Shown: piece after piece, positions 1-64,000 of the stretch
How the letters are laid out: the number at the start of each line of letters is the position of its first letter
How positions within the stretch are numbered: position 1 is the stretch's first letter
IMG/VR virus record: IMGVR_UViG_3300029922_000001
Location: 356,512-420,511 of that record
DNA: 64,000 nucleotides
DNA from: a virus
Strand: one strand, 5' to 3'
The notes under the pieces: model-generated
Told to the model about the DNA's origin: nothing
Seen by the model: only the letters and a program-made list of their open reading frames with translations
The model's database searches: none
Made by a program: the position numbers and the translations under genes

Positions 1-98
1 TGAACGCTTTTGCATTTTTACCATTCTGTTATTTGTTTGTAAGAATCTTCTGGAGCAATTGTAGTAGTTGCTTGGTTATTGTATCCCTTTCATTTCAA

Positions 99-125
99 TT
101 TGCCCTACCCACAAGGTGGGGCAAA
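99..125 (+). terminator. hairpin upstream of first gene
   Basis: TTTGCCC (99-105) pairs with GGGCAAA (119-125), with ACC/GGT pairing inside. The tail is only moderately T-rich (ACTGTTTATAAT) and runs straight into the -10 at 132-137, so it could be a weak terminator or an operator-like fold. Bases 1-98 hold nothing I can assign. Confidence 0.4.
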
Positions 126-143
126 ACTGTTTATAATAGCATG

Positions 144-425
144 ATGACAGCTATAGAAATTTTACAAGCAGCCTTGGATAATGATTTACGCATTATCACT
201 TTTATCAATGATGGTCAAAATCCACAAATTAAAGGTAAGTATCTAGCACAATTCTTTGTCTTCCCAGTAAAATCAACTGATATTGTTCTAACTGGTGAAG
301 GTGATACTATCGAACAAGCTATTTTAGATATTCAGCCATATTTCGAAGAGTATGGATATAATATGCCACCCAAAATATCAGAAAAAGATGAAGAAATTGA
401 TCTAGAAACGAAAACTGAGGTATAA
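144..425 (+). CDS. hypothetical protein, 93 aa
   Basis: Acidic small protein with a HicB/antitoxin-like feel (TGEGDTIEQAILDIQPYFEEYG) but no diagnostic motif, so function is unknown. TATAAT lies at 132-137 and the ATG at 144 is exactly six bases further, which is why I prefer it over ATG 141 or the longer upstream reading. The last codons GAG GTA TAA double as the GGTATAAT -10 of the next gene. Confidence 0.7.
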   Translation: MTAIEILQAALDNDLRIITFINDGQNPQIKGKYLAQFFVFPVKSTDIVLTGEGDTIEQAILDIQPYFEEYGYNMPPKISEKDEEIDLETKTEV

Positions 426-434
426 TAAGATCAA

Positions 435-878
435 ATGGGAAATCTAAATCTAAAAACATCAGACACACCTGAAAAGCAAATGGAAGCTTCTGGTTGTTTG
501 ACTCTAATCTTTTGTCTATGCCTTACACCGTTCGTTTGGTATTACATGACAATGTACAACGCTTATGTTTTTGCTGACATCTGGAATTGGTTCATGCCTG
601 TTCTCTTTGGCGTAAAAGCAATTACTATGTGGCACGCTGCCGCTATCGGTTCACTCTCTGGATTTATCACTTCCGGTCTTTATGTGTTGCACGTTAGTAC
701 TCAACAGGAATTTAATAAGATTAAGAAGGCTTTGAATATTCCTGATGAACAATTGCTTACAGGATGGGATGTTCTTGGGCATTTCGTTAAACTTTGGGGT
801 ATTGGTATTATGGTTATCACTGTTATGTGGTTCTTTGCCTATGTCGTCAATGTGTTCTTCTTCACGAAGGGCGGTTAA
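435..878 (+). CDS. multi-pass membrane protein
   Basis: 147 residues with about three hydrophobic segments (near residues 20-45, 55-85 and 115-142), including the C-terminal stretch ending VNVFFF. It should sit in the host inner membrane; role unknown. The -10 TATAAT (421-426) overlaps the preceding stop codon, leaving eight bases to the ATG. Its 3' end abuts the promoter hairpin of the next gene. Confidence 0.7.
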   Translation: MGNLNLKTSDTPEKQMEASGCLTLIFCLCLTPFVWYYMTMYNAYVFADIWNWFMPVLFGVKAITMWHAAAIGSLSGFITSGLYVLHVSTQQEFNKIKKALNIPDEQLLTGWDVLGHFVKLWGIGIMVITVMWFFAYVVNVFFFTKGG

Positions 879-880
879 AT

Positions 881-911
881 ATTTCCCCAATAGGGGAAAT
901 CGAGGTATACT
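881..911 (+). promoter_or_regulatory. leaderless-type promoter, palindromic example
   Basis: Best example of the window-wide promoter family. ATTTCCCC (881-888) and GGGGAAAT (893-900) form a perfect 8-bp inverted repeat with loop AATA, followed by CGAGG and TATACT (906-911). The ATG at 918 is six bases later. CCCCAA to TATACT spacing is 15 bases. Confidence 0.85.
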
Positions 912-917
912 GACAAT

Positions 918-1289
918 ATGATTTACTTTATCTTATATGTATTGTTTGTATTAGTTTCTTTTGTGCTGGTGTTAAAATTCTACCCTTATGAATTCGCTGA
1001 ATGCAAAATTGATGATTCGTCTCAAGAATACGATCTAGAAATTAATCCTATTACGAATCGACTAGAAGTTGTAAAAACTAAAGACATTGACGAAAGCTAT
1101 GTGTTTGAATTTTTATTGTTATATCCATTCTATATGCTTAAATTGCTATTTAAGTTTTTAGCATATTGGACATACCGTACATTTAATAAGGGTATTACCA
1201 AAGAACAGAAATTAGAAGCAGAACTTCAGGATTTAAACCAGGCAATTAAGGAAGCAAAAGCAGAATTAGATAGTCTAAAAGAGGTATAA
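918..1289 (+). CDS. membrane-anchored coiled-coil protein
   Basis: 123 residues: an N-terminal transmembrane segment (about 2-21), a second hydrophobic stretch (about 70-90) and a charged helical C-terminus rich in Glu, Lys and Ala that looks coiled-coil. -10 TATACT at 906-911, six-base gap. Ends GAG GTA TAA, which is also the -10 of a tiny downstream ORF. No recognisable family. Confidence 0.7.
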   Translation: MIYFILYVLFVLVSFVLVLKFYPYEFAECKIDDSSQEYDLEINPITNRLEVVKTKDIDESYVFEFLLLYPFYMLKLLFKFLAYWTYRTFNKGITKEQKLEAELQDLNQAIKEAKAELDSLKEV

Positions 1290-1296
1290 TTCAAGC

Positions 1297-1323
1297 ATGT
1301 TAGGCGAAATTATCCGCAAATGA
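1297..1323 (+). CDS. tiny leaderless ORF, 8 aa
   Basis: ATG lies exactly six bases after TATAAT (1285-1290) and the frame stops after eight codons, inside the next promoter. Geometry is the same as for real genes here, so it may be a leader peptide or a decayed gene start. Coding status is unproven. Confidence 0.25.
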   Translation: MLGEIIRK

Positions 1324-1337
1324 GGTATACTTAGCAA

Positions 1338-1937
1338 ATGCTTATAGATCCAGATCATATTACAAACTACAATCGCACAGAAAAAGAACTTCAGTGTTTT
1401 CTATTATTTGCTATTATGGTTGCTGGTAAAAAAGCTAAAATGATGGCACCTAAATTAGATCATTTTCTTTTCATAAATGATCAGCTAATGCCATTTGAAT
1501 TCATTCAGAAGTTGATGAATAATGATGTACTTTATGGTGCTTTATTGCATTCTAAAATCGGTAAGTATAAGTTATTATTACAGTCTTTGCCTCAATTAGT
1601 GAATAGTGGCTTAGATTTGCATACGTGTACGATAGAGGATTTGGAAAAGATTAAAGGTATTGGTCCTAAATCGTCTAGATTTTTTATATTACACTCACGC
1701 CCTAATCAAAGGATTGCGGCACTTGATACGCATATTTTGAAATTTATTAAAGAGAATTTAGACCCCAAAGCACCTAAGCAAACCCCAAGCGGAAAACGAT
1801 ATTTGCAGTTAGAAAAACTTTTTGTTGAATATTGTGAACAAAATAATCTCTGCATAGCAGATTTTGACCTTCAGCTTTGGGTAAAATATTCATCAGAGAA
1901 CGATAAAAAAAGGAAAGGAAAGAAAAAAAATGTTTGA
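1338..1937 (+). CDS. HhH-GPD-like DNA glycosylase/AP lyase
   Basis: 199 residues. A helix-hairpin-helix (KIKGIGPKSS, about 104-113) is followed by ALDTHIL (128-134), the arrangement seen in the endonuclease III/OGG superfamily where the helix-hairpin-helix Lys and the following Asp are catalytic; here K111 and D130 are present. There is no C-terminal 4Fe-4S cysteine cluster, so it resembles OGG2/AGOG-type short enzymes more than Nth. Likely base-excision repair of phage DNA. -10 at 1326-1331, six-base gap, without a clear CCCCAA box. First gene of an overlapping five-gene operon. Confidence 0.7.
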   Translation: MLIDPDHITNYNRTEKELQCFLLFAIMVAGKKAKMMAPKLDHFLFINDQLMPFEFIQKLMNNDVLYGALLHSKIGKYKLLLQSLPQLVNSGLDLHTCTIEDLEKIKGIGPKSSRFFILHSRPNQRIAALDTHILKFIKENLDPKAPKQTPSGKRYLQLEKLFVEYCEQNNLCIADFDLQLWVKYSSENDKKRKGKKKNV

Positions 1938-2145
1938 ATCAACTGAAACTACGTATACTTTAGATAAGACTAAATTGGAAAATTTTCTCACTGAGAAGCT
2001 TACAGAAGCTGGGAATTTTAGTCCCAGATTGCAAACTATTAGTTTTAATTGGAAGTATGGAAGTCGTCTTACTGGTTATAGTATAAATGAACACAACGAT
2101 CCATATTTTGATGGTGTTTCCATTACCGTAAAGGATATGGAGTAA
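1930..2145 (+). CDS. hypothetical protein, 71 aa
   Basis: Starts inside the end of the glycosylase-like gene (8-base overlap), preceded by AAGGAAAG, a plausible Shine-Dalgarno site, so it is probably translated from the same mRNA. No recognisable motif. Confidence 0.65.
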   Translation: MFESTETTYTLDKTKLENFLTEKLTEAGNFSPRLQTISFNWKYGSRLTGYSINEHNDPYFDGVSITVKDME

Positions 2146-2149
2146 TAAT

Positions 2150-2503
2150 ATGGCATTAAATGGATATAAAATCGAAAATGAATCTTACTGTTGGTATTCT
2201 CCTACAATGGAAAAAGAATATGGTACAGTAACTTACTGTGATAAAAATGGAGATTATTTAATCTGTACATTAGCTACACCAACCGAAAATCTTGAGTGCA
2301 AATATTCTGATGATTTAATATTTATTGGTAAAGGCGTTTGGGTTCATAGTAGTATTAGATGGATAAAAGGATGGATAAACAGATTCAATGGAAAACTAAT
2401 GAATGATTTTGTAAATGACGACATTACAATTGAAGAGATTATGCAACGTGCTAATGATTGTGAAAAATATACAGGAGTAGGATTATGGTCTATGAACATG
2501 TAA
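2150..2503 (+). CDS. hypothetical protein, 117 aa
   Basis: Follows the previous stop by four bases (TAATAATATGG). Contains aromatic, beta-rich sequence with GVWVHSSIRWIKGWI in the middle; no family recognised. Overlaps the next gene by 19 bases. Confidence 0.65.
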   Translation: MALNGYKIENESYCWYSPTMEKEYGTVTYCDKNGDYLICTLATPTENLECKYSDDLIFIGKGVWVHSSIRWIKGWINRFNGKLMNDFVNDDITIEEIMQRANDCEKYTGVGLWSMNM

Positions 2504-2688
2504 GCGAATATAAACCAAGTTGGGAATATCCTGATACAATGTATTGTCAGCGTTGTAAACATGATGTACAAACAGATAAACGATTTTCTGGTGTTACTTG
2601 TAGTAAATGTGGAATAGTTATTGTTGATACAAATCCTTGGATTAAAATTCCAGTTACAATAGAAGAAGTAATAAGGGAAAGCGAATGA
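2485..2688 (+). CDS. small zinc-ribbon protein
   Basis: 67 residues with two CxxC pairs (YCQRC and TCSKC), a treble-clef/zinc-ribbon arrangement. An AGGAG lies seven bases upstream of the ATG inside the preceding gene. It overlaps the next zinc-ribbon gene by four bases; the pair may be related small regulators, but that is inference. Confidence 0.7.
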   Translation: MVYEHVSEYKPSWEYPDTMYCQRCKHDVQTDKRFSGVTCSKCGIVIVDTNPWIKIPVTIEEVIRESE

Positions 2689-2876
2689 TAACAGTGACTT
2701 GCGATAAATGCGGTGGAAAAACAAAATTGACTACAAATGACGGTTATGGTTTTTTCTGTGATAATTGTGATCAAGTGATCAACATTAACGTTGCTTTGAG
2801 TGGTATAATAGAGAAGTTGGCGCAACTAGAAAATGAACTAGAAGCTAATAAGAAATATGCATTTTTGAAAAATTAA
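2685..2876 (+). CDS. small zinc-ribbon protein
   Basis: 63 residues; CDKC near residue 6 and CDNC near 25 give a four-cysteine ribbon, followed by a helical C-terminal tail (EKLAQLENELEANKKY). ATG overlaps the preceding TGA (ATGATAA). Last gene before tRNA-Leu and probably co-transcribed with it. Confidence 0.7.
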   Translation: MITVTCDKCGGKTKLTTNDGYGFFCDNCDQVININVALSGIIEKLAQLENELEANKKYAFLKN

Positions 2877-2893
2877 AGTGTATTTAAATAAAT

Positions 2894-2974
2894 CGGGTGG
2901 TGGCGTAATGGTAGCCGCAAATCTCTTAAAAAGATTCGTTGAAAAACGTGTGGGTTCGAGTCCCACCCGCCCGC
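2894..2974 (+). tRNA. tRNA-Leu(UAA)
   Basis: Acceptor CGGGTGG (2894-2900) pairs with CCGCCCG (2967-2973) with one G-U. Anticodon stem AATCT/AGATT encloses loop CTTAAAA, anticodon UAA. A short variable arm (CGTTGAAAAACG) fits a class II tRNA and the T arm is GTGGG-TTCGAGT-CCCAC. CCA is not encoded. CGAGA follows directly, as after other tRNAs here. UAA reads UUA, a frequent codon in this AT-rich genome. Confidence 0.9.
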
Positions 2975-2980
2975 GAGAAT

Positions 2981-3028
2981 TATATATTAAACACAAAGGA
3001 ATATATCTAATCATGTGTTAACTATATA
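2981..3028 (+). other. AT-rich inverted repeat after tRNA-Leu
   Basis: ATATATTAAACACA and TGTGTTAACTATATAT form an imperfect inverted repeat across about 48 bases just 3' of the tRNA. It could be a processing or termination structure; there is no U tract. Confidence 0.35.
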
Positions 3029-3030
3029 TT

Positions 3031-3117
3031 ATGAGATGTGAAGGCTATCGTGGTTCTTTTGATAAATTTTTAGAAGCTTATGGCGATCTTGATAAATTTC
3101 CCCAATGCCTCAATTAG
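3031..3117 (+). CDS. small ORF, 28 aa
   Basis: ATG AGA TGT GAA GGC TAT... encodes EGYRGSFDKFLEAYGDLDKF and ends inside the next promoter, which supplies the PQCLN tail. EGY is reminiscent of the start of ribosome-modulation-factor-like proteins found elsewhere in the window, but the NPY and Trp part is absent. Possibly a truncated gene. Confidence 0.4.
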   Translation: MRCEGYRGSFDKFLEAYGDLDKFPQCLN

Positions 3118-3132
3118 AGGTATACTCGAATC

Positions 3133-3492
3133 ATGAACAACAAATTAATGATTATCGACAAAGAAGCTATTCTACGTGCTTGGCTGACTGGAGATAATCT
3201 GGAGAAAATGGATAGCAATTACAATGCTAAAGTATTTACTTGTGAATACAATGGTGTAACTCTTTCTACACGTTGTAGGAGAGTAATGGAGCGTCCTAGT
3301 TCTTTTGCACCTTATCAAGAGGTTGATGGATTGCTTTATGAATTCACGAAAGACGATAAAACAGTCCTTGATTGGAATGGTGAACTTGATCCAAATGCTC
3401 AACGTAATTCCCCTAATGGCTATTCAAGTACATTTGAATATTTTATCAAGAACTATGGGCATCCTGAAAATTTCCCCAACAGGGTAAATTGA
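3133..3492 (+). CDS. hypothetical protein, 119 aa
   Basis: -10 TATACT 3121-3126, six-base gap to ATG. No known motif. The C-terminus ENFPNRVN is encoded by the CCCCAA box of the following promoter, and the same FPNRVN tail recurs in the next gene. Confidence 0.7.
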   Translation: MNNKLMIIDKEAILRAWLTGDNLEKMDSNYNAKVFTCEYNGVTLSTRCRRVMERPSSFAPYQEVDGLLYEFTKDDKTVLDWNGELDPNAQRNSPNGYSSTFEYFIKNYGHPENFPNRVN

Positions 3493-3506
3493 GGTATACT
3501 TAAATT

Positions 3507-3800
3507 ATGAAATATGTTTATGAATATCATAAAGAAAATCAAACTTTTACACTTACTGATGGCATATGGAACACTGTAACAATACGTCAAACTCATTCAT
3601 CTAAATATCAAGTATCTGGTCAAGTAGGAAATCATCGTGAAGGTGGTTGGACTGATAATTTTTCTTTACAAGATGTTGTTGATGGTAAAATGGATCATTA
3701 TTTAAAATACATTGAAGATTCAAAATCTTTCATAGAAACACTGAAACAATTATCTCAAAATTTAATTAATGATAAGAATTTCCCCAACAGGGTAAATTGA
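3507..3800 (+). CDS. hypothetical protein, 97 aa
   Basis: -10 TATACT 3495-3500, six-base gap. Beta-rich N-terminus (YEYHKENQTFTLTDGIWNTV). Ends NFPNRVN like its neighbour because the downstream promoter overlaps the gene end. Function unknown. Confidence 0.7.
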   Translation: MKYVYEYHKENQTFTLTDGIWNTVTIRQTHSSKYQVSGQVGNHREGGWTDNFSLQDVVDGKMDHYLKYIEDSKSFIETLKQLSQNLINDKNFPNRVN

Positions 3801-3814
3801 GGTATACTACGATC

Positions 3815-4015
3815 ATGGGACATTATAAACACGACGATTTGCTATTGAAGACCATTGCTGCTGGTTTCGCTGAAGAACCAGGAATAGGTCAACCAATTCC
3901 AAGTGCTTGGCTTCCGTTTCTATCTATGGAAGAATTGATTCAGGTGCATAAATACACCCTTGGATATATTAAGGCTAGAATCACCAATACTTTAACCAGT
4001 AAATTAAAGGTATAA
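3815..4015 (+). CDS. hypothetical protein, 66 aa
   Basis: I set the start at ATG 3815, six bases after TATACT 3803-3808; an upstream in-frame codon would read through the promoter. Ends LKV-TAA, with GGTATAAT forming the next -10. No motif recognised. Confidence 0.7.
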   Translation: MGHYKHDDLLLKTIAAGFAEEPGIGQPIPSAWLPFLSMEELIQVHKYTLGYIKARITNTLTSKLKV

Positions 4016-4022
4016 TCCTAGT

Positions 4023-4352
4023 ATGAATGAATTTAATGAGTTTAATCTAATCAAAGATGCACCATCAGTACCAATCAAACCCAAGGTTACAGGTTATGCA
4101 ATGGTTACAAGATGGACTAATCCTCCTACTATTATGGGTTGTACCACATATACTGATCCTGCTGATTCGGATTTTGTGCATATTGTAGAAACTAGGGGTG
4201 ATGAATATCGTGAACTTTATCAAAGTGATTTTGATAGAAAAGAAGAAGAAGAACCTAATGATTGTTTTTCGTTAGAACATAAACAAGAAATTATGTCAAG
4301 ACCAGTAGTTATTATGGAAGTTATAAAGACTGTAGAAATCACAGTGAAATAA
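4023..4352 (+). CDS. hypothetical protein, 109 aa
   Basis: -10 TATAAT 4011-4016 overlaps the previous stop; six-base gap to ATG. Acidic middle (RKEEEEPNDCF). No recognised domain. Confidence 0.7.
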   Translation: MNEFNEFNLIKDAPSVPIKPKVTGYAMVTRWTNPPTIMGCTTYTDPADSDFVHIVETRGDEYRELYQSDFDRKEEEEPNDCFSLEHKQEIMSRPVVIMEVIKTVEITVK

Positions 4353-4366
4353 GGTATACTTTAAAT

Positions 4367-4585
4367 ATGGCAGCAGATAAAGTTTTAAATTTAATGGACC
4401 AATATTATGATTACATTGGTGGAAATACTAATTATCCAAAATCTAGAGTTATAATTTTCAAATTACTTGATGATGTAACAGATCGACGTGGCTGGAGACA
4501 AGAATGGGACGGTTTTGATGATGATATCCAAATTGAAATTCTTGAAACATGGTTAGATATTGTAGAAGGGGTTTTGCATGATTGA
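4367..4585 (+). CDS. hypothetical protein, 72 aa
   Basis: -10 TATACT 4355-4360, six-base gap, no CCCCAA box. Acidic, helical, Trp-rich (RRGWRQEWDGFDDDIQ). Overlaps the next small ORF by eight bases. Confidence 0.65.
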   Translation: MAADKVLNLMDQYYDYIGGNTNYPKSRVIIFKLLDDVTDRRGWRQEWDGFDDDIQIEILETWLDIVEGVLHD

Positions 4586-4646
4586 ATTTAAGGATTTTGA
4601 AAAAGAGTGGGATAGTAAATTCCCGACTCTAGAAGGTACTTATTGA
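4578..4646 (+). CDS. small ORF, 22 aa
   Basis: ATG overlaps the end of the preceding gene (CATGATTGA). Encodes an acidic peptide beginning MIEFKDFEKEWDSKFP. Stops just before a broken RMF-like ORF. Plausible by coupling only. Confidence 0.35.
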   Translation: MIEFKDFEKEWDSKFPTLEGTY

Positions 4647-4647
4647 C

Positions 4648-4830
4648 ATGATGACACTAGAAATTTATAATGAGGGCTATTTGGCTTTTAAAGATAATTC
4701 TGATAATCCTTATGATATTGATTCAGAAGAAAATAAAACTTGACAAATTGGATGGAACGACTGTAGTTTAATGCAAAAATTTAAGGAAGATTTAGCTATC
4801 ATGGAACTCATATTTCAGGATAAACCTTAA
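4648..4830 (+). pseudogene. RMF-like protein interrupted by in-frame TGA
   Basis: The frame reads NEGYLAFKDNSDNPYDIDSEENKT, then TGA at 4741-4743, then QIGWNDCSLMQKFKEDL to TAA at 4828-4830. GY-x-A/F, NPY and the GW motif in that order match the ribosome modulation factor-like family; related ORFs lie at 12219 and 12891. A single TGG to TGA change would explain the stop where a Trp is expected. Either a nonsense pseudogene or a recoded stop; I favour a pseudogene. Confidence 0.55.
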
Positions 4831-4863
4831 CCATTTACGATCAGAAAAAGCTATAATAGAAGT

Positions 4864-5169
4864 ATGAAAGAAAAACTACTCGTTAATTTCAGCGGACTCT
4901 TTGAATCTCAAGAGCAACTATTAGAAGTCATTGATTTATGGAAATCTAATCTAGTTAAAGATTTTGCAGTTAGTTCTGCCAACTGGAATGTCTATAGTAA
5001 GAATCCAGAATTCAATTCTTTTGTTCATTATCTTCATGGTAATAGTGGCAAGCTTCATGATTTATTGCATGTTAAGCTAACCCTTCCACCAGTTGTACCT
5101 GATAGTTATGGAAAACTCAGCGAAGGTTCAGATGATCGTATTTCGTCTGAAGGATACAAAGAAGATTAA
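4864..5169 (+). CDS. hypothetical protein, 101 aa
   Basis: -10 TATAAT 4852-4857, six-base gap. No recognised motif; Ser-rich, disordered-looking C-terminus. Next gene starts two bases after the stop. Confidence 0.65.
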   Translation: MKEKLLVNFSGLFESQEQLLEVIDLWKSNLVKDFAVSSANWNVYSKNPEFNSFVHYLHGNSGKLHDLLHVKLTLPPVVPDSYGKLSEGSDDRISSEGYKED

Positions 5170-5171
5170 TT

Positions 5172-5468
5172 ATGCTAATACAAAAAGAAATTGAACAAAG
5201 AAATTTTCTGAAAGGTGCTTATACTGAACCAGATAATCGCCCTGAGTGGGCATTGTATTGGATTAGGGATCTTATTGAAAATATGGAAAATGCCAAAAAA
5301 AAAGATAATATTTCTTTCTATAATGAGAGAATTAATTATGTTAAGGAAAGTTGGTTTAAAGACTTTTGGCAACACTATCAAGAATGTTTAGTTTATGAAA
5401 CGATGGTTAAAGAACAAGATCAAATTGAAAATCTTTCATTGAAAGACTTGAATTTGATAATTGATTAA
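5172..5468 (+). CDS. hypothetical protein, 98 aa
   Basis: Second gene of a pair with 4864-5169 (TAATTATGC junction), without its own promoter. Helical, charged. Unknown function. Confidence 0.6.
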   Translation: MLIQKEIEQRNFLKGAYTEPDNRPEWALYWIRDLIENMENAKKKDNISFYNERINYVKESWFKDFWQHYQECLVYETMVKEQDQIENLSLKDLNLIID

Positions 5469-5482
5469 GGTATACTTAGATC

Positions 5483-5827
5483 ATGTTTGAACTATTAGAC
5501 ATCACCCGAATAGAAAATCATCTTCGTATTGATCCTCGTACTGGCACTGTGTATTTCGGTGTTGGATTGCGTAAGGAAATGGAAACCAAAAAGTATCCAC
5601 ACTTTGATTTTGCTTACGATGCGGAAAACAATCGTTTGGCATTCATACGACACGTCACTAAGAACAACCAGCGTTTGACTATCAATTCAATCGGTTGTAT
5701 TACCTCTCCACGTCTTCAAAGAGTTTTGAAGAAGCTAATGACTGAAGCTAAGACATTCAATCATACGCAAATTGAAGTCACTACACTTCGTGAAAACACT
5801 GCCTTTATTATCAATCTAGGAGCATAA
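5483..5827 (+). CDS. hypothetical protein, 114 aa
   Basis: -10 TATACT 5471-5476, six-base gap. The pattern HLRIDPRTGTVYFGVGL is echoed by RLSIRENGNMFFNGPL in the next gene, so the two look like distant tandem paralogues with a shared beta-rich fold. Codon choice is slightly less AT-rich than its neighbours. Confidence 0.7.
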   Translation: MFELLDITRIENHLRIDPRTGTVYFGVGLRKEMETKKYPHFDFAYDAENNRLAFIRHVTKNNQRLTINSIGCITSPRLQRVLKKLMTEAKTFNHTQIEVTTLRENTAFIINLGA

Positions 5828-6168
5828 TGTCTTTCAAGAGTGTGTATTTAGAAACCGCAATTCCAGAAATCCCTAATAGATTGTCTATTAGGGAAAATGG
5901 AAATATGTTCTTTAATGGACCTTTAATTAGTGATAGTAAAATCATGAGCTATCAATATATTAAGGTTGGCTTGACAAACGGCAAGGTTCGGTTGATTTAT
6001 TCTAATCAAGAAGAACTTGGATCGTTTCGCATGGAATGGAATGAGCGTCAATCCATTATGCATTGTAAATTTCTAATGGATTATCTCAGGAGATTTTATA
6101 AAGCTAAAGTCATGCAGTTTAGTATTGAGAAAGAAGGAACATCGTTGATCCTAACTAAGATTGATTAA
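5827..6168 (+). CDS. hypothetical protein, paralogue of 5483 gene
   Basis: 113 residues, starts on the last base of the preceding TAA (TAATG). Shares the preceding protein's layout: Arg-initiated beta strand, Gly-turn, then a C-terminal helix and strand. Unknown role. Confidence 0.7.
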   Translation: MSFKSVYLETAIPEIPNRLSIRENGNMFFNGPLISDSKIMSYQYIKVGLTNGKVRLIYSNQEELGSFRMEWNERQSIMHCKFLMDYLRRFYKAKVMQFSIEKEGTSLILTKID

Positions 6169-6191
6169 TCCCTCTGGGATTACGAGTGCAA
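6168..6191 (+). promoter_or_regulatory. promoter remnant lacking its -10
   Basis: AATCCC-TCT-GGGATT followed by ACGAG keeps the inverted-repeat part of the promoter family, but GGTATACT is missing and the next gene begins within a few bases. Looks like a deletion of the -10 element; the downstream gene may now depend on read-through. Confidence 0.5.
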
Positions 6192-6449
6192 ATGCAATTA
6201 ATAAATAGATTTTTATATAAAATAGGAAGAAAGAAGTATAACCGTCAAGGTTATACAGTTGTTCGTTTTAGATATGATTGGAAACCTGATGAAGATGTCA
6301 TTGTACATCTTGCTGAATATAAAGTTTTTGGTCTTTATTCCTTTTCGCACATTATCTATGTGAGTAATTGGACTAAGCGTTTTTCGCCATATGTTTTACA
6401 ATTTCGTTATTATCCTTCAGCAAAAATACAATGGGTGGATAATATTTAG
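6192..6449 (+). CDS. hypothetical basic protein, 85 aa
   Basis: ATG 6192 chosen; GTG 6186 is two codons upstream in frame. Rich in Tyr, Arg and Lys (KIGRKKYNRQGYTVVRFRYDW). It has only a promoter remnant upstream. No family recognised. Confidence 0.6.
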   Translation: MQLINRFLYKIGRKKYNRQGYTVVRFRYDWKPDEDVIVHLAEYKVFGLYSFSHIIYVSNWTKRFSPYVLQFRYYPSAKIQWVDNI

Positions 6450-6463
6450 GGTATACTAACGAT

Positions 6464-6952
6464 ATGAATACGACGTTATATTGTTTATACGCTTACAAAC
6501 CTAGCAGTGCAGATTACTGTCGTGGTTGTCACATGGCTAGTTATACTAGTGAGTTTATTTCAGAAGAAAATATTACTGAAGAAGCACTATTGGAACAGCT
6601 TGTTAAGATTTACAAGTACAATCACGATCTAGAAAGTGGTGAAGATGGTTATGAGAATATTAGAATTCTCGTTGGTGAATGTGATGGTGAATATGATTTT
6701 GATGAACCTTCAACGCACCCTAAGTATCGTCTTATGAATGCTGATATTTTTTCAACTTCATATTATTATTTAGAACCAGAACTAAAGGAACTATATAACA
6801 AGATGGACGCCATCCTTGTTGCAGAGCAAGAAGCTAAAGCTGAAAAAGCACGATTAGCACAAATTGAATTCGAAAGACAAGTTGCTAAAAATCGTGAAGC
6901 TAAAGAACTTGCAGAATTCGAAAGATTAAGTAAAAAGTTTGCAGGTAAATAA
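6464..6952 (+). CDS. hypothetical protein with C-terminal coiled coil
   Basis: 162 residues; Cys-containing N-terminus (SADYCRGCHMASYTSEF) and a long charged helix from about residue 115 to the end (EQEAKAEKARLAQIEFE). -10 TATACT 6452-6457, six-base gap. Stop overlaps the start of the next gene. Confidence 0.7.
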   Translation: MNTTLYCLYAYKPSSADYCRGCHMASYTSEFISEENITEEALLEQLVKIYKYNHDLESGEDGYENIRILVGECDGEYDFDEPSTHPKYRLMNADIFSTSYYYLEPELKELYNKMDAILVAEQEAKAEKARLAQIEFERQVAKNREAKELAEFERLSKKFAGK

Positions 6953-7560
6953 TGACAAAACCAAAACTCACCAAAGTTAAAAATTACCCTGATGGTGTAT
7001 ACATTATTAAGGGTGAAGAACTTTCTCCACACCAATCTGAGGGTATTTCTTTGCAGACATGTGGCTGTGGCTGTTATCTCCATAAAGTCGTTGGTGATTT
7101 TTATAAAATATCAACCACTAATAATGCACAGAAATATATGATTTTTAATCGTGATTTTTGGTATGTTCATACCACTTTTTCAGATAATACATTCTTACCA
7201 ATTCCAATGGAAGTATTAAAAACTATTGATTATAGTGAAGATGACACTTGTCCTTTTGAAATTCATCATAAGTGGGTTAAAGACACTTATGGTGTTGATT
7301 TAAATAAACATGAATTTGTAATTGGCGTAAACTGGTTCGAAGAACATCGTATATTGCATAAACAATTACAAGAAGCTGCAATTAAAGATATACTACCAAT
7401 GTCTACATATAACACTTGGATCATAGAAGCAATTAAATCAATTTGCGGTCTTGATGTTGAAGTATTAGATGAAAAAATCGAAGAAGCTTTTGTGCATATT
7501 AATGTATTAAGTGGCGAATTAGCTGGACCAGCGATTTTGACTTGGGATAATTGCGATTAA
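6952..7560 (+). CDS. hypothetical protein, 202 aa
   Basis: Starts on the last base of the preceding stop. Contains a Cys cluster early (LQTCGCGCYLHKVVGDFY) and a helical C-terminal half. No family recognised. Confidence 0.65.
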   Translation: MTKPKLTKVKNYPDGVYIIKGEELSPHQSEGISLQTCGCGCYLHKVVGDFYKISTTNNAQKYMIFNRDFWYVHTTFSDNTFLPIPMEVLKTIDYSEDDTCPFEIHHKWVKDTYGVDLNKHEFVIGVNWFEEHRILHKQLQEAAIKDILPMSTYNTWIIEAIKSICGLDVEVLDEKIEEAFVHINVLSGELAGPAILTWDNCD

Positions 7561-7594
7561 TCCCCAATGATGGAAATTAAGGTATACTATAAAC

Positions 7595-8605
7595 ATGACA
7601 AAGACATTAGAACAAGAAATCAAACAATTAATTAAAATTTTTAATTTTAATTGTACTATTAACAAATTCGAAGATAAAGTTAATTGGGCTTATATTTCCA
7701 ATAATCAAAAATTATCTGAAGAATTCATTGAAAAATATCAAGATAAAGTTAATTGGGCTTATATTTCTATTTATCAAAAACTATCTGAAGAATTCATTGA
7801 AAAATATCAAGATAAAGTTAATTTGGCTTATATTTCTATTTATCAAAAACTATCTGAAGAATTCATTAAGAAATATCAAGATAAAGTTAATTGGACTTAT
7901 ATTTCCGAATATCAAAAATTATCTGAAGAATTCATTGAGAAATATCAAGATAAAGTTACTTGGGCTTATATTTTTATTTATCAAAAATTATCTGAAGAAT
8001 TCATTGAGAAATATCAAGATAAAGTTGATTGGGCTAGTATTTCCAATAATCAAAAATTATCTGAAGAATTCATTGAAAAATATCAAGATAAAGTTACTTG
8101 GGCTTATATTTCCAATAATCAAAAATTATCTGAAGAATTCATTGAGAAATATCAAGATAAAGTTGATTGGGCTTATATTTCCAGTAATCAAAAATTATCT
8201 GAAGAATTCATTGAAAAATACAATTTAACTAAACCAATTAATAATTGGAATTATATTTCTAAAGAAGAAAAATTAGCAATAATCAAGAAATGTGGATTAT
8301 ATGAAATTATTGATGATTATATTCTTGCTTATAAATCTACAAGAGAAGATGGATATTCTATTTATAATTATCAATATCAATATAAAGTCAGTGAAGAATA
8401 TGAAGCACATTGTAATTGTAATATTGATAATGAAAATAGTTTTGGATTATCAGCTTGGACATATGATAAAGCTTTAAAATATCATAATAAAGGAGAATTA
8501 TATAAAGTGAAAATCCATATAGATGATATTGGAGCATTAGTGCATAATGGTTTTAAATTAAGATGTAAAAAAATGAAAGTGTTAGAAAAAATGGAAATAA
8601 ATTAA
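7595..8605 (+). CDS. tandem-repeat protein with DUF5758-like C-terminus
   Basis: 336 residues. From about residue 27 to 210 there are seven full copies plus two partial copies of a 23-residue repeat (EEFIEKYQDKVNWAYIS.. QKLS), a repeat type seen in phages and large DNA viruses. The C-terminal region (YKVSEEYEAHCNCNIDNENSFG...) resembles DUF5758-type domains. -10 TATACT 7583-7588, six-base gap. Repeat number may vary by recombination. Function unknown; a protein-interaction solenoid is plausible. Confidence 0.75.
   Translation: MTKTLEQEIKQLIKIFNFNCTINKFEDKVNWAYISNNQKLSEEFIEKYQDKVNWAYISIYQKLSEEFIEKYQDKVNLAYISIYQKLSEEFIKKYQDKVNWTYISEYQKLSEEFIEKYQDKVTWAYIFIYQKLSEEFIEKYQDKVDWASISNNQKLSEEFIEKYQDKVTWAYISNNQKLSEEFIEKYQDKVDWAYISSNQKLSEEFIEKYNLTKPINNWNYISKEEKLAIIKKCGLYEIIDDYILAYKSTREDGYSIYNYQYQYKVSEEYEAHCNCNIDNENSFGLSAWTYDKALKYHNKGELYKVKIHIDDIGALVHNGFKLRCKKMKVLEKMEIN
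7670..8222 (+). repeat. 69-bp coding tandem repeats
   Basis: Seven full and two partial 69-bp units (23 codons). Units are near identical at DNA level around GAAGAATTCATTGA and vary mainly at four or five codons, suggesting recent expansion or gene conversion. Confidence 0.9.
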
Positions 8606-8606
8606 T

Positions 8607-8879
8607 ATGGATAAAACACTACAAAATAAAATTAATGGATGGGCATTAAGCTGGCTTAAAAAGAATCATTCGTATCATTGGGAATATTCTAAAACGGCAA
8701 ATTATGATGTTTCTGTTGAGCATCAAGACGAACATCATTATTCAGAATATACCGTAGATCCTGGTTATACCCGAATTATGTTAAAAAATGATGATGGTCA
8801 AGTTTGGATGATTCAAGATATTTACGATAGTAATTATTCATTGAACAATCTTCTGATGGAGATTTTTGCTTATATCTAG
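8607..8879 (+). CDS. hypothetical protein, paralogue of 9460 gene
   Basis: 90 residues, about 75-80 percent alike by eye to the product of 9460-9735 (both begin MDKTLQNKIN.WAL.WLKKN). Follows the repeat gene by one base without its own promoter. The copies flank the gene at 8918. Unknown function. Confidence 0.7.
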   Translation: MDKTLQNKINGWALSWLKKNHSYHWEYSKTANYDVSVEHQDEHHYSEYTVDPGYTRIMLKNDDGQVWMIQDIYDSNYSLNNLLMEIFAYI

Positions 8880-8917
8880 AAAACCCCCAACAAAGAATCC
8901 ATAGGTATACTCTAATT

Positions 8918-9451
8918 ATGCGACCATCATACTATGTAAAATTCACTGGGAAGTTTAAAGATTTAAAGCCACTCGGTTATTGTTTTTGGAAGGCTTTTGC
9001 TAGTAATTATCGTGTTTATTCACTCTATACTAAAGATGTTGTAGGTTGCGAAATGATTTCAGTATGGCAACATCGTGGTAGTTATGTTGATGTAGATGAC
9101 TTTCAAGAATATTCATATTTACTTGTTAAAGCAATTCAAAACAAGGAACATTTAAAATGGAAGAGACTGTATTATAGTTTTTTTGAACGTACTGATGAAA
9201 ATTATCATTTTTATGTAAATACGGAAGATTGTACATTTATGCATCATGGTGAAGAAAACCATAAGGATAGTCCTGAAATTGTTGCCATTAAAATGCATAC
9301 TTCAGGTAAAAGTGATGAAGAAATTCAGCAATACAGAAATAAATATCGAAACATCACTTTAACCCCTCGCGCTATTGCGGCGGTTGAACAACTATTGGAC
9401 TTGGGCATGATTGAGATTTCAGATGAAATCTCAAAATTGTATCGTAATTAA
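8918..9451 (+). CDS. hypothetical protein, paralogue of 25844 gene
   Basis: 177 residues. YYVKFTGKFKDLKPL and a later IQNKEHLKW block are mirrored in the product of 25844-26389, so these are dispersed paralogues. -10 TATACT 8906-8911, six-base gap. Unknown role. Confidence 0.7.
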   Translation: MRPSYYVKFTGKFKDLKPLGYCFWKAFASNYRVYSLYTKDVVGCEMISVWQHRGSYVDVDDFQEYSYLLVKAIQNKEHLKWKRLYYSFFERTDENYHFYVNTEDCTFMHHGEENHKDSPEIVAIKMHTSGKSDEEIQQYRNKYRNITLTPRAIAAVEQLLDLGMIEISDEISKLYRN

Positions 9452-9459
9452 GAATTAAA

Positions 9460-9735
9460 ATGGATAAAACACTACAAAATAAAATTAATAGATGGGCACT
9501 TAATTGGCTCAAAAAGAATCATTCATATCATTGGGAATATTCTAAAACAGCTAATTATGATATTGTTATTGAACATCAAGACGAACATTATTATTCAGAA
9601 TACACCGTAGATCCTGGTTATTCCAGAATAACATTAAAGAATGATGTTGGAAACAATTGGATCATTACTGATATATCTGATGGTAGCGAATATTCATTAC
9701 ATGATCTTTTGATGGAAATTTTTTCTTATATCTAA
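9460..9735 (+). CDS. hypothetical protein, paralogue of 8607 gene
   Basis: 91 residues; second copy of the 8607 family, differing mainly in the last third. Sits eight bases after the 8918 gene, probably in its operon. The arrangement copy-A, other gene, copy-B suggests duplication by recombination. Confidence 0.7.
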   Translation: MDKTLQNKINRWALNWLKKNHSYHWEYSKTANYDIVIEHQDEHYYSEYTVDPGYSRITLKNDVGNNWIITDISDGSEYSLHDLLMEIFSYI

Positions 9736-9773
9736 AAAATCCCCAATAGGGGATTCATAGGTATACTGTCGTC

Positions 9774-10196
9774 ATGGCAACGAAAACGATTCTAAGAGCC
9801 GGTTATAGTGCAGCAATGCAGAGTGACCATCTATTTAAGATGGGAGCGGTGTTATTTAAGGGTGGAAGCGTTTTCCGAACTGCTTGTAATAATACTAAAA
9901 TTCACGCTGACATTCTTAAGTATAATGAATATGGAACTCGTCATGCTGAAATGAATGTGTTACTTAATATTCCTGATGATGTTCTAAATGGAATGTCTTT
10001 AATGGTGGTAAGAGTTAATAGTAAAGGGTTATTTACAGCAGCTAAGCCATGTAAAACTTGTTTTACCGCATTGCTTGATCGTGGTATTAATAAGGTATAC
10101 TATACTGATTATAATGGACAGTTGGTAAAACTGAGAATGCAGTTTGTAGAAGACTATCGAAAGGATTTACCACCAGATTGGAGAGCAAGAAAATGA
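9774..10196 (+). CDS. cytidine/dCMP deaminase-like enzyme
   Basis: 140 residues with the zinc-deaminase signature: HAE at 57-59 (TRHAEMNVLL) and PCKTC at 92-96, giving one His and two Cys zinc ligands and the catalytic Glu. Such phage enzymes deaminate dCMP or a free base/nucleoside in pyrimidine supply. The family assignment is firm, the substrate is not. -10 TATACT 9762-9767 with a good CCCC/GGGG hairpin, six-base gap. Confidence 0.8.
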   Translation: MATKTILRAGYSAAMQSDHLFKMGAVLFKGGSVFRTACNNTKIHADILKYNEYGTRHAEMNVLLNIPDDVLNGMSLMVVRVNSKGLFTAAKPCKTCFTALLDRGINKVYYTDYNGQLVKLRMQFVEDYRKDLPPDWRARK

Positions 10197-10396
10197 TTTA
10201 TAAATTAAAACAGAAGTTGATGACACTTTTAGGCTTTTCATCGGTTATAAAATTAACTAATACACGCTATTTCGCTACTGATAATTTTTATTATGCCAAG
10301 TTATTATGTTGGCTGTTTAATGGTAAAATCTATCGAAAAACACGTAGCCGACATTCTAGGGCGTTTTGGGAAATTAGAGTAAAAAACAAAAGGTAA
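10193..10396 (+). CDS. small basic protein, 67 aa
   Basis: ATG 10193 overlaps the deaminase stop (AAAATGA), typical coupling; a longer upstream start would sit in the deaminase. Lys/Arg-rich, ends RKTRSRHSRAFWEIRVKNKR. Unknown, possibly nucleic-acid binding. Confidence 0.6.
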   Translation: MIYKLKQKLMTLLGFSSVIKLTNTRYFATDNFYYAKLLCWLFNGKIYRKTRSRHSRAFWEIRVKNKR

Positions 10397-10414
10397 TGAG
10401 GTATACTAATAAAC

Positions 10415-11575
10415 ATGGAAGAATTTACAGAAGAAATTAATGAAACATCTAGAAAATTAGCTAGTATTCAAAGGATTTTAGCCTTGGAACCAATTCCAGG
10501 TGCGGATCGTATTGAAACAGCTACAATTTTGGGATGGAAGGTCGTAGTAGAAAAAGGAAAGTATAGAGTTGGGCAATTAGTTGTATACGCTGAAATCGAC
10601 AGTTTATTCCCTGCTAGACCTGAATATGAATTTCTTTCTAAGACTGGTTATCGTATCAAAACCATTCGATTAAAACAGCAGGTAAGCCAAGGCATTGTAT
10701 TTCCATTGTCAGTTTTAAAGTGGAATGATAACATCAAAATTATTGGTGACGAAGTGTTGGATGATAATTATGATTACATTAATGATATGTGGAATGAAGA
10801 ATCGCCTTTGCTATTACTTCAAGATATGAATAATGATTCAAATCCTGCTATTTTTCTTGCTGAAGGAACTGATGTTACTGAATGGATTGGTGTAACCAAA
10901 TATGAACCAGTTGTACCTGCACAATTACGGGGAGTAGCTAGAGGTGGTTTTCCAAGTTGGTTGCATAAGACGGATGAATGTCGGATTCAGGCTATTCCTG
11001 ATTTATTAGAAAGACACATTGGTACAACGATTAGAGGACACGAAAAGCTCGACGGCAGTAGTTGTACTATGTATATTCGCAATGGTGATTTTGGAGTATG
11101 TTCTAGAAATTTGAATTTAAAGCACACTGAAGGTAATAGTTTCTGGGAAATAGCTATGAAGTTCCAAGTTGAAGCCATGATGAAACATTGTTTCCCAGAT
11201 TATAATTTTGCAATCCAAGGCGAACTAATCGGTCCTGGCATTCAAGGTAACAAATATAATCTTAGAGAAACAACGATTAGATTGTTTAATGTGTTTGATA
11301 TTGATAAAGATGAATACTTGCATGATCTTGAATCAAAGTATGTTGCTCAACAATTAGGTTTAGAGTGGTGTCCTTGGGTGATGGATTATGTTATTACTGA
11401 AAACACCACAGTTGAAGAACTATTGTTGTTAGCGCAAGGTCCATCGGCTTTAAATCCTAACCAGGAAAGAGAGGGGTTGGTTTGGCGACCATTAGTTGAG
11501 TCTAAAGATGATAAAATCGGAAGATTTTCCTTTAAGACTATTTCTAATAAGTTCTTGCTAAAAAACGGAGAGTAA
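10415..11575 (+). CDS. RNA ligase, Rnl5/DraRnl-like
   Basis: 386 residues. The N-terminal part (about 12-100) resembles the OB-like domain of DRB0094-type ligases (GADRIETATILGWKVV). The nucleotidyltransferase core follows: motif I EKLDGSS (Lys211 as AMP acceptor), motif III QGELIG (Glu270), motif IV EGLVW (353-357) and motif V FSFKTISNKF (371-380). The family joins RNA 3'-OH/5'-phosphate ends in duplexes via ATP. -10 TATACT 10402-10407, seven-base gap. One of three ligases here. Confidence 0.85.
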   Translation: MEEFTEEINETSRKLASIQRILALEPIPGADRIETATILGWKVVVEKGKYRVGQLVVYAEIDSLFPARPEYEFLSKTGYRIKTIRLKQQVSQGIVFPLSVLKWNDNIKIIGDEVLDDNYDYINDMWNEESPLLLLQDMNNDSNPAIFLAEGTDVTEWIGVTKYEPVVPAQLRGVARGGFPSWLHKTDECRIQAIPDLLERHIGTTIRGHEKLDGSSCTMYIRNGDFGVCSRNLNLKHTEGNSFWEIAMKFQVEAMMKHCFPDYNFAIQGELIGPGIQGNKYNLRETTIRLFNVFDIDKDEYLHDLESKYVAQQLGLEWCPWVMDYVITENTTVEELLLLAQGPSALNPNQEREGLVWRPLVESKDDKIGRFSFKTISNKFLLKNGE

Positions 11576-11613
11576 TATTTCCCCATTGGGGAAATTCGAG
11601 GTATACTCAGATC

Positions 11614-11988
11614 ATGAGATTTAATGCTAATGCTTGTATTGCTCCTGATGGCAAAATATATCGTACATGTTGTATGGGGCATTGGGGTATTTTATCAGAA
11701 CTTACTGGTTATCATTTAGCAGTTGAAGATTGGTATACAGAAAAAAATGAAGTAATGCCTGATCCATTTAAATGGAAAGATGATATGATTTCGCTTCGAA
11801 ATTGGTTGATTGTATCTGGTCCAGAACATTACACTAAATGTCTTTATAGAGTTTCACATAGTGTTAGACCTACTAAGGCTTCTTTAGATTCTTTATTTAC
11901 TATAATTATTGAGTCTAAAGAATTTGGTGATGAATTAACTCATAATCAATTATATGAAATTTATAAATCTTTAAACAAAGAACTATAA
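11614..11988 (+). CDS. hypothetical protein, 124 aa
   Basis: -10 TATACT 11602-11607 with a near-perfect CCCC/GGGG inverted repeat, six-base gap. N-terminus contains APDGKIYRTCCMGHWGIL. No family recognised. Confidence 0.7.
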   Translation: MRFNANACIAPDGKIYRTCCMGHWGILSELTGYHLAVEDWYTEKNEVMPDPFKWKDDMISLRNWLIVSGPEHYTKCLYRVSHSVRPTKASLDSLFTIIIESKEFGDELTHNQLYEIYKSLNKEL

Positions 11989-12008
11989 CAATGTGGTATA
12001 CTATTATT

Positions 12009-12218
12009 ATGGACAATCAATCTACAACATCTACAAAACCTGAATATTTTAAATCGTTAAAATTCCTTCAACTAATCATTACAATTCTTGGATGGCTTTG
12101 GATTGGGGGTTTATTGGGTCTATTTGTGTTTCATTCTGGATGGGTAATTATCGGTTTGGCAATCGCTTGGCTTGTATTGAGAAATTATGAGGAACATCAA
12201 TTTAAGGTCAAGAGATAA
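12009..12218 (+). CDS. small membrane protein, 69 aa
   Basis: ATG 12009 lies six bases after TATACT 11997-12002; an upstream in-frame ATG would precede the transcription start. Two hydrophobic segments (about 20-42 and 43-60) with a basic tail. Inner-membrane protein of unknown role. Confidence 0.7.
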   Translation: MDNQSTTSTKPEYFKSLKFLQLIITILGWLWIGGLLGLFVFHSGWVIIGLAIAWLVLRNYEEHQFKVKR

Positions 12219-12431
12219 ATGAAAAACGAAGTTGTGCGCAAAGAAGGATATGATGCTTATATGTTGTGTTTAGAGAGATATAAGGATGCCCCCAATATTA
12301 AAAACATTAATATGTGGGCGTTAGATAATCCATATTCTAATGAATCTAATGAATCTAATGAATACGATGAATGGATGATGGGTGCATTAGATGCGGCTGT
12401 AGAACATCCAAAACCCCCAACAGATAATTAA
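12219..12431 (+). CDS. RMF-like small protein
   Basis: 70 residues; EGYDAY, DNPYS and W-MGALDAA occur in the order typical of ribosome-modulation-factor/CrpP-like proteins (GY..A...NPY...W..G...A), with an SNES triplet repeat in the middle. Starts immediately after the previous stop. RMF dimerises ribosomes in E. coli; whether phage versions act on ribosomes is inference. Confidence 0.5.
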   Translation: MKNEVVRKEGYDAYMLCLERYKDAPNIKNINMWALDNPYSNESNESNEYDEWMMGALDAAVEHPKPPTDN

Positions 12432-12447
12432 GAGGTATACTCAAATC

Positions 12448-12894
12448 ATGAATAGAGACGATATTAAAGCTGGTGTATTTTTGAGCATGTCAGGTACTTG
12501 GCAAGAACAGCATAATGTTAAGACATTGTTGGATTGGACAGATTTTGGTTATGCAACAGTTGTTAAAGTTTCTGGTATTATGGTTTATCTTAAAACCGTT
12601 AATAATAAAGATGTACTAATGCATGTCGAAGAAGTTGAAAAATATTGGGAACTTCATCCTGTTACTGATTTTAGAGGTACAGTGCTTAATATTGGCGATA
12701 AGTGTGCTGTAGCTGATTCCGGTAAAGATATTTTTGTTGGCACCATTCAGAAGTTTGGTAAGTGGATTCATAAGGGTTGTGGTTGGTGTGAGGTTCAAGT
12801 CACCTTTGGCGACATCGAATGTACAACTTATGAGTGGAAAAAGAACGCAAACACTAGAACTCATTCAGATCATAAGGGTAGAATTAAGCTATGA
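12448..12894 (+). CDS. hypothetical protein, 148 aa
   Basis: -10 TATACT 12436-12441, six-base gap. Beta-rich, with two similar halves each containing a KOW/SH3-like feel (GTVLNIGDKCAVADSGK). No confident family. Overlaps the next gene by four bases. Confidence 0.65.
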   Translation: MNRDDIKAGVFLSMSGTWQEQHNVKTLLDWTDFGYATVVKVSGIMVYLKTVNNKDVLMHVEEVEKYWELHPVTDFRGTVLNIGDKCAVADSGKDIFVGTIQKFGKWIHKGCGWCEVQVTFGDIECTTYEWKKNANTRTHSDHKGRIKL

Positions 12895-13064
12895 CAGATA
12901 TTTTCTTGGAAGGTTATCACGCATTTGAAGATGGTAAACCGGTTACTGCTAATCCTTATGAAGTTGAATCTGATGAACATGATAAGTGGCGTGAAGCTTG
13001 GTATGATGCTAATAGAGATTTAGATAATTGGCAAAAAATGCAAGAAATATGGTATGGTGATTAA
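12891..13064 (+). CDS. RMF-like small protein
   Basis: 57 residues, too short for a 60-residue ORF cutoff. LEGYHAFEDGKPVTANPY followed by DKWREAWYDANRD carries the complete GY-A-GK-NPY-W-W-A pattern of the ribosome modulation factor family, and is the best of three such ORFs here. ATG overlaps the preceding TGA (ATGACA). Confidence 0.6.
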   Translation: MTDIFLEGYHAFEDGKPVTANPYEVESDEHDKWREAWYDANRDLDNWQKMQEIWYGD

Positions 13065-13075
13065 TATTTCCTTTA

Positions 13076-13855
13076 TTGGGAAATTCGAGGTTAATAAAAA
13101 TAAAGATAATTTCCCAATATAAGGACTACTATGACTCAGGAATGCAATACGGATTTGATCCTGATTTGCTTTTTGTGCGCGAAACTAAGGAAATCGAAGT
13201 TCCCAAAACACGTAATGATTATAAATACATCCAAAGTATTCTAAGTCTATGTCATGATTATTACAACACGGTTTACTTCTTGTTCTTCTGTGGTAAAGTA
13301 TATCCATTAGTGCGTATTTGGGGCTGTACTGCTCTGTATGGCACTGTTACGGACTATATTGAAGAACAACACGCCATTCTAATTAAAGAGCCTCACAACC
13401 GATTAGCACTAGAGTTCGTGAATGGTTCTGAAAAGACTTGGAGAAATGTTTCTTTCAACTTTAGTGAAAAGGGACTGATTGCTCTCGAAAAGCATTTACA
13501 AACAGTGGTAGTACCTAGTGAAATCTTTATTGAAATGGATGCACCTTATTTTGTTGTGAGTGAGTCAGGTAAGAGTGGCTTAAACATTATTAAGAATCCA
13601 CCCCTCAATAAGTATTCATTCTTTAAGTTGTTAGATCCATTCAATTGTTATCAAGAAATCCGAATGTATATGGGTAATGTCTTAACCACAATTAATATGA
13701 TGCCATATACAACTGGTGGCGACAAGGTAGTAGCGCAACAACATGGATTTGATGATATGTCTTTCCGAACTGCCGCACCAGGACAAAAGAAGTTGAATAG
13801 AAAAATTAATAGATTACGTAAGAAGGGAGAATTAATCCCCAATGACGTAATCTAA
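13076..13855 (+). CDS. conserved phage hypothetical, start codon lost
   Basis: About 250 residues; KIKIISQYKDYYD near the start looks like the natural N-terminus of a phage protein family. There is no ATG there. The upstream promoter reads TTCGAGGTTAATA instead of GAGGTATACT, and the in-frame codon where the start should be is AAG. The only in-frame start-like codons are TTG 13076, inside the promoter, and an internal ATG after about 23 codons. Either the promoter/start was deleted or a rare start is used. Basic C-terminal tail KKLNRKINRLRKKGE. Confidence 0.6.
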   Translation: MGNSRLIKIKIISQYKDYYDSGMQYGFDPDLLFVRETKEIEVPKTRNDYKYIQSILSLCHDYYNTVYFLFFCGKVYPLVRIWGCTALYGTVTDYIEEQHAILIKEPHNRLALEFVNGSEKTWRNVSFNFSEKGLIALEKHLQTVVVPSEIFIEMDAPYFVVSESGKSGLNIIKNPPLNKYSFFKLLDPFNCYQEIRMYMGNVLTTINMMPYTTGGDKVVAQQHGFDDMSFRTAAPGQKKLNRKINRLRKKGELIPNDVI

Positions 13856-13869
13856 GGTATACTCCGATC

Positions 13870-14232
13870 ATGAATATCAAAAACTCAATGAAATTGGTTG
13901 AAACAGAACTTGAAAAAGTAATTGATTTGGCACATAAACACCTTCAGGATATGGCTGATGAAATTGTTGCTAAATATGAATATATTAATGAATTTTGTAT
14001 ATGCAATGGCTCAATTTGGTTCTGTACCACATTAGATACGGGTAGATCATATTTTGGTCCAACTGACACTATTTTTAGTGATTATGCTGGTGATTATGAA
14101 TATTTTAAAGATGAATGGTTTAGACACCATGATGATGACGAACTCATTCCAAAATGGGTTGAAAATTTCATCGAAGATTTTGGAGAAGTAAACAAGTTTT
14201 ATGATTTTCTTGACGAACGGAGATTGGCTTAA
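13870..14232 (+). CDS. hypothetical protein, distant paralogue of 27348 gene
   Basis: 120 residues; HLQDMADEIVAKYEYINEF.ICNGSIWF parallels YLKDLVGQIQTKYPFLKNF..SMGSWSF of the 27348 product. Very acidic. -10 TATACT 13858-13863, six-base gap; the preceding gene's last codons lie in this promoter. Confidence 0.65.
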   Translation: MNIKNSMKLVETELEKVIDLAHKHLQDMADEIVAKYEYINEFCICNGSIWFCTTLDTGRSYFGPTDTIFSDYAGDYEYFKDEWFRHHDDDELIPKWVENFIEDFGEVNKFYDFLDERRLA

Positions 14233-14250
14233 TTTTTAAAACACATTTAA

Positions 14251-14383
14251 ATTTGCGAGTCCGTACCTGAAATGGTGGCAATAACCGATTTAACTTTTAA
14301 ACTGGTAATTTAAAATAGGTTATGAAAACGGATGGGCAAGCTGCTAAATAGGAGAATACCACCTATTGCGCCAAGCGGCAAAT
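14251..14383 (+). ncRNA. candidate structured RNA of unknown class
   Basis: Non-coding 133 bases that fold into a closed multi-helix form: ATTTGC/GCAAAT (ends), TCCGT/ACGGA, ACC/GGT, ATAACC/GGTTAT and AATAGG/CCTATT. I do not recognise a riboswitch or ribozyme consensus. It lies between two genes and runs into a promoter remnant. Confidence 0.45.
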
Positions 14384-14441
14384 CCCCAAAAGGGATTTCG
14401 AGGGAATGTTGTTATTTATTTTATTGTTCATACTCATATAG
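14382..14441 (+). promoter_or_regulatory. promoter remnant plus 11-codon ORF
   Basis: AATCCCCAAAAGGGATTTCGAGG keeps the promoter family's upstream part but lacks TATACT; ATG 14406 follows three bases after the GAGG and opens an 11-residue hydrophobic frame (MLLFILLFILI). Probably a decayed gene start. Confidence 0.4.
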
Positions 14442-14497
14442 AAGAATTAACTGCAATAGAAATCCCCCAATAGAGAAAAAGAAGGTATACTGAACGC

Positions 14498-15049
14498 ATG
14501 AAGATTTATAGTAAGGATTTGGGTTGGGCTGGTGGTCGTGTATTTATTGCAAACGATAGAGAAGACGCAATTCGTATCATGAAAACCCTTAATCCGCGTT
14601 GGTGGAGTGAAGAAGAAAATAAGACTTTTGTTCGACATGAAAGTGTAAGGCGATTTTATGCCTCAGTGCAAACACTTAAAACTGTTGAACCGATTCCTAA
14701 TACTAGTTTATATGTTTGCCACTTCGTAAATGATGATAGGCAAGTTGTTACAAATTCTAGTGAATTTACAGTCGGTCAAAAGGTGGCTTTCTTTCCTACA
14801 GAAGTTACATATAATGGTGTCGTCATTAAACTACGACGACTTCAAAAGTTTTGGTCACATGGTATTATTGAACCATTTGATACAGAATTAGAAGATAAAA
14901 CTGATATTTCAGAAATATTTGGGGCGATTCCAGCACGTTGGGATACTATTACAATAGAAACACCATATACCGATGATGATTACCTGAATGAATGGACTGA
15001 ACACGAAGTCAAATCTGGATTGTCATTGTATTTCTCAGGGGATTGGTAA
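14498..15049 (+). CDS. hypothetical protein, 183 aa
   Basis: -10 TATACT 14486-14491, six-base gap. N-terminus (RVFIANDREDAIRIM) resembles the small proteins at 61049 and 61837 (EEAI/EEAV..I). The rest is unassigned. Confidence 0.65.
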   Translation: MKIYSKDLGWAGGRVFIANDREDAIRIMKTLNPRWWSEEENKTFVRHESVRRFYASVQTLKTVEPIPNTSLYVCHFVNDDRQVVTNSSEFTVGQKVAFFPTEVTYNGVVIKLRRLQKFWSHGIIEPFDTELEDKTDISEIFGAIPARWDTITIETPYTDDDYLNEWTEHEVKSGLSLYFSGDW

Positions 15050-15085
15050 AATCCCCAACAGTGGAATAAGAGGTATACTACGATC

Positions 15086-15370
15086 ATGTCAAAATCATCA
15101 CCTATGAAAAGAATTAAGCGTCGGGCACTGAGAGCAGTTAAGGAAACTTTTGAGACGCCTTGGAATCTGCCAAAGTATTGTTGGTTCTCAGCTACACACA
15201 AAGCTAAGATGGTCGCATCTAGGGCAAAGTATAGAGAGGTTTTCTATCAATTGCTAGATGGTACAGTTGTGGAGATTACTGAGGTCTTTACTGATCCTAA
15301 TCGTAAGCCAACTTATGATGATGCAGTGTGTATTGGTCAAGGTCATTATCATGATCTTCAGGCGGTTTAA
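15086..15370 (+). CDS. hypothetical basic protein, 94 aa
   Basis: -10 TATACT 15074-15079, six-base gap. Arg/Lys-rich N-terminus (KSSPMKRIKRRALRAVKETF). Unknown; could bind nucleic acid. Confidence 0.65.
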   Translation: MSKSSPMKRIKRRALRAVKETFETPWNLPKYCWFSATHKAKMVASRAKYREVFYQLLDGTVVEITEVFTDPNRKPTYDDAVCIGQGHYHDLQAV

Positions 15371-15371
15371 T

Positions 15372-15962
15372 ATGAATATTTCACAAACAATTAAGAGAAC
15401 CTGTTGGTTTGCTGCTTTAATGCATGGTGGTCCTGTCTATCTAATGGATTGGTCTGATTATCGTGATTGGGTGCATTCACGTAATCCATACGGTAAGACT
15501 AAGGAAAAGAGCATTTTTGATTATGAAATGACTACCTTTAGAAAAGCTGATAGAGATTCATATTGGAGCTATTACGGTAGCGGTCCTGAATTTAGCGTTG
15601 ATTTGGCAAAGAAGCTATTAGCTGATATTGACGCTGGCATTGATTGGGATGCTATGAAGGAAATTGAAGATGATGAAGAAAGCGTGTTCAATGGAACTTT
15701 TGCAACAGATCATCCAAGTGTTCCTATTGTTAAGGGTGTTCTAATTCTAAAGAATGGATCTAAGTATCCTTGGGTTGCTAATCTTAATATTAATTTGAGC
15801 GGACTAGCTAAGGTATTGGCATTCATGAAGAAATGGGAAAACAAGACAGACGAAGAAATTACAGAAGCACTCAAAATGAAACTAGAAGACGCTTTAACCT
15901 CTAGGGATTACGAATTCCGTCACAAGATGCAATCGAATCCTTTTGCTAAAAATACATATTAA
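15372..15962 (+). CDS. hypothetical protein, 196 aa
   Basis: ATG 15372 one base after the previous stop (TTTAATATGAAT); longer upstream readings lie inside the preceding gene. Trp/Tyr-rich N-terminal half, helical acidic C-terminus. First of an operon ending in a GNAT gene. Confidence 0.65.
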   Translation: MNISQTIKRTCWFAALMHGGPVYLMDWSDYRDWVHSRNPYGKTKEKSIFDYEMTTFRKADRDSYWSYYGSGPEFSVDLAKKLLADIDAGIDWDAMKEIEDDEESVFNGTFATDHPSVPIVKGVLILKNGSKYPWVANLNINLSGLAKVLAFMKKWENKTDEEITEALKMKLEDALTSRDYEFRHKMQSNPFAKNTY

Positions 15963-15964
15963 AC

Positions 15965-16402
15965 ATGAAACAAGTACCTGATTATATTCAAATTAAAAGA
16001 ATCTATATTCGTTCTGCTTCTGCTGGTGTATTCAATAGACTAGCAGAATTGACTGAAGATGGTGGTTCTATGATTGATTGGCTGAATGGCGCAAGAAATG
16101 GTTGTAAGAACTATATTAGTTACATGGCAATAGATACAAGGGTCAATAAAATCGTTGGCTGGGTTTGTGTAACTTCTATTTCTGATTGGCATCTTTATAA
16201 TGGGGAAAATAAAATTGGAACTTTCATTGATCGTGATTACCGAAGACGAGGAATTGGTTCTGCATTGGTTAGACAAGTTCAGACTAAAGAAAAGAGTTTT
16301 ATTTATTGGAAAGGTGAATACGATGCAAGAAATTTTTATAAGGAAAACGTGCCTAATTCAATATATTACAACAACCTATGGAATCAGGTAAATCCCCAAT
16401 AA
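15965..16402 (+). CDS. GNAT-family acetyltransferase
   Basis: 145 residues; acetyl-CoA-binding motif A DYRRRGIGSALV (about 91-102) following a beta strand (NKIGTFIDR). Paralogous to 17343 and 18016 (all start .PDYI.IKR.Y and share the NG..KIGT block). Substrate unknown. Last residues NPQ come from the next promoter's CCCCAATAA. Confidence 0.8.
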   Translation: MKQVPDYIQIKRIYIRSASAGVFNRLAELTEDGGSMIDWLNGARNGCKNYISYMAIDTRVNKIVGWVCVTSISDWHLYNGENKIGTFIDRDYRRRGIGSALVRQVQTKEKSFIYWKGEYDARNFYKENVPNSIYYNNLWNQVNPQ

Positions 16403-16430
16403 GGGATTTCGAGGTATATTCTATTTATGA

Positions 16431-16589
16431 ATGGAACCTGATGGTAATCACTATTTTAAGAATTGGTACAAGCTAACTGATAAAGGTGCTGCTATTGTAT
16501 CACATTGGCTTGATCTAAAATATGATGCTAACCATATTAATTGCGGTCATCTACCTTCAAAATTAGTTCCTTTCGGATGGTTGGCATGA
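16431..16589 (+). CDS. small hypothetical protein, 52 aa
   Basis: Clear open frame MEPDGNHYFKNWYKLTDKG... The promoter is TATATT (16415-16420); the ATG at the usual six-base gap (16427) stops after four codons, so ATG 16431 (ten-base gap) must be used. It overlaps the next gene by four bases. Confidence 0.6.
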   Translation: MEPDGNHYFKNWYKLTDKGAAIVSHWLDLKYDANHINCGHLPSKLVPFGWLA

Positions 16590-16795
16590 AGTCTAAACCA
16601 ATTAAAAAAGAAAAGTACATTCCAGTAATAAAGCAATGCGCTGACTGTGGTGTTGATGTAGAATTTACAGAGTATCAATTGATGTCTAGTGCAATCATGG
16701 ATGATGAAACAATGTGCAATAAGTGCAGAGATGAATGGCGTATTAAAACTGGTTGGACTCCAGGCTCAACACGATATCGAAGAAAAGGTCAATAA
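16586..16795 (+). CDS. zinc-ribbon protein, 69 aa
   Basis: Start ATG 16586 overlaps the preceding TGA. CADC and CNKC pairs give a four-Cys zinc site; flanks are basic (KSKPIKKEKY, STRYRRKGQ). Similar to DksA/TraR-type or ribbon regulators only in the cysteines. Confidence 0.7.
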   Translation: MKSKPIKKEKYIPVIKQCADCGVDVEFTEYQLMSSAIMDDETMCNKCRDEWRIKTGWTPGSTRYRRKGQ

Positions 16796-16977
16796 TGAAC
16801 AAGAAAATCACACTTAGACAATTGACGGAAAAATATCCAGAATATCTGGATGTTCCTATTTTTATTTATAAACGGGAAGGGACACCTTATGGTTATATAA
16901 AAGTAAATGATTTATCTATTAGATTTAATGATGATATTAACGATAAATATATTAAAGGAATTGTTATTTCCGTATAA
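16795..16977 (+). CDS. hypothetical protein, 60 aa
   Basis: Starts on the last base of the preceding TAA. MNKKITLRQLTEKYPEYLDVPIF resembles short phage proteins that begin with a helix-turn segment. Unknown. Confidence 0.6.
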   Translation: MNKKITLRQLTEKYPEYLDVPIFIYKREGTPYGYIKVNDLSIRFNDDINDKYIKGIVISV

Positions 16978-17013
16978 ATCCCCAATAGGGGGAATTAAGG
17001 TATACTTACGACC

Positions 17014-17343
17014 ATGAATTGGCAAGAAAAATTTCAAAAACTGTCTAGTATAAAAATCATCAATGATAAGTTGTGGTTCTCAATTATGTGGAGCGATTTC
17101 ACCAAATGTTGGTATGTATCCAATAACCCTACTATTGATCTATTTGTTGAAATGGATGGTGGCATTGTTACTTTTGCTTGCCACGAAAAAGCTATTGAAG
17201 ATGCTGTAAATAAATATTGGGACATTTTCACAACTCATGAAGTCACTGTAGAGTGGCGTAATCCATCAAGTAAGAAAACACACCATATGGGTGAAATCAA
17301 CTATATTAATAATGAATTTGTCGTTACAAGAAGAGGTAAATAA
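17014..17343 (+). CDS. hypothetical protein, 109 aa
   Basis: -10 TATACT 17001-17006, seven-base gap. Trp-rich beta protein; no family recognised. Stop overlaps the GNAT start. Confidence 0.65.
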   Translation: MNWQEKFQKLSSIKIINDKLWFSIMWSDFTKCWYVSNNPTIDLFVEMDGGIVTFACHEKAIEDAVNKYWDIFTTHEVTVEWRNPSSKKTHHMGEINYINNEFVVTRRGK

Positions 17344-17777
17344 TGCAAGTTGCTCCTGATTATATCGTTATCAAAAGAATGTATGCTGAAACAATGGCTA
17401 ATAACATCTATGATAAACTACTTACTCTTACAAATTACTATGGCACTATGGCTGAATGGCTCATACAGGCACGTAAAGGTGGGAAAGACTATATTATCTA
17501 TGTTGCCTTTGATAAGCGTCAGAATCAACCTGTAGGCTGGATTATGTCTACTAATATTCCTGATTCTCATTTGTATAATGGTGAAAATAAGATTGGAACT
17601 TATGTCAATGAATATTATCGAAGACAGGGTATTGGAGCTAAACTAGTAGAAGCAATGAAAAAGGTTAATCAAGAGTTTCTTTTCTGGAGAGGTAACAATC
17701 AAGCTGACAGTTTTTATGGTGCAACTATTCAGAAATCCACTGAATTTAATTATAGTTGGTCTAAGGTGAATGGTTAA
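17343..17777 (+). CDS. GNAT-family acetyltransferase
   Basis: 144 residues; motif A EYYRRQGIGAKLV. Paralogue of 15965 and 18016. Begins at the last base of the preceding stop. Three copies within 2.5 kb suggest local amplification. Confidence 0.8.
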   Translation: MQVAPDYIVIKRMYAETMANNIYDKLLTLTNYYGTMAEWLIQARKGGKDYIIYVAFDKRQNQPVGWIMSTNIPDSHLYNGENKIGTYVNEYYRRQGIGAKLVEAMKKVNQEFLFWRGNNQADSFYGATIQKSTEFNYSWSKVNG

Positions 17778-17778
17778 T

Positions 17779-17979
17779 ATGGAAGATTTTACACCTGATC
17801 AAATAAGAAGATTGTCAAACATTATGAGCGATTTGGCTATTTCAGCAAGACAAATGCAAGATGATAGCACCGATGATTTTGCTAAAGGTTATCAAGCTTG
17901 TGCTGATTTTGCGAATAGACGATTGGCAAAACTAAATTCTGAATTAGACAGTCTTAAAGATTTACTTGGCGTCTCATAA
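17779..17979 (+). CDS. hypothetical helical protein, 66 aa
   Basis: ATG 17779 one base after the GNAT stop, the usual TAATATGG junction; ATG 17770 is possible. Helical with C-terminal heptads (RRLAKLNSELDSLKDLL). Confidence 0.6.
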   Translation: MEDFTPDQIRRLSNIMSDLAISARQMQDDSTDDFAKGYQACADFANRRLAKLNSELDSLKDLLGVS

Positions 17980-18015
17980 ATCCCCAACATACAAAAAATA
18001 GGTATACTATCATTC

Positions 18016-18462
18016 ATGGCACAAAAGGCACCAGATTATATTAAGATTAAACGCATGTACATCAATCAGATTTCACAAAATCGAAAGTTGGAATATACAC
18101 TACTCAGTTTGACGCATGGACCCTGTGCATCTATGCATCAATGGTATACCGCTCTAAAGCGAAATAAGAGTGATAATTACATTATCTATGTTGCATTTGA
18201 TACAAGAATTAATGAAGCGGTTGGTTGGTCTATGGTATCAGATGTTTCTGATGACTGGCTTAGTAATGGACAGAAGAAGATTGGAACCTATGTTGGTATT
18301 CTGTATCGGCGTCAGGGTATTGGTGCAAGACTTGTTAAGGCTGTTAAGCGAATTGATAAGGATTGGGTTTTTTTCAAATACAATCAAGGTGCTAAGGCTT
18401 TTTATGCTGATACCATTAAGAAGTCTACTGATTACAATTACGCTTGGGGAGCAGTGAAATAA
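18016..18462 (+). CDS. GNAT-family acetyltransferase
   Basis: 148 residues; motif A LYRRQGIGARLV. Third member of the local GNAT cluster. -10 TATACT 18003-18008, seven-base gap. Confidence 0.8.
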   Translation: MAQKAPDYIKIKRMYINQISQNRKLEYTLLSLTHGPCASMHQWYTALKRNKSDNYIIYVAFDTRINEAVGWSMVSDVSDDWLSNGQKKIGTYVGILYRRQGIGARLVKAVKRIDKDWVFFKYNQGAKAFYADTIKKSTDYNYAWGAVK

Positions 18463-18496
18463 TCCCCAATGTGGGATTATGAGGTATACTAAAAAC

Positions 18497-18796
18497 ATGG
18501 CTAAAATTCCACTACAAACATGGCATGAATTTTTCTCAACTGAGTCAGTTGAACGTAAAGAATTTATTAGAGGATTGATTCACAATCGTATGGAATATGT
18601 TTTTCATCGAATTTTTAAGAATGCTACTTTTTATTTTGCAGATGCTGAAGAAGGTGAAATGGGCACATTTGAAAATTACTTAATGAAACATGATACGCAA
18701 ATTGATTATATGTATGAACTTTTTTGTCTAGATATTGCTCCAGGTAAATCATTTACTAGCTTTTTTTATGTTTCAGATATTGTGGAGGTTGAATAA
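18497..18796 (+). CDS. hypothetical protein, 99 aa
   Basis: ATG 18497 six bases after TATACT 18485-18490. Phe/Tyr-rich, no motif. Overlaps the following membrane gene by one base. Confidence 0.65.
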   Translation: MAKIPLQTWHEFFSTESVERKEFIRGLIHNRMEYVFHRIFKNATFYFADAEEGEMGTFENYLMKHDTQIDYMYELFCLDIAPGKSFTSFFYVSDIVEVE

Positions 18797-18990
18797 TGAT
18801 TTGGTTGGTTCTTTTTATAATAGCAACTGCGGTTGGTTTGGGGTTTGGTGGTTGGCTGATATTGCGTGGACATATTTTGATGATGTATCTATTTAGTAAG
18901 ATAGGTATACCAAAAACTAAAATACTGATTGCACTCGTATCACTATTATGGGTGTTTGGATATTCCTTACTAGCAACACAGGTAAAATAA
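18796..18990 (+). CDS. small membrane protein, 64 aa
   Basis: Two transmembrane segments (about 3-22 and 42-60). Coupled to the preceding gene. Unknown role. Confidence 0.65.
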   Translation: MIWLVLFIIATAVGLGFGGWLILRGHILMMYLFSKIGIPKTKILIALVSLLWVFGYSLLATQVK

Positions 18991-18992
18991 TT

Positions 18993-19157
18993 ATGATTAC
19001 ATTAAAACCAGGCGATGAATATATTATTTTTGGTGTCTTAACTGCTGAAGTGCAAGGTATCCATTCTGTTAGTGATAATTTTACTGAAGAACAATGGTCT
19101 AGAGCAGAAGAATTACGTGCAGAATTGCAATCTATTGTGGATTCTAAGGTAGAATAA
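18993..19157 (+). CDS. hypothetical protein, 54 aa
   Basis: ATG 18993 follows the previous stop by two bases; upstream in-frame starts would overlap the membrane gene. Acidic, helical C-terminus. Confidence 0.55.
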   Translation: MITLKPGDEYIIFGVLTAEVQGIHSVSDNFTEEQWSRAEELRAELQSIVDSKVE

Positions 19158-19160
19158 GAT

Positions 19161-19523
19161 ATGATTATTCCGATTGTAATTCTTATTATAGGACTTATTG
19201 TTTGCTTTATAGATATAGAAAAATGTGAATATATCGTACTTGGTATTATGATTATTATGTTGGATATCGTATGGGGATTTATCCTATATGGTCTGTCTGA
19301 TATGAAACATATTGATTATGTTTTAACTAAAGACCAATACAAATATACCAAGTTTGATTCTTGTGTAGTATTTAATTTCCCACCTGATGTCTTTGTTACC
19401 AGTACAGATTATGCAATTTGTAATCATCCAGAAAAGGTAAAATTCTATAAAACGGTTCACGTCAATTATTATAACCATGAATGGACTAGTTATCACGTGG
19501 AAGCATCAACTACGACAAAATAA
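19161..19523 (+). CDS. membrane protein, paralogue of 19538 gene
   Basis: 120 residues: two N-terminal transmembrane segments (about 1-20 and 25-45), then a soluble domain. Shares with the next gene the pattern two helices, then KDQYKYTKFDSCVVFN / ENQFEYQRFTDGVVFK and DYA. Tandem duplicates. Confidence 0.7.
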   Translation: MIIPIVILIIGLIVCFIDIEKCEYIVLGIMIIMLDIVWGFILYGLSDMKHIDYVLTKDQYKYTKFDSCVVFNFPPDVFVTSTDYAICNHPEKVKFYKTVHVNYYNHEWTSYHVEASTTTK

Positions 19524-19537
19524 GGTATACTAAGAAT

Positions 19538-19972
19538 GTGATAATTGCTTGGATACTTTTGATTTTAGGTTTTATATGTATTGGTAATGGTTATCAAAAA
19601 GGCGAACTAGATGGTGCTATTGAAGCGGCATTCGGAATGATGATTATCTTTTTTGATGTACTATTGGGTTTTGGTGTTTATGGTTATTTTATCTATGCAG
19701 ATAAAGAAACTGTATTTATTCCTGAAAACCAATTCGAATATCAAAGGTTTACCGATGGTGTAGTGTTTAAGATTAATGGAGCAGAACCAATTTACAGTCA
19801 TGACTATGCTGTTTATAAGTTTCCACAGGAATCTTTTATCACCAAAACCACTACTAAAAACTATTATCATGTTGTAACTGATGTCAAATATAATGTGATT
19901 CCACCTAAGATTAAAGACATCACTATACAACCAGGATTACAGTACGTAACACCTGACAACAAAGGAAACTAA
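19538..19972 (+). CDS. membrane protein with GTG start
   Basis: 144 residues, paralogue of 19161. -10 TATACT 19526-19531; the codon six bases later is GTG 19538, in frame, while an out-of-frame ATG sits only four bases away and stops at once. The six-base rule therefore predicts the real, non-ATG start. Confidence 0.75.
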   Translation: MIIAWILLILGFICIGNGYQKGELDGAIEAAFGMMIIFFDVLLGFGVYGYFIYADKETVFIPENQFEYQRFTDGVVFKINGAEPIYSHDYAVYKFPQESFITKTTTKNYYHVVTDVKYNVIPPKIKDITIQPGLQYVTPDNKGN

Positions 19973-19999
19973 CATGTTAATACATCATTATAATAAACC

Positions 20000-20086
20000 A
20001 TGATTAAAGATATTAAATCACAAGTTGGAATATCTGTTGAAAATATTCATATCTGTGAAGATGATTTACAGAAAGAAGTGGTATAA
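20000..20086 (+). CDS. small ORF, 28 aa
   Basis: TATAAT 19989-19994 then a five-base gap to ATG 20000. Encodes MIKDIKSQVGISVENIHICE... and ends GTG GTA TAA, again forming the next -10. Plausible small gene. Confidence 0.45.
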   Translation: MIKDIKSQVGISVENIHICEDDLQKEVV

Positions 20087-20093
20087 TCTAGTC

Positions 20094-20612
20094 ATGGAAT
20101 ATATCAAACTGGAAGACTGCCAACGTGGTAAAATATACCGTATTAAAGCAAGAAATTTTAGCATTGGTGTCTTCGATGGTCAACAAGGTTTTATTGGCGT
20201 TCGTAATAAATTTGATTATGAATTCTTGGCTACAGAATATCACTATGACGCTGGAGACGGAACCTGGGGAACAGCTAAACCTTTTGAAATAGTAGGTGAA
20301 GTACCTTCTTGGATTGATCTTAAAGAAGAACTTGGTACTATTTGCACTAATTGTGGTAGACCATGTAAACACATTCCAGATCGTAAAGAATGGGAGCATA
20401 TTCCTTGGAAACAAGATACGAATCCCTTTGATTTACCTACAGATAATGAGGATGATGACGATTTAGTTCCGTTTGATTTTGGTGATTGTAAAGTTAGACC
20501 AGGATCTTTGGCTAATTCATATTTGTTTGATTTTATGTATGATTTAAAAGTGAATAAAGAGGAAAATAATGCCAAGATTATATCAGAGCAAAACACCACA
20601 ACAATTAATTAA
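20094..20612 (+). CDS. hypothetical protein with Cys cluster
   Basis: 172 residues; ATG 20094 six bases after TATAAT 20082-20087. N-terminal beta domain (YIKLEDCQRGKIYRIKARN) and a CTNCGRPCKH cluster near residue 90 that may bind metal, then an acidic stretch. Overlaps the next gene by 44 bases. Confidence 0.65.
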   Translation: MEYIKLEDCQRGKIYRIKARNFSIGVFDGQQGFIGVRNKFDYEFLATEYHYDAGDGTWGTAKPFEIVGEVPSWIDLKEELGTICTNCGRPCKHIPDRKEWEHIPWKQDTNPFDLPTDNEDDDDLVPFDFGDCKVRPGSLANSYLFDFMYDLKVNKEENNAKIISEQNTTTIN

Positions 20613-20784
20613 AGATGGTTCAGTTATGACCTATAAGGAATATCTAGAAGCCTGTTCGCGTCAATATCACATTAGGAAAGACCTTAAAGAATACGGTATT
20701 CAGCCAAAGAACTTTTCAGGTGTTAAGTTTGAAGAATTAATGGCGGCAATTAATGAACTAAAAGAGGCAACTAATGTGGTATAA
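20569..20784 (+). CDS. hypothetical protein, tandem paralogue A
   Basis: 71 residues; GAGGAAAATAATG gives a possible ribosome site. The C-terminal half RKDLKEYGIQPKNFSGVKFEELMAA is nearly repeated in the next gene. Ends NVV-TAA on a GGTATAA sequence. Confidence 0.6.
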   Translation: MPRLYQSKTPQQLIKDGSVMTYKEYLEACSRQYHIRKDLKEYGIQPKNFSGVKFEELMAAINELKEATNVV

Positions 20785-20788
20785 ACCA

Positions 20789-21040
20789 ATGTCAAACTAT
20801 ACTCAAAATGACCTAAAGAAAGCATACAATCAAGCTTATAAAGAAGTGCAAGCTTGTATGGTCACACCCGCAGAAGTGGAACGTCATGTTGAAAATATAT
20901 TAACACAACAGCAAATTGATAAAGACCTTAAAGAATATGGTGTTGATCAAAAGAATTTTCCTGGCATAAAAATCATGGAAATTTTAGCGGCAATTGATGA
21001 ACTAAAAGAAGTTTCGAATCAACAGGTTGTGGTACACTAA
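20789..21040 (+). CDS. hypothetical protein, tandem paralogue B
   Basis: 83 residues with ATG 20789 (an in-frame ATG 20774 also exists). KDLKEYGVDQKNFPGIKIMEILAAIDELKE matches paralogue A; the N-terminal halves differ. Unknown function. Confidence 0.6.
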   Translation: MSNYTQNDLKKAYNQAYKEVQACMVTPAEVERHVENILTQQQIDKDLKEYGVDQKNFPGIKIMEILAAIDELKEVSNQQVVVH

Positions 21041-21044
21041 TATC

Positions 21045-21503
21045 ATGAAAGAAGATCAATTGGCTCATATTAAAAAATTAGATAAAAAACACACAAAATT
21101 ATCTAATCAAATACATGATCTAATTGAATCTGCTTATAAAACAGTTAGCACATTAGAAGAAGCAAAATATCTTCTAGATCAATTGTCTTTGGTTCAATGC
21201 GGTGCGTGGCATAGGGTTCAATTACGCATTTGGATTAACGATTTTCCACAAGATTTTGAAAAGTTATCCAATAATCATATTCCTGTTATTACTGATGATG
21301 AAATGATTAAACTCAAAAGGTTAGATAAACAGTGGAATAAAGTTTTTGATGATGCATATAATTTTCTAAAACCTATTGTTGAGGAAGCGATGGCTGATGA
21401 CAAATTAGGTCTAGAATTTTGTGAACAAACACTTAATATGGAAATTTGCGGATTCGAAAAATGTGAGATTCGCACAGCATTACGTAAGAAGAACTTAATA
21501 TAA
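21045..21503 (+). CDS. hypothetical helical protein, paralogue of 27135 gene
   Basis: 152 residues; -10 is the variant TACACT (21033-21038), six-base gap. Contains two related helical repeats; the second (DEMIKLKRLDKQWNKVFDDAYNFL) matches the 27135 product over its whole length. Confidence 0.65.
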   Translation: MKEDQLAHIKKLDKKHTKLSNQIHDLIESAYKTVSTLEEAKYLLDQLSLVQCGAWHRVQLRIWINDFPQDFEKLSNNHIPVITDDEMIKLKRLDKQWNKVFDDAYNFLKPIVEEAMADDKLGLEFCEQTLNMEICGFEKCEIRTALRKKNLI

Positions 21504-21517
21504 GGTATACTAACAAA

Positions 21518-21607
21518 ATGAGGAAATGCCCAAATAACAAAATTCACTTTACTAAGGCATGGTTTCTAAATCCCCAATGTTCAATTTTAAGGTATAATAA
21601 AACATGA
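21518..21607 (+). CDS. small ORF reading through a promoter
   Basis: ATG six bases after TATACT 21506-21511; 29 codons starting MRKCPNNKIHFTKAWFL, then the frame runs through the next promoter (NPQCSILRYNKT) and stops at 21607. Possibly a small gene that lost its stop. Confidence 0.4.
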   Translation: MRKCPNNKIHFTKAWFLNPQCSILRYNKT

Positions 21608-22083
21608 AGCAAAGTCTAGAAGAACAGGCGAAATCACTCCGAAGTGAATTAGCTAAAATCGAAGAAGAACAGAGATATCAACAATTTCCATTATTGTATG
21701 ATTACTTAAAACAAAATGGATTTAATTTTTTTGGTAATTTTGCTGATAAGATTGTTAATGAAAATTTTTCTATTATGATTAAGTTTTATGCCTACACAAT
21801 TGAAGCTTGTTTTCAGGATCGTAAAAACAAAAATTACGAAATTTATCCACTTATTTTTGCTTACGAAAAAAATGAATCTGCTAATCAAGAATTAGAAGCT
21901 ATTGAAAATCTCAAGAAGTTAACACTGCCAATTAAGTATAAAATGTATTTTGATCATGATGTAGAATTTTATTACAATTCTCTTAATATGGAAGATGCTA
22001 AGGAATCCTATCAGGAAGTGGTTAACTACATGAAAGCAAATGATTTCAAAATCACTATTCACAAAGTGTTGTCAACTGATTAA
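21604..22083 (+). CDS. hypothetical protein, 159 aa
   Basis: -10 TATAAT 21593-21598, five-base gap. Helical N-terminus (EEQAKSLRSELAKIEEEQRY), Phe/Tyr-rich body. No family recognised. Confidence 0.7.
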   Translation: MKQSLEEQAKSLRSELAKIEEEQRYQQFPLLYDYLKQNGFNFFGNFADKIVNENFSIMIKFYAYTIEACFQDRKNKNYEIYPLIFAYEKNESANQELEAIENLKKLTLPIKYKMYFDHDVEFYYNSLNMEDAKESYQEVVNYMKANDFKITIHKVLSTD

Positions 22084-22103
22084 TTTCAGGTATACTAACG
22101 ACA

Positions 22104-22925
22104 ATGAAACTCGAAGATTATGTAAAAGATAATATTGCTAGATATCCTGGTCTATATGTCGGATTTGATTATGAAATATCTAGATTGCACGTTCTTGATC
22201 ATACTTTTTTAGTACTCGGTAATGGCATGGAATGGGCTGAAACTGGCGATTCTAAAACTGGTGGTTATATGGTTCACCCAAAGAGTGTTAAGCGTAAAGG
22301 TGAATGGACTAGAGTAAAAGACAAGCCATATGGTAAGGAAAAATATACAGGTCCTGATATTGATAGGTTTTTTACCGATGACTGGATTGAGGTAAACATT
22401 CTTGATCCTAAAAATTTTGATTTACTTCATACTGTTTATAATGCCCAACCAGTATGGGAGGGTTTTCTTTCCGACTTGCCACAAGAACTCTTATCCGAAT
22501 CTATTGAAAGAAATTACAGATATAAAGATGGCATATTTGTTCAAGACAATTCTGAGTTTCATATTAAAATTTTTGGTAAAAATGAGTTTCTATTCGCACC
22601 CGAACAATTGAATTTGGTTAACCCTAAGTATTTAATTGAAGTAGAAACCCATCGTGATTTTATTAAGCATCATGCAGGTAGTAGAAACTTTTTTGCACCT
22701 TATCCATTCTGTGAGAAATCTTGGGCATATGCTGAAATTGATCCTAAGTTGATTCAACCTGATTGGCGACAAGGGATGATTGATGTCATGCAAGCATCTT
22801 TGGACTATTACAATAACACTCCATATGGTCATGAAAATATGGCTTATAATCAATATGCTCGTGATTTTTCAGAAAAGATTTCTGAGTATTGTCAAAGGTG
22901 GCAAAACCGCAAAACAAATACTTAA
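22104..22925 (+). CDS. hypothetical protein, 273 aa
   Basis: -10 TATACT 22091-22096, seven-base gap. A globular protein with many aromatic residues; no motif I can name. Confidence 0.7.
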   Translation: MKLEDYVKDNIARYPGLYVGFDYEISRLHVLDHTFLVLGNGMEWAETGDSKTGGYMVHPKSVKRKGEWTRVKDKPYGKEKYTGPDIDRFFTDDWIEVNILDPKNFDLLHTVYNAQPVWEGFLSDLPQELLSESIERNYRYKDGIFVQDNSEFHIKIFGKNEFLFAPEQLNLVNPKYLIEVETHRDFIKHHAGSRNFFAPYPFCEKSWAYAEIDPKLIQPDWRQGMIDVMQASLDYYNNTPYGHENMAYNQYARDFSEKISEYCQRWQNRKTNT

Positions 22926-23178
22926 AGATTGGAGTTTAACACTTGAAGATGTACCTGAATTTGTTGATCTTGAATTTTCTAAAAGACGATTTCCAGTATG
23001 TAAATCTTTCTTTAAGATGACTAGTAAGGAAAAGATGAATTCAATGAAGCCAAAACCAGAATTTGAAGAACTTGACAAGTACGGTGATGCTCTATGTAGA
23101 GGGTCTTATGAAAGAGCTAGAAAGATGCGTATTGGATTTCTTGAAGAAGCACTAACAACATTGAGGGCGATTAAATGA
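22855..23178 (+). CDS. hypothetical protein, 107 aa, start uncertain
   Basis: The frame is clearly coding after 22925 (ILKDWSLTLEDVPEFVDLEF...), but the only in-frame ATG close by (22855) overlaps the previous gene by 71 bases; GTG 22861 is an alternative. Basic and helical C-terminus. Confidence 0.55.
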   Translation: MLVIFQKRFLSIVKGGKTAKQILKDWSLTLEDVPEFVDLEFSKRRFPVCKSFFKMTSKEKMNSMKPKPEFEELDKYGDALCRGSYERARKMRIGFLEEALTTLRAIK

Positions 23179-23257
23179 CACCAGCCAAGTATTGAACTTA
23201 CTACATTTTTAGAGAGTTTTAACACAAACTAGCCGGAATTGAGGTATAATAGCAGAT

Positions 23258-23563
23258 ATGAAAATAATTCACGTACTTAGTCTTCTAGTAAGTGTTATAC
23301 TTATTACTCATGCTCTTGATAAAGCTGCATATAAACAGAATCAATCACAAGCTTTGTATTCGCAGGATAATGCTTTAAAGATGTATGTCGATCCAGATTT
23401 AAATGTTAATGATGCGGCTGTCAATCCCAAGAATTACCCCAATACTCAACTAGACGTTAATATGCATATTCCCGGTAAACAAGACACTGGCGAAAAAAAC
23501 ATTAGTGAAAAGGGTCCAACTAAGGTTGGGGATCGTAGTCCACGTAAAGATACAGGAAGTTAA
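23258..23563 (+). CDS. exported or membrane-anchored protein
   Basis: 101 residues with an N-terminal hydrophobic segment (about 3-20) without an evident lipobox and a hydrophilic, probably disordered remainder ending KVGDRSPRKDTGS. -10 TATAAT 23245-23250, seven-base gap. First of three envelope-type genes. Confidence 0.65.
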   Translation: MKIIHVLSLLVSVILITHALDKAAYKQNQSQALYSQDNALKMYVDPDLNVNDAAVNPKNYPNTQLDVNMHIPGKQDTGEKNISEKGPTKVGDRSPRKDTGS

Positions 23564-23566
23564 AAT

Positions 23567-24001
23567 ATGGCGATTGTATTACTGGCTTTTGTTTTGGCAC
23601 TCTTGATTGTTGTTGTACTTATTGCTTATAAGTCATATCAACAAAATCAAAAACTACTTGAAAAAGATAAGAAATTGACAGAGCAATTGGATAATTGCCA
23701 AACTTATCTTGTGGAAGGGAAATTCCATATTGGCGATATCTTAACTGCATGTTCAAATCATATGCTTGCTCCTAAAAAGGAAGAGGGTATTAGAGAACTT
23801 GCAGAATACATGTTAGGAACAACTGTAGATATGGCTGAATTAGAATCATCTGTCGATAAAATCATTCCAGAATTGAATCATCAATTCCCTTGGATTAAGA
23901 CAATTACTTTCGATGAATGCAATGAATCGAATTGGAAAGAATTTAGAGATAAATATGCCGAACAATATGGTGAATATCTCAACGTGAATATGGTATACTA
24001 G
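23567..24001 (+). CDS. membrane-anchored protein with coiled coil
   Basis: 144 residues: transmembrane segment about 2-22, then a coiled-coil stretch (YQQNQKLLEKDKKLTEQLDNC) and a globular C-terminus. Layout resembles spanin-like or holin-associated proteins but nothing specific supports that. Confidence 0.65.
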   Translation: MAIVLLAFVLALLIVVVLIAYKSYQQNQKLLEKDKKLTEQLDNCQTYLVEGKFHIGDILTACSNHMLAPKKEEGIRELAEYMLGTTVDMAELESSVDKIIPELNHQFPWIKTITFDECNESNWKEFRDKYAEQYGEYLNVNMVY

Positions 24002-24011
24002 GAAAGTAAAT

Positions 24012-24536
24012 ATGAAAAACTTCAAACTCACACTTCTCGCACTCTTTGCTGTTGTAGCAAGCGTTTTCGTCACTGGCTGTACATCTAACTATAACGATGG
24101 TTATGGTAATGATGGTTATGCTTATCAGCAGCCCGTCTATGACTATAACGCCAATCCTGTCTATATTATGCAGGGTGGTTCATACGTCCGAATCTATTCT
24201 ACTCCTGCTGTTGGAGTCTCCGTCTATTCTCGTAGTAGCAATGGTAGCTATGGTGTAAGTTCATCTTATACTGGTTATCGCACTCGTGTCGCACAAAGTA
24301 CTACAATGGCTCGTTCTGCTGGTACTACAGGTCGTTCTTCAGGTTCCAGTTCTAGTAACGGTGGTTGGAGAGGCGGTAGTTCTTCTACTCGTAGTTCAAC
24401 TCCTAGTTCAAGTGGCGGCGGTTGGCGTGGTGGTTCCTCTAGTTCTAGCTCAATGGGCGGCGGTTGGAGAGGTTCATCTAGCTCAGGTTCATCTAGTTCT
24501 AGCTCAGGTTCAAGTTCTAGGAGTGGTCGTAGATAA
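24012..24536 (+). CDS. Ser/Gly-rich lipoprotein
   Basis: 174 residues; signal peptide with lipobox FVTGC (Cys near residue 23), a Tyr/Asn-rich part, then low-complexity Ser/Gly with GGWRGGSSS repeats to the end. Likely acylated and envelope-located. -10 TATACT 23994-23999 with a 12-base leader containing AGGAAAG, so this one is probably not leaderless. Confidence 0.75.
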   Translation: MKNFKLTLLALFAVVASVFVTGCTSNYNDGYGNDGYAYQQPVYDYNANPVYIMQGGSYVRIYSTPAVGVSVYSRSSNGSYGVSSSYTGYRTRVAQSTTMARSAGTTGRSSGSSSSNGGWRGGSSSTRSSTPSSSGGGWRGGSSSSSSMGGGWRGSSSSGSSSSSSGSSSRSGRR

Positions 24537-24802
24537 TGAATTACGGCAACTTCACACTACCTCTAGGTAATAGTAACTACATTAGTGTAGAACTAACACC
24601 AGATAATAAGACTGTAACCTCAGACCTTCGTGTTGCATTCGTCAGAAATGACAATGACAACATCTGGAATGATGGAGTCAGCGTAATCGAATTCTTGGTT
24701 ACTAATCTGTTTGAGCAAGGTATTGATGTTGTCGGTAATCCTGCAATCGTTGCAGCTATCGAAGAGACACTTAATAACCTTAACGGTTACAGCTACGACT
24801 AA
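24536..24802 (+). CDS. hypothetical protein, 88 aa
   Basis: Starts on the last base of the lipoprotein stop. Acidic, Asn-rich; no motif. Codon use slightly richer in C than neighbours. Confidence 0.65.
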   Translation: MNYGNFTLPLGNSNYISVELTPDNKTVTSDLRVAFVRNDNDNIWNDGVSVIEFLVTNLFEQGIDVVGNPAIVAAIEETLNNLNGYSYD

Positions 24803-24854
24803 ATAAGATTGGGGTGGAAATCCCCAACACGCGAAAATCAGGTATACTCAAAAC

Positions 24855-25247
24855 ATGAACGAATTTAAAACAGGCACAAAAGTCTATTATGCAACTCGAA
24901 TTTGCGAACTTACAATTGATGCAGATAAACAAAGTATTAGTTTGCATGATGGCATTGGAATCACTGGTCTTCATATTTCGGCTTTAGAACAGTGCCGTAA
25001 TCTCACTCCATTTATTGAGCAAGTAGTTGAACTATTAAAGGGTTACAAATATCAAATGTCTGAATCCAATACACTTGATTGGAAAACATCTTCAGTATTC
25101 AATCAGTTGGTACTTAATTTTATTGATACCTACACTAGTCTTTATGATGATGATGCAAGTGAAGCTTGGACACGTTTGTATGGCTATAAGAATCGACTAT
25201 TGGCACTCAAACAAGAGTATGATCTTGAGGTAATGAAGCTAAGGTAG
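24855..25247 (+). CDS. hypothetical protein, 130 aa
   Basis: -10 TATACT 24843-24848, six-base gap. Contains a beta-rich N-terminus and helical C-terminal half (KNRLLALKQEYDLEVMKLR). Unknown. Confidence 0.65.
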   Translation: MNEFKTGTKVYYATRICELTIDADKQSISLHDGIGITGLHISALEQCRNLTPFIEQVVELLKGYKYQMSESNTLDWKTSSVFNQLVLNFIDTYTSLYDDDASEAWTRLYGYKNRLLALKQEYDLEVMKLR

Positions 25248-25295
25248 CTGAAGAAAGACGGTTGCTTAATCTTCCAATTGAGGTATAATACTATC

Positions 25296-25520
25296 ATGTT
25301 AGCTTGGTGTAGAAAGTGTCATAAAGACAGAGAAATAATTGATACAGGAGAATTCATTGAAGATAATGAGTTCTTCTGTAAAACTTGTCAAACTAAAATG
25401 GTTAGTAGTGATCTTACACAAGCATTATTGGATGAAGTAACCAGTTTAAGAAGTGATTTAGATGAACTTAAACAAGTAATAAATATACTTTTGCAACACT
25501 ATACGAGTAGAGGATTTTAA
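25296..25520 (+). CDS. zinc-ribbon protein with helical tail
   Basis: 74 residues; CRKC and CKTC pairs, then a leucine-heptad helix (EVTSLRSDLDELKQVINILL). ATG 25296 six bases after TATAAT 25284-25289. Confidence 0.7.
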   Translation: MLAWCRKCHKDREIIDTGEFIEDNEFFCKTCQTKMVSSDLTQALLDEVTSLRSDLDELKQVINILLQHYTSRGF

Positions 25521-25522
25521 AC

Positions 25523-25807
25523 ATGAAAGAACTTAAAAAGGAAGATATTAAAAAATATTGGATTGAATATAATGGAGAATATCATTATTTTGTTGGTAAA
25601 ATCCGAATAGCTAATATTTATTCTGTTGGTGATCTTTGGATTTGTGGCTGGAGTGGCTTTACAAATAGTTGTCTTTCTAGTTTATTAAATAAAGAAATAA
25701 CACATGGGTATCATAACGATTTAGAACATTTAAAACAATTGTGCGAAAAACAAATGGATGAATTCCTTAATGATATGTTTGCACAACGAAAAGTAAAATT
25801 CGATTAA
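25523..25807 (+). CDS. hypothetical protein, 94 aa
   Basis: Two bases after the previous stop, same operon. Aromatic N-terminus (IEYNGEYHYFVGKIRIANIY). Unknown. Confidence 0.6.
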   Translation: MKELKKEDIKKYWIEYNGEYHYFVGKIRIANIYSVGDLWICGWSGFTNSCLSSLLNKEITHGYHNDLEHLKQLCEKQMDEFLNDMFAQRKVKFD

Positions 25808-25843
25808 AATACCCAATGAGGGATTTCGAGGTATACTGCGATC

Positions 25844-26389
25844 ATGAATGAAAAGAACCAACCTAAGTATTTTGTCAAGTTTACAGGTACTTATGACGAA
25901 TTGGAATCTCTGAATTGGAGATATGGTAAGGCTTTTGCTCGTGAATATGAGTTCTACGCTAAAAATCCTGATGGTTCAAAGCACGGTCAAGAATTGAGAA
26001 TTTGGAAACATTATGAAGGCTATGTAGAATTAGATGATTTTCATGATCTTTCTTATGTGTTTTTTCTTGCAATTCAAAATAAAGAGCATCTTAATTGGTA
26101 TCAACCTGCACCAGACAAAAATGGAGTAGAGTTTGGATGTTATTACCTATGGATGAATAAAAAAGAGGGCTATTTAAAAAACTACATCCCTGGTGACAAT
26201 CCAAATAGTTTTATTTATAGAGAAGATTGGACTGATGAACAACTCAAAGAATATCACAAAACTTGGAGAGAAGCCAACATTGTCACTGAAGTTGTAGAAG
26301 AAATTGAAATGATGTTTGCAAAAGGAATGATTCAATTGGTTCCTTATGACGAATTTCCAAAGACAGAAATCCCCAATAAGGAAAATTAA
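25844..26389 (+). CDS. hypothetical protein, paralogue of 8918 gene
   Basis: 181 residues sharing YFVKFTG, GKAFA.EYEFY and AIQNKEHLNW with the 8918 product. -10 TATACT 25832-25837, six-base gap. C-terminal IPNKEN comes from the next promoter. Confidence 0.7.
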   Translation: MNEKNQPKYFVKFTGTYDELESLNWRYGKAFAREYEFYAKNPDGSKHGQELRIWKHYEGYVELDDFHDLSYVFFLAIQNKEHLNWYQPAPDKNGVEFGCYYLWMNKKEGYLKNYIPGDNPNSFIYREDWTDEQLKEYHKTWREANIVTEVVEEIEMMFAKGMIQLVPYDEFPKTEIPNKEN

Positions 26390-26404
26390 GGTATACTCTG
26401 ATCA

Positions 26405-26785
26405 ATGAATAACTATGAAATCGGTAAGAAAGAATACGTATATACTAAAGGTAGTGCTACTTGTACAAGAAGAGTATATGAGGATGATAAATTTAATCTG
26501 TCACTAGGTTCTACAAATGGTTGGACTAAAGATGGACACAGATCAGAACCAACAGCGTGGCTTAGCTTCTGTAATGAAAGTATTATTATCTTTGGTAAGG
26601 GTTTTGAAGTTGCTAAAAAATGTAAAACCGATGCGGAATATCGAAAATTCTGCGAAAAATCACTGATTCAAACACTAAATAAATACCCTGATCTACTGTT
26701 TACCATGCTTCAAAGAAGTGAAGATAAGGGGATTAGAGAAGGACGACAACAAATTCAAGACCAGTTTAACGCCTTAATGAGATAA
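26405..26785 (+). CDS. hypothetical protein, 126 aa
   Basis: -10 TATACT 26392-26397, seven-base gap. Possible small alpha/beta domain; no family recognised. Confidence 0.65.
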   Translation: MNNYEIGKKEYVYTKGSATCTRRVYEDDKFNLSLGSTNGWTKDGHRSEPTAWLSFCNESIIIFGKGFEVAKKCKTDAEYRKFCEKSLIQTLNKYPDLLFTMLQRSEDKGIREGRQQIQDQFNALMR

Positions 26786-26787
26786 AT

Positions 26788-27099
26788 ATGGAAACACCAC
26801 AACTTAAATCGAAAATTAAAACCGTTATTGAAGTAAACGCATTTGATCTTGATGCATTCGTTAAAAGTGTCTATGGCACTAAAAGCTATAGCTTCATTGC
26901 TGATAATGAATGTGGTAATGATAGCGTACACACCTTTACAGTGGTTAATGAACAATTAGAAGACTATGAGCAAGACGAACTAAACGAATGGAAGGAAAAT
27001 GATAGTGCAGATAATTATATGACCAGCACACTTCTTCATGACCTTTGCATTAATGGTCATATTCAACCAGGAGAATATATCATCTCGGTTTGTTGGTAA
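26788..27099 (+). CDS. hypothetical acidic protein, 103 aa
   Basis: Two bases after the previous stop. Very acidic in the middle (EQLEDYEQDELNEWKEND). Unknown; acidity is compatible with a DNA-mimic but nothing more supports that. Confidence 0.6.
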   Translation: METPQLKSKIKTVIEVNAFDLDAFVKSVYGTKSYSFIADNECGNDSVHTFTVVNEQLEDYEQDELNEWKENDSADNYMTSTLLHDLCINGHIQPGEYIISVCW

Positions 27100-27134
27100 A
27101 TCCCCAACAAACCAGTTTTAGGTATACTTAAACC

Positions 27135-27347
27135 ATGACAGATGATCAACTTAAACGCTTAAAACGATTAAATAAAAGACAAAGTAAATTGACAGATGAA
27201 ATATTTAATTTATTACAGCCGTTGGTTGAAGAATCATTGACGAATTCCGATGTTGCGAAGCGATTTATTGAACAAACAATTAATATTGATATTGCACAAT
27301 ATGATCGAAACACATTAATTCGATTACGTAAAAATGAGGTAAGATAA
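27135..27347 (+). CDS. small helical protein, paralogue of 21045 C-half
   Basis: 70 residues (DDQLKRLKRLNKRQSKLTDEIFNLLQPLVEE) matching the second half of the 21045 product. -10 TATACT 27123-27128, six-base gap. Confidence 0.65.
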   Translation: MTDDQLKRLKRLNKRQSKLTDEIFNLLQPLVEESLTNSDVAKRFIEQTINIDIAQYDRNTLIRLRKNEVR

Positions 27348-27677
27348 ATGACACACCCTGGAAAAGAAATTGACGAACTTCAAAGTAAGATCACCAAACT
27401 GGCAACAAATTATCTAAAGGATCTTGTTGGTCAAATTCAAACTAAGTATCCATTTCTAAAGAATTTCAATAACAGTATGGGTTCTTGGAGTTTTACTACC
27501 CCAAGACCTAATAGTTATAATACATTTACGGAAAGTGATCTTAGGGATAAGGATATCTATTGTGGATGGGATACTGAACCGCACTTGTTAGAAGTCGTTA
27601 ATGATCCATTATTTGTGCAATTAGTGGAATACATGGATGAATACTATGACAAGTGTAGCTACATTAGAATGAAGTGA
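27348..27677 (+). CDS. hypothetical protein, paralogue of 13870 gene
   Basis: 109 residues, starts right after the preceding stop. N-terminal half aligns by eye with the 13870 product. Unknown. Confidence 0.6.
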   Translation: MTHPGKEIDELQSKITKLATNYLKDLVGQIQTKYPFLKNFNNSMGSWSFTTPRPNSYNTFTESDLRDKDIYCGWDTEPHLLEVVNDPLFVQLVEYMDEYYDKCSYIRMK

Positions 27678-27681
27678 TAAT

Positions 27682-27912
27682 ATGATTGAATGGAAAACAA
27701 AGGAAGGCAAGCAACAAGGTTATTACAAGGATAAACTTGTTGCTTATGTTCATAAACATGGTGACACGTTTGCCGAACTTTATCCTCATGGTTATGCTTG
27801 GCTAGTTGGTGTCAGACGATATGAGAAAGTTAAGGATTTTTGTGAAGGGAAAGATTGGTGTAACACTAATTTTGATCCTGTAGAGTTTGATAATCATTTC
27901 TCAAATAAATAA
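27682..27912 (+). CDS. hypothetical protein, 76 aa
   Basis: In the 27135 operon. Pattern WKTKEGKQQGYYKDKLVAYVHKHGD looks like a small beta-hairpin domain. Unknown. Confidence 0.6.
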   Translation: MIEWKTKEGKQQGYYKDKLVAYVHKHGDTFAELYPHGYAWLVGVRRYEKVKDFCEGKDWCNTNFDPVEFDNHFSNK

Positions 27913-27920
27913 GGTGAATA

Positions 27921-28235
27921 ATGGAATTAATTAAAGACGAATGGTATCATGTGAACGTTAAAAGAAATACTTATATTTCGATGCGCCATAAAATGAAATA
28001 TAAGCGAAGGCTAGTCAAGGCTAATACTTCTTTTCGCTACTCTCAAGCAGAATTTATTACCAAAGATGGCGATGCTGTGTTTTTTATTCATGCCTTTGGG
28101 GACTATGGATACGCTTACATTAATGCGAATGATATTAAAATTAAACACATTCCACTAGATGAACTTCACCTTGGGAAAGATTCACATTTTTCCCAAACAA
28201 TCAAATTTAAGGTATACTCTGATTATAATGTTTGA
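27921..28235 (+). CDS. hypothetical basic protein, 104 aa
   Basis: Last gene of the 27135 operon, ATG eight bases after the previous stop with a weak GGTG. Basic N-terminal half (RHKMKYKRRLVK). Its C-terminus KVYSDYNV reads through the promoter of the next gene. Confidence 0.6.
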   Translation: MELIKDEWYHVNVKRNTYISMRHKMKYKRRLVKANTSFRYSQAEFITKDGDAVFFIHAFGDYGYAYINANDIKIKHIPLDELHLGKDSHFSQTIKFKVYSDYNV

Positions 28236-28674
28236 TGTAAGAGATTATTTTAATTCACTTGATAAAGTAGAAGTTATCGTACTTAGACGACCTGATTTTC
28301 TGGCTGATGATTTTGAATATGAAAGCTATGTTGGATTGGGTATTATGCACAATTGTTTTAAAGAACGTATCATTAAAGATGATATTGTAAATATCACAAT
28401 ATCATTCCCGGAACGTTGGCTTAATATCATCGAAAGAAGAATGTTGTTTGAAAGAATTTCTTTGTATTATCCAAATCTTAAAACTCTATTAATTAAAACA
28501 CATTGTCCAATTTTAATTGGTTGTGTGCCAAATAAATATGCTTATCTGTTAACCGCAGAAAACGATATTGTGGCAACATCTGGTCGTGGAGAAAATCATG
28601 ATAGAGAAACATCTATAGAAGATCCTACGGCGCTTTTTAAGGGAATTTCTGAAGGAAAACTATTTACGGCTTAA
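28228..28674 (+). CDS. hypothetical protein, 148 aa
   Basis: ATG 28228 lies nine bases after TATACT 28213-28218 and overlaps the preceding gene. No motif recognised. Confidence 0.65.
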   Translation: MFDVRDYFNSLDKVEVIVLRRPDFLADDFEYESYVGLGIMHNCFKERIIKDDIVNITISFPERWLNIIERRMLFERISLYYPNLKTLLIKTHCPILIGCVPNKYAYLLTAENDIVATSGRGENHDRETSIEDPTALFKGISEGKLFTA

Positions 28675-28692
28675 TTGAGGTATACTAAATCC

Positions 28693-28956
28693 ATGAAAAC
28701 CGCTAAAGAAGCCATACATGTTTTTATTTTTAACCCACAAGATAATGGTGGGGAACAATTATCTTTATCAACGATTTATGCAGATACAGGTGACCTAATT
28801 GATGGACTTTGTATTAATCAAGAATTAGAGTTGCAGTCTTATTGTAATTCCGTATCACTAAATCTAAATGCAGTTTGTTTTACTCCTGAAAATTTACGAA
28901 AACTAGCAGATGAACTAGAAGTATTTCGAATTAAAAACTTCCCAAACAAGGTATAA
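28693..28956 (+). CDS. hypothetical protein, 87 aa
   Basis: ATG 28693 six bases after TATACT 28681-28686. Ends NFPNKV, encoded by a CCCAAACAAGGTATAA promoter-like sequence. Unknown. Confidence 0.65.
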   Translation: MKTAKEAIHVFIFNPQDNGGEQLSLSTIYADTGDLIDGLCINQELELQSYCNSVSLNLNAVCFTPENLRKLADELEVFRIKNFPNKV

Positions 28957-28969
28957 TCTTTCTAATCTC

Positions 28970-29344
28970 ATGATTGAAATCTTAAAAAATGATTATGCAA
29001 AAAATGCATTGATGGCATTAAACCATAATTTGTATCATAATGTAAATTGGGGTTTGAAATCTTCATTGGAAAATCCCCAAAAGAATGATTTTGTTATTTT
29101 AGCTTTAAATGATAAAATCCCAGTTGGTGTAATATTTGGTAAATACTATCGACATTATGATAGTTACGGATTAAGTATTTATGTAAAACCAGAATATAGA
29201 AGAATGGGTATAGGCACCTTATTGATTAATGAAAGTAAAAAAATGGTCAACAAGGAACTAATAGGTTATCCTGGTATTGAAGAAAGTGGTGCATTCTATA
29301 AAAAACAAATTAATGTTACAAAATATGGTAGTTGGGCATCTTGA
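28970..29344 (+). CDS. GNAT-family acetyltransferase
   Basis: 124 residues; strand VKPEYRRMGIGTLLI carries motif A. More diverged and shorter than the 16-18 kb GNAT trio. -10 TATAAT 28952-28957 with a 12-base leader. Confidence 0.75.
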   Translation: MIEILKNDYAKNALMALNHNLYHNVNWGLKSSLENPQKNDFVILALNDKIPVGVIFGKYYRHYDSYGLSIYVKPEYRRMGIGTLLINESKKMVNKELIGYPGIEESGAFYKKQINVTKYGSWAS

Positions 29345-29384
29345 TTTTAGATTGCTTTAACTTCCCAATAAGGTATAATAAGCC

Positions 29385-29459
29385 ATGACACAAAACGCCC
29401 ACAAACTAATAGTAATGGGAATTAAAACCAACAAAACATATAAGGAAATAAAAATATAA
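29385..29459 (+). CDS. small ORF preceding RNA ligase, 24 aa
   Basis: Five bases after TATAAT 29374-29379; MTQNAHKLIVMGIKTNKTYK... ends on the first base of the ligase ATG (TAATG). Looks like a coupled leader or small basic peptide. Confidence 0.5.
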   Translation: MTQNAHKLIVMGIKTNKTYKEIKI

Positions 29460-30481
29460 TGATCAAGTTTTTGGAATATCCGTCAATCGAACAATTTCGC
29501 TCCGTAATTAAAGATTTTAGTCAGGCTGAATTTATTGGTTTAGATGAAGATGGAAATAAAGTTTATGATCGCACTAAACCTAAGCCAATTGTTACTTTTA
29601 GAGGGACAGTCAAGCTTCACGGAACCAATAGTTGCGTTGCATATCATAATGGTGAAATTGCAATTCAATCTCGTACACAAAATATTACACCAGAGAAAGA
29701 TAATGCTGGATTTGCTTCATTTGTAATGCAACATAAAGAAGCGTTTTTGAATATTTTTGATCAAATTTTAACAAATCATCCTACGGAAAAAACGATTTAT
29801 ATGTACGCCGAATGGTGCGGTGGCAACATTCAAAAGGGTGTAGCCATTGCTAACCTTCCTAAATCTTTCTTTATCTTTGATATTTGTATTTCTGATACAA
29901 ATGAAGAAGAGATTACTCGTGAGTGGATTGATATTACTCCATATAGAGATATTGATAATGGTATTTATAATATTTTCGATTATCCTAATTGGACTATGGA
30001 TATTGATTTTAATAACCCAGCTTTAAAACAAAATGATCTAATTGATATTACAATTGGAATCGAAGATGAATGCCCAGTTGGTAAAGCTTTTGGCTTCTCA
30101 GGTACGGGTGAAGGTGCTGTATGGTCAGCAATTCATAATGGAAAGCGTTATATCTTTAAGGTTAAAGGTGAAAAGCACTCAGTAAGTAAAGTAAAAACCT
30201 TAGCTAGTGTAGACGTTGAAAAGCTTAACGGAATTAATGAATTCATTGATTATGCTGTTACCGAAAATCGACTAGATCAAGCTATTGATACTGTCTGTAA
30301 AAATAGTCTAGATATTCAAAAAATGGGTGATATCATTCGTTGGGTAATGGCAGATGTAATTAAAGAAGAAACCGACACATTAGAATCTAATGGACTTACT
30401 ACTAAAGATGTTACTAGTAAAATCGCAGAAAAAGTTCGTAAAATGGTTAGTCTTCGATTGGATAAACAAAGCGGTTTATAA
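29459..30481 (+). CDS. RNA ligase, Rnl2-like
   Basis: 340 residues. Motif I KLHGTN (Lys52 as adenylylated Lys), SRTQNI motif Ia, motif III-like YAEWCGG (Glu118), motif IV EGAVW (218-222) and motif V FKVKGEK (233-239) fit the T4 Rnl2/editing-ligase type. Seals nicks in RNA duplexes with ATP. Coupled to the 24-residue ORF just upstream. Confidence 0.85.
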   Translation: MIKFLEYPSIEQFRSVIKDFSQAEFIGLDEDGNKVYDRTKPKPIVTFRGTVKLHGTNSCVAYHNGEIAIQSRTQNITPEKDNAGFASFVMQHKEAFLNIFDQILTNHPTEKTIYMYAEWCGGNIQKGVAIANLPKSFFIFDICISDTNEEEITREWIDITPYRDIDNGIYNIFDYPNWTMDIDFNNPALKQNDLIDITIGIEDECPVGKAFGFSGTGEGAVWSAIHNGKRYIFKVKGEKHSVSKVKTLASVDVEKLNGINEFIDYAVTENRLDQAIDTVCKNSLDIQKMGDIIRWVMADVIKEETDTLESNGLTTKDVTSKIAEKVRKMVSLRLDKQSGL

Positions 30482-30527
30482 TTATTTGGGGAATCCCCAA
30501 TCGAGAAAATTAAGGTATACTAAGATT

Positions 30528-30764
30528 ATGAAAGATAAATGGGGACAAATAATGTGGTATCGCATCCTAACTTTGATAACTGCTCTTTACGGTTTAGGTA
30601 CACTATTAGCTATATGTGGGGCTGCGTATATAAAACACGGATTTCAAAATTTATATCATATGCCAGCTTGTTTCGCCATTACTATTGTACTTTTGACTAC
30701 ATGTGTTTTTGCAGCAAAAAAACTCTTAAAACTTGAGAAAGAATATTTTAGTGATAAACAATGA
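30528..30764 (+). CDS. small membrane protein, 78 aa
   Basis: ATG 30528 six bases after TATACT 30516-30521; longer frames begin inside the ligase. Two transmembrane segments (about 11-32 and 45-65) and a charged tail. Overlaps the next start by four bases. Confidence 0.65.
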   Translation: MKDKWGQIMWYRILTLITALYGLGTLLAICGAAYIKHGFQNLYHMPACFAITIVLLTTCVFAAKKLLKLEKEYFSDKQ

Positions 30765-31204
30765 AACCTAAAGAAAGAATTGAAGAAAGAATTGAAAAAA
30801 TAAGAACACCAGAAGAAATAAGAAATGAATTATTTCTTCGTGATCTTCTTATGTGTGGACTTTATAGCCATTTGATGGCACAGGATGTTATTACTGTGGA
30901 ATCTATTAAAAAGCAATTCTATAGTGAACTTAAATTCATGAATTTAAGTTTTTATAAACCTAGACCAGAAGAAGACGCCACTGGTTATGATCTTTATGAA
31001 TTCGATGACGCCAAACTGAACTCATTTACGGAAAACGAACTATTTTTACTTAATGGTATGTGTCATACTATATCCAATATCTATATGGCTATTAATGATG
31101 TAGAAAGACAGGCGCAAAGAGCGCAACAAACAGCCGATAATGCTTATCGTGTTGCTAATGATGCAAGATGTACAGCACAAGTTGCTGGTGGAAGAACGGT
31201 ATAA
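30761..31204 (+). CDS. hypothetical helical protein, 147 aa
   Basis: Charged helical N-terminus (ERIEERIEKIRTPEEIR) and an Ala/Gln-rich helical C-terminus (QAQRAQQTADNAYRVANDA). Unknown. Ends GGTATAA, which is the next -10. Confidence 0.65.
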   Translation: MKPKERIEERIEKIRTPEEIRNELFLRDLLMCGLYSHLMAQDVITVESIKKQFYSELKFMNLSFYKPRPEEDATGYDLYEFDDAKLNSFTENELFLLNGMCHTISNIYMAINDVERQAQRAQQTADNAYRVANDARCTAQVAGGRTV

Positions 31205-31211
31205 TCAAGTC

Positions 31212-31628
31212 ATGAATGAAGACAATCGACCTAAAGTTGGCGTAGCTGCAATGATTAAGCATAATGGCTGTGTCTTACTTGGATTAAGAGCAGGTAAAAG
31301 AGCTAATGGTAAGTGGGGTTTCCCTGGTGGTCATGTGGAATTCGCAGAACATCCAATTGATGCTATTGTTAGAGAAACGAAAGAAGAAACCAATCTAGAT
31401 GTTATCATTAGTGATAATTGGGATTTAGGATGGGCAAGCAATGTTTTCGAAAACTCACACTACATTACACTTTATATTGGTTGCGAACTAACTAATCAAT
31501 GTTGGTCAACTGATGTAGTCAGAATGGAACCAGATAAATTCTCAGAATGGAAATGGTTTGATATTAATGAATTGCCAGATAATTTAATGTTCGATAATAT
31601 GTACGAACTTATTAGATCGAACAAATAA
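31212..31628 (+). CDS. Nudix hydrolase
   Basis: 138 residues; Nudix box starting GGHVEFAEHPIDAIVRETKEET (39-60) matches GX5EX7REUXEEXGU except that Asn replaces the last Gly. Likely hydrolyses a nucleoside diphosphate-X compound, possibly 8-oxo-dGTP, NAD or RNA caps; substrate unknown. ATG 31212 six bases after TATAAT 31200-31205. Confidence 0.85.
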   Translation: MNEDNRPKVGVAAMIKHNGCVLLGLRAGKRANGKWGFPGGHVEFAEHPIDAIVRETKEETNLDVIISDNWDLGWASNVFENSHYITLYIGCELTNQCWSTDVVRMEPDKFSEWKWFDINELPDNLMFDNMYELIRSNK

Positions 31629-31630
31629 AT

Positions 31631-31657
31631 CCCCAATAGGAGAATTAGAGGTATACT
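31631..31657 (+). promoter_or_regulatory. orphan family promoter before RNA locus
   Basis: CCCCAATAGGAGAATTAGAGGTATACT is a standard member (-10 at 31652-31657), but no start codon follows at the usual distance; transcription would enter the tRNA-like locus about 90 bases on. Together with 57079 it shows the family also serves RNA genes. Confidence 0.6.
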
Positions 31658-31692
31658 CTAGACAACACAATCAGGAAAATCTTCAAGAAAGC

Positions 31693-31721
31693 TTGACAAA
31701 AGACTTCAAGATAGGTATAAT
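31693..31721 (+). promoter_or_regulatory. consensus sigma70 promoter for RNA locus
   Basis: TTGACA (31693-31698), 17 bases, TATAAT (31716-31721): a perfect host-type promoter, unlike the CCCCAA family. Predicted start lies just upstream of the tRNA-like element at 31746. Confidence 0.85.
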
Positions 31722-31745
31722 GAATGAGTAAGAAAGAAAGCAAGC

Positions 31746-32009
31746 GCCCGATAGCTTGGGTTAACGCAGACTTAACAAGTAGATGTCTATATTGATTCAC
31801 TCATTGCGCAATGAGAAGAATAACGGGACACGCTGAATGGAAAATAGATAACTGAGATTAACACAGTTATTTATAAAGAAGACAGTAGCATAAAGAGAAA
31901 GCAAGTGAGGCTTAGAGTACGTAATGTTAATCACCCTCTAAGATAATGAGTAAGTAACGTAGTGGTGTTTGGTGAGTTTGATGTGTAGGTTCGATGCCTA
32001 CATCGGGCT
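31746..32009 (+). ncRNA. 264-nt tRNA-like RNA A
   Basis: GCCCGAT (31746-31752) pairs perfectly with ATCGGGC (32002-32008). A D-arm-like CTTGGGTTAACGCAG follows the 5' end and a perfect T arm GTAGG-TTCGATG-CCTAC (31985-32001) precedes the 3' end. About 180 extra bases separate them, with several hairpins and no obvious ORF. It could be an intron-bearing tRNA, a tmRNA-like molecule or a new class; I saw no convincing group I core or tag frame. Confidence 0.55.
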
Positions 32010-32013
32010 CGCG

Positions 32014-32709
32014 TTAAATATGTCTATTGTAAATATTTTTAATTAAATTGTTTACAATAGACCAATATTCATCTTTATGAGATTGAGTTAAGTGTTTGCA
32101 TTTAGATGAATCTATAGTACAAAATTCTATTCCATTTTCATTACATAAAATAGATTTTTGTTTGTCATTATTTTGAATTTTATTCAATTTATCTTGCCCG
32201 TAAATTGGTTCATAATGGAAAATACCATTAAGTTCAATAGCTAATTTCAGTGTTGGAAAATAAAAGTCTAATTCTGAATCAATCGCCTTATGTTTATTGT
32301 ATTCACAATTCAACTCTGGGTAATGTAATTGTATTTGTTCTTCAAGATAAACCTCTAATTTAGATCGTCTATTGCCATGTGTTTTGTTTTTATTGTTGTA
32401 GGTGGTGGCGCAACTATGATTACAGAAAAATCTTCCAGTATTTGATTTTTTTATTGCTCCTAATCTTACTGTTATTTTTTTACTACAACATGAACATTCT
32501 TTAGGAACTCTATATTTTATACTTTTTTGTGATGTCATGCACCTTGTAGAACAATAAAGTGGTTGATTTCTTTTAAGAGTTTTATTTATTTGAGATTTCT
32601 TTCTTATAAAATATAAATTACAAGCATAACAAATTAATTCAATTTGAGGATCACCTTTAAATTGATTTAAATATTCTATTGATATATTATTAGATAATGG
32701 AGTGTTCAT
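32014..32709 (-). CDS. zinc-finger/PD-(D/E)XK-type endonuclease
   Basis: 231 residues on the minus strand. Two Cys-rich fingers (CYAC...CSTRC and CSCC...CNHSC) precede a nuclease-like core KLEVYLEEQ...SELDFYFPTLKLAIELNG, the D-x(n)-E-L-N/H layout of Vsr/EDxHD-like phage homing nucleases. It is placed head-to-head inside a tRNA-like locus and is one of only two minus-strand genes seen here, typical of a mobile gene. Likely cuts DNA at intronless or endonuclease-free relatives. Confidence 0.7.
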   Translation of the reverse strand: MNTPLSNNISIEYLNQFKGDPQIELICYACNLYFIRKKSQINKTLKRNQPLYCSTRCMTSQKSIKYRVPKECSCCSKKITVRLGAIKKSNTGRFFCNHSCATTYNNKNKTHGNRRSKLEVYLEEQIQLHYPELNCEYNKHKAIDSELDFYFPTLKLAIELNGIFHYEPIYGQDKLNKIQNNDKQKSILCNENGIEFCTIDSSKCKHLTQSHKDEYWSIVNNLIKNIYNRHI

Positions 32710-32752
32710 AAATCTATCTTCTTAAAATAATCGAAGATTCCTTTTCGATTCC

Positions 32753-32781
32753 TTGACAGAGTATGAAAAACGAGGTATAAT
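32753..32781 (+). promoter_or_regulatory. second consensus sigma70 promoter
   Basis: TTGACA (32753-32758), 17 bases, TATAAT (32776-32781). It lies just after the endonuclease start on the other strand and restarts transcription of the RNA array. The first transcribed bases (ACATCCATAAGCC) resemble those after the promoter at 48724. Confidence 0.85.
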
Positions 32782-32972
32782 ACATCCATAAGCCAACGAG
32801 ATAAATATGGTCAAGTTCCGAAATGGGAACCGGAAAGGCTAATTGCATTACCTTCATCGGGTACGAGACGGATATATATACTACGTTGATGGTAGGATGA
32901 AATTTATTTCATGAATTAGGCTGAACTCCTAATGTATATAATAGGAAAGCTGAAATAATCTTTCCTGCGCAC
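32782..32972 (+). ncRNA. structured leader or RNA of unknown class
   Basis: No ORF. Strong hairpins: GTTCC-GAAAT-GGGAAC, ATGAAA-TTTA-TTTCAT, AGGAAAG...CTTTCCT and ATTAGG-CTGAACT-CCTAAT, the last a seven-base loop that looks like an anticodon arm (GAA). It ends in GCGCACGAGA, the same CGAGA that follows tRNAs here. Confidence 0.4.
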
Positions 32973-33071
32973 GAGAAAGAAAGCTATAAGTGGTACATAG
33001 AAAGCGCAGAAGTTTCTCTTTAAATTCAATAGAAAAAGAAGAGTGTATAGGTTCGATTCCTATCTTTCTCA
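32973..33071 (+). ncRNA. 99-nt tRNA-like RNA B
   Basis: GAGAAAG (32973-32979) pairs with CTTTCTC (33064-33070). D arm CTAT-AAGTGGTAC-ATAG and T arm ATAGG-TTCGATT-CCTAT are good. The 46 bases between give no canonical 5-bp/7-nt anticodon arm; the best stem TTTCT/AGAAA leaves a 13-base loop. CGAGA follows the discriminator A. Confidence 0.55.
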
Positions 33072-33080
33072 CGAGAAAAT

Positions 33081-33169
33081 GGGCGTTTGCCGAAGTTGGT
33101 TAACGGCAGTTCCACTATGACATAAAGTTGTAGTGGAGCTGATCAGGGGTTCGAGTCCTCTAGCGCCCA
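33081..33169 (+). tRNA. tRNA-like RNA C with 13-bp anticodon arm
   Basis: Acceptor GGGCGTT/AGCGCCC, D arm CCG-AAGTTGGTTAA-CGG and T arm AGGGG-TTCGAGT-CCTCT are tRNA-typical. Between them is a 13-bp stem (33108-33120 with 33128-33140, three wobbles) closed by the seven-base loop CATAAAG, where U33 is replaced by A. If read conventionally the loop centre is UAA. Possibly a modified or decoy tRNA. Confidence 0.55.
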
Positions 33170-33173
33170 CTCC

Positions 33174-33238
33174 GAGTTGTAACGATGTCGTAAACCTGTT
33201 TAAATGGTAACATACTGGAACGATTTAACGGACAATTC
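33174..33238 (+). ncRNA. 65-nt minimal tRNA-like element
   Basis: GAGTTGT (33174-33180) and ACAATTC (33232-33238) can form a seven-bp acceptor-like stem and both ends are flanked by CCGAG. No TTCGA T-loop is present, so the tRNA resemblance rests on stem length and position in the array only. Confidence 0.3.
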
Positions 33239-33239
33239 C

Positions 33240-33401
33240 GAGAGGGAAGAATATATAAGCAGTTAGTTAATGGTTATAATAGCATAAAGTAAGCATGAAG
33301 CAATTCATGGGTGAAAGCAGTAGTGAGTTAGAGTCTCAATTATATATTTGTTTAGTAAAGTAGAATTTTAATACAGATTAGTTCGAACCTACCCTCTCTC
33401 C
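33240..33401 (+). ncRNA. 162-nt tRNA-like RNA D
   Basis: GAGAGGG (33240-33246) pairs with CTCTCTC (33394-33400) with one wobble; a TTCGAAC T-loop follows ATTAG, but only three T-stem pairs form. About 90 extra bases lie inside, as in RNA A. Likely another enlarged or degenerate tRNA-like element. Confidence 0.4.
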
Positions 33402-33444
33402 ATTTAAAATCCCCCAGCAGACATATTTAAGGTATACTATAATC

Positions 33445-34086
33445 ATGAACCACTACGCTTTTGAATATAATTGTGATTATTACTATGAATGTCAACATGG
33501 CTCAAGTTGTTGTCAAGATGATTATTGTAGATGCGGTAAGATTGTAGATTTAGTCATTACAAAAGTTCCTAATGAAGAAATAATTAAAGAACTTAAATCA
33601 ACATTAAAACCCGGTAAAAGACCTAAGCCTATTTGGTCAGATATAGAGAATTATTGTATCGAAAGATTGTTTGTTATTCATAAACTATACAAACCAGAAA
33701 AGTACGATATCGCCATAGAAGGTGGTTATTATGGTCAAGAATTAGGTGATGCCTATTTTGCATATAACGATGATGTCAAATTTTATGATGATGCAAGAGA
33801 AATGTTAGCTCTTAATGATAATGATAAAATTAGATTTATCTTAAATAAGGAATATGGTTATATCTCTGATGATTTAAAAAATACTGAATTTTTTATTGAA
33901 TATATTCAATATAGTGATATCTTAACACCAATTGATCTTCGAAGATGTAATGGTGAATCTTATAGTTATAGCGATATTATTGGAATATATAAATTAATTG
34001 GTGATAAATATAGAATTATAGACGGTCATCATAGATGGCTTGCCGCTAAAGACGAAACCATAGTTAAGGTAATCTGTTATTTTTGA
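33445..34086 (+). CDS. ParB-like domain protein with Cys-rich N-terminus
   Basis: 213 residues. C-terminal IIDGHHRWLAAKDETIVKV (191-209) is the ParB/Srx-type nuclease-fold motif DGHHR, preceded by IQYSDILTPIDLRR as the strand-turn of that fold. The N-terminus has eight Cys in the first 35 residues, probably a metal site. Lacks the ParB helix-turn-helix, so partition is not implied; phage versions may be nucleases or CTPases. -10 TATACT 33433-33438, six-base gap. Confidence 0.7.
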   Translation: MNHYAFEYNCDYYYECQHGSSCCQDDYCRCGKIVDLVITKVPNEEIIKELKSTLKPGKRPKPIWSDIENYCIERLFVIHKLYKPEKYDIAIEGGYYGQELGDAYFAYNDDVKFYDDAREMLALNDNDKIRFILNKEYGYISDDLKNTEFFIEYIQYSDILTPIDLRRCNGESYSYSDIIGIYKLIGDKYRIIDGHHRWLAAKDETIVKVICYF

Positions 34087-34125
34087 AAACTTCCCCAACA
34101 GACAAAAACTAAAAATGGAAATGGA

Positions 34126-34224
34126 TTGCGACAACTCGAAGCTACTAGAATTTTTCAAGGTGCTAATGAAACACAACTTGAAATGATTAGACTTATGTGT
34201 GAGAATCTAAGAGAACATGAATAG
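34126..34224 (+). pseudogene. small gene with lost promoter/start
   Basis: A plausible coding frame (LRQLEATRIFQGANETQLEMIRLMCENL) has no ATG; TTG 34126 is the only in-frame start. Upstream, TTCCCCAACAGACA keeps the promoter box but the GGTATACT is missing. The overlap of its stop with the next ATG argues it was a real operon gene. Could still be translated from TTG. Confidence 0.45.
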
Positions 34225-34537
34225 TTATAAATTTATACAAGACTGGATTCAAGACGGATTCAGTATTCGTAAAGGTGTAGTCATTAGAGGCGATCTGATC
34301 GTTACTGAAACTACTGTGAGCATTAAAGGCTCAGAAAGCTTTAAAGATATTCCTATTGATATTCTTGAAGGACATCAAGATGTAGTCTATGCTAAGAAAC
34401 AGAAAATTAAAAAAACGAAAGAAAGAAAACAACAGGTAAAGAAAACCGCTGAAGAATCTGCAAGAATTTCAAGCAGAATTGATTTGTTGGCTGAAAATCT
34501 ATTGACACCTACTGAAAATGTGGTACACTCTGCTTAA
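34217..34537 (+). CDS. hypothetical basic protein, 106 aa
   Basis: Begins within the preceding frame. Ends in a highly charged helix (KKQKIKKTKERKQQVKKTAEE). Unknown; possibly nucleic-acid binding. Its last codons contain the GGTACACT -10 of the next gene. Confidence 0.6.
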   Translation: MNSYKFIQDWIQDGFSIRKGVVIRGDLIVTETTVSIKGSESFKDIPIDILEGHQDVVYAKKQKIKKTKERKQQVKKTAEESARISSRIDLLAENLLTPTENVVHSA

Positions 34538-35148
34538 TGAAAACCACCAAATATATCCAAGACCTTAGCGAAAAAATTACTAAGAATAATAAATCTTTCG
34601 CTAAAATGACCCCTGCACAACGTAGAGTTGCTGTAGCTAAGGATACACTTAAAGCTATTCAAGTTGGATTTATAAATCCAATAGTAGGATCATATGTCCT
34701 TGCGGATTATAATTTTAATAAAGTTCAGTTTGGGGAAGATATGCAAACTATCCTTCTTGAGCTTCCTTACTGTAATTGTTGTGCTAAAGGTGCTTTATTC
34801 GTTGTAAAAGTTGCAAAGTTCAACCATTGTAAAGTGGACCAAAATCTGAAAGAGGATTTTTCAGATAGTGGAATTATTGGGGATGATGGACTTGTCTCAA
34901 GTTTGGATGGTGTCTTTACTAGGCGACAACTTAATATAATCGAAAATGCTTTTGAAGCTAAATATCTTAACGGTAGTTTTAAAAATAAAGTATTCTATAA
35001 AGCAAGCTTTTTATATGAACATCTTGAACCAAAAGATCGACTTATTGCTATCTGTGAAAACATTATTAAAAATGATGGTGATTTCCATGTTCGACTTACT
35101 GGTAATGCCTTGAAACGATATAATGAGAAACAGCATAATGAAAACTAA
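34537..35148 (+). CDS. hypothetical protein, 203 aa
   Basis: -10 TACACT at 34524-34529, seven-base gap. Contains YCNCCAKGALFVVKV, a Cys cluster in the same relative place as CCLGFA in the four downstream proteins, so it may be a distant relative. Unknown. Confidence 0.65.
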   Translation: MKTTKYIQDLSEKITKNNKSFAKMTPAQRRVAVAKDTLKAIQVGFINPIVGSYVLADYNFNKVQFGEDMQTILLELPYCNCCAKGALFVVKVAKFNHCKVDQNLKEDFSDSGIIGDDGLVSSLDGVFTRRQLNIIENAFEAKYLNGSFKNKVFYKASFLYEHLEPKDRLIAICENIIKNDGDFHVRLTGNALKRYNEKQHNEN

Positions 35149-35650
35149 TCCTAATCTACAGAAAACCCCAACAGTCAAAATTAATCGTGCTAAATGGAGA
35201 ACAGGCTTTACAGGACAAAACCATGTCCTAGAAGACCTTTTTGGCACTACTAGCCTTGTTACAGAAAAAGGCTATATGTGTTGCCTTGGATTTGCATGTA
35301 AGCAATTAATGCCATCATTGACTCATAAAATCATTAATGATGCTACAGAACCAGCAGAAATCGCTTTTCCACTTCCTGGTAAAAGATATAAGAATCTTCC
35401 ACTCTTTGCGGATTTTAAAGATAATAATTATAGATATTCAGATGATGAAAGTAAGTATTCGATTATTAAGAAATCTTGGATTGATGATGCCATTCGAATC
35501 AATGATAGTGCAGCTAAATCAATCGAAGCAAAAGAATTTCAACTTACTCAACTGTTTAAGGAAAATGGAATCACACTCGAATTTGTAGGAGACTACACAA
35601 AGAAACAAATTAAGGCTTTTGAACAAGCTGGGATAAAATTAAATGACTAA
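35138..35650 (+). CDS. CCLGF-family protein 1
   Basis: 170 residues from ATG 35138 (ATG 35123 is also in frame). Family layout: INRAKWRTG near residue 15, LVTEKGYMCCLGFACKQL near 45-62, a variable middle, then WIDDAIRINDS and a C-terminal LF.ENGI.L.F.GDYTKKQIKAF. First of four tandem paralogues. Function unknown; the Cys pair could bind metal. Confidence 0.75.
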   Translation: MKTNPNLQKTPTVKINRAKWRTGFTGQNHVLEDLFGTTSLVTEKGYMCCLGFACKQLMPSLTHKIINDATEPAEIAFPLPGKRYKNLPLFADFKDNNYRYSDDESKYSIIKKSWIDDAIRINDSAAKSIEAKEFQLTQLFKENGITLEFVGDYTKKQIKAFEQAGIKLND

Positions 35651-36104
35651 AGTTACAATTAATCGTGCTAGATGGAGAATGGGTGGAGACGCTAAATCAC
35701 TAGCTTATGCATTCGGTAGAACCGCTCTAGCTACAGAAAAAGGATATAAGTGCTGCCTTGGATTTGCCGCAAATCAACTGTTTCCATCTATTTCAGTAAA
35801 ACACTTGAAAACTTGTGATATGCCATATAAAATTGACTTTCCTTCGTCACCAGGAAGATATAAAAATATTGAACTAATGTTTGATCTTTATGATGAAGGT
35901 AATGCAGTTATGGAAAAGAACTGGATTGCAGAAGCAGTTGAAATTAATGATCAACTGGATTTGACATTGCCAGAAAAAGAACAAAAACTTATTAACTTGT
36001 TTAAAGAAAATGATATTGATCTTGAATTTGTTGGCAATTATACGAAAATTCAATTACAAGCACTATACGAAAATTCAATTACAAGCACTAAAAGAATAGG
36101 ATAG
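35643..36104 (+). CDS. CCLGF-family protein 2, altered C-terminus
   Basis: 153 residues; INRARWRMG, KCCLGFAANQL and WIAEAVEIND conserved. A 25-bp tandem duplication (36039-36088) shifts the frame so the ending becomes YENSITSTKRIG instead of the KAFEQAGIK tail of its sisters. Followed at once by an ATAGG microsatellite. Confidence 0.75.
   Translation: MTKVTINRARWRMGGDAKSLAYAFGRTALATEKGYKCCLGFAANQLFPSISVKHLKTCDMPYKIDFPSSPGRYKNIELMFDLYDEGNAVMEKNWIAEAVEINDQLDLTLPEKEQKLINLFKENDIDLEFVGNYTKIQLQALYENSITSTKRIG
36039..36088 (+). repeat. 25-bp tandem duplication
   Basis: Two exact copies of a 25-bp unit starting TATACGAAAATTC at 36039 and 36064, at the 3' end of CCLGF protein 2. Not a multiple of three, so it changed the reading frame. 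Confidence 0.9.
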
Positions 36105-36134
36105 GATAGGATAGGATAGGATAGGATAGGATAG
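36096..36134 (+). repeat. ATAGG pentanucleotide microsatellite
   Basis: About seven to eight consecutive ATAGG units spanning the stop codon of CCLGF protein 2 and the intergenic space. Likely slippage-prone. Confidence 0.9.
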
Positions 36135-36192
36135 CAAAAAAAACAAGAGAAGAGATAATCCCCAATAAGGGGATTCGAGGTATACTCTGAAC

Positions 36193-36360
36193 ATGATAAC
36201 CGATCTTAAAAACCTTCCTAATATTGAACTTCTGCATATCGCTAAAGAACCTATCGAAGATGCGAAAATGGAAGTTAAACTGTTGGTGGGTCCAGAAAAG
36301 GGCAATACAGTAATTGGACAATTCTGTTCCTTTAAAGGAATTAAGGAAAGAAAAAAATGA
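36193..36360 (+). CDS. small hypothetical protein, 55 aa
   Basis: MITDLKNLPNIELLHIAKEP... with -10 TATACT 36181-36186 and CCCC/GGGG hairpin, six-base gap. Overlaps the next ATG (AAATGA). Unknown. Confidence 0.6.
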   Translation: MITDLKNLPNIELLHIAKEPIEDAKMEVKLLVGPEKGNTVIGQFCSFKGIKERKK

Positions 36361-36536
36361 AAAATCCACAATCAACCGTTTTTACCAAAGACTATAATAG
36401 AGAAGTTGTCTATGTCTATATCAATAATAAACAATTCTGCTTCTTCGCTGAAGAAGGAAATCTTAGCAAGAATGAAGCCAATGCAGATAAATTGATTGAT
36501 CTACTTAAACAAGCAGATAGTCAATCGTTTCGATAA
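36357..36536 (+). CDS. small hypothetical protein, 59 aa
   Basis: MKNPQSTVFTKDYNREVVYV..., coupled to the preceding gene by a four-base overlap. Small beta-hairpin plus helix; unknown. Confidence 0.6.
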   Translation: MKNPQSTVFTKDYNREVVYVYINNKQFCFFAEEGNLSKNEANADKLIDLLKQADSQSFR

Positions 36537-36572
36537 AATCCCCAACAATCAAATTTAAGGTATACTCTAATC

Positions 36573-37094
36573 ATGAATACAAAACCAATCCCTACAACTC
36601 CTACAGTAACAATTAATAGAACAAAATGGAGAACAGGAGGATGTTATCTAGATGAAATCTTTGGAGATACTGCACTACTTACAACGAAAGGACATATGTG
36701 CTGCCTTGGATTTGCTTGTAAACAGTTGATGCCAGAAATTAAAGAAAAAGATATCCAAGATGTCGGAACACCAGAAGATATTAACTTCGATTATAAAAAT
36801 GTGACCAAATATCGAAATAGTAAACTACTGTTTGATTTTGTTACAGGTACATCAATGGGATATTGTGATAGCAGAATTCGACCACATGATAAACTCTGGA
36901 TCACAGAGGCTTTTCTAATTAATGATAATGATTCCATTACTCAGAAAATGAGAGAACAAATGCTTACCGATCTGTTCCTGAAAAATGGTATCAATCTTGT
37001 CTTTAAAGGCGACTATACAAAGAAACAAATTAAAGCTTTTACAGAAGCAAAGAAACAAATTAAAGCTTTTACAGAAGCAGGGATTAAAGTTTAA
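36573..37094 (+). CDS. CCLGF-family protein 3
   Basis: 173 residues; INRTKWRTGG, MCCLGFACKQLMP and WITEAFLINDN conserved. The C-terminal KKQIKAFTEA is tandemly duplicated (30 bp, in frame). -10 TATACT 36561-36566, six-base gap. Confidence 0.75.
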   Translation: MNTKPIPTTPTVTINRTKWRTGGCYLDEIFGDTALLTTKGHMCCLGFACKQLMPEIKEKDIQDVGTPEDINFDYKNVTKYRNSKLLFDFVTGTSMGYCDSRIRPHDKLWITEAFLINDNDSITQKMREQMLTDLFLKNGINLVFKGDYTKKQIKAFTEAKKQIKAFTEAGIKV

Positions 37095-37574
37095 ATGGAT
37101 ATAACTCCTATAACTCCTAATACTCCTAATACTCCTAATACTCCTAATACTCCTAATACTCCTACAGTGACAATTGATAGACCTAAGTGGAGAACAGGAG
37201 GGGTACGGAATTCTTACAACTTCGGTCCTACATGTCTTAGAAATCATAAAGGATTGAAATGCTGTCTTGGATTTGCTACAGAACAACTACTACCATCGTT
37301 GTCACATAAACTAAACGAATATGTGACAATACCATCTAGAATTACTTTTCCAGAAGATTATAAACAACTTGAATTTATTAATCTCTTGGTTGATGTAGAA
37401 GATACAGGAAGGTCATTGAATTGGGTTTCGGAAGCTGTTAACATTAATGATAGTAAACTAATTACACTAGAGAAGAAAGAAGAAATGCTGACTAAACTCT
37501 TTGGAGAAAATGGTATCAATCTCGTGTTCACTGGAAAATATACTCCAGAACAAGAACAAATAAAAGCGTGTTAA
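37095..37574 (+). CDS. CCLGF-family protein 4
   Basis: 159 residues; starts directly after the stop of protein 3. A (TPN)n tract near residues 5-18 is encoded by 9-bp ACTCCTAAT repeats, then IDRPKWRTGG, KCCLGFATEQL and WVSEAVNIND. The 3' end is duplicated at 38065. Confidence 0.75.
   Translation: MDITPITPNTPNTPNTPNTPNTPTVTIDRPKWRTGGVRNSYNFGPTCLRNHKGLKCCLGFATEQLLPSLSHKLNEYVTIPSRITFPEDYKQLEFINLLVDVEDTGRSLNWVSEAVNINDSKLITLEKKEEMLTKLFGENGINLVFTGKYTPEQEQIKAC
37113..37164 (+). repeat. 9-bp ACTCCTAAT coding microsatellite
   Basis: About five ACTCCTAAT units inside the start of CCLGF protein 4. The reverse complement of the core (ATTAGGAGT) recurs at 38160-38213 about 1 kb away, making an inverted arrangement. 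Confidence 0.85.
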
Positions 37575-37591
37575 GTAGAATAGAGTAGGAG
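37501..37591 (+). repeat. segmental direct repeat, copy 1
   Basis: Begins TTGGAGAAAATGGTATC and runs through the stop of CCLGF protein 4 to AGTAGGAG. A second copy, with small indels, is at 38065-38159. Confidence 0.85.
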
Positions 37592-37612
37592 TAAATGAAA
37601 ACAAAAGCATAA

Positions 37613-37687
37613 ATGATAGAAGATGCAAAATTTGGACTGATTATAGCAGTGGTTATCGCTGTTATTCTTTTTATTTTTGCAAACTAA
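37613..37687 (+). CDS. single-span membrane peptide, 24 aa
   Basis: MIEDAKFGLIIAVVIAVILF... is nearly all one transmembrane helix. No clear promoter; it may be a small hydrophobic peptide or holin-like product. Proposed on composition only. Confidence 0.4.
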   Translation: MIEDAKFGLIIAVVIAVILFIFAN

Positions 37688-37702
37688 AGAAAAGGAAATA
37701 GA

Positions 37703-38098
37703 ATGATTATGACAACAACAGAATCTTGGGTTAATGCATGGGTTGATAAAGAACTAGCAATCATGATTGCAGAAATCGAAAGAATTGAAAACTATTACTA
37801 TAAACATATTCGAAGACATGTTAGAGTTAGACCTGATTCAAAATTTCGATGTAAACTTAAAGTGAATCCTTATCAATTTAATGATCAAGATGAATTTAAA
37901 AGACAATTGGAATATAGATTCGCTAGACCTAATAAAGTCAATATCGAAATTGATAAAGAATATGAGGGTCCGTGGTGGGTCTATGTGAAACCAAATATTC
38001 CTGAGAAAACTACTGTGGAAAAAATGATCGAAGAACTGGATGCACTAACTGTAAAGAATGCAGATTGGAGAAAATGGTATCAATCTCGTGTTCACTAG
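37703..38098 (+). CDS. hypothetical protein, altered C-terminus
   Basis: 131 residues; AAGGAAA precedes the start (ATG 37703 or 37709). Shares ...YQFNDQDEFKRQLEYRFARP features with the product at 38263 (YF..Q..QF...DEL). The last nine codons (KWYQSRVH) are read from the duplicated 3' segment of CCLGF protein 4 in another frame, so its natural end has been replaced. Confidence 0.6.
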   Translation: MIMTTTESWVNAWVDKELAIMIAEIERIENYYYKHIRRHVRVRPDSKFRCKLKVNPYQFNDQDEFKRQLEYRFARPNKVNIEIDKEYEGPWWVYVKPNIPEKTTVEKMIEELDALTVKNADWRKWYQSRVH

Positions 38099-38159
38099 AA
38101 AATATACTCCAGAACAAATAAAAGCGTGTTAAGTAGAGTAAAGTAGAATAGAGTAGGAG
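38065..38159 (+). repeat. segmental direct repeat, copy 2
   Basis: Copy of 37501-37591 inserted at or created over the end of the gene at 37703. The block between the copies (about 470 bp) carries that gene and the 24-residue membrane ORF. Confidence 0.85.
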
Positions 38160-38213
38160 TTTTCAGAGTATTAGGAGTTTTCAGAGTATTAGGAGTTTTC
38201 AGAGTATTAGGAG
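38160..38213 (+). repeat. 18-bp tandem repeats
   Basis: Three exact TTTTCAGAGTATTAGGAG units (38160-38177, 38178-38195, 38196-38213) in a non-coding stretch. Confidence 0.9.
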
Positions 38214-38262
38214 TATTTACTAGGTCTTTAGGAAATCTAGTAAGCGAGATAGTATAATTATT

Positions 38263-38583
38263 ATGATGACCGCCAATACAACCAATACAACCAACACTAT
38301 TAATATTGATGACTTCATAGGACAACAAGCACTGAAAGCTAAAGCTAAACAAGAACTTGAAGTGCAAATGAAAATGAATAAGATTATTCAACATGTTGAT
38401 AAATACATGGATAGGTATATTAAAGAATATCCTATGAATCCTTACTTCCGATTGCAAACACCAATCAGTGATCAAGGATTCTATCAAGTTATTCAATGGA
38501 ACCAATTTGATAATGTGGCATTTACTGATGAACTACATGAAATGATTAATTCAGAAAATGGAGAAGATCAAGAAGACTCCTAG
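38263..38583 (+). CDS. hypothetical protein, 106 aa
   Basis: TATAAT 38253-38258 with a four-base gap (ATG 38266 would give seven). An AATACAACC repeat encodes TANTTNTTNT at the N-terminus; a helical basic body follows (QQALKAKAKQELEVQMKMNK). Unknown. Confidence 0.6.
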   Translation: MMTANTTNTTNTINIDDFIGQQALKAKAKQELEVQMKMNKIIQHVDKYMDRYIKEYPMNPYFRLQTPISDQGFYQVIQWNQFDNVAFTDELHEMINSENGEDQEDS

Positions 38584-39139
38584 AACTCCTAGAACTCCTA
38601 GAACTCTTAGAACTCCTAAAACTTTCTGGGAAAATCCTGGGCGAATCTGGGAATTTCATGGGAAAAACATGGGAATAAAGTTGATATAAAATTCAACTCC
38701 GAGACGTTGAAGTTTATATAATTTTATAGATTTGCTGAGAATGTATTAAAAATAGTATTAATTTAAGCTTGAGTGATCTAAAAAATGATATTACTGATAT
38801 GAACTAAGATAATAAATTTTTTGAAATTAAGGTATCAAGAGAATATAACTGCGAAAACGTTGTTTTTTCAAAAAATGAGAGAAAGTTTTCAAAAATAACT
38901 TTAATAGATGCTACCGGAGCAATTTTAATGTAATTTTTTGAATTGACTATATAAAAATGAACTTGTTACTGTTAAAGTTTTTCAAAAAACAATATTGAAT
39001 TTCGAAAGACTGGATAAGGTTTTTGAGAGGTTGTTTTTATATAAACTTTGTAAGTTTTTTGGAGTTCTTGGGTACTTTTCGTGTTCACCGTAAAAAATTA
39101 AAAAACACACGATGGTCTGATATCGAAAGTATTAATCTG
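38584..39139 (+). other. non-coding iteron-like block
   Basis: Longest gene-free stretch. It starts with five 9-bp AACTCCTAG-type repeats (from about 38574), then five TGGG motifs at 38627, 38638, 38648, 38659 and 38670 (10-11 bp steps), then a 14-bp imperfect inverted repeat (38684-38697 with 38706-38719). Further on, near-palindromic GTTTTTTCAAAAAA-type motifs recur three times (about 38870-38990). Could be an origin, a partition site or a regulatory region. Confidence 0.5.
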
Positions 39140-39152
39140 TATAAAGTAGAAT

Positions 39153-39635
39153 ATGGCAATAACTGATACAGTAGAATCACTTTCACAACAATTGCAGGAC
39201 TTAAAAAATGAGATGGCTCAGCAAATTGGCACAATAAGTGGTAATCAGCAAAATGCTATTAATTCTGCCATTAGTGTTTATGTTACTGATTTACAAAATG
39301 CAATAGATACTCATGTTGCTGAAATTGCCGCTTTAAATTCCGCTCATGCTGCTGAGATATCAAAGTTAAAATCAGACTATGATAAAGAGATATCCTTAAT
39401 AGAATCATTACGTTGTGAGGAACGTAATGCGCTTCAGACTACGTATAATAATATGGTCATTCAGAAAGACGCAGCGAAAGCGAATGTTGAATTTACGTTA
39501 GGAACTCAAATAGATAATTTAAAGAACAGTGTTATTGAGTTAAGTAATTCGGTCACAAAATTAAATAATGTTATCAAGGGTAAAGATTCGAAAATCATTG
39601 AGTTATTGAACGCATCTAAGGTAAATCTTAGTTGA
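39153..39635 (+). CDS. coiled-coil protein, 160 aa
   Basis: Heptad-rich throughout (VESLSQQLQDLKNEMAQQI, IDNLKNSVIELSNSVTKLNNV). TATAAA 39140-39145 and a seven-base gap. Possibly a structural or scaffolding helper; no direct support. Confidence 0.65.
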   Translation: MAITDTVESLSQQLQDLKNEMAQQIGTISGNQQNAINSAISVYVTDLQNAIDTHVAEIAALNSAHAAEISKLKSDYDKEISLIESLRCEERNALQTTYNNMVIQKDAAKANVEFTLGTQIDNLKNSVIELSNSVTKLNNVIKGKDSKIIELLNASKVNLS

Positions 39636-39654
39636 TTGAACCTATAATAGATTG

Positions 39655-39999
39655 ATGATGTTAACAGACTTCGGAGTTTTCCCCACCTTACAAATCCTTG
39701 AAGGTGTATGGCTAGAATTACGAAATTCGAAAGGAGTTACTAAATTATATCCTCTTTTAGAGGACGAATTAATATCCTCAGATTACACAGCACTAGATCC
39801 AATAGTATTACATCCTGGTAAATATTGGATAACGATATTCAATGACAGTACACCTATTGTTAATGATATCTTATCTATTGATGTTGAGTGCATATTGTTT
39901 AATTACAAGATAGATTATCAAAAAGATCGTGAAGTAACTTTAAGTAAGAGTTTATTTATAGGTACTGAGGAAGAGTGGTATTGCGAAATGGAGATTTAA
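39655..39999 (+). CDS. hypothetical protein, 114 aa
   Basis: TATAAT 39643-39648 is six bases before ATG 39655. Beta-rich; contains HPGKYWITIFND. It overlaps the radical SAM-like gene by 25 bases. Unknown. Confidence 0.6.
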   Translation: MMLTDFGVFPTLQILEGVWLELRNSKGVTKLYPLLEDELISSDYTALDPIVLHPGKYWITIFNDSTPIVNDILSIDVECILFNYKIDYQKDREVTLSKSLFIGTEEEWYCEMEI

Positions 40000-40634
40000 G
40001 TTTGGGTAGTTTTCAATTACATTCAGAGATTAGTAAATCTTTTGTAAATGGTCCAACTGAGAGTGGTCGTTATGTATTCTGGGTACAGGGTTGTCCCTTT
40101 GCGTGTCCTGGTTGTTTCAATCCTAGTACTTGGGCATTTACTGGTGGTTATTTAAAGACAGTAGAAGAGTTAGTAAAAGATATATTAGCGAGTGGTTGTG
40201 ATGGTTTAACTATTAGTGGTGGTGAGCCATTATTACAGCGAGAGGCGTTATTGGAATTAATAATTCAATTAGAGCCATATGTATTACAAGGAATATTAAA
40301 ATACGGAATTATTTGTTATAGTGGTTTTGAGATCGAAGAGGTTGAGAAATTCGAAAGATCGGAAGAACTACTAGGACTGCTTGATGTTTTAATTGACGGG
40401 AAATTTGTAGAAAATTTAAAGACAGTAGATTCTATAGCTGGAAGTTCTAATCAACGATTTCATTTTTCGAAAAAGGAAGATAGGGGTAATTGTATTATTA
40501 CTTTATCTGACATAGAAGAAATTGATAAAGGTGTTGAAATTCATTCTAGTTCTTTAGAAAAAACTGTACAAATAACAGGCTTCCCCAATATAGACCGCAG
40601 ATTTTTAAAGTCAATAGGTTTAACAGTGAAGTAA
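39975..40634 (+). CDS. NrdG-like radical SAM activating enzyme
   Basis: 219 residues (GTG 39975; the true start may be a few codons later). CPFACPGC (40-47) is the CxxxCxxC cluster motif and ISGGEPLLQ (80-88) the SAM-binding GGE motif of anaerobic ribonucleotide reductase activases; NGPTESGRYVFWVQGC matches the family N-terminus. No NrdD gene is in the window, so the partner is elsewhere or another glycyl-radical protein. Confidence 0.75.
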   Translation: MVLRNGDLSLGSFQLHSEISKSFVNGPTESGRYVFWVQGCPFACPGCFNPSTWAFTGGYLKTVEELVKDILASGCDGLTISGGEPLLQREALLELIIQLEPYVLQGILKYGIICYSGFEIEEVEKFERSEELLGLLDVLIDGKFVENLKTVDSIAGSSNQRFHFSKKEDRGNCIITLSDIEEIDKGVEIHSSSLEKTVQITGFPNIDRRFLKSIGLTVK

Positions 40635-40642
40635 GGAAAATA

Positions 40643-41536
40643 ATGAAAAATAATTCAAAGATACGTGGTATCATAAAATCCGAAGGGGATCAAGCCCCTT
40701 ATCAAGTAAAGGGTTTCCCTACTAGTTACAGCAATCACATTCCAGGTGCTAATGTTTTAGCGACGATGAAAGATATAGAAGTATGGTATCATTTCATTCG
40801 TTGGTATGATCATCCAAATGGTCAAATTGCTTTACAATACTTAGTTCAAAAGTATGATCGTTTTTTTCACAAGACTGCTCACAAGTTAAGTCATTCTAAT
40901 CCCCATGAATTTGAGTATGCGGATTTCGTAGGTTTTGCAAGTCAGGGATTTTTATATGCTCTTTTAACTTACGATTTCGAAACAGGAATTGAGAAGGGTA
41001 GTAGTTTAAACACATGGATTCATAGCAACGCTTATCCATTTGCAAACAACCAGCGTTATTCAGCCAGGATGGTAAGTTCCAATTCTCATTTACGTCAAGA
41101 CATTAAATATGCTGCTGGTGGTTATGATAGTGATCCTGAGAAGAAAGAGTTATTTGAGCGTCAGCGCAATTGGGTAAATGACAGTGACATTGCATTAGCT
41201 TTACAGCGTGTAAAGTTATTAGATTCTCCAGCTATGTTTTCTGATTTAATGGATAATGATGATGAAGAGTCCCATGAATTATTAATTGAAGATCCAAACG
41301 TTTTAAATGAGGAACAATTAACATTGCGGATTTTGATTAATAACATGAAAGAAACATTTTCAGATGTTGAGCGTAAGATATTCGAATATCATTTTGAGCA
41401 AGAGATGAATGCTCAAGAGGTAGCATCAGAGTTATCTTTAGATTATCGCAAGACATTAAATTTGATTCGCAAGATCAAAGAGAAGAGTGTTGCATATTAC
41501 AATCAGAGTGAACAAGAGTTAGCATTGGTTGTATAA
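40643..41536 (+). CDS. phage sigma factor-like protein
   Basis: 297 residues. The middle (about 85-150: EYADFVGFASQGFLYALLTYD...SSLNTWIHSNAY) resembles sigma70 region 2, and residues about 232-285 (FSDVERKIFEYHFEQEMNAQEVA...) are a region 4-type helix-turn-helix. Comparable to T4 gp55-class late sigma factors. AAGGA precedes the ATG, so it uses a Shine-Dalgarno start. It is a candidate reader of phage-specific promoters. Confidence 0.75.
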   Translation: MKNNSKIRGIIKSEGDQAPYQVKGFPTSYSNHIPGANVLATMKDIEVWYHFIRWYDHPNGQIALQYLVQKYDRFFHKTAHKLSHSNPHEFEYADFVGFASQGFLYALLTYDFETGIEKGSSLNTWIHSNAYPFANNQRYSARMVSSNSHLRQDIKYAAGGYDSDPEKKELFERQRNWVNDSDIALALQRVKLLDSPAMFSDLMDNDDEESHELLIEDPNVLNEEQLTLRILINNMKETFSDVERKIFEYHFEQEMNAQEVASELSLDYRKTLNLIRKIKEKSVAYYNQSEQELALVV

Positions 41537-41560
41537 TCAGATTAGGGAAAATAGGAGATT

Positions 41561-41830
41561 ATGTTACTCAAGAAAGAGATTAAGAATCTATATGAATATA
41601 CTGCTGTGTGCAATGATGAAACCACAGCAGTAGATTTCGAAAACTTTTTAAAGTCATTAGACACTAAGTATTATTTTCGTCAAGGTCAAAATGTATATTT
41701 CATTTGTTCTAAGATGGAAGGATTACAAATAGCTAAACCTTTTATAAAAGAGTTATTAAATAAAAGTAAACTTCTAGAAAGTGAAAATTCGAAAGAATCG
41801 AAAGATAAAGTCATTGAAGATACGGTATAA
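41561..41830 (+). CDS. hypothetical protein, 89 aa
   Basis: TAGGAG lies four bases before the ATG. Acidic with a Ser/Glu-rich tail. Ends GGTATAA, overlapping the next -10. Unknown. Confidence 0.6.
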   Translation: MLLKKEIKNLYEYTAVCNDETTAVDFENFLKSLDTKYYFRQGQNVYFICSKMEGLQIAKPFIKELLNKSKLLESENSKESKDKVIEDTV

Positions 41831-41839
41831 TAGGTTTGT

Positions 41840-42202
41840 ATGTTAGTAGCAGATCCCCACGTTAAAGTAAGACCAGGAATTGAGGATTTTGAAAATACTC
41901 CAAGCGGCTTTGATAGTTTGTTTGGTCCATCATTTCCCAACCATGTATATTTGATTGAGTACCCTGGCAATTTATATGCATTATATTTCCATAAGGGTGA
42001 TCGTGGTATAGCTTGCTTTTCGTCAGAAGGTCGTGCTATAATGTACATGGATCACTTAGTTGGGGATGTTCCACCTGGGAGTAAGGTCACTAAATTAACA
42101 TTAGATGATGCTTTAGATAAAGCTAAAGCTAAGGGCGATCCAATTGTTGGTATTTTCTTATTAGATAATATTGACAATCCTCAAATTCAGTATGTAGTTT
42201 AA
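41840..42202 (+). CDS. hypothetical protein, 120 aa
   Basis: TATAAT 41826-41831, eight-base gap. Globular; YLIEYPGNLYALYFHKGDRGI is the most structured part. Unknown. Confidence 0.6.
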   Translation: MLVADPHVKVRPGIEDFENTPSGFDSLFGPSFPNHVYLIEYPGNLYALYFHKGDRGIACFSSEGRAIMYMDHLVGDVPPGSKVTKLTLDDALDKAKAKGDPIVGIFLLDNIDNPQIQYVV

Positions 42203-42244
42203 CTCACTACTGAATTATAATAAGATACGGAGAAAAATAAAAAC

Positions 42245-42748
42245 ATGAATAAATTAAGTCTCGTTGCAATCGCTACACTCGCGTTGTCAGCTATGGGTTT
42301 TGCCCAAACAACAACCCAAACCACAACAACCACAACAAAGGTTGTCACGACCACAACAAATGCTAAGCCAACTGTTTATGTTGCTAAGTCAAATCAACAA
42401 GTCAAGGAACAGTCTATTGCTGTTACCACTAATTCTAATGGAATTAGTCTAACCTATCTTCATGATGGTTATCAAGGTATGGTTGGTGTAACTGGTCAAG
42501 TTACACAATTGCTTCCTCGTTTGAGCCTAGATGCTCTAGTTGTTACTCCATTGGTTAAGACAGGTACTACAAGTCAAGCTTGGGTTGGTGGTGCTTTACA
42601 GTACGATCTTTTAGGCAAGCCTCTAAGTGGTTGGTCAGTTAATCTACTTGGTGGATATAAGGGTTGGGACGTTACTCAGCCATTCTCAGCGCAAACTCTT
42701 AAATTCCAGAACTTTGTTGTTGGATTCACAGTAGGACGCCAGTTCTAA
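42245..42748 (+). CDS. secreted beta-barrel-like outer membrane protein
   Basis: 167 residues. Signal peptide ending AMGFA-Q (about residue 20), then a Thr-rich linker and alternating beta strands; the chain ends VGFTVGRQF with the terminal aromatic typical of outer-membrane barrels. Only about six to eight strands fit, so it would be a small barrel. CGGAG upstream suggests Shine-Dalgarno use. Might alter the host surface. Confidence 0.6.
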   Translation: MNKLSLVAIATLALSAMGFAQTTTQTTTTTTKVVTTTTNAKPTVYVAKSNQQVKEQSIAVTTNSNGISLTYLHDGYQGMVGVTGQVTQLLPRLSLDALVVTPLVKTGTTSQAWVGGALQYDLLGKPLSGWSVNLLGGYKGWDVTQPFSAQTLKFQNFVVGFTVGRQF

Positions 42749-42814
42749 GAACTCTTAGAGTTCTAATTTAGATTTTCGAAAATCGAAAGATTTAGAAATT
42801 CGAAAATTCGAAAA

Positions 42815-42852
42815 GACCCTAACTAGGATTATCTAGTTAGGGTCTTTGTGTT
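42815..42852 (+). terminator. strong intrinsic terminator
   Basis: GACCCTAACTAG (42815-42826) and CTAGTTAGGGTC (42833-42844) form a perfect 12-bp stem with loop GATTAT, followed by TTTGTGTTT. It closes the 39.1-42.7 kb group. Confidence 0.9.
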
Positions 42853-42863
42853 TATAATAGAGT

Positions 42864-43472
42864 ATGAATGATATTGGTATTTTACCTGGAAGTATTGAAG
42901 AAAAATTTTGTCATTATATGACAACTCTTAATGGACGTGTATTTTTAGCTCAATCATTTTGTAAACGAATTAATGAAGCAATGGAGCCTTATTTAAAAGC
43001 ATTAGATTGTATATTAGGTAATACTCATTTTGAGTATGCCACTAATGCAGATAGAGGTAAAGTTCTTCCATTAGTAGAAATTGCTTGTTATCCCACAGTT
43101 AAATTTGATGATAAAGAGAACTGGGTAAAGCTTTGGAATAATCATGGTGTAGAAAGAGTTAAGAATTCTTTATTAAGACAATTATTAGCTAAGTTTACTG
43201 AAGCTGCAAATAAAGCTGGTTATGAAATTAATTTTTCAGATGCGGAAACTATCACTACTGATGAAATTGTCAAAAATTCACAATTAGGAATGAGTGGTAA
43301 AATCCACATTAATGAAATTACTTGTTTACCTGCTGATTCTCAAGGTGGAATTAAAGAACATTACAATGATGAAACAGGTGAATTAATATGGCGTAGTGAA
43401 ACCCCACGTCCTGCAACATTAGGTCATGTTAATTATTTTGAGGTTGGAATTATTATAGAGGATAAAAAATAA
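42864..43472 (+). CDS. hypothetical protein, 202 aa
   Basis: TATAAT 42853-42858 lies inside the terminator tail, five-base gap to ATG. Contains conserved-looking ATNADRGKVLPLVEIACYP. Unknown; operon with the MazG-like gene. Confidence 0.65.
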   Translation: MNDIGILPGSIEEKFCHYMTTLNGRVFLAQSFCKRINEAMEPYLKALDCILGNTHFEYATNADRGKVLPLVEIACYPTVKFDDKENWVKLWNNHGVERVKNSLLRQLLAKFTEAANKAGYEINFSDAETITTDEIVKNSQLGMSGKIHINEITCLPADSQGGIKEHYNDETGELIWRSETPRPATLGHVNYFEVGIIIEDKK

Positions 43473-43765
43473 TGGAATTATTTGGATTTTTAGCTAGAAA
43501 GAATAGATGGTCAAAAGAAACATTTCCAACAGTTACTGTTGATGGTGTTCTCAATCATATTGTAGAAGAGATAAAAGAGATTAAAGCTAAACCTGATGAC
43601 TTAGAAGAATGGATTGATTTAATACTATTAGCATTTGATGGAGTACATAGGGCAGGTTTCACGCCTCATGAGTTAATTAAAATGTTAGAGTATAAGCAAG
43701 ATAAGAACACTAAGCGCAATTGGAATGCGGTTAATTCAGAAGGTTATCATAAACACGTTGAGTAA
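43472..43765 (+). CDS. MazG-like dATP/dGTP pyrophosphohydrolase (DUF550)
   Basis: 97 residues; GVLNHIVEEIKEIKAKPDDLEEWIDLILLAFDG has the E-x2-E...E-x2-D helices that bind magnesium in all-alpha NTP pyrophosphatases, and the family-typical opening RWSKETFP and ending KRNWNAVN. Likely controls dNTP or ppGpp pools. Starts on the last base of the preceding stop. Confidence 0.75.
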   Translation: MELFGFLARKNRWSKETFPTVTVDGVLNHIVEEIKEIKAKPDDLEEWIDLILLAFDGVHRAGFTPHELIKMLEYKQDKNTKRNWNAVNSEGYHKHVE

Positions 43766-43804
43766 TAAGTGTATAGATAAAATCATTTAGGGGAAATGGG
43801 GAAA
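43766..43804 (+). repeat. TAGTGTATAGAT-type module, copy 1
   Basis: AAGTGTATAGATAAAATC followed by GAAATGGGGAAAC. Same order of blocks at 56831 and 63672, and inverted at 50854. See findings. Confidence 0.6.
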
Positions 43805-43805
43805 C

Positions 43806-43980
43806 TCATTCATCTTCATCCCTTTCCGACCATCCCAGAATACTAATAGCTAGAGCTTCCCTAATTTTTACAATTGGTTACGTATCGTGCATCTTTAAGT
43901 AAAATAGCAGTAGATCCTACCACATTAGATGGTTCCAATAGATCATAGAGTCTCTGAAGTTTTTTTAGTTGTTCGTTCAT
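43806..43980 (-). pseudogene. frameshifted minus-strand small gene
   Basis: On the minus strand the promoter AATCCCCAACACTC...GGTATACT is followed six bases later by ATG (43980). The frame MNEQLKKLQRLYDLLEPSN... stops at 43861-43863, but removing one A from a run of five continues as KIREALAISILGWSERDED to a stop at 43806. So it is a roughly 58-residue gene broken by one base, or a sequencing error. Confidence 0.6.
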
Positions 43981-44038
43981 GATATAAGTATACCTTAATT
44001 TTGAGTGTTGGGGATTTTTAAAAAAGTCAATAAAAGTA

Positions 44039-44066
44039 TTGACAAATGATTAATTTGTGGTATACT
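44039..44066 (+). promoter_or_regulatory. sigma70-like promoter, TTGACA-16-TATACT
   Basis: TTGACA (44039-44044) and TATACT (44061-44066), 16-base spacer. The transcript would include ATG 44079, in frame with the downstream gene, so a longer N-terminus (MRGCSEVKATKEN...) is possible. A second, standard promoter lies at 44119-44144. Confidence 0.65.
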
Positions 44067-44153
44067 AAAAACAATCTCATGCGGGGATGTTCGGAAGTCA
44101 AGGCGACTAAAGAAAATCCCCAACACAAAAATTTGAGGTATACTGGACACACA

Positions 44154-44636
44154 ATGGAAAATACTACAACTGTTACGGAAAAGTCTCGACGTGGGCGAAA
44201 GCCTCTAACCTTCATCGGTTTTCTCTCATTTGCGGATGCAAAGGCATATGTACAGGGTCTAAATATCACTTCTATCAAGGCATGGAATGAGTGGTGCAAG
44301 ACTGATGCGCGACCTGAGAGTGTACCTGCTGCTCCTGGTCTAACTTATCGTGAGGATGGTTGGGTTGGAATGCCTGATTTCCTTGGTTACACTGCTTCTG
44401 GTCGTGGTCGTCCTCTTGGTAGCAAGAACAATACAGTAGTTGATGTAGTCACTACTGAAGTTCTCAACGCTGCTGATACTTATGCTGCTTCTGTAGTTGT
44501 TGGAGATGAAGCTGCTGAAGTTGCTACTGGTGATGTTACGACTATTGAGGATGCTGTTCTTATCAATCTCATTGATAATATTCCTGACGTAGTTGCTGAA
44601 GTTCTTGCTGAGCAAGAAGCTGCAAACGTCGCCTAA
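44154..44636 (+). CDS. PHINT-repeat and AT-hook protein
   Basis: 160 residues. RRGRKPL (about 12-18) and GRGRPLGSK are AT-hook-like; between them FADAKAYVQGLNI...GLTYREDGWVGMPDFLGY is a phage-integrase repeat unit (PF14882 type). The C-terminus is acidic, Ala/Val-rich. Probably a small DNA-binding protein. -10 TATACT 44139-44144, nine-base gap. Confidence 0.7.
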   Translation: MENTTTVTEKSRRGRKPLTFIGFLSFADAKAYVQGLNITSIKAWNEWCKTDARPESVPAAPGLTYREDGWVGMPDFLGYTASGRGRPLGSKNNTVVDVVTTEVLNAADTYAASVVVGDEAAEVATGDVTTIEDAVLINLIDNIPDVVAEVLAEQEAANVA

Positions 44637-44657
44637 TCAAGCGTAAATAACAACAAT

Positions 44658-44703
44658 AAAGTGCAAGCTAGGGATTAAAAAAATTCTCTACTTGCACTTT
44701 ACT
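44658..44703 (+). terminator. intrinsic terminator overlapping next promoter
   Basis: AAAGTGCAAG (44658-44667) pairs with CTTGCACTTT (44691-44700), with TAGGGA/TCTCTA pairing inside. The descending arm contains TTGCAC, the -35 of the next promoter. Confidence 0.75.
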
Positions 44704-44721
44704 ATCTCATTGGGGTATAAT
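44692..44721 (+). promoter_or_regulatory. sigma70-like promoter with long leader
   Basis: TTGCAC, 18 bases, TATAAT (44716-44721). It gives a leader of about 165 bases before the gene at 44892, unlike the leaderless genes. The leader has no ORF I can support and may be regulatory. Confidence 0.65.
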
Positions 44722-44891
44722 AATAGAAGTTATTAATTTATTAGTAACTAATCTTTATCAATGAGGATAGGGATAGCACACAAAAGAATATGAACGACGC
44801 TCCCAGGTAAGTGAGTGTTGTCATATCAGTGTTGCACAACAATATGATTTAATTTCGATTATAAGAAGTTGGATCAAACGATAGGAGAACA

Positions 44892-45473
44892 ATGAAATTG
44901 ACAAAATTTTTACCAGTGGTTGCATTATTGACATTATCTTGTGGAAGTACCTTGTCCGAAGGTCAAACACATAAATTATCATTTACTGCTCATCCAATAA
45001 AGAAAACGCATTTACTCTATGAGAAGTTAACTTCTAAAGTTGTAAAGATAGATGACCGTAAAACATTCGACAAGCGCAAGAACATTGCCAAGAAGATTGA
45101 GTTACGGTTTCGTAAGAGAGGTATTAATGACAAGAGGGCTATTATAGGCGCTTGGGTTAATGCTTGGCATGAATCTGAATTTAATCCAAAAGATGAATAT
45201 TACGGTTGTAAGGGGTTATTCCAATTACTAAGTGATCATTCTGATCATTGGTTATACAATGCAGATCGCAACATAGATATTTTACTTAATGAGGAACCTT
45301 ATAAGCCACGTATTGACAAGTGGTACATATGGGTAAAGAAACATCCTCATGCTTCTGTTAGAGAAGTTACAGTGAAATTTGCTACAGATGTAGAACGCTG
45401 TGCAAAACGATTTAGAGCAAGAAGAGGGGTTACCGCTATTCATTGGATGAAGGTAATCAATTCTGAATCATAA
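44892..45473 (+). CDS. exported lysozyme/transglycosylase-like protein
   Basis: 193 residues. N-terminal signal (MKLTKFLPVVALLTLSCGS) with a possible but imperfect lipobox. Residues 87-112 (IGAWVNAWHESEFNPKDEYYGCKGLFQLL) match the SLT/lysozyme-like core: catalytic Glu in A-x-H-E-S-x-F-NP and G-L-F-Q. Probably cleaves peptidoglycan in the periplasm. AGGAG five bases upstream of ATG. Confidence 0.7.
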   Translation: MKLTKFLPVVALLTLSCGSTLSEGQTHKLSFTAHPIKKTHLLYEKLTSKVVKIDDRKTFDKRKNIAKKIELRFRKRGINDKRAIIGAWVNAWHESEFNPKDEYYGCKGLFQLLSDHSDHWLYNADRNIDILLNEEPYKPRIDKWYIWVKKHPHASVREVTVKFATDVERCAKRFRARRGVTAIHWMKVINSES

Positions 45474-45488
45474 GACTTATAATAAGTC

Positions 45489-45818
45489 ATGAACATTGAT
45501 TTATACGACGTTAAAGAATCTTCAGTGCAGCCAAATTGTATTAGAATTTGGCATCCTGAAGATCAACCTTATGATTTTCCTTTTGGAGATTATCCAAATA
45601 AAGATAGAAAATGTCTTTGGGTAATTGAGTCACCTAAAGACTTTGGTGGTTTCCCAGGTACTGAGTATTTATTCTATTCTGGTTTAGGTGGTGATACTGA
45701 TAAACTAGAGATGGAAGATTCTATTATCTACTTTGTGTATGATCGTAGTAATAGAAGTGTTTGCGGTGATAATTGTCCATTTGAGATTTCTAATGATGAT
45801 TGTTGTTGTAGTATTTAA
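45489..45818 (+). CDS. hypothetical protein, 109 aa
   Basis: TATAAT about 45478-45483, five-base gap. Acidic; ends in a Cys-rich tail (CGDNCPFEISNDDCCCSI). Unknown. Confidence 0.65.
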   Translation: MNIDLYDVKESSVQPNCIRIWHPEDQPYDFPFGDYPNKDRKCLWVIESPKDFGGFPGTEYLFYSGLGGDTDKLEMEDSIIYFVYDRSNRSVCGDNCPFEISNDDCCCSI

Positions 45819-45883
45819 AATCCCAATAAGGAAAATCTAGGTATACTCTATTCATATGATGAATCTTTGTTTGAGGCAGAATA

Positions 45884-46174
45884 ATGATTAGAGTGACCTT
45901 TGAAATTCCTGATGGGAATTTTGTAATCCCCAAGAAACAAAAGGTATATACAAAAGGTGGTGGACAACACATGAAAGATGATGCTTTGTGTGGTGTTATC
46001 CAACATATAGATGAATATCTTAATTCGGCTAAAACATATCAACTTCTACAAGCAATGAAATGGTTAGCTAACGATAGTGTTGATAAAGAAGTGCGTGATG
46101 ACATGGCTAAAATGCATACTGATATGTATGAACGCATGAAGGATCTTACAATTCTTAGAATTGAAGTCGATTAA
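45884..46174 (+). CDS. hypothetical protein, 96 aa
   Basis: Promoter TATACT 45842-45847 gives a 36-base leader with an 11-codon ORF (from 45856) overlapping this start, so translation may be coupled. VTFEIPDGNFVIPKKQKVYTKGGGQHM is the N-terminus; C-terminal helices. Unknown. Confidence 0.6.
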   Translation: MIRVTFEIPDGNFVIPKKQKVYTKGGGQHMKDDALCGVIQHIDEYLNSAKTYQLLQAMKWLANDSVDKEVRDDMAKMHTDMYERMKDLTILRIEVD

Positions 46175-46258
46175 TAAAAATCCCCAACACCCTGATTTGA
46201 GGTATACTAAACAAAAGGATATATCGAAATTGGGATATAGAAAAGGCGATGACAACAA

Positions 46259-47311
46259 ATGTTTAATGTAGAAAATCTTGAGAAAATGGTTACTGAGGGA
46301 TATATTCACAAGATTCCTCATGAAAATGGATTATATCATCTATTAAATTATACGCCTTTGGCTGCGTTCAAAAAGGTGTGGAATTTTGAAACTCTTAATA
46401 GTCGTGGTACGGTTATTGATAATGAATACAATATCATTTCAAAACCTATGGAAAAATTTTTTAATGATTTCGAAGTCACTGAAGGTTTAATTCCTTATCA
46501 TCTTCCATTTGATGCATTTACAAAATTGGACGGTTCTTGTATCATTGTGAGACGATTAGGTGATGAACTTCTTGTGAACACTCGTGGCTCATTTAAATCA
46601 CCGCAATCACAAATGGCTCATTTATTGTTAAAAGAAAAGTATAACATTAATGATTTTGATCCAAATTACACTTATATTTTCGAATATATCGGGTTAGAAA
46701 ATCGTATTGTGGTGTTATATAAAGAAAGCGATGTTGTTCTTTTAACAATGTATGATATGCGAACATTAGAAGAAGTTGAATATGATCAATTCCCTAAACA
46801 TTTCAATATTGTTAAGCGATATGATGGTCTTGATATTGAAACAATGAAATCATTAGACATTCCAAATGAAGAAGGTTTTGTTGTTAGATTTTCTAACGGT
46901 TTCCGTATGAAACTGAAGATGAAAACTTATATGTCACTTCATGGAATTGTTACAGGATTGAGTTCTAGAAAAGTTTGGGAATTAATGAAAGATGGAAAAT
47001 CTCTAGAAGAAATTGCATCTGCTTTACCAGATGAATTTTATGAATTCGCAACTAAAACAAAAACACAACTTCAGGATAAGTTTGATGCAATTGAAAGCAA
47101 GGTGCAGATTGCTCAGATGGGACTTGCGTTCGCAGGTTTAACTGAGCGAAAGGATAAAGCATTGTGGATTCAGGCTAATGCTAAGGATGTTGCACCATAC
47201 ATGTATGCATGGCTTGATGGTAAGGATTTCACCGCTGGTATTTGGAAGTCAATCTATCCTCCATATATCAGCCCTTTTGAAGAAAGAGCTAAGTTAACAG
47301 GAGAGAACTAA
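46259..47311 (+). CDS. RNA ligase, T4 Rnl1-like
   Basis: 350 residues. N-terminal SRGTVIDNEYNIISKPMEKFFN matches Rnl1 proteins; motif I TKLDGS (Lys89), motif IIIa-like YIFEYIG, motif IV EEGFVVRF and motif V MKLKMKTYMSLH follow. T4 Rnl1 repairs cleaved tRNA anticodon loops. -10 TATACT 46203-46208 with a 50-base leader, so not leaderless. Confidence 0.85.
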   Translation: MFNVENLEKMVTEGYIHKIPHENGLYHLLNYTPLAAFKKVWNFETLNSRGTVIDNEYNIISKPMEKFFNDFEVTEGLIPYHLPFDAFTKLDGSCIIVRRLGDELLVNTRGSFKSPQSQMAHLLLKEKYNINDFDPNYTYIFEYIGLENRIVVLYKESDVVLLTMYDMRTLEEVEYDQFPKHFNIVKRYDGLDIETMKSLDIPNEEGFVVRFSNGFRMKLKMKTYMSLHGIVTGLSSRKVWELMKDGKSLEEIASALPDEFYEFATKTKTQLQDKFDAIESKVQIAQMGLAFAGLTERKDKALWIQANAKDVAPYMYAWLDGKDFTAGIWKSIYPPYISPFEERAKLTGEN

Positions 47312-47643
47312 TGCAACAGTGGGAATATATAATTTTAAGAATGGGCTATGTTGAACTAAGTTCAACAATTGATGAAGTGGGTAAAAATGGTTGGGAACTA
47401 GTAAATGTAGTTAGTTTTAGTGATTCAACTGCATTAATGGCATTTTTTAAACGACCATTGGTTGTAGTTGAAGAAGTTGAAGAAAAGGCTTTAACTCACC
47501 GATCAGATAAGTTCATTTGGTATCATGATGAATCATTTTGCAATCGTGCAGATTTGGACAAGTTCGGAGATTGTCCAGTATGTAAAATTCATCCAGATAC
47601 ACAATCAGTTTGTGGTAGACACAACCCAAACTATACAGAATAG
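47311..47643 (+). CDS. DUF4177-like protein with Cys-rich tail
   Basis: 110 residues. WEYIILRMG...STIDEVGKNGWELVNVVSF...FFKR matches the DUF4177 pattern (about 4-52). The C-terminal half has four Cys and several His (GDCPVCKIHPD...CGRH), a probable zinc site. Starts on the last base of the ligase stop. Confidence 0.65.
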   Translation: MQQWEYIILRMGYVELSSTIDEVGKNGWELVNVVSFSDSTALMAFFKRPLVVVEEVEEKALTHRSDKFIWYHDESFCNRADLDKFGDCPVCKIHPDTQSVCGRHNPNYTE

Positions 47644-47710
47644 GGTATAATAAAATCATCATCGCAAGAACTCTGAGATGAAATCTAAAAGCAGGTAAAA
47701 ACAAAACAAC

Positions 47711-47917
47711 ATGGCATCCAATCTAAAAGCAGATTCGTATTCGTTCTTCTATCGACTTCCAAAGGACAGTCCTGACATCGCCTTGATTCTTGAGGTACTT
47801 GAGTATTCCAAGCTTGAAGGTGGTCCAATCCCTTATCGTGTTACTCCAAAGGAAACGGTAACTGAGATTTGGCTTGACTCGACTCGTCTTGAGGATGCAC
47901 GAAAGTTCGTCTATTAA
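47711..47917 (+). CDS. hypothetical protein, 68 aa
   Basis: TATAAT 47646-47651 gives a 59-base leader. Codon use is more C/G-rich than neighbours. Unknown. Confidence 0.6.
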   Translation: MASNLKADSYSFFYRLPKDSPDIALILEVLEYSKLEGGPIPYRVTPKETVTEIWLDSTRLEDARKFVY

Positions 47918-47958
47918 TTTGATTTCCCCAATGGGGGAAACCGAGGTATACTTTGCTT

Positions 47959-48159
47959 ATGGATCGTATTAAACAGAATCGCTTAGATAATCAGCGTGAT
48001 AATTCCACCTTAGACCAAACTCAACGCAAGAGATTAATGGGAACAACACATTGGTTTGCTTTTGTTTCAGGTTGGATTAATGCAGCAGAAGCTATAGATA
48101 TTCTTAATGTCTATGCACGAATTGATGAAGCTAATGCGCGTTTTGGATTTCCCCAATAA
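47959..48159 (+). CDS. hypothetical protein, 66 aa
   Basis: ATG 47959 six bases after TATACT 47947-47952 (a TTG two codons upstream is in frame but inside the untranscribed spacer). Ends GFPQ from the next promoter. Unknown. Confidence 0.6.
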   Translation: MDRIKQNRLDNQRDNSTLDQTQRKRLMGTTHWFAFVSGWINAAEAIDILNVYARIDEANARFGFPQ

Positions 48160-48183
48160 AGGAATAAAAGGTATACTCTAATC

Positions 48184-48378
48184 ATGGATAAACCATTTTC
48201 AGTAATTGATGAATTCGAAAACTGCTATTCTCAACATGGAACAAAAGACAAAGCACAAGACAGTATCTATGATCTAGTTGGAGTCTTTATTGGTGTTCCT
48301 TTTGAGATTACTGAAAAATTAGATTGGAATGAAGGTGGTACTAAGTTTCAATATGACAAAATGGCGGTGACACTATAA
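48184..48378 (+). CDS. hypothetical protein, 64 aa
   Basis: -10 TATACT 48172-48177, six-base gap. Acidic. Coupled to the next gene by a one-base overlap. Unknown. Confidence 0.6.
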   Translation: MDKPFSVIDEFENCYSQHGTKDKAQDSIYDLVGVFIGVPFEITEKLDWNEGGTKFQYDKMAVTL

Positions 48379-48581
48379 TGACAGGACTATCTAAATCTCA
48401 AATTAAACGGCTTGATAATCTCCTAGTTAGTGAAAAGGATCATCTAGGATATATCACACGTAGTGAACGTATTCTTAAACGGATTAGAGCGCGAATTGAG
48501 GAAATTCAAAGGTATTGCATTCACGAATTCAATGATGGTGAGAACGTGTGTATTCTTTGTGGGAAGAAAATTCCCCAATAA
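48378..48581 (+). CDS. helical protein with C-terminal zinc site
   Basis: 67 residues; helix then CIHEFNDGENVCILCGK, a Cys-His-Cys-Cys zinc knuckle also found in the 55798 product (CDHQYKHF...CAYCGH), so the two are paralogues. Ends IPQ from the promoter. Confidence 0.65.
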   Translation: MTGLSKSQIKRLDNLLVSEKDHLGYITRSERILKRIRARIEEIQRYCIHEFNDGENVCILCGKKIPQ

Positions 48582-48605
48582 GGAAAATCAAGGTATACTC
48601 TGATC

Positions 48606-48722
48606 GTGGACCCAAACTTGACCCACGGTATTTTCCCTCAAGAGTGCAATAGAACTCCTATTGGATTCATTGAATTAAAAAGGGATAATCAAAGGCATTT
48701 ATATACTTCGCTCACAAAATAG
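48606..48722 (+). CDS. small leaderless ORF with GTG start, 38 aa
   Basis: GTG lies exactly six bases after TATACT 48594-48599. The frame MDPNLTHGIFPQECNRTPIG... stops at 48722. Second case where the spacing rule points to GTG. Confidence 0.5.
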   Translation: MDPNLTHGIFPQECNRTPIGFIELKRDNQRHLYTSLTK

Positions 48723-48723
48723 G

Positions 48724-48751
48724 TTGCAAATCACGAAAAGCGTGATATAAT
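48724..48751 (+). promoter_or_regulatory. sigma70-like promoter with palindromic spacer
   Basis: TTGCAA (48724-48729), 16 bases, TATAAT (48746-48751). The spacer is ATCACG-AAAAG-CGTGAT, a perfect 6-bp inverted repeat that could be a repressor operator. The leader contains CCGAAAGGATCGG and AAGGAG. Confidence 0.75.
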
Positions 48752-48788
48752 AAATCCATAAGCCGAAAGGATCGGCAAGGAGAATCTA

Positions 48789-49226
48789 ATGGAAAACACT
48801 CTCAAACCAAATACTCAGCAACTAGGCGAAAGTCTTATTATCAGCATCAAGGGGAAGGGGTATGCAGTGACCTCTGTCGAAGAGGTTTACAATTTGTGCG
48901 CTAAGTCAGCAGCGGCAATCAAGAATGTTCTCACTGAACTTGAACGAGCTGAAAATGCACTCGAAAATGATGCTGACGAAACCGTAATTCGAGTAACTTG
49001 GAGCAAGCCAACTCGCCGATACCCTTCGAAGCCTTGCATGGAATTGGTAAAGATCGTGTGCTTTAATTCAAGCCCAAAGTTTGCAACCACAGTGCAGGGA
49101 GAACAAGTCGGCAGATCAACACTTTACAGAATGCCCAAAAAGGCTCGAATTGCAAACATTTTTGCAAAACGCAATGAGGCTTATTACAAGAGAGCGGAAT
49201 TGATTCAAGACAGTGCATATAATTAA
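48789..49226 (+). CDS. hypothetical protein, 145 aa
   Basis: Driven by the palindromic-spacer promoter, with AAGGAG seven bases before the ATG: the opposite expression style to its neighbours. Codon use is clearly less AT-rich. N-terminal LGESLIISIKGKGYAVTSVEEVYNL is followed by helices and a basic C-terminus (RMPKKARIANIFAKRNEAYY). Unknown; possibly highly expressed and nucleic-acid binding. Confidence 0.7.
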   Translation: MENTLKPNTQQLGESLIISIKGKGYAVTSVEEVYNLCAKSAAAIKNVLTELERAENALENDADETVIRVTWSKPTRRYPSKPCMELVKIVCFNSSPKFATTVQGEQVGRSTLYRMPKKARIANIFAKRNEAYYKRAELIQDSAYN

Positions 49227-49264
49227 ATAATCCCCAATAGGGGAAACCGAGGTATACTAAGACT

Positions 49265-49450
49265 ATGAAAAAAGCGAAGGTCGAAAAACGAGGGAAAACC
49301 CTAATCATCAAAATTACTGTTGATCCATTTGCTGGTGGATCGCACACTACTTACAGCGGTTACGGTCTTCATGTTAAGGGAACTAGCAAGCATAATCGTG
49401 TTAGCAATCGACTTGAAGCAAGAAAGGCACAAAGGGGAGATTATGATTAA
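49265..49450 (+). CDS. small basic protein, 61 aa
   Basis: -10 TATACT 49253-49258 with CCCC/GGGG hairpin, six-base gap. Very basic with GGSHTTYSGYGLHV. Overlaps the next gene by eight bases. Unknown. Confidence 0.65.
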   Translation: MKKAKVEKRGKTLIIKITVDPFAGGSHTTYSGYGLHVKGTSKHNRVSNRLEARKAQRGDYD

Positions 49451-49646
49451 ACTTACTGTAGATAAGAATTCGACAATGGCATCTATCACTAGAAGATTGA
49501 ATGCACTTTTCCCTGGAGAGGATGTTGCACTCATTTTTGATGATAAGCCAACTAAACGTCATTTTGTCTATATGGGTTCTGGTAATCATCCAGAAGGTCA
49601 TCCTTTTATGTATATTAAGAGTGATGAAGTATATAGTAAGAATTAA
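49443..49646 (+). CDS. hypothetical protein, 67 aa
   Basis: ATG 49443 preceded by GGGAGATT. Longer upstream frame rejected because it overlaps the preceding gene. MIKLTVDKNSTMASITRRL, probably alpha/beta. Unknown. Confidence 0.6.
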   Translation: MIKLTVDKNSTMASITRRLNALFPGEDVALIFDDKPTKRHFVYMGSGNHPEGHPFMYIKSDEVYSKN

Positions 49647-49821
49647 AAAGACCATTGTGCAAGAAACTAGAATTGTAGTTGATGTATTTCAAGACGATCC
49701 AGAAAATACGATTTTCGAAGATATTACATTAGATGCAATACACAGAGAATTACCAGGTGTGGATTGGCTAACAGTTGATGTATACTATGAAGTGCTTGCA
49801 AAAACAGAAGAACAAGGATAA
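49624..49821 (+). CDS. hypothetical protein, 65 aa
   Basis: ATG 49624 overlaps the preceding gene by 23 bases. Acidic; VVDVFQDDPENTIFEDITLDAIHREL. Unknown. Confidence 0.55.
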   Translation: MKYIVRIKKTIVQETRIVVDVFQDDPENTIFEDITLDAIHRELPGVDWLTVDVYYEVLAKTEEQG

Positions 49822-49825
49822 TGAA

Positions 49826-50089
49826 ATGGCTAATATCTATGTAATCGAACGTTTATCTCTACATAACAAGGTAAGATTTACAAGTAATGATCTAACTATA
49901 GAGCTAGACTATAATTTGAAAAATCGAAATTTGCCTGTTAGTTATGAGCAGATAATAGATGATTTAATTGAATTTAGTCCAGAATTCGAAGAAACACTAC
50001 ATGAGATTATCAACACCCAAAGAACTTTAGATTTTTGTTCAGGTCAGCAATTTTGGGCTGATGATATCAAACGTTTTTTAAGACGGTAA
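49826..50089 (+). CDS. hypothetical protein, 87 aa
   Basis: ATG 49826 (MANIYVIERL) four bases after the preceding stop. Unknown. Confidence 0.6.
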   Translation: MANIYVIERLSLHNKVRFTSNDLTIELDYNLKNRNLPVSYEQIIDDLIEFSPEFEETLHEIINTQRTLDFCSGQQFWADDIKRFLRR

Positions 50090-50091
50090 AA

Positions 50092-50289
50092 ATGGCTTTT
50101 AGAACAGATTTAATTATTGAAGCATGTAGATTGACATTGGAAGAAATTCGAGTTCCTACCGAAGATGAACTAAAACATATTATTCCAGCTATTATTGAAT
50201 ATGCAAATTTTGCTCATTGTCCAATTAATGAAGTAGCACCTTCACTAATTTGTGCTACTCGTTATGCTTTACTTGAAAATCCCCAATAG
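50092..50289 (+). CDS. hypothetical protein, 65 aa
   Basis: Two bases after the previous stop. Helical; ends LENPQ because the stop TAA lies in the next promoter's CCCCAATA. Unknown. Confidence 0.6.
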   Translation: MAFRTDLIIEACRLTLEEIRVPTEDELKHIIPAIIEYANFAHCPINEVAPSLICATRYALLENPQ

Positions 50290-50313
50290 ACAAACAAGAG
50301 GTATACTCCCAAT

Positions 50314-50799
50314 ATGAAAAGAGTGACTGAAATGAACGGCAATAGGGCTAATGGTATTCGTGGATGTAGAATCACAATTTGGGATAACAACAGCAATATT
50401 ATAGATCGTTTTGTTGTTCCTTCTATGTTTGGTGGAGTTAATTATTGCAAAAAATATCCTAATGGTATATATGGTAAAAGATTTTATAATGCTTTAAAAG
50501 AAATCCCCAATACTGGGATTCGAGGTATACTCCCAGTATGGAGAATAGTCATGTTTCGAACTTATGCGTACATTTTAAAATTAGATGCTAATTACACAAA
50601 TGGTGTTATTGATAGGGAATTCACGGAAGTATCTAATGAAGAAATTCAGTTCTTAACAAAGAAATCATCTAAGGAAAAGCCACTCACTCCATTACAATTT
50701 AAGTTTGGTGATATGTTCACTTCTAATATCTATTTAGATGGTGATGAATACATTAACACAGAAGATGGTTTAGTTCCTATTGAAGAAATCATTCAGTAA
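50314..50799 (+). CDS. hypothetical protein read through an internal promoter
   Basis: 161 residues; -10 TATACT 50302-50307, six-base gap. A full second promoter (50505-50531) lies inside and encodes KEIPNTGIRGILPVW. The ATG at its six-base position (50538) opens a different frame that ends after 16 codons, while ATG 50551 would restart the long frame. Two genes may have fused here. Confidence 0.6.
   Translation: MKRVTEMNGNRANGIRGCRITIWDNNSNIIDRFVVPSMFGGVNYCKKYPNGIYGKRFYNALKEIPNTGIRGILPVWRIVMFRTYAYILKLDANYTNGVIDREFTEVSNEEIQFLTKKSSKEKPLTPLQFKFGDMFTSNIYLDGDEYINTEDGLVPIEEIIQ
50505..50531 (+). promoter_or_regulatory. family promoter inside an ORF
   Basis: CCCCAATACTGGGATTCGAGG then TATACT (50526-50531) is a complete family member embedded in the frame of the gene at 50314. 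Confidence 0.7.
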
Positions 50800-50870
50800 G
50801 GGAAAGTCTCAGCGTTGAGATCTCCTTTATTTTCCCTATTTCCTTGGATGGTGTTTATCTATACACTAAT
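50800..50870 (+). terminator. hairpin plus inverted TAGTGTATAGAT module
   Basis: AGGGAAA/TTTCCCT enclose TCTCA-GCGT-TGAGA just after the stop, a plausible terminator. TTTATCTATACACTAAT (50854-50870) is the reverse complement of the module at 43766, 56831 and 63672. Confidence 0.5.
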
Positions 50871-50931
50871 TAATTGAATTATTCGAACAATTCGAAATCC
50901 CCAATAGAAGAAATTGAGGTATACTCTGATC

Positions 50932-51894
50932 ATGAAAACAAAAACATTTTCTCGTGAAATTAGTTTAATTAAAGCAGCTAATGAAGTTTATTCTTTATGT
51001 GATAGCTACGGTATTAAAAAAGGATGTTTAGGTGCTTTTGATAAAAACATTAAGCCTTTTGGTTTAAAGAGAGAAGATCTTAAAGAAATTTTGAAATATG
51101 TTTCTATTCAAAACAAAATTAGAACAAATAGATATAATTTAAGTTTAAAGATAAATTCTAAAAAACAGGGATATACTTTAGTTCCAAATATAGTTAAGAA
51201 ACTTAATGATTTAAAAATTAGGACTATTAGTTATAATGTTAAAAATGTTCTTAGAACATCTAATCTAAAAATTGTATTATCTAATAACCCAAATAAGTTT
51301 AATGCAACTCATACTTCTACTACTGATTATGGTGGAAGATACCCAGAGACAACACATTATAACACTATTACAGTACCTAGTAATTGGCGACTAAGAGTGG
51401 ATAAGTTAGGAATTAGTAATTTAGGTAACATGTTTACATTAGACGCTTTTCCTTGTGAAACCAAAGGTGATTTTAAATTATATTCTGCAATGTGGATTTC
51501 TCAAGGTCGTGGTTATAATTTAAATGTCCATAAAGGTTTTATTGCGGTAAAAGACAATGAATCATGTCATGCATTGACATCTAGTTCTGCTATTTCTGGA
51601 TTAAAAAGAAAATTATCTTTAACTAAAGAAGAAAAATTAGCAATGGGATTAAAACTTATTAATTCATCGTTGTCAAAAAAAGTAAAACAAAATAATCATC
51701 TTTATGTTACTCTTCAAGATGCTTATACTGTAGGTTCCTGTGATAGCGGAATTAGATCATGGTGTAATCATGTGGGTTTAAATTATTATGATGGTAAAGC
51801 GCCGATTGAATTAGTTATGAAAGGTTATGAATTAGCACCATTATCAGAAGTTAGAAGAACACTTTTATATACACTTAGAAATTCTCCCCAATAG
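50932..51894 (+). CDS. hypothetical protein, 320 aa
   Basis: ATG 50932 six bases after TATACT 50920-50925. Basic, Asn/Lys-rich; C-terminal part QDAYTVGSCDSGIRSWCNHVGLNYYDGKAPIEL looks globular and conserved. No family recognised. Ends NSPQ from the next promoter. Confidence 0.65.
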   Translation: MKTKTFSREISLIKAANEVYSLCDSYGIKKGCLGAFDKNIKPFGLKREDLKEILKYVSIQNKIRTNRYNLSLKINSKKQGYTLVPNIVKKLNDLKIRTISYNVKNVLRTSNLKIVLSNNPNKFNATHTSTTDYGGRYPETTHYNTITVPSNWRLRVDKLGISNLGNMFTLDAFPCETKGDFKLYSAMWISQGRGYNLNVHKGFIAVKDNESCHALTSSSAISGLKRKLSLTKEEKLAMGLKLINSSLSKKVKQNNHLYVTLQDAYTVGSCDSGIRSWCNHVGLNYYDGKAPIELVMKGYELAPLSEVRRTLLYTLRNSPQ

Positions 51895-51918
51895 AAGAAA
51901 TTGAGGTATACTCGAAAC

Positions 51919-52167
51919 ATGAAGATTTTTAAAGACCAATTAATTAATTTATCAGGTTGTAATCAACCTGGTAAAGTCAGAGTTATGACTACCATTACTC
52001 AGTATGACTTGCGTTATAAGATTTTTGACGCCATTAAGGAAGAGTTAGGTTTACCTGAACTTTCTTTAGAGGTTAGTGCAATTAGCATGGATGAAACTGG
52101 AAATTGGCATATTGATCTTAATATACCTATTGGCGTTGCAAAAGAATTAGTCGGAAATATTGCCTAG
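51919..52167 (+). CDS. hypothetical protein, 82 aa
   Basis: ATG 51919 six bases after TATACT 51907-51912. Small alpha/beta. It precedes the rII genes. Unknown. Confidence 0.65.
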   Translation: MKIFKDQLINLSGCNQPGKVRVMTTITQYDLRYKIFDAIKEELGLPELSLEVSAISMDETGNWHIDLNIPIGVAKELVGNIA

Positions 52168-52230
52168 AAAATCCCCAATAAGGAAAATTGAGGTATACTA
52201 AACACAACGAACGGAGAATACGAAAACAAA

Positions 52231-53181
52231 ATGATTCAACAACTAGCATATACAATCGCCCGAAACGGCAACATTACAGTTTATGTGAACTTCAATCCTT
52301 ATCATGTTAACGCTGAAGCGCCAAACTATGAGAAGGTTATGGAAATTCTCAAAAGCGATACCGCGACTAAGATTGATGATCTACTTGTCGCACTTGACGT
52401 AAGAGCGGCTTTGACCAGTCATCTCAGTAACTACATTACCATTGTTGACAATGAGTTGTATTACAAGGATACCGTCATCAACACAACCTTGGCGGATCGT
52501 ATTGTAGAATTCTTTCATAAGGGATATGCGATCAGCAACCTTATTAAGTTTTTCGAACGACTTCAAGCTAACCCTTCAGAAAGGGCACAAATTGAACTTT
52601 TCAACTTTCTTGAGAAGAACGACTTGCACATTACCGATGATGGTTACTTCCTTGCATATAAGAAGGTAAGGTCTAATTACACTGACTTGCGAACCGGTAC
52701 GTTTGACAATAGTGTAGGTGCAACACCTTGGATGGATCGTAACGAATGCGACGATAATGCAGATGAAGATTGTTCTCATGGACTTCATGTTGGAACTTAC
52801 AAGTTTGCTTATGGGTTTAGTAACAATTATGACAATAAGCTTATTCTTGTAAAGGTAGACCCAACGGATTGTGTATCTGTACCTAAGTCTGATGCAGGAA
52901 AGATGCGTGTATGTCAATACTTGGTTATTGCTGATGTCACTGGAAAGGACGGGGTAACTCCTGCTTTTGTTGCAGAATCAACAGTAACACAATTGGCTCC
53001 AACTCCTACTCCAGTTGTTGCAACTGAAAAGAAGTTGTATCGGGACAAGCAGGGGCACTTTATCTCTAAGGAAAAATATGATGCACTTCATGTTGTCACT
53101 AACCAATTCCCTAATGGGGTAACACTGACAACAAATAAGTTGCCACAACGTGACAGTAAGGGTAGGTTCCTACCTAAGTAA
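52231..53181 (+). CDS. rIIB: RIIB-like protein
   Basis: 316 residues. DDGYFLAYKKVRSNYTDLRTGTFDNSVG, then DRNECDDNADEDCSHGLHVG and LVKVDPTDCVSVP match the RIIB family core. In T4, RIIA and RIIB are membrane-associated proteins that protect against exclusion by lambda Rex. The tail after about 245 is Pro/Thr-rich and basic. -10 TATACT 52194-52199 with a 31-base leader. Less AT-rich codon use than the small genes. Gene order rIIB-rIIA is reversed relative to T4. Confidence 0.85.
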   Translation: MIQQLAYTIARNGNITVYVNFNPYHVNAEAPNYEKVMEILKSDTATKIDDLLVALDVRAALTSHLSNYITIVDNELYYKDTVINTTLADRIVEFFHKGYAISNLIKFFERLQANPSERAQIELFNFLEKNDLHITDDGYFLAYKKVRSNYTDLRTGTFDNSVGATPWMDRNECDDNADEDCSHGLHVGTYKFAYGFSNNYDNKLILVKVDPTDCVSVPKSDAGKMRVCQYLVIADVTGKDGVTPAFVAESTVTQLAPTPTPVVATEKKLYRDKQGHFISKEKYDALHVVTNQFPNGVTLTTNKLPQRDSKGRFLPK

Positions 53182-53259
53182 AAATCCCCAATGGGGAAAA
53201 TCAAGGTATACTGGGAATGTAAGAAACATTCTCAGTAACGAGAAGAAAAATAGGAGACT

Positions 53260-55452
53260 TTGAACGGTACTATTAATATGATTCAAAAAGACACAGCAGG
53301 TAACGCAACAGTAGTAGGAATGAACGCGCAATCAGGATTTGCAATCCTTGCATCCGCGAAAGCATTCAAGATTTTGTCATCGGGTATTTATAAGAATAAG
53401 ATTCTTGCCCCAATTCGTGAACTTAGCACTAATGCAATTGACATTCATCGCAAGTTCAATGTTGACCGTCCTTTCGAGGTTCAACTTCCTAACAATCTTA
53501 ATCCTCATTTCGTGGTCCGTGACTTTGGACCAGGTTTGTCTAAACTGCAAATTATGGGCGATAAGGAATTGGACATTCAAGGAATTTACACTACGTATTT
53601 TCTTTCAACTAAGGAATCTGAGGCAGATCAGATTGGTTGTCTTGGATTGGGTACTAAATCCCCATTTGCTTATGTTACGTCTTTCACTGTAACCTCTTAC
53701 TTTGATGGTCTAAAATCAGTGTACGCTATGTACCTTGATGGTGATATGCCAAACGTTAACCTAGTCGGTAGTGAACCTTCTGATGAACCCACCGGATTGG
53801 AGGTAAGCTTTGGAGTCAATGTCTACGACTTTGGTACGTTCCGAAACGAACTACAGAAACTTTATTCCTTCTGGACTGAGGCTGAGCGTCCTGTAGTAAC
53901 TGGACAAACGGTATCTTATACCAATTACATGGAAGGTAAAACTAAGGGTAACGGTTGGTTCCTGTCAGATCAGACATACGGTAATCTGTTTAGTCGTGGT
54001 TACTTCCATGTAGTAATGGGGAATATCGCCTATAAGGTGAACTGTTATGATGGTCCTAATAAGGCTTTTGAAGAGATTGCAGAATATAGCAATTTGATCT
54101 TCGAATGCGATCTTGGCGAAGTCAACTTTACTGCATCTCGTGAAGAGTTGGAGTTGGACAACAACACGGTTGCCGCAATTGTCAAGCGAATTGAAGACTT
54201 TAAGCAGAGCATTGTTGTTTCATTAGAGGAACAGGTTAACAATGCCGGTAGTCTTTGGAAAGCTAGACATCTTGTTGCAGATTTCAAAAAGTCTCACTCT
54301 CTGGTTAAGCGACATGATTTCAAATATCACGGTATGACTCTACTCTGGAATAATCGTGTTAAGTTCACTAAGACACCAATGGTACTTTATGTCCGAAATC
54401 ACGATCAGAAGCTTCACAAGAAACAGGATATTACAAGTTTCTATATCGGAGATTCGTCCCGTAATACAACGTTCTATTTCAATGATCTTGAAAAGCCACA
54501 ACATACGCATAGTCGAATGAACTTCCACCTTAGAACTCATAAGACTTCAAATGAAGTAGTATTGATTGACGGGGTAAGCTTCAGGGATGCTAAAAGAATC
54601 TTTGGACTGTCAAAAGATCAGATCACTAGGGTTTCAACGCTTGACATTCCTGTAAGAACTCCACGAATGCGACGGGATAAGAATTTGGACTTTGATGATC
54701 AAATCGAATTCTGCAATAAGCACATTATGAAGTTAAGCTACTATCGTTGGGACGACTGCGTTCTACCTAAGAGCGAACCGGTTTACTACTTTGTTGACCT
54801 GAAGGGACAAAAGCCACAATTTGAAGATGAAGAGATCACTAGTTTCGATAACGTAGTGCGATTTATGAGAGAATGCACTAGCTACGATGTTACAACAGTG
54901 TATGGCGTTCGTGGTCCTGCTAAGAAGCTAGTCGAAAATTCAGATGCTTGGGTAAACATTTATGATCTTTTCAAGGTGGAACTAAAGAAGTATCTTGATA
55001 AGTATCCTCTTGCGGAATATGCAAGTAAGGACTATCTCAAGACTAATGTAATTAAAGAATTGTTGAAGATCAAAGAAGTGTTGGCTTTGAATCCGGTTAC
55101 TGAGAATGGTGACATATGCAAGAAGATTACAAAGATTGAGGCTGACGTTATCGTTCCTTCAACCTGGGAATGGAAGATGGATTACTACACTTTCCAGCGA
55201 TTGGCTTATAAGATCGGAGTGAGTTTGCCAGAATCACACAATAAGGACACTACAACTCTTTCACAAGATGTTAAAGATATCCGTGTTGAATATGCTACAC
55301 AATTCCCACTAATGCAGCATCTTAGCTATTCAGTTGAGGGTAAGAAGGAATACCTAAGACTTTGGGTAGTCGATCAAGAAGCTAAGGCACTTGCAAATAC
55401 AGTTCAAGAATCAAAACTAGAGGATACCGTTCAAGTCTCACTGACAGTCTAG
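53260..55452 (+). CDS. rIIA: RIIA-like GHKL ATPase-domain protein
   Basis: 730 residues. GHKL-type ATP-binding signature: N-box IRELSTNAID (52-61), G1 DFGPGLS (88-94) and G2 GLGTKSPFA (129-137). N-terminal FAILASAKAFKILSSGIYKNKI mirrors T4 RIIA. The frame begins with TTG 53260, four bases after AGGAG; ATG 53278 is the other candidate and aligns better with T4. Acts with RIIB. Confidence 0.85.
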   Translation: MNGTINMIQKDTAGNATVVGMNAQSGFAILASAKAFKILSSGIYKNKILAPIRELSTNAIDIHRKFNVDRPFEVQLPNNLNPHFVVRDFGPGLSKLQIMGDKELDIQGIYTTYFLSTKESEADQIGCLGLGTKSPFAYVTSFTVTSYFDGLKSVYAMYLDGDMPNVNLVGSEPSDEPTGLEVSFGVNVYDFGTFRNELQKLYSFWTEAERPVVTGQTVSYTNYMEGKTKGNGWFLSDQTYGNLFSRGYFHVVMGNIAYKVNCYDGPNKAFEEIAEYSNLIFECDLGEVNFTASREELELDNNTVAAIVKRIEDFKQSIVVSLEEQVNNAGSLWKARHLVADFKKSHSLVKRHDFKYHGMTLLWNNRVKFTKTPMVLYVRNHDQKLHKKQDITSFYIGDSSRNTTFYFNDLEKPQHTHSRMNFHLRTHKTSNEVVLIDGVSFRDAKRIFGLSKDQITRVSTLDIPVRTPRMRRDKNLDFDDQIEFCNKHIMKLSYYRWDDCVLPKSEPVYYFVDLKGQKPQFEDEEITSFDNVVRFMRECTSYDVTTVYGVRGPAKKLVENSDAWVNIYDLFKVELKKYLDKYPLAEYASKDYLKTNVIKELLKIKEVLALNPVTENGDICKKITKIEADVIVPSTWEWKMDYYTFQRLAYKIGVSLPESHNKDTTTLSQDVKDIRVEYATQFPLMQHLSYSVEGKKEYLRLWVVDQEAKALANTVQESKLEDTVQVSLTV

Positions 55453-55499
55453 ATTCTAAGAAAATCCCCAACAATGGGGATTCGAGGTATATTAATTTT

Positions 55500-55760
55500 A
55501 TGAAGAATTCTAAAGTGATTGATTATTTACTATGTTTGTTTGATGGATATCAACATTGGGGAAGAAATCACGAAAAAGATAAATCCGATAATAAAATTAC
55601 TGTTATTCAATTTTATTATCCAAGTACATTTGATAAGTTAATGAATTCTTTATCTAATGGCATTGAAGATGGTGGTCAAATAATTAATATTACAGATGAA
55701 ATTATTGAATTACAACGTTCAGAAGATTTAATCACTATGACTGTTCAGGGTTGGATTTAA
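55500..55760 (+). CDS. hypothetical protein, 86 aa
   Basis: -10 variant TATATT 55488-55493, six-base gap, with CCCC/GGGG hairpin. Unknown. Confidence 0.65.
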   Translation: MKNSKVIDYLLCLFDGYQHWGRNHEKDKSDNKITVIQFYYPSTFDKLMNSLSNGIEDGGQIINITDEIIELQRSEDLITMTVQGWI

Positions 55761-55797
55761 AAATCCCCAATAGAAAAATTCGAGGTATATTTATTTT

Positions 55798-56016
55798 ATG
55801 GGACATATGAGATTAACCTTTGAACAGAAGCAATTGATTAAGAAGCTAGATAAGCAATTGATTGAATTGTCTAAAAATCAAAAAGAGAATAAGAGAATCA
55901 TCAATGACACTCTTAAACAGATTAATAATCTGTATAGCTTTTGCGACCATCAATATAAACATTTTAATCATACTGGAGAGTTGATATGTGCTTATTGTGG
56001 TCACGTTCATGAGTGA
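55798..56016 (+). CDS. helical protein with C-terminal zinc site
   Basis: 72 residues; charged helix (EQKQLIKKLDKQLIELSKNQ) then CDHQYKHFNHTGELICAYCGH. Paralogue of 48378. -10 TATATT 55786-55791, six-base gap. Confidence 0.7.
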   Translation: MGHMRLTFEQKQLIKKLDKQLIELSKNQKENKRIINDTLKQINNLYSFCDHQYKHFNHTGELICAYCGHVHE

Positions 56017-56059
56017 TTTTAAAAATCCCCAATAAAGAATTAAGAGGTATACTGCCAAC

Positions 56060-56764
56060 ATGAAAACACTTAGATCGGTTGCAGCAATTGAAAAATCGTC
56101 CAACTCGAAAATTGGAATTGCATCTACTACTTATGCTTCGCAAGAATCTTGTCCTAAGACTTGTATGTTCTATAATAACGGTTGCTATGCAGGTTTGGGT
56201 CTAACAGGTATTCACACTAAACGATTAAACCGAAGTGGCGTTACTGACATTGTTGAGATTGCTAAGGCAGAAGCTGAAGGAATCCGGTCTTTGACAGGTT
56301 GTTACAATCTAAGAATCCATACGGTTGGGGATTGTAAGACTGATGAAACAGCTAAGATTGTTTCAGATGCGGCAAAGGATTTTATGTCAAAAGATGGCAA
56401 AATCGCTTGGACCTATACTCATGCTCATGATGTTAAACGTGAGTCATGGGGTAGCGTGAGTATCTTACGTAGTTGTGAGACTATCGCGCAAGTCAAGCAA
56501 GCACATAGCGATGATTATGCAAGTGCAATGGTTGTATCTGAGTTTGAATCTGATAAGCCTTATGATATAGGTGAGGGATTCACCGGTATCCCTTGTCGCA
56601 ATCAAGTTAATAAAGAGATTACTTGCACTAAGTGTAAGCTATGCTTTAATGATAAGGTCTTGCACAAGTCCAAAAGAGTCATCTTGTTCGCTAGTCATGG
56701 CACAATGAAGGGTACAGTTAATAAAACACTAAAAGTACTTAATCTCCCAAATGACAAAAACTAA
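56060..56764 (+). CDS. Cys-rich conserved phage protein
   Basis: 234 residues. CPKTCMFYNNGCYAG near residue 32 and CTKCKLCF near 194 suggest an iron-sulfur or zinc cluster; LRIHTVGDCKTDETAKIV and ASHGTMKGT lie between and after. I recall similar phage proteins of unknown function (DUF7227-like, from memory). -10 TATACT 56048-56053, six-base gap. Terminator follows. Confidence 0.65.
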   Translation: MKTLRSVAAIEKSSNSKIGIASTTYASQESCPKTCMFYNNGCYAGLGLTGIHTKRLNRSGVTDIVEIAKAEAEGIRSLTGCYNLRIHTVGDCKTDETAKIVSDAAKDFMSKDGKIAWTYTHAHDVKRESWGSVSILRSCETIAQVKQAHSDDYASAMVVSEFESDKPYDIGEGFTGIPCRNQVNKEITCTKCKLCFNDKVLHKSKRVILFASHGTMKGTVNKTLKVLNLPNDKN

Positions 56765-56765
56765 G

Positions 56766-56800
56766 ATTCAGGGAATGCAAATTCCCTGAATTAATTTTTT
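56766..56800 (+). terminator. strong intrinsic terminator
   Basis: ATTCAGGGAAT (56766-56776), loop GCAA, ATTCCCTGAAT (56781-56791), then TAATTTTTT. Confidence 0.9.
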
Positions 56801-56830
56801 AGCTTTTTATTGAGAACCATCTACTCTATT

Positions 56831-56872
56831 AGTGTATAGATAAAAGGTTTCCCCGAAAATGGGGAAACCTCC
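56831..56872 (+). repeat. TAGTGTATAGAT-type module, copy 2, with hairpin
   Basis: AGTGTATAGATAAAAGG leads into AGGTTTCCCC-GAAAAT-GGGGAAACCT, a perfect 10-bp stem. Read leftward it is a hairpin followed by TTTTATC, terminator-like. Confidence 0.65.
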
Positions 56873-56884
56873 GAAATCCCAGCA

Positions 56885-57070
56885 TTGATAAGTCAATTAC
56901 TCACAGCTAAAGCAGTGGGCTTGTTTTTGGTCGTGATAGGGGTTGCAGTCAGCACCATGACAATATTAGTATTGGGTTGGGTTGTAGGCATTGGGGTATT
57001 ATTATTATTGTTTGCTATGGTTAACTGGTTTGTCAACATCTGTTGTCCACGTAAAATCCCCAATAGGTGA
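56885..57070 (+). CDS. small membrane protein, TTG start
   Basis: 61 residues beginning at TTG 56885, no nearby ATG. Two transmembrane segments (about 8-30 and 31-52). No promoter of the usual type; perhaps read from an upstream transcript. Its end KIPNR lies in the tRNA-Arg promoter. Confidence 0.45.
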   Translation: MISQLLTAKAVGLFLVVIGVAVSTMTILVLGWVVGIGVLLLLFAMVNWFVNICCPRKIPNR

Positions 57071-57084
57071 ATTGAGGGTATACT
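57057..57084 (+). promoter_or_regulatory. family promoter driving tRNA-Arg
   Basis: CCCCAATAGGTGAATTGAGGG then TATACT (57079-57084); the tRNA 5' end is eight bases later, so the primary transcript would begin at or within a base or two of the mature tRNA, needing little or no 5' trimming. Confidence 0.75.
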
Positions 57085-57092
57085 AGAAACTT

Positions 57093-57165
57093 GTCCCGGT
57101 AGCTCAGTGGATAGAGCAACAGCCTTCTAAGCTGTGGGTCGCAGGTTCGAATCCTGTTCGGGACG
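57093..57165 (+). tRNA. tRNA-Arg(UCU)
   Basis: Acceptor GTCCCGG/TCGGGAC, anticodon stem ACAGC/GCTGT with loop CTTCTAA (anticodon UCU), T arm GCAGG-TTCGAAT-CCTGT. CCA not encoded; CGAGA follows the discriminator G. Reads AGA, common in this genome. Confidence 0.97.
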
Positions 57166-57189
57166 CGAGATTTATGGTATAATAACATC

Positions 57190-57432
57190 ATGACAAAAAA
57201 AGTATTTGCCTTCGTTATGACTATTAGCATTATTGGTGCTTTGCTATTTGGTTGTAGTTTTGGTACTCAAGATTCCGTTAATGTAACACCGATAATTTAC
57301 ACCTTTACCATTGATGGTAGAACCTATCAGTATCAAGATTGCACTTTCTATGAAAGTGGTCTTGCCCAATGTACTGATGATAAAGGTAAACAAGTTGATA
57401 TTAGCGGTAGCTATAAATCAGTGGAAAATTAA
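57190..57432 (+). CDS. small lipoprotein, 80 aa
   Basis: Signal peptide with lipobox ALLFGC (Cys near residue 22), then a short beta-rich domain with a Cys pair (QDCTFYESGLAQCTDDKG). Probably envelope-located. TATAAT 57178-57183, six-base gap, directly after tRNA-Arg. Confidence 0.75.
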   Translation: MTKKVFAFVMTISIIGALLFGCSFGTQDSVNVTPIIYTFTIDGRTYQYQDCTFYESGLAQCTDDKGKQVDISGSYKSVEN

Positions 57433-57466
57433 TCCCCAATAAAAAAATAACAGGTATACTCTGATC

Positions 57467-57595
57467 ATGAACACACACATTGAAGATAAGATTTGGTCAA
57501 ACGATGATCCAAAGATGAAGAAGGTTTTGACAATGGTTTGGGCTGTTAGTTTGGTGATCGCAATCGCCATTGCTTTGGTTACGCTTATTGGTTAA
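57467..57595 (+). CDS. single-span membrane protein, 42 aa
   Basis: MNTHIEDKIWSNDDPKMKKV followed by one transmembrane helix to the C-terminus. -10 TATACT 57455-57460, six-base gap. Too short for a 60-residue cutoff but promoter geometry is perfect. Confidence 0.65.
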   Translation: MNTHIEDKIWSNDDPKMKKVLTMVWAVSLVIAIAIALVTLIG

Positions 57596-57629
57596 TCCCC
57601 AACGATTGGATTAAAGGTATACTGCACTT

Positions 57630-58736
57630 ATGAGTTCAAGATTCCACGTTGGAACCCTAACCAAAGCAAAACTTAAATCTCCACAGGTAGTACTACCTGT
57701 GAAGCAGAAGAAACTAGCCACCTTTCAAGAACGGGATACAATTCCTTCTACTGGTAATAAGGTAAGTTATCTTAACTCAATTAAGGGTCAAGAAAATCTA
57801 AAGGAGATGTTACAAATTCAAATAGATGCCTATAACAACTCTAAGGGTAGTGTAGGGCACTGGCTATTCACTGGTCCTTCAGGATTGGGTAAGACAAAGT
57901 TTGCTAACGCTTTTGCGGCTGATTTAGGACTGCCATTCTATCCGATTTTAGGTAATCGTATTAAGAAGTGGTCTGAAGTGGTCGCACTGCTTTCTAGAGT
58001 TCAAGAGAATGATATTATCTTCATTGACGAAATTCATGCTCTTAGACCTATGTTCCAAAATAACTTTTATAACATCTTACAGAATTTTACTTTTGATGAT
58101 ATCGTTGAAGGTAGTGCTATAACCTATAAACTGCCTAAGTTTAGTTTATGGGGTGCCACTACTCATGTAGGTGATCTAAATGAAGCCTTAAAGAACCGTT
58201 TTACTGACATTGCGGAAATGGTCCCTTACACTCGAAATCAACTTACTAACATTATCGTAGAAACTGCTGCGAGTGAATTCGATGTTAATATTAATAATGA
58301 ACTGGCTTATAAGATGTCTAATCTAGTGCGTGGCACTCCTAGATACGCTGTAAACATGATTCGGACGTTAGTTAAGGTGTCGAAAGCATATCAAACCGAA
58401 ATTGATATAAAGGTTCTTACTAAAAGCTTGCAATTGAAGAATTTAGATCCGTTTCTAGGTTTAGATTTTACTGCACGTAAGTATCTCTTTGCTTTGTATG
58501 ATAATGGGTCTATGGGAACGGCATCCATTGGTATCCACATTAATGAAGAAGAAAAAACTGTGATTGCATTAGAAAAATTCTTATTCTCTTATTTTGAAGT
58601 ACCAGAACTTAACATTAAGGGACCATTGATTGTTAAAGGATTGGGTAAGAAACTTTCCCCTAATGGATTTAAGTACATTGATGGAATTCGAAAGTTAAAA
58701 CAGAGTGGGTGGTTTCTAGCTGAGAACTGGGATTAA
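57630..58736 (+). CDS. RuvB-like AAA+ ATPase
   Basis: 368 residues. Walker A GPSGLGKT (82-89), Walker B FIDEIH (131-136), sensor 1 GATT (175-178), arginine finger LKNRF (Arg190), then a RuvB-type sensor 2 GTPRYAVN and C-terminal winged-helix region. RuvB drives Holliday-junction branch migration; here no RuvA is seen. -10 TATACT 57618-57623, six-base gap. Confidence 0.85.
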   Translation: MSSRFHVGTLTKAKLKSPQVVLPVKQKKLATFQERDTIPSTGNKVSYLNSIKGQENLKEMLQIQIDAYNNSKGSVGHWLFTGPSGLGKTKFANAFAADLGLPFYPILGNRIKKWSEVVALLSRVQENDIIFIDEIHALRPMFQNNFYNILQNFTFDDIVEGSAITYKLPKFSLWGATTHVGDLNEALKNRFTDIAEMVPYTRNQLTNIIVETAASEFDVNINNELAYKMSNLVRGTPRYAVNMIRTLVKVSKAYQTEIDIKVLTKSLQLKNLDPFLGLDFTARKYLFALYDNGSMGTASIGIHINEEEKTVIALEKFLFSYFEVPELNIKGPLIVKGLGKKLSPNGFKYIDGIRKLKQSGWFLAENWD

Positions 58737-58782
58737 AAATAGGATATTTCCCCAATAGGGGAATTCGAGGTATACTAAATCT

Positions 58783-58998
58783 ATGGAAAAAATAGAACGT
58801 TATAATTCAATCGTTAAAATCGGTTATAAGCAACCACTACCACAGAACGGTGAAGTTTTCAGACTTGTTAAAAATGTTTTCCATGATGGTTTTAGTGTAC
58901 ATCAAACAAATATTGTAAATTCGAAAATCACCTATGATAGTGTGTTGCGAAAATCTAAAACTAAAAACCCATGTCAAAAGTTTTTCGATAATCTTTAA
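58783..58998 (+). CDS. hypothetical protein, 71 aa
   Basis: -10 TATACT 58771-58776 with a perfect TTCCCC/GGGGAA hairpin, six-base gap. Basic C-terminus. Unknown. Confidence 0.65.
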   Translation: MEKIERYNSIVKIGYKQPLPQNGEVFRLVKNVFHDGFSVHQTNIVNSKITYDSVLRKSKTKNPCQKFFDNL

Positions 58999-59016
58999 GG
59001 GTATAATATATTCATT

Positions 59017-59721
59017 ATGAATGTCGTACACTGTTCCCTTGTTGGTAGTCGAATGCATGGATTAAATACCGAAAATTCTGATTATGATTATCGAACGATT
59101 TATAAAATGGATCTGAAAGATATTCTTGATCCTTTTATTAAACCTGAAGAAAAAAAGGTATTAGAAGATGGACAAGATGTTGAAGAATTTGAATTAAGGC
59201 ATTTTTTGAAGATGTTATGTGGAGGCAACGGTACCGCATACGAAATCCTTTGGAGTGATCAATACACAACGTCACCAGACTTTCAAGTATTCAAAGACAA
59301 TAAGCACTGGTTCTTGAATACAAAGGGTATCTGTAATGCTCATATTGGTTATGCCGATTCTCAGCTAGAAAACTTTTTAGAGAAAGTCGAAAAAGATCCT
59401 ACCGCATTAGATAAGTCTAATGCAAGGAATCGAATTCGAAAAGCTTCTGTAGCTGGTATCCGTATTCTATGTCAAGCAGAACAGTTGCTATTGACAGGTG
59501 ATTTTGCACCAAAGATTGCTGACTATAATAAGAATGTAGCAGATTATCTATTGGAACAGAAGTACACTCCTGATGATCAGATTAATGCAGATTTTATCAC
59601 TAGGAATATTGAGATAATCGAAGGACTGAAATTTGATGTAAAGAAACTCCATGAGAATGTTCCTGTAGTTCTGCCTCAATATGATCAGATTGTTGAAGCT
59701 TTGGTCGCAATTTATTCATAA
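59017..59721 (+). CDS. RlaP-like nucleotidyltransferase
   Basis: 234 residues. LVGSRMHGLNTENSDYDYRTIY (8-29) is the GS...SDxDxR catalytic motif of Pol-beta-type nucleotidyltransferases of the YcgL/RlaP group, followed by a helical C-terminal domain. RlaP proteins are linked by genome context to RNA ligases; here three ligases are in the same genome. TATAAT 59002-59007, nine-base gap. Confidence 0.75.
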   Translation: MNVVHCSLVGSRMHGLNTENSDYDYRTIYKMDLKDILDPFIKPEEKKVLEDGQDVEEFELRHFLKMLCGGNGTAYEILWSDQYTTSPDFQVFKDNKHWFLNTKGICNAHIGYADSQLENFLEKVEKDPTALDKSNARNRIRKASVAGIRILCQAEQLLLTGDFAPKIADYNKNVADYLLEQKYTPDDQINADFITRNIEIIEGLKFDVKKLHENVPVVLPQYDQIVEALVAIYS

Positions 59722-59740
59722 TATTAGGTATACTAAACAT

Positions 59741-59851
59741 ATGACAAAATTTTTAACGAATCTTTTGATTTTCTTGATTTGTGTTGCTATTGCTTTAGGC
59801 ATTTCGTTCTATACACTTTGTTGTATTCTAGATCATAGAATCATTATGTAA
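59741..59851 (+). CDS. single-span membrane protein, 36 aa
   Basis: MTKFLTNLLIFLICVAIALG... one transmembrane helix with a Cys pair near the end. -10 TATACT 59729-59734, six-base gap. Confidence 0.6.
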   Translation: MTKFLTNLLIFLICVAIALGISFYTLCCILDHRIIM

Positions 59852-59888
59852 AATTCCCCAATAGGGGAAACCGAGGTATACTCAGATT

Positions 59889-60104
59889 ATGGTTAAAATC
59901 GAATGGAAAGAGATTATTCATCCTAATAATTTTAGAGAAATGACAACAACAATTAATGGGGATAATTGGAGTGTGTATCAATTAACTTGGAGAACAAAAT
60001 TTAAAGCACATAAAAACAAAACAAGTCAAAATCCAATTTGTTATCAACCTTTTGATTCTGAAGAAAAAGCAATTCAATTTGTAGAGAACAAATATAATGG
60101 CTAA
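59889..60104 (+). CDS. hypothetical protein, 71 aa
   Basis: -10 TATACT 59877-59882 with a TTCCCC/GGGGAA hairpin, six-base gap. C-terminal QPFDSEEKAIQFVENK resembles small AP2-like or phage helper domains only loosely. Overlaps the next gene by eight bases. Confidence 0.65.
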   Translation: MVKIEWKEIIHPNNFREMTTTINGDNWSVYQLTWRTKFKAHKNKTSQNPICYQPFDSEEKAIQFVENKYNG

Positions 60105-60366
60105 CAATAGACGTAAGTGGCATTGCCTTGATTGTGGTAAAGATTGTGGATCAAAAGGTTTGTGTGAACATTATTTTATTCACACCAACCTATGGATGCA
60201 AGCAGTTGGTAGCAATAAGGGAATGTTATGTGTTCAAGATCTTGAAAAAAGATTAGGTAGACAATTAACTCCTGCTGATTTTACAGATTGCCACATAAAC
60301 GATCCTAAAAAAAACACAATGTCCCCTAGACTTTTATCAAGAATCAGGGGTAAAATCCATGCATGA
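60097..60366 (+). CDS. zinc-binding protein, 89 aa
   Basis: CLDCGKDC and GLCEHYFIH give a Cys/His cluster in the first 28 residues; then WMQAVGSNKGMLCVQDLEKRLGRQLTP, which resembles a common phage family with an N-terminal zinc finger. Basic tail. Coupled on both sides by overlaps. Confidence 0.65.
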   Translation: MANNRRKWHCLDCGKDCGSKGLCEHYFIHTNLWMQAVGSNKGMLCVQDLEKRLGRQLTPADFTDCHINDPKKNTMSPRLLSRIRGKIHA

Positions 60367-60776
60367 TTGTGTATCGCGTAGAGACAGTTAGCGGGGTAGG
60401 ACCCTACATAGAACGTAATGCACCACAAATACTTTATGATGCTGTAACCCATCCTTCATGCAGAAATGATGAATTGCCAGGATGTAACAACTATAAGAAG
60501 GTAGAAGATAAACATTATTGGGGATTTCGAACGATTGAACAGTTGCATGATTGGTTCCATTACATTTATGAAAAATTTGAAAGACATAGTTATGTAGTGG
60601 CTATATACAATGTCTCTAAAGATTATGTCTTGGAGTTTAAATCACAGTTAGTGTTTGAAAAAGATAAATCAGAATTGCAAGAAACATTTCGTGTCAATAA
60701 TTTCTTTGAGGCATTTAGTGGTGAGCATCAACTCTATTTGAATCTCCCCAACACAAAAATTGTAGGTATACTCTAA
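60363..60776 (+). CDS. hypothetical protein, 137 aa
   Basis: YRVETVSGVGPYIE at the N-terminus and WGFRTIEQLHDWFHYIYE in the middle recall a widespread small phage protein type; function unknown. The end LPNTKIVGIL is encoded by the next promoter. Confidence 0.65.
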   Translation: MIVYRVETVSGVGPYIERNAPQILYDAVTHPSCRNDELPGCNNYKKVEDKHYWGFRTIEQLHDWFHYIYEKFERHSYVVAIYNVSKDYVLEFKSQLVFEKDKSELQETFRVNNFFEAFSGEHQLYLNLPNTKIVGIL

Positions 60777-60778
60777 CA

Positions 60779-61012
60779 ATGAAAGGTATTTTTGAAATTG
60801 AAACCAATGATCTTACTCAAATGATTCTATCAATGGGACATAAAGATTCATTAATGGTTTCATCTCAAAATGGTGATGATGGTGCATATGAATTTTATTG
60901 TATTCATGATTGTATTTTTATTTTCGATGATAATTTAGAACTTATTTTCTCTGTTAATAAAAATAAATATGAATTAACAATGTCAATCAATGAAATTAAA
61001 AAATGGACTTAA
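60779..61012 (+). CDS. hypothetical protein, 77 aa
   Basis: -10 TATACT 60767-60772, six-base gap, two bases after the preceding stop. Acidic beta-rich. Unknown. Confidence 0.65.
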   Translation: MKGIFEIETNDLTQMILSMGHKDSLMVSSQNGDDGAYEFYCIHDCIFIFDDNLELIFSVNKNKYELTMSINEIKKWT

Positions 61013-61051
61013 AATCCCCAACACCAAAAAGAGAGGTATACTAGGAACATG
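61013..61051 (+). promoter_or_regulatory. family promoter, duplicated copy 1
   Basis: 39 bases from AATCCCCAACACC to the ATG are identical to 61274-61312, including the normally variable spacer and the six-base AGGAAC gap. Confidence 0.8.
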
Positions 61052-61258
61052 ATGATTTTCGAACTTTACAGGCGTTCTACTGGAATCACGGTAGTAATAG
61101 CAAACACACTAGAAGAAGCAATAATTATGATTCGAAAAAGTGAGTTTGGTTATTTGTGGGACAATTTTGATGATAAGGAATTAGTTTCACATATAACAAT
61201 CAGCAATTTTGTTGGATCTGGTATGGTTTTTGGTGAAAATACAAGCGATAGAGATTAA
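61049..61258 (+). CDS. hypothetical protein, paralogue of 61837 gene
   Basis: 69 residues; TGITVVIANTLEEAIIMIRKSEFGYLW mirrors KGYTSVLAETPEEAVQYIRDTTNPYAYLW at 61837. -10 TATACT 61037-61042, six-base gap. Unknown. Confidence 0.65.
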   Translation: MMIFELYRRSTGITVVIANTLEEAIIMIRKSEFGYLWDNFDDKELVSHITISNFVGSGMVFGENTSDRD

Positions 61259-61273
61259 TGGGATAATTTAGAT

Positions 61274-61312
61274 AATCCCCAACACCAAAAAGAGAGGTAT
61301 ACTAGGAACATG
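61274..61312 (+). promoter_or_regulatory. family promoter, duplicated copy 2
   Basis: Identical over 39 bases to 61013-61051. The genes flanking the copies are paralogous (61049 and 61837), so the segment probably duplicated around the gene at 61310. Confidence 0.8.
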
Positions 61313-61837
61313 AATACAATTCAAAATAAAGTACACGACAATAAGCCTTACAATGCGACTGCCGCATCTGCAAACGTGATTCGAGACACCCGCGCTAAGA
61401 ATGCTACTACAAAATTCTTGACTTCGCTTGGTTACACGATCACCGACAACTTGGAGCGATACGCAAAGTACGACCTTGCGGCAAATCACCCTACATTTGG
61501 TACTGTAAAGATTGAATGCGAAGATCGTCTAATCCGTGATTGGACTAATATGGTCACTCGTTCTTTCAATAAGTTCCGAATCTATAAGCGAAAGATTAAT
61601 AAAGAATCTGAATGGTTGTTGTATGTGGCAACTTGTGGCGATGATTCTAATCTGATCTTGATTACGACTCATGATGCAATTAGCAACTCTAAGGTAGTTA
61701 TGATTACCAATAAGGGTTGGGGACAATTGGAACCGGTTTATGAAGTCGAACATACTGATTGGGTTTGCTACAATATGACAACTCAAAAGGTTGAATGGGG
61801 TGATAATCCTATCATCATGGGACTTCTAGGTAAGTAA
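61310..61837 (+). CDS. hypothetical protein, nuclease-like pattern
   Basis: 175 residues with clearly less AT-rich codon use than its neighbours. YDLAANHPTFGTVKIECEDR could be the D...ExE core of a PD-(D/E)XK-like fold, but this is weak. -10 TATACT 61298-61303, six-base gap. Confidence 0.65.
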   Translation: MNTIQNKVHDNKPYNATAASANVIRDTRAKNATTKFLTSLGYTITDNLERYAKYDLAANHPTFGTVKIECEDRLIRDWTNMVTRSFNKFRIYKRKINKESEWLLYVATCGDDSNLILITTHDAISNSKVVMITNKGWGQLEPVYEVEHTDWVCYNMTTQKVEWGDNPIIMGLLGK

Positions 61838-62040
61838 TGAATATTTACACAATCGAAAAAACGTCAAAAGGTTACACTTCTGTACTTGCTGAAACTCCAG
61901 AAGAAGCAGTACAGTACATTAGGGATACCACAAATCCTTATGCTTATCTTTGGAGTTGTTACCCTGATGATGAAATTATTATATCATTTAAAGTTACCCC
62001 TTTCAAGGGTGGTGTATTGTCAAATATTGACTACTATTAA
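61837..62040 (+). CDS. hypothetical protein, paralogue of 61049 gene
   Basis: 67 residues, starts on the last base of the preceding stop. Paralogue of 61049, and its N-terminal pattern also recurs at 14498. Unknown. Confidence 0.65.
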   Translation: MNIYTIEKTSKGYTSVLAETPEEAVQYIRDTTNPYAYLWSCYPDDEIIISFKVTPFKGGVLSNIDYY

Positions 62041-62096
62041 GTATTGAGGGATTCGAAAGAATCCCCCAATACGAGTTTAAGAGGTATACTTAGATC

Positions 62097-62525
62097 ATGC
62101 TAGATGAAGCATTTTATTCAGCTTTCACAAGAAAAAAACTATTTAGCAGTTATATTAAAATAGGAGATTATTCTTTTCAAGAAGGTGCTGATCTAGTGTT
62201 AAACAAAACACGATTGGAGTTTACCTATCGTATGGGGAAAAATCCTTATAACGTAGTATTCCAAGCTAAGAAACTATCACGTACAGGCAAAAGACTACTA
62301 ATATCTCATCCCTATTGCAAACATTGTGGAATAGAGGGTGTTAAGTGGGGATTAGAAGCTAAAAAATACCATGTTCAAATGATTCTGTATTCTGAGAACA
62401 ATGTACCTCTAACCATTGATCATATTCTACCCAGATCAAAAGGTGGTTCTGATAGTCCAAAGAATTATCAAGTGCTATGTTATGCTTGTAATCAACGTAA
62501 AGCTGACTTTGAAAATCCCCAATAA
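62097..62525 (+). CDS. HNH endonuclease
   Basis: 142 residues. CKHC (74-77), [14 protein letters not shown] (105-117) and CYACN (128-132) form a zinc-stabilised HNH site. The N-terminal 70 residues may bind DNA. Phage HNH proteins act as homing or packaging nucleases. -10 TATACT 62085-62090, six-base gap; ENPQ at the end comes from the next promoter. Confidence 0.8.
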
Positions 62526-62549
62526 AGAAATTTGAGGTATACTCTTATC

Positions 62550-62972
62550 ATGGAAAACGCACAACTTTTTGCACAACGAGCTTATGGATATGTCGGCAAG
62601 CAAACAGATCGTCCTAATAGTATAACTGATGAATGTGTAACTATTAATATTAATCATCAGGTAATAAAACGCCTTATTTGTATATTACGTGATCATCCAA
62701 AGTATTCTATGACTGATAGATATTCTGAGTTTATCAGTGATATGATTGATAAAATCATTATGAATAAAACAACATTAAAAGGACTTTATATACCCAAAGT
62801 TACAAAATCATTTTTTGTTATATCTCCAAATGGTGAAATTATTATAGTTAGCAATCAATCGAAATTTTGTAAAGATAACAATTTAGACTCAACAAGTTTT
62901 AGTAGAATGCTTAACGGTAAAAGAAAATCATCTCAAGGTTGGACTAAATATATCCCCAATAAAGAAATTTAA
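62550..62972 (+). CDS. protein with NUMOD-like C-terminus
   Basis: 140 residues from ATG 62550, six bases after TATACT 62538-62543. The C-terminal SFFVISPNGEIIIVSNQSKFCKDNNLDSTSFSRMLNGKRKSSQGWTK (about 91-137) fits the NUMOD1-type DNA-binding module usually fused to HNH or GIY-YIG homing nucleases. It lies directly after an HNH gene. The N-terminal domain is unassigned. Confidence 0.6.
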   Translation: MENAQLFAQRAYGYVGKQTDRPNSITDECVTININHQVIKRLICILRDHPKYSMTDRYSEFISDMIDKIIMNKTTLKGLYIPKVTKSFFVISPNGEIIIVSNQSKFCKDNNLDSTSFSRMLNGKRKSSQGWTKYIPNKEI

Positions 62973-62986
62973 GGTATACTCTGATC

Positions 62987-63247
62987 ATGAAAGTAAGAGC
63001 TAATTCGAGTTATATTTATCACCCTTGTCTTTTGGATGTTTGCGATGGTAGAACAGACCTAGTAAAAGGTGATCTTGTGGTAGTTAAGAATCTACCAGGT
63101 TGTCCTAAGTGTAATATAATGAATCATGCACACGTCTATAAAGATGATAAATTTGCTGGTCTAGTTTGTTGCGCTTCATTGTATTCTCCAAAGGAATACC
63201 CTAAGTTGCTTGCCGAATGGGAAGCAAGGAATGCACAAAATGCTTAA
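62987..63247 (+). CDS. hypothetical Cys-rich protein, 86 aa
   Basis: -10 TATACT 62975-62980, six-base gap. CPKCN and VCC with other Cys/His suggest a metal site. Overlaps the next gene by eight bases. Confidence 0.65.
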   Translation: MKVRANSSYIYHPCLLDVCDGRTDLVKGDLVVVKNLPGCPKCNIMNHAHVYKDDKFAGLVCCASLYSPKEYPKLLAEWEARNAQNA

Positions 63248-63476
63248 AAAAGTACATAACTTCACCATTAAATTGGTGATTACTATTATATTGGGAGTAA
63301 TGTTACTGCCAATGATTGCATCTTGTGTTAAAGTGATTCCAGCTTTGCATCCTTGGGGAATTGGACCATTAAAATGTCACTATCTTGTGACTATAATCCC
63401 AAAGTATGAGCAAAGAAAAATTGTTGATGAATTGGAACAACCAGGACCATGTTATCACAATAACCATAAGAAGTGA
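63240..63476 (+). CDS. lipoprotein-like protein, 78 aa
   Basis: ATG 63240. Signal segment KLVITIILGVMLLPMIASC with lipobox IASC (Cys near residue 29), then a short Cys-containing domain ending GPCYHNNHKK. Envelope-located. Confidence 0.65.
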   Translation: MLKKVHNFTIKLVITIILGVMLLPMIASCVKVIPALHPWGIGPLKCHYLVTIIPKYEQRKIVDELEQPGPCYHNNHKK

Positions 63477-63483
63477 TGTATAA

Positions 63484-63520
63484 CGGAATATATGAAGAAG
63501 AAAAAAACTCATATATTCCG
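63484..63520 (+). promoter_or_regulatory. 12-bp inverted repeat over a start codon
   Basis: CGGAATATATGA (63484-63495) and TCATATATTCCG (63509-63520) pair perfectly, 13-base loop, followed by TTTTCATTTT. The ATG of the next gene lies in the left arm. Could be an attenuator, a translation-blocking hairpin or an operator. Confidence 0.7.
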
Positions 63521-63674
63521 TTTTCATTTTGATGCAACATTAGTAGATGTTGATGTAGAAGCTTTAAACATTAGAGAAGCTTTTCGTATTATGAACAAAG
63601 AACATCCTGAGTATAGTACAGGATTTATGATATTACGAAAAGATGAATCAGGATCTTGGATTCAGATTGATTAG
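63492..63674 (+). CDS. hypothetical protein, 60 aa
   Basis: Starts MKKKKTHIFRFHFDATLVDV; TATAAC at 63479-63484 with a seven-base gap. Its first codons form the inverted repeat above. C-terminal part ALNIREAFRIMNKEHPEYSTGF resembles the EEAI-type helix of the 61049 family. Its stop codon is part of a TAGTGTATAGAT module. Confidence 0.6.
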   Translation: MKKKKTHIFRFHFDATLVDVDVEALNIREAFRIMNKEHPEYSTGFMILRKDESGSWIQID

Positions 63675-63712
63675 TGTATAGATGAAAGGTTTTCCTGAAA
63701 ATGGGGAAACAT
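63672..63712 (+). repeat. TAGTGTATAGAT-type module, copy 3
   Basis: TAGTGTATAGATGAAAGG followed by GAAAATGGGGAAAC, as at 43766 and 56831. Confidence 0.6.
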
Positions 63713-63749
63713 AAATCCCCATTAATCAAAATTAAGGTATACTTTGTTT

Positions 63750-64000
63750 ATGATTACGTTTACACATGAAGATGGGAATGTTTTACACCTATCAACTGTT
63801 ACAGATAAGGAATTCTATCTCAAACATAAAGAAGTTTACTTTGATGATGAGCCAGAAATCATACCTCATTGTAGTGGTGTTATTATTAGGCATGGTCACG
63901 ATATTTGGATTGTAGAACCTTTTAATCACTTTAGCGGATATCACTATTCATTCGCTAAGGGGAGGCTAGAAAAGCATTTAACACCCCAACAGAATGCACT
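63750..64000 (+). CDS. hypothetical protein, truncated by window end
   Basis: ATG 63750 six bases after TATACT 63738-63743; 83 codons stay open to the last base (MITFTHEDGNVLHLSTVTD...). No motif recognised. The stop lies outside the window. Confidence 0.6.
   Translation, partial: MITFTHEDGNVLHLSTVTDKEFYLKHKEVYFDDEPEIIPHCSGVIIRHGHDIWIVEPFNHFSGYHYSFAKGRLEKHLTPQQNA

Follow-up and report, generated by a model that had tools for sequence, protein, structure and literature searches.

Related systems

The closest described counterpart of the region analysed here is the large Thermus phage phiYS40. The account in PMC3594737 reports that its transcripts of the middle and late phases are leaderless (Sevostyanova 2007) and that the IF2/IF3 balance shifts. 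In a programme of this type, early genes are expressed from host promoters with -10 and -35 boxes, and the leaderless genes are middle and late. Among bacteria, the genes with a -10 motif in Deinococcus-Thermus and the TA-led genes likewise have a leaderless mRNA and a -10 box that lies a few bases ahead of the ORF; their motif is TANNNT, usually lacks a conserved upstream element and is chromosomal (PMC12340547, PMC3160421). The PeSL cassettes of T4-like phages and the HGTV-1 motif are repeated promoter cassettes in hyperplastic regions with many small ORFs, some with inverted repeats, and the SAS/ESAS elements of cluster K mycobacteriophages are asymmetric, nearly unidirectional repeats directly upstream of many gene starts, SAS being GGGATAGGAGCCC with a ribosome-site-like core (PMC3203893).

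We analysed a window of 64,000 nt, positions 356,512 to 420,511 of the 441,498-base virus record IMGVR_UViG_3300029922_000001, which shares features with each of these systems. The likeness to phiYS40, as far as that account describes it, lies in the large size of the phage, the leaderless middle and late transcripts reported there and a TANNNT peak at a gap of 6 (12 versus 2.7 in the phiYS40 record NC_008584), where the gap is the number of bases between the -10 box and the start codon. In contrast to phiYS40, one regional class is defined here by a strict TATACT box with a CCCCAA box upstream of it, and there is a second class with a gap of 5, a higher copy number and the phage's own IF3. 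Leaderless mRNAs are predicted here from sequence, in a phage and with a conserved upstream element, unlike in the bacterial cases. The array resembles PeSLs in its repeated cassettes, many small ORFs, hyperplastic character and occasional inverted repeats, but most copies are stemless and the element abuts the start codon (PeSL leader lengths were checked in T4 only); it shares the asymmetry and position of SAS, but appears to be a promoter. A leaderless strategy is known in some bacteria and one Thermus phage and is rarely seen at such scale in a phage. The initial annotation found dozens of such units in one phage striking; phiYS40 provides a precedent for leaderless transcripts in such numbers.

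A promoter-like element repeated in the terminal region

Class-1 sites were collected with a search blind to start codons, using the pattern CCC-A-N13-GGTA(C/T)A(A/C/T)T in the last 121 kb of the record; gene starts were those of mechanically called ORFs, and statistics outside the last 121 kb come from five 20-kb stretches and genome-wide pattern counts. The class-1 consensus is TCCCCAA-N13-GGTATACT, and no GGGATAGGAGCCC-like ribosome-site core of the SAS kind was found near the start. CCCCAA and GGTATACT are separated by exactly 13 bases, with no length variation within the strict set, so that the spacing of about 15 bases first proposed is right when counted to TATACT (15) but not to GGTATACT. 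Similarly, CCCCAA was first described as part of the motif throughout; of the roughly 65 copies in the window, about 50 carry it and the remainder are -10-only.

The element is strongly oriented. GGTATACT occurs in the window 65 times on the plus strand and once on the minus strand, and a 31-base weight matrix finds 54-62 plus-strand sites and one minus-strand site, against 0-0.2 in first-order shuffles. Genome-wide, CCCCAA-N13-GGTATA occurs 94 times on the plus strand and once on the minus strand (reversed-pattern control, 0), all forward copies lying between 341.6 kb and the end of the record, such that the CCCCAA form is limited to the last 100 kb. GGTATAMT-N6-ATG occurs 111 times on the plus and 9 times on the minus strand (control, 0). 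The stretch in which this upstream box is fixed coincides with the terminal small-ORF array.

The element stands at a fixed distance from start codons

At 80 of the 98 start-blind sites, a start codon follows the -10 box at a distance of exactly 6 bases, with 0-10 sites at each other offset. In the window, 47 of the 65 plus-strand copies of GGTATACT have ATG at exactly 6 and five have it at 7; for GGTA(C/T)A(A/C/T)T the counts are 57 at 6, 7 at 7 and 0-5 at every other offset. The initial claim of a promoter family at a fixed six-base distance is therefore upheld, and the family extends beyond the window.

Class-1 promoters with a gap of 6 lie on the plus strand at 885..911 (CCCCAATAGGGGAAATCGAGGTATACT, ATG 918), 3100..3126 (ATG 3133), 3474..3500 (ATG 3507), 3782..3808 (ATG 3815), 7562..7588 (ATG 7595), 8885..8911 (ATG 8918), 9741..9767 (ATG 9774), 12415..12441 (ATG 12448), 13837..13863 (ATG 13870), 14465..14491 (ATG 14498), 15053..15079 (ATG 15086), 18464..18490 (ATG 18497), 24822..24848 (ATG 24855), 27102..27128 (ATG 27135), 30495..30521 (ATG 30528) and 36540..36566 (ATG 36573). 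Further along they recur at 47926..47952 (ATG 47959), 48151..48177 (ATG 48184), 49232..49258 (ATG 49265), 50281..50307 (ATG 50314), 50899..50925 (ATG 50932), 51886..51912 (ATG 51919), 55765..55791 (with TATATT, ATG 55798), 56027..56053 (ATG 56060), 57434..57460 (ATG 57467), 57597..57623 (ATG 57630, an AAA+/RuvB-like gene), 58750..58776 (ATG 58783), 59856..59882 (ATG 59889), 60746..60772 (ATG 60779), 61016..61042 (ATG 61049), 61277..61303 (ATG 61310), 62064..62090 (ATG 62097, an HNH protein gene), 62517..62543 (ATG 62550) and 62954..62980 (ATG 62987).

Variants of the upstream box at the same gap are ACCCAA (25811..25837, plus, ATG 25844) and CCCCAG, whose GGTATACT is at 33431..33438 (plus, ATG 33445), while the GGTATACT at 5469..5476 (plus, ATG 5483) lacks CCCCAA and has a weak TTGAAT -35 at a spacer of 17. 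All 11 gene starts named initially were correctly placed, but two of them, 5483 and 33445, are these cases without a canonical CCCCAA. The gap is 7 at 16980..17006 (ATG 17014), 17982..18008 (ATG 18016) and 26371..26397 (ATG 26405), and 9, made up of 6 plus ACA, at 44118..44144 (ATG 44154), all on the plus strand. The sole minus-strand class-1 promoter of the window, at 43987..44013, has a gap of 6 to a short ORF (39 codons). One plus-strand copy, at 31631..31657, has no nearby start codon and is followed about 30 bases downstream by a TTGACA-N17-TATAAT promoter. The units first described as holding one gene often hold one to a few.

The sequence around the start codon is equally constrained. 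ATG accounts for 77 of the 80 gap-6 starts (96%), and this near-obligatory AUG matches the need for AUG in leaderless translation (PMC4611024). The base before the start is C in 69%, T in 30% and A in 1% of these 80 genes, compared with A 55%, T 25%, C 12% and G 8% in other ORFs. Bacterial transcription starts usually favour a pyrimidine at -1 and a purine at +1, and the pyrimidine in 79 of 80 genes fits initiation at the A of ATG. Even among the 18 copies without a start codon at 6, pyrimidine-purine occurs at that position in 12, and at neighbouring offsets in at most 8. A Shine-Dalgarno sequence ending at -11..-5 precedes none of the 82 genes whose box is 5-7 bases from ATG, as against 24% of other ORFs and 4% of all ATGs. 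Class-1 genes accordingly share with TA-led leaderless genes a -10-like box that sits some 12 bp ahead of the start codon (a gap of about 6), an AUG start codon and the lack of a normally spaced Shine-Dalgarno sequence (0/82). Late start codons were considered and rejected: in-frame starts preceded by Shine-Dalgarno sequences within 30 codons were found in 2 of 74 genes, with a background of 3 of 67.

Promoter, ribosome-binding signal or mobile cassette

We consider it very probable that the elements form a bacterial-type promoter family whose transcription start, at or near the A of ATG, would make most promoter-proximal genes leaderless. The fixed distance, absent Shine-Dalgarno sequences, pyrimidine/A context, 96% AUG, use before a tRNA gene as well as before leadered genes, and a second class abutting ATG all argue for leaderless initiation as first proposed, on sequence evidence. 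The alternative that the element is a translation signal draws on a GAGG or AAGG at a fixed place, -16..-13, in about 90% of class-1 copies, which could pair with 16S rRNA as a long-spaced Shine-Dalgarno if transcription began upstream, and on the mycobacteriophage SAS, a start-associated repeat that does contain a ribosome-site-like core. However, the spacing of this GAGG is 12, outside the 4-9 optimum and unlike the -11..-5 of other ORFs, and GAGG is just as common in copies that have no start codon at 6 (50% versus 61%). The same element also precedes an untranslated RNA, with a plus-strand copy at 57058..57084 and tRNA-Arg(tct) at 57093..57166 (plus) beginning 8 bases after the -10, and the tRNAs are the sole Rfam matches. 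It further precedes genes that start 22-65 bases from the -10, with leaders of 16-50 bases bearing Shine-Dalgarno-like sequence: an RNA ligase gene (promoter 46182..46208, gap 50, ATG 46259), a gene with GGAG in its leader (52173..52199, gap 31, ATG 52231) and a rIIA-like gene with AGGAG in its leader (53186..53212, TTG 53260), all on the plus strand. Its presence upstream of tRNA-Arg and leadered genes indicates that it acts as a promoter rather than a ribosome site, and as a ribosome-binding signal would leave the -10 and CCCCAA boxes at promoter-like spacing unexplained, that interpretation is very unlikely.

A recombination-spread cassette of the PeSL kind, bringing its own start codon, would make the fixed distance historical rather than functional. 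One compact cassette does recur in the small-ORF array, and stems of at least 6 pairs spanning CCCC...GGGG occur in 15 of 98 copies, against about 4 expected, which recalls the promoter-plus-stem-loop make-up of PeSLs. Yet among 80 class-1 copies the hexamer takes 55 different forms and the spacer 71, so they are not the product of one recent amplification; copies with a gap of 9 retain the start-site context, leadered copies have Shine-Dalgarno-like sequence, and an unrelated second class has its own fixed gap. We regard a purely historical distance as very improbable, and cassette spread can be compatible with leaderless expression as the route by which copies spread. The existence of gaps of 7-9, and the general variation of bacterial start sites by a few bases, might instead point to a mixture in which many transcripts carry 5' UTRs of 3-10 bases; but a gap of 6 would then demand starts within the -10 box or immediately after it, and the pyrimidine/A context is strongest precisely at the A of ATG, making this extremely unlikely.

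A second promoter class and phage-encoded factors

Class 2, TATAATA-RRNY-ATG, has a gap of 5 and is present across the genome (33 sites; control, 0), with a pyrimidine at -1 in 92%. It contains no -35 information and on its sequence resembles the -10-only promoters of phiYS40. Two window examples lie on the plus strand, TATAAT plus AGAGT at 42853..42858 (ATG 42864) and TATAAT plus AAGTC at 45478..45483 (ATG 45489), both without a -35.

In the leaderless model, a class-1 promoter would consist of a GG-preceded -10 box, TATACT or TATAAT, with TCCCCAA fixed 15 bases before it in the terminal 100 kb. Transcription would start on the A that opens the start codon, or at most 3 bases upstream, and a start at this A would leave most promoter-proximal mRNAs leaderless, beginning 5'-AUG; given the tRNA gap of 8 and some gaps of 7 or 9, a few transcripts would have 1-3 additional bases at the 5' end. 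Such mRNAs would presumably be translated by the 5'-AUG route, through 70S binding without Shine-Dalgarno pairing, while ordinary leaders would serve the later genes of a unit and, in a few cases such as the rIIA-like gene, promoter-proximal ones as well. Leaderless mRNAs are known to be spared by kasugamycin (PMC5230787). The -35-less class 2 would supply leaderless mRNAs elsewhere in the genome. With promoters exactly 5 or 6 bases before start codons, well over a hundred messages should begin directly at AUG, with no ribosome-binding leader.

The phage encodes two sigma-like proteins, and searches of the phage found no match to RNA polymerase beta, no ribosomal protein S21 and, in a search run without a positive control, no T4-type Gp23. 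Host RNA polymerase may be used early and the phage sigma factors may serve class 2. The phage IF3 is full-length (176 aa, both domains); it matches E. coli IF3 at 47 of 153 aligned residues and has S, E, Y and K in place of R99, R116, R147 and R168. A further-reaching proposal, which we hold to be rather unlikely, combines leaderless promoter-proximal expression through two promoter classes of different fixed distance with a role of this IF3 in tuning or switching leaderless versus leadered translation during infection; it would also account for the lack of Shine-Dalgarno sites in some huge phages.

If the leaderless model is correct, well over a hundred phage genes would be expressed through a route that IF3 normally opposes, making the phage a natural system in which to study how leaderless mRNAs are selected by ribosomes. 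Scarce Shine-Dalgarno sites in some huge phages have been linked to a phage ribosomal protein S1 (PMC7162821), and leaderless expression would be one concrete reason for such scarcity. The gap rule would also offer a simple sequence guide to start codons and promoters when genomes of this kind are annotated.

Comparison with other genomes

The motif search proposed for other phages gave little return, with 0-2 copies of GGTATAMT-N6-ATG in each of six other huge phages. The class-1 pattern with 13-base spacing had no match in a scan of IMG/VR and five in GTDB genomes, one site each; three of the five mark one gene start shared by related Treponema genomes, so use of the class-1 family was not seen in any host genome. 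Relatives sought in viral_contigs with the AAA+ protein, rIIA, TerL and the DnaK-like protein yielded none that was confirmed. By one common method, T4 and Salicola phage SCTP-2 have no gap peak and 43-58% Shine-Dalgarno, versus 34 of 118 window ORFs at gap 6 in this phage and, outside the window, 17 and 10 of 113 ORFs at gaps 5 and 6, with 14-15% Shine-Dalgarno in both parts.

A repeated element at a fixed distance from start codons

The window spans bases 356,512-420,511 of an IMG/VR virus record of 441,498 bases. It holds an array of small open reading frames (ORFs, called mechanically) that all run in one direction, three tRNA genes, a rIIA-like gene (53260-55452), several RNA ligases and an AAA+/RuvB-like protein; the relatives that TerL and other proteins have among cultured phages are all remote. 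Together with an RlaP-type RNA-repair protein, the RNA ligases lie in a single region of early type (10415-11575, 29459-30481, 46259-47311 and 59017-59721).

The initial annotation described a motif recurring at a fixed distance before start codons, which was borne out: GGTATACT occurs 65 times on the forward strand and once on the reverse, and ATG peaks sharply six bases after it. With the A of ATG numbered 0, the consensus of this element (class 1) comprises an A/T-rich stretch at -38 to -35, TCCCCAATA at -34 to -26, A-rich positions at -21/-20, A(G)G at -15 to -13, TATACT at -12 to -7, and a hexamer in which -3 is A (80%) and -1 is C or T, followed by ATG. CCCCAA and GGTATACT are spaced by 13 bases; genome-wide, this CCCCAA-N13 element has 94 forward copies, all within the last 100 kb, and one reverse copy (reversed-pattern control, 0), while GGTATAMT-N6-ATG was counted 111 times on the forward strand and nine on the reverse (control, 0). 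Perfect CCCC...GGGG dyads span the upstream box in a minority of copies, more than in shuffled spacers (885-911, 9741-9767, 36160-36186, 47926-47952, 58750-58776 and others). TCCCCAA-N13-GGTATACT-N6-ATG also lies ahead of the same gene (MSIAQNLA..., probably of the YggS/PLPBP family) in three Treponema genomes (L026, L027 and L028).

When sites were defined blind to the start codon, by CCC.A-N13-GGTA(C/T)A(A/C/T)T alone, a start codon stood at a gap of six bases from the -10 box in 80 of 98. Very short frames at this gap were found at four sites, one being the tRNA with a chance TTG; four sites had a gap of seven, and five a gap of nine, in each of which ACA or AAC extends the hexamer by three bases, with pyrimidine-A again at the expected start. 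A -10 box that ends at -7 places the expected +1 at the A of ATG, and we infer that class-1 transcription starts there, yielding leaderless mRNAs. At 79 of 80 sites a pyrimidine immediately precedes the start codon, unlike at other ORFs, and the preference is kept at this position in 12 of a small sample of 18 sites whose start codon lies elsewhere.

Promoter or ribosome-binding site

Sequence context argues that the class-1 element is a promoter, not a ribosome site. A full element precedes tRNA-Arg(tct), and others precede genes whose start codons are 22-65 bases from the -10 box, including an RNA ligase (46259), a gene at 52231 and the rIIA-like gene. The leaders of these genes hold AGGA, GGAG, GAGG or AAGG, well spaced in two or three cases and somewhat too far from the start codon in the rest. 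No Shine-Dalgarno sequence ended at -11 to -5 in any of the 82 genes with the element at 5-7 bases, versus 24% of other ORFs, and GAGG within the element was as common where it could not serve the start codon (50%, versus 61%). At 57077-57093, tRNA-Arg begins eight bases after its -10 box, so its primary transcript may require hardly any trimming at the 5' end. At 31631-31720, a class-1 promoter without an ORF at six bases is followed by a consensus TTGACA-N17-TATAAT promoter, possibly marking a small RNA or a double promoter.

A second class and comparison with other phages

TATAAT without CCCCAA also peaks near ATG. Outside the terminal array, TATAATA-RRNY-ATG forms a distinct class (class 2) with a gap of five, no -35 information and a pyrimidine at -1 in 92%; 19 + 14 copies occur genome-wide (control, 0). 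Across five sampled 20-kb stretches, 17 of 113 ORFs had a gap of five and 10 a gap of six, against a background of 0.7 per offset, indicating that the predicted leaderless structure extends beyond the window.

T4 (40-75 kb) and Salicola phage SCTP-2, analysed in the same way, gave no gap peak, with Shine-Dalgarno sequences at 58% and 43%, respectively. In phiYS40, reported to be leaderless (PMC3594737), 12 of 105 ORFs have TANNNT at a gap of six, against a background of 2.7. Genes that follow a -10 box and lack a leader have been described in that phage and in bacteria (PMC3160421, PMC12340547), repeated promoter cassettes are known as PeSLs, and AR9 has leaders of 26-491 bases in the literature; our literature search turned up no jumbo phage reported to express leaderless genes. 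What is new is the combination of a strictly kept upstream box, two classes that each have a fixed distance of their own, the gene number (counting GGTATAMT-6-ATG alone gives ~120, to which the second class adds 33) and a gene for translation initiation factor IF3.

Transcription and translation factors

RNA polymerase beta (Pfam PF00562) had no match. Two sigma-like proteins are encoded, one of 201 aa with region 4, near TerL (sequence stretch L011, 1081-1686, forward), and one of 193 aa with regions 2 and 4 (stretch L012, 1456-2037, reverse); tblastn of both against the phage collection returned no relative. As the class-1 -10 box is sigma-70-like and a TTGACA-N17-TATAAT promoter is also present, class 1 would be read by the host polymerase or a modified form of it, and a phage sigma may serve class 2.

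The phage encodes a complete, full-length IF3 (stretch L031, 1495-2025, reverse; genome ~254.5-255.0 kb), a gene that huge phages are known to carry (PMC7162821). High-level IF3 inhibits leaderless translation (PMC9031893), so the phage protein could, speculatively, switch or tune translation. The gene's own -10 box (GGTATAAT) lies 13 bases from its first ATG. R99, R116, R147 and R168 of E. coli IF3, which we take to be functionally important arginines, are replaced in the phage protein by S, E, Y and K, respectively, and R112 is kept.

Follow-up and report, generated by a model that had tools for sequence, protein, structure and literature searches.

Candidate short introns and tRNA-like RNAs in the tRNA gene arrays of an uncultivated jumbo phage

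Giant phages may carry at least two kinds of tRNA intron outside the group I and bulge-helix-bulge classes: a hairpin of 17-31 nt, whose excision would leave 2-nt 3' overhangs and be followed by sealing with a phage ligase, and a 40-50-nt insert of the form 'AAAAG-hairpin-GTTCAGCA'. Four tRNA-like elements, E1 to E4, would be further products of the same system. We put this forward tentatively, with a little less than even confidence. In the literature searched, which left most subscription journals outside its scope, no phage was described as having short tRNA introns.

The DNA analyzed here (the window, 64 kb) spans positions 356,512-420,511 of the 441,498-bp IMG/VR record IMGVR_UViG_3300029922_000001 (G000), a 441-kb uncultivated jumbo phage whose host is presumably bacterial. 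The window includes RIIA/RIIB-like genes, a NUDIX gene and a gene for a sigma-like factor. No close relative was found by searching cultured-phage DNA, a neighboring protein or RNA ligase 1; the DNA search gave only two short matches, both within the homing-endonuclease region, and the neighboring-protein search two weak matches of 18 residues each. A repeated motif, CCCCAATAGG..TTAGAGGTATACT, lies at window positions 31627-31660 and at about 30 further sites in the record, 5' of genes, and is probably an early or middle phage promoter.

Layout and structure of the tRNA-like block

A preliminary description of the window had listed four tRNA-like elements with matching 7-bp acceptor stems, three of them with good T arms and none with a normal anticodon arm. 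All four were found at the coordinates it gave, and the block proved larger than it stated, as two promoters and the elements E0 and E3b also belong to it. The features are as follows (window positions).

31693..31721, plus strand: sigma-70 promoter, TTGACA-17-TATAAT, 12/12 consensus, 25 nt before E1
31746..32009, plus strand: E1, 264-nt tRNA-like RNA with a non-cloverleaf interior of about 190 nt and U73, then linker variant CGCGTTAAAT
32014..32709, minus strand: HNH-type homing endonuclease-like ORF of 231 aa that follows E1 directly
32753..32781, plus strand: second sigma-70 promoter, 12/12 consensus, heading the downstream array
32797..32800, plus strand: first CGAG linker of the array (CGAGATAAATATGG)
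32808..32971, plus strand: E0, RNA segment of about 164 nt between linkers, not tRNA-like, absent from the preliminary list
32973..33071, plus strand: E2, 99-nt tRNA-like RNA with a D-arm-like CTAT-AAGTGGTAC-ATAG and without an anticodon arm
33081..33169, plus strand: E3, tRNA with a hyper-extended anticodon arm, CAGTTCCACTATGAC-ATAAA-GTTGTAGTGGAGCTG (Rfam tRNA, fold)
33174..33239, plus strand: E3b, 66-nt element with a 7-bp closing stem, GAGTTGT/ACAATTC, and without a T arm (sequence and fold)
33240..33401, plus strand: E4, 162-nt tRNA-like RNA with an internal helix, AATATATAA/TTATATATT

Across the four elements all 28 acceptor positions are paired, 28/28 with one G-U. The acceptors of E1 (GCCCGAT/ATCGGGC), E2 (GAGAAAG/CTTTCTC) and E4 (GAGAGGG/CCCTCTC) are Watson-Crick throughout (7/7), and that of E3 has seven pairs including the G-U. 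The T arms bear out the earlier account as well: those of E1 (GTAGG-TTCGATG-CCTAC) and E2 (ATAGG-TTCGATT-CCTAT) have 5/5 stems and that of E3 five pairs, while E4 has a T stem of only about 3 bp with a TTCGAAC loop and, after its acceptor, an encoded T-CCA. None of the four, as written, has a 5-bp stem with a 7-nt loop and U33. A strict search of both strands for an all-Watson-Crick 7-bp acceptor plus a 5-bp T arm with GTTCGA, at a span of 60-290 nt, returned only E1 and E2 in the 64-kb window and nothing in 60 order-1 Markov shuffles.

Only E3 passed the Rfam tRNA gathering score (33.5 bits, cut-off 29), with E1, E2 and E4 below it. ARAGORN names E3 'Ser(act)', but the actual arm folds as a single, fully paired 17-bp extension without a canonical loop. 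The minimum free energy of E3 was far better than that of shuffled sequences (z -5.2), while E1, E0, E2 and E4 folded no better than theirs (z -0.4 to -1.2; E0, -0.4). Because E3 folds far above its shuffles and the cloverleaf scores of E1, E2 and E4 (given below) stay at shuffle level, E3 is a tRNA whose anticodon arm is sealed over 17 bp, and E1, E2 and E4 resemble tRNA in their upper half only. A shared E1/E4 core, 'TAGCATAAAG..GAAAGCA', was considered and dropped: its alignment gave p = 0.003-0.03 depending on gap cost, 1-6 of 284 control windows equaled it, and its pattern matched 72 times in a collection scan, the estimated chance level.

The units of the block are separated by CGAG, the same linker that separates the other tRNAs of this genome, and in E2, E3b and E4 the linker GAG doubles as positions 1-3 of the element that follows. 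Genome-wide, CGAG follows the 3' ends of 32 tRNAs or tRNA-like elements, in five array regions and several single genes, so the block is part of the phage tRNA system and not an isolated curiosity. The linker, (C)CGAGATAAAT, directly follows the discriminator base, for example in the arrays L011:7449-8176 and L014:3886-4588(-), and is possibly a phage-specific 3' processing signal. A search of IMG/VR with the linker pattern gave 0 matches.

The ORF after E1 matched profiles for an HNH endonuclease (phrog_559, 2.9e-13) and a homing endonuclease (phrog_9084, 6e-9). A second HNH-like copy lies beside the tRNA array at G000:7460-8173, with a DNA match of 74% at G000:8274-8572. Each of the two similar homing-endonuclease-like genes (window 32014-32709(-) and L011 ~8180-8890(-)) is placed directly 3' of a tRNA or tRNA-like element.

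Inserts in the anticodon arms of phage tRNAs

Outside the block, at least six tRNAs of the same genome carry inserts of 17-31 nt after anticodon position 35 or 36. They are given below with the anticodon loop obtained after removal.

G000:172713-172808 = L012:4714-4809, plus strand: Lys tRNA, 24-nt insert, loop CTTTTAA
G000:275383-275484 = L014:4384-4485, minus strand: Leu(UAG) tRNA, 18-nt insert, loop CTTAGAA
G000:253296-253394 = L013:16297-16395, minus strand: Thr(UGU) tRNA, 18-nt insert, loop CTTGTAA
G000:245891-245993 = L013:8892-8994, minus strand: Gly(GCC) tRNA, 31-nt insert, loop TTGCCAA
G000:7974-8085 = L011:7974-8085, plus strand: Tyr tRNA, 18-nt insert, loop CTGTAAA
G000:251435-251524 = L013:14436-14525, minus strand: Cys tRNA, 17-nt insert, loop CTGCAAA

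The restored anticodons agree with the tRNA bodies, Leu and Tyr having long variable arms, Cys a short arm and U73, and Gly a GCGG acceptor and U73. The six inserts have no common sequence; what they have in common is a design in which the end of the insert forms base pairs with the 5' portion of the anticodon loop. Cutting the insert out would yield a hairpin whose 3' end overhangs by 2 nt, and this was the best register in all six, tied with another in Thr and Gly. Sets of shuffled inserts reached this overhang in at most 4/6, and none of 20,000 reached five. In Tyr and Cys the insert lies one base earlier and the pairing is shifted equally, so the overhang stays at 2. The overhang depends on where the boundaries are placed: shifting all of them by one would give blunt ends, but the isotypes would then be at odds with the tRNA bodies. 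ARAGORN and Rfam either overlook these six tRNAs or label them wrongly. A seventh candidate, Gly UCC or Pro (G000:247524-247620 = L013:10525-10621, minus strand), breaks the insert rule.

A second family was reached through phages that share the Rnl2-like ligase described below. Scanning these phages for tRNAs with long anticodon arms gave two tRNAs with a common insert, and pattern scans of IMG/VR with a structural filter then gave 37 tRNA cases, of which 35, all from uncultivated phages, were aligned (alignment A1: L172:3613-3737, L178:601-719(-) and L191-L295). The insert is 40-50 nt long and consists of an A-rich stretch ('AAAAG'), a hairpin and an invariant GTTCAGCA. The hairpin covaries, one of its pairs being A-U in 16 members, C-G in 14, U-A in 2 and G-U in 2, and the acceptor pairs are kept in 35/35 tRNAs, with many double changes. 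In the main group, of Asp/Glu-type tRNAs, the insert lies at 29/30 and its excision would give CTTCC-ATGTCAA-GGAAG, an Asp(GUC) arm; in the other group it lies at 31/32 and excision would give Pro-type arms.

Rfam reads these genes only as tRNAs with a long insert and has no family for the intron itself. Three members had no match in cultured phages, and among the matches listed from cellular genomes there was no credible case, all of them failing on structure. The GTTCAGCA sequence was also sought inside G000, where it did not occur in a tRNA context.

Alternative readings and proposed processing

The preliminary description had proposed that E1-E4 could be intron-bearing tRNAs, tmRNA-like molecules, or decoy or chimeric tRNAs; the last of these readings may yet apply to E1, E2 and E4. 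From each element we deleted, in turn, all possible single segments and scored how well what was left formed a cloverleaf, with a D arm required, against shuffled interiors. The positive cases were three insert tRNAs of this phage (Lys, Leu and Cys) and one Asp tRNA of a different phage; they scored 10.9-12.6 (shuffle maxima 8.2-10.0). E1, E2 and E4 scored 5.5, 6.4 and 6.5, against shuffle maxima of 7.9, 9.3 and 8.7, respectively. E3 scored 8.9, a value contributed by its D arm, and no canonical loop was restored. Since no single excision of E1, E2 or E4 beats shuffled sequence, the ordinary intron tRNA is unsupported for these three; the idea of intron-bearing tRNAs finds its place in the six or more tRNAs elsewhere in the genome.

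It could still be argued that E1 and E4 are ordinary tRNAs with longer, non-group-I introns of an unknown class, E1 being a Gln or Pro tRNA with an intron of about 190 nt near 31/32. The putative short introns of the same genome and the conserved intron that other phages have at 29/30 or 31/32 lend this some plausibility, and the best excision of E1 does give a 5-bp stem with U33 (shuffle p = 0.036). However, the candidate loops of E1 are not canonical and the cloverleaf scores fall below the shuffle maxima and far from the true cases, and we judge this reading decidedly improbable. Molecules of a known kind, either tRNA genes with a group I intron or tmRNA-like RNAs, would fit the lengths of 162-264 nt and the homing-endonuclease gene adjoining E1, and phages sharing the RNA ligase do carry tmRNA genes. 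Against them, the group I, tmRNA and permuted tmRNA models matched neither the whole block nor E1 or E4 by itself, even at E<=10, and ARAGORN called no tmRNA. The group I search, a check that the preliminary description had suggested, speaks against ordinary group I intron tRNAs, and the tmRNA proposal found no more support; the chance that either known kind explains the elements seems to us very slight. No other Rfam family matched E1 or E4 alone at E<=10, and E0 had no Rfam match. Two further identities were rejected: tRNA-Sec for E2, where the model match was weak and far below the cut-off (19.1 bits, cut-off 47, E = 1.4), and a tmRNA-like tag in E1, which has no resume codon and a reading frame that falls inside a hairpin.

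Decay offers another account, in which E1, E2, E4 and E3b began as tRNA genes, received insertions and are now being lost, leaving only their ends tRNA-like. The interiors of E1, E2 and E4 fold no better than shuffles and do not splice to a cloverleaf, the homing-endonuclease gene adjoins E1, and the genome holds at least one clear tRNA remnant, all of which speak for this account. On the other hand, the acceptors are intact in all four elements and the T stems in E1-E3, whereas in the remnant the acceptor no longer pairs; both promoters are still there as perfect matches, and E4 keeps its encoded CCA. We consider decay the less likely account, though a serious rival, and, because the ends are intact and the promoters retained, favor the view that E1, E2 and E4 are functional tRNA-like RNAs.

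The processing that we propose would draw on enzymes encoded in the window, which holds three ATP-dependent RNA ligases.

10415..11575, plus strand: ligase 1 (PF09414, 9.8e-24; phrog_968)
29459..30481, plus strand: ligase 2, Rnl2-like, 1.3 kb upstream of E1 (PF09414, 8.6e-14)
46259..47311, plus strand: ligase 3, T4 Rnl1-like (PF09511, 6.2e-12; phrog_562)

Ligase 2 is about 40% identical to annotated phage RNA ligases, and 226 relatives of it were found, at no more than 56% identity; the tRNA arrays of those phages are without the CGAG linker. In one further large phage, a permuted tmRNA was seen at L093:1578-2002 (RF04321, 116.6 bits).

In the proposed scheme, the block, a segment of the phage tRNA gene system, would be expressed from its strong promoters as two transcripts and these cleaved at ends of the tRNA type, with the acceptor and T arm kept as a processing handle and the lower half remodeled. 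In the six clear members of the extended-arm class, the hairpin would be removed by a double-strand-specific, RNase III-like cut, possibly made by the host, that leaves 2-nt 3' overhangs. RNase III leaves products with a 2-nt 3' overhang, a 5'-phosphate and a 3'-OH; ends of this kind would suit ATP-dependent ligases directly, with no end healing, and one of the three phage ligases could join the tRNA halves. Profile searches of the phage record did not find the RNase III, EndA (PF01974) or RtcB (PF01139) families, so the cutter would be a host enzyme or an unrecognized phage one. E3, which resembles this class in having its anticodon sealed inside a hairpin, would likely release it by the same excision and ligation. 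E1, E2 and E4, which yield no cloverleaf by one excision, are predicted to be stable tRNA-like RNAs, and their likeliest role may lie in a contest with host tRNA-cutting enzymes, as bait or as tRNAs unrecognizable until processed. As a whole, this explanation, the sealed-anticodon mechanism together with E1, E2 and E4 as stable RNAs, is provisional, and we rate its prospects at just under even.

Should the excisions take place, phages whose hosts are presumably bacteria would remove tRNA introns by a route undescribed in the literature searched, phage RNA ligases would gain a second job besides the repair of cut tRNAs, and anticodons could in a simple way be hidden from tRNA-cutting defense enzymes until processing. 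The block adds RNAs that have only the processing half of a tRNA and could serve as bait or carry new lower domains. All of the insert tRNAs and tRNA-like RNAs escape gene callers or are given wrong names by them.

Jumbo phages are described in a review as combining several RNA ligase families for tRNA repair (PMC7824862). The arrays described there resemble ours in their many arrayed tRNAs, several ligase families and a proposed conflict with host tRNA-cutting enzymes; they differ in that elements here keep only the upper tRNA half, and the passages of that paper on introns, anticodons and tRNAs describe no tRNA introns or tRNA-like RNAs of the present form. Another paper proposes that changes in the anticodon loop let phage tRNAs evade host tRNases (PMC10264068). 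There, as here, the phage alters the region attacked by anticodon nucleases, but by point changes, with introns or insertions unmentioned, whereas the present tRNAs have hairpins of 17-31 nt or a sealed 17-bp arm.

Eukaryal and archaeal tRNA introns (at 37/38 and elsewhere; EndA/TSEN plus ligase; PMC4090602) are likewise short inserts near the anticodon that pair with it, and cutting and ligation would be common to both. Unlike them, the present inserts lie at 35/36 or 36/37, no bulge-helix-bulge was seen, EndA and RtcB were not found in the phage genome, and the host is presumably bacterial. Group I introns of bacterial and phage tRNA genes (RF00028; PMC3984707) also interrupt tRNAs and have homing endonucleases nearby, but the inserts here, at 17-50 nt, are far too short and gave no model match. 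In tmRNA and permuted tmRNA (RF00023, RF04321), a tRNA-like acceptor and T arm close a longer RNA, as in the block, which in contrast gave no model match and has no credible tag reading frame.

Other RNAs in the tRNA arrays

Several further elements were observed in the tRNA arrays of this genome. The remnant mentioned above, at L013:10262-10330(-), has an orphan T arm, a CCACGAG tail and a mismatched acceptor and is a probable tRNA remnant. At L012:4373-4711, a structured non-tRNA element of about 310 nt (MFE z -2.5) lies between tRNA linkers and is closed by GAATTTTGG/CCAAAATTC. It contains GTTGGCTTAGAAACAGC, which is reminiscent of the L11-binding region of 23S rRNA; a 23S-like identity was rejected, there being no match to E. 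coli genomes.

One tRNA, at L013:16504-16587(-), has a 14-nt variable region yet a Thr-type CGU anticodon, an odd pairing of body and anticodon. Two tRNAs with CUA anticodons, of the amber suppressor type, were found at L012:4129-4199 and L015:3603-3673, and in some of its genes the phage may translate UAG as an amino acid.
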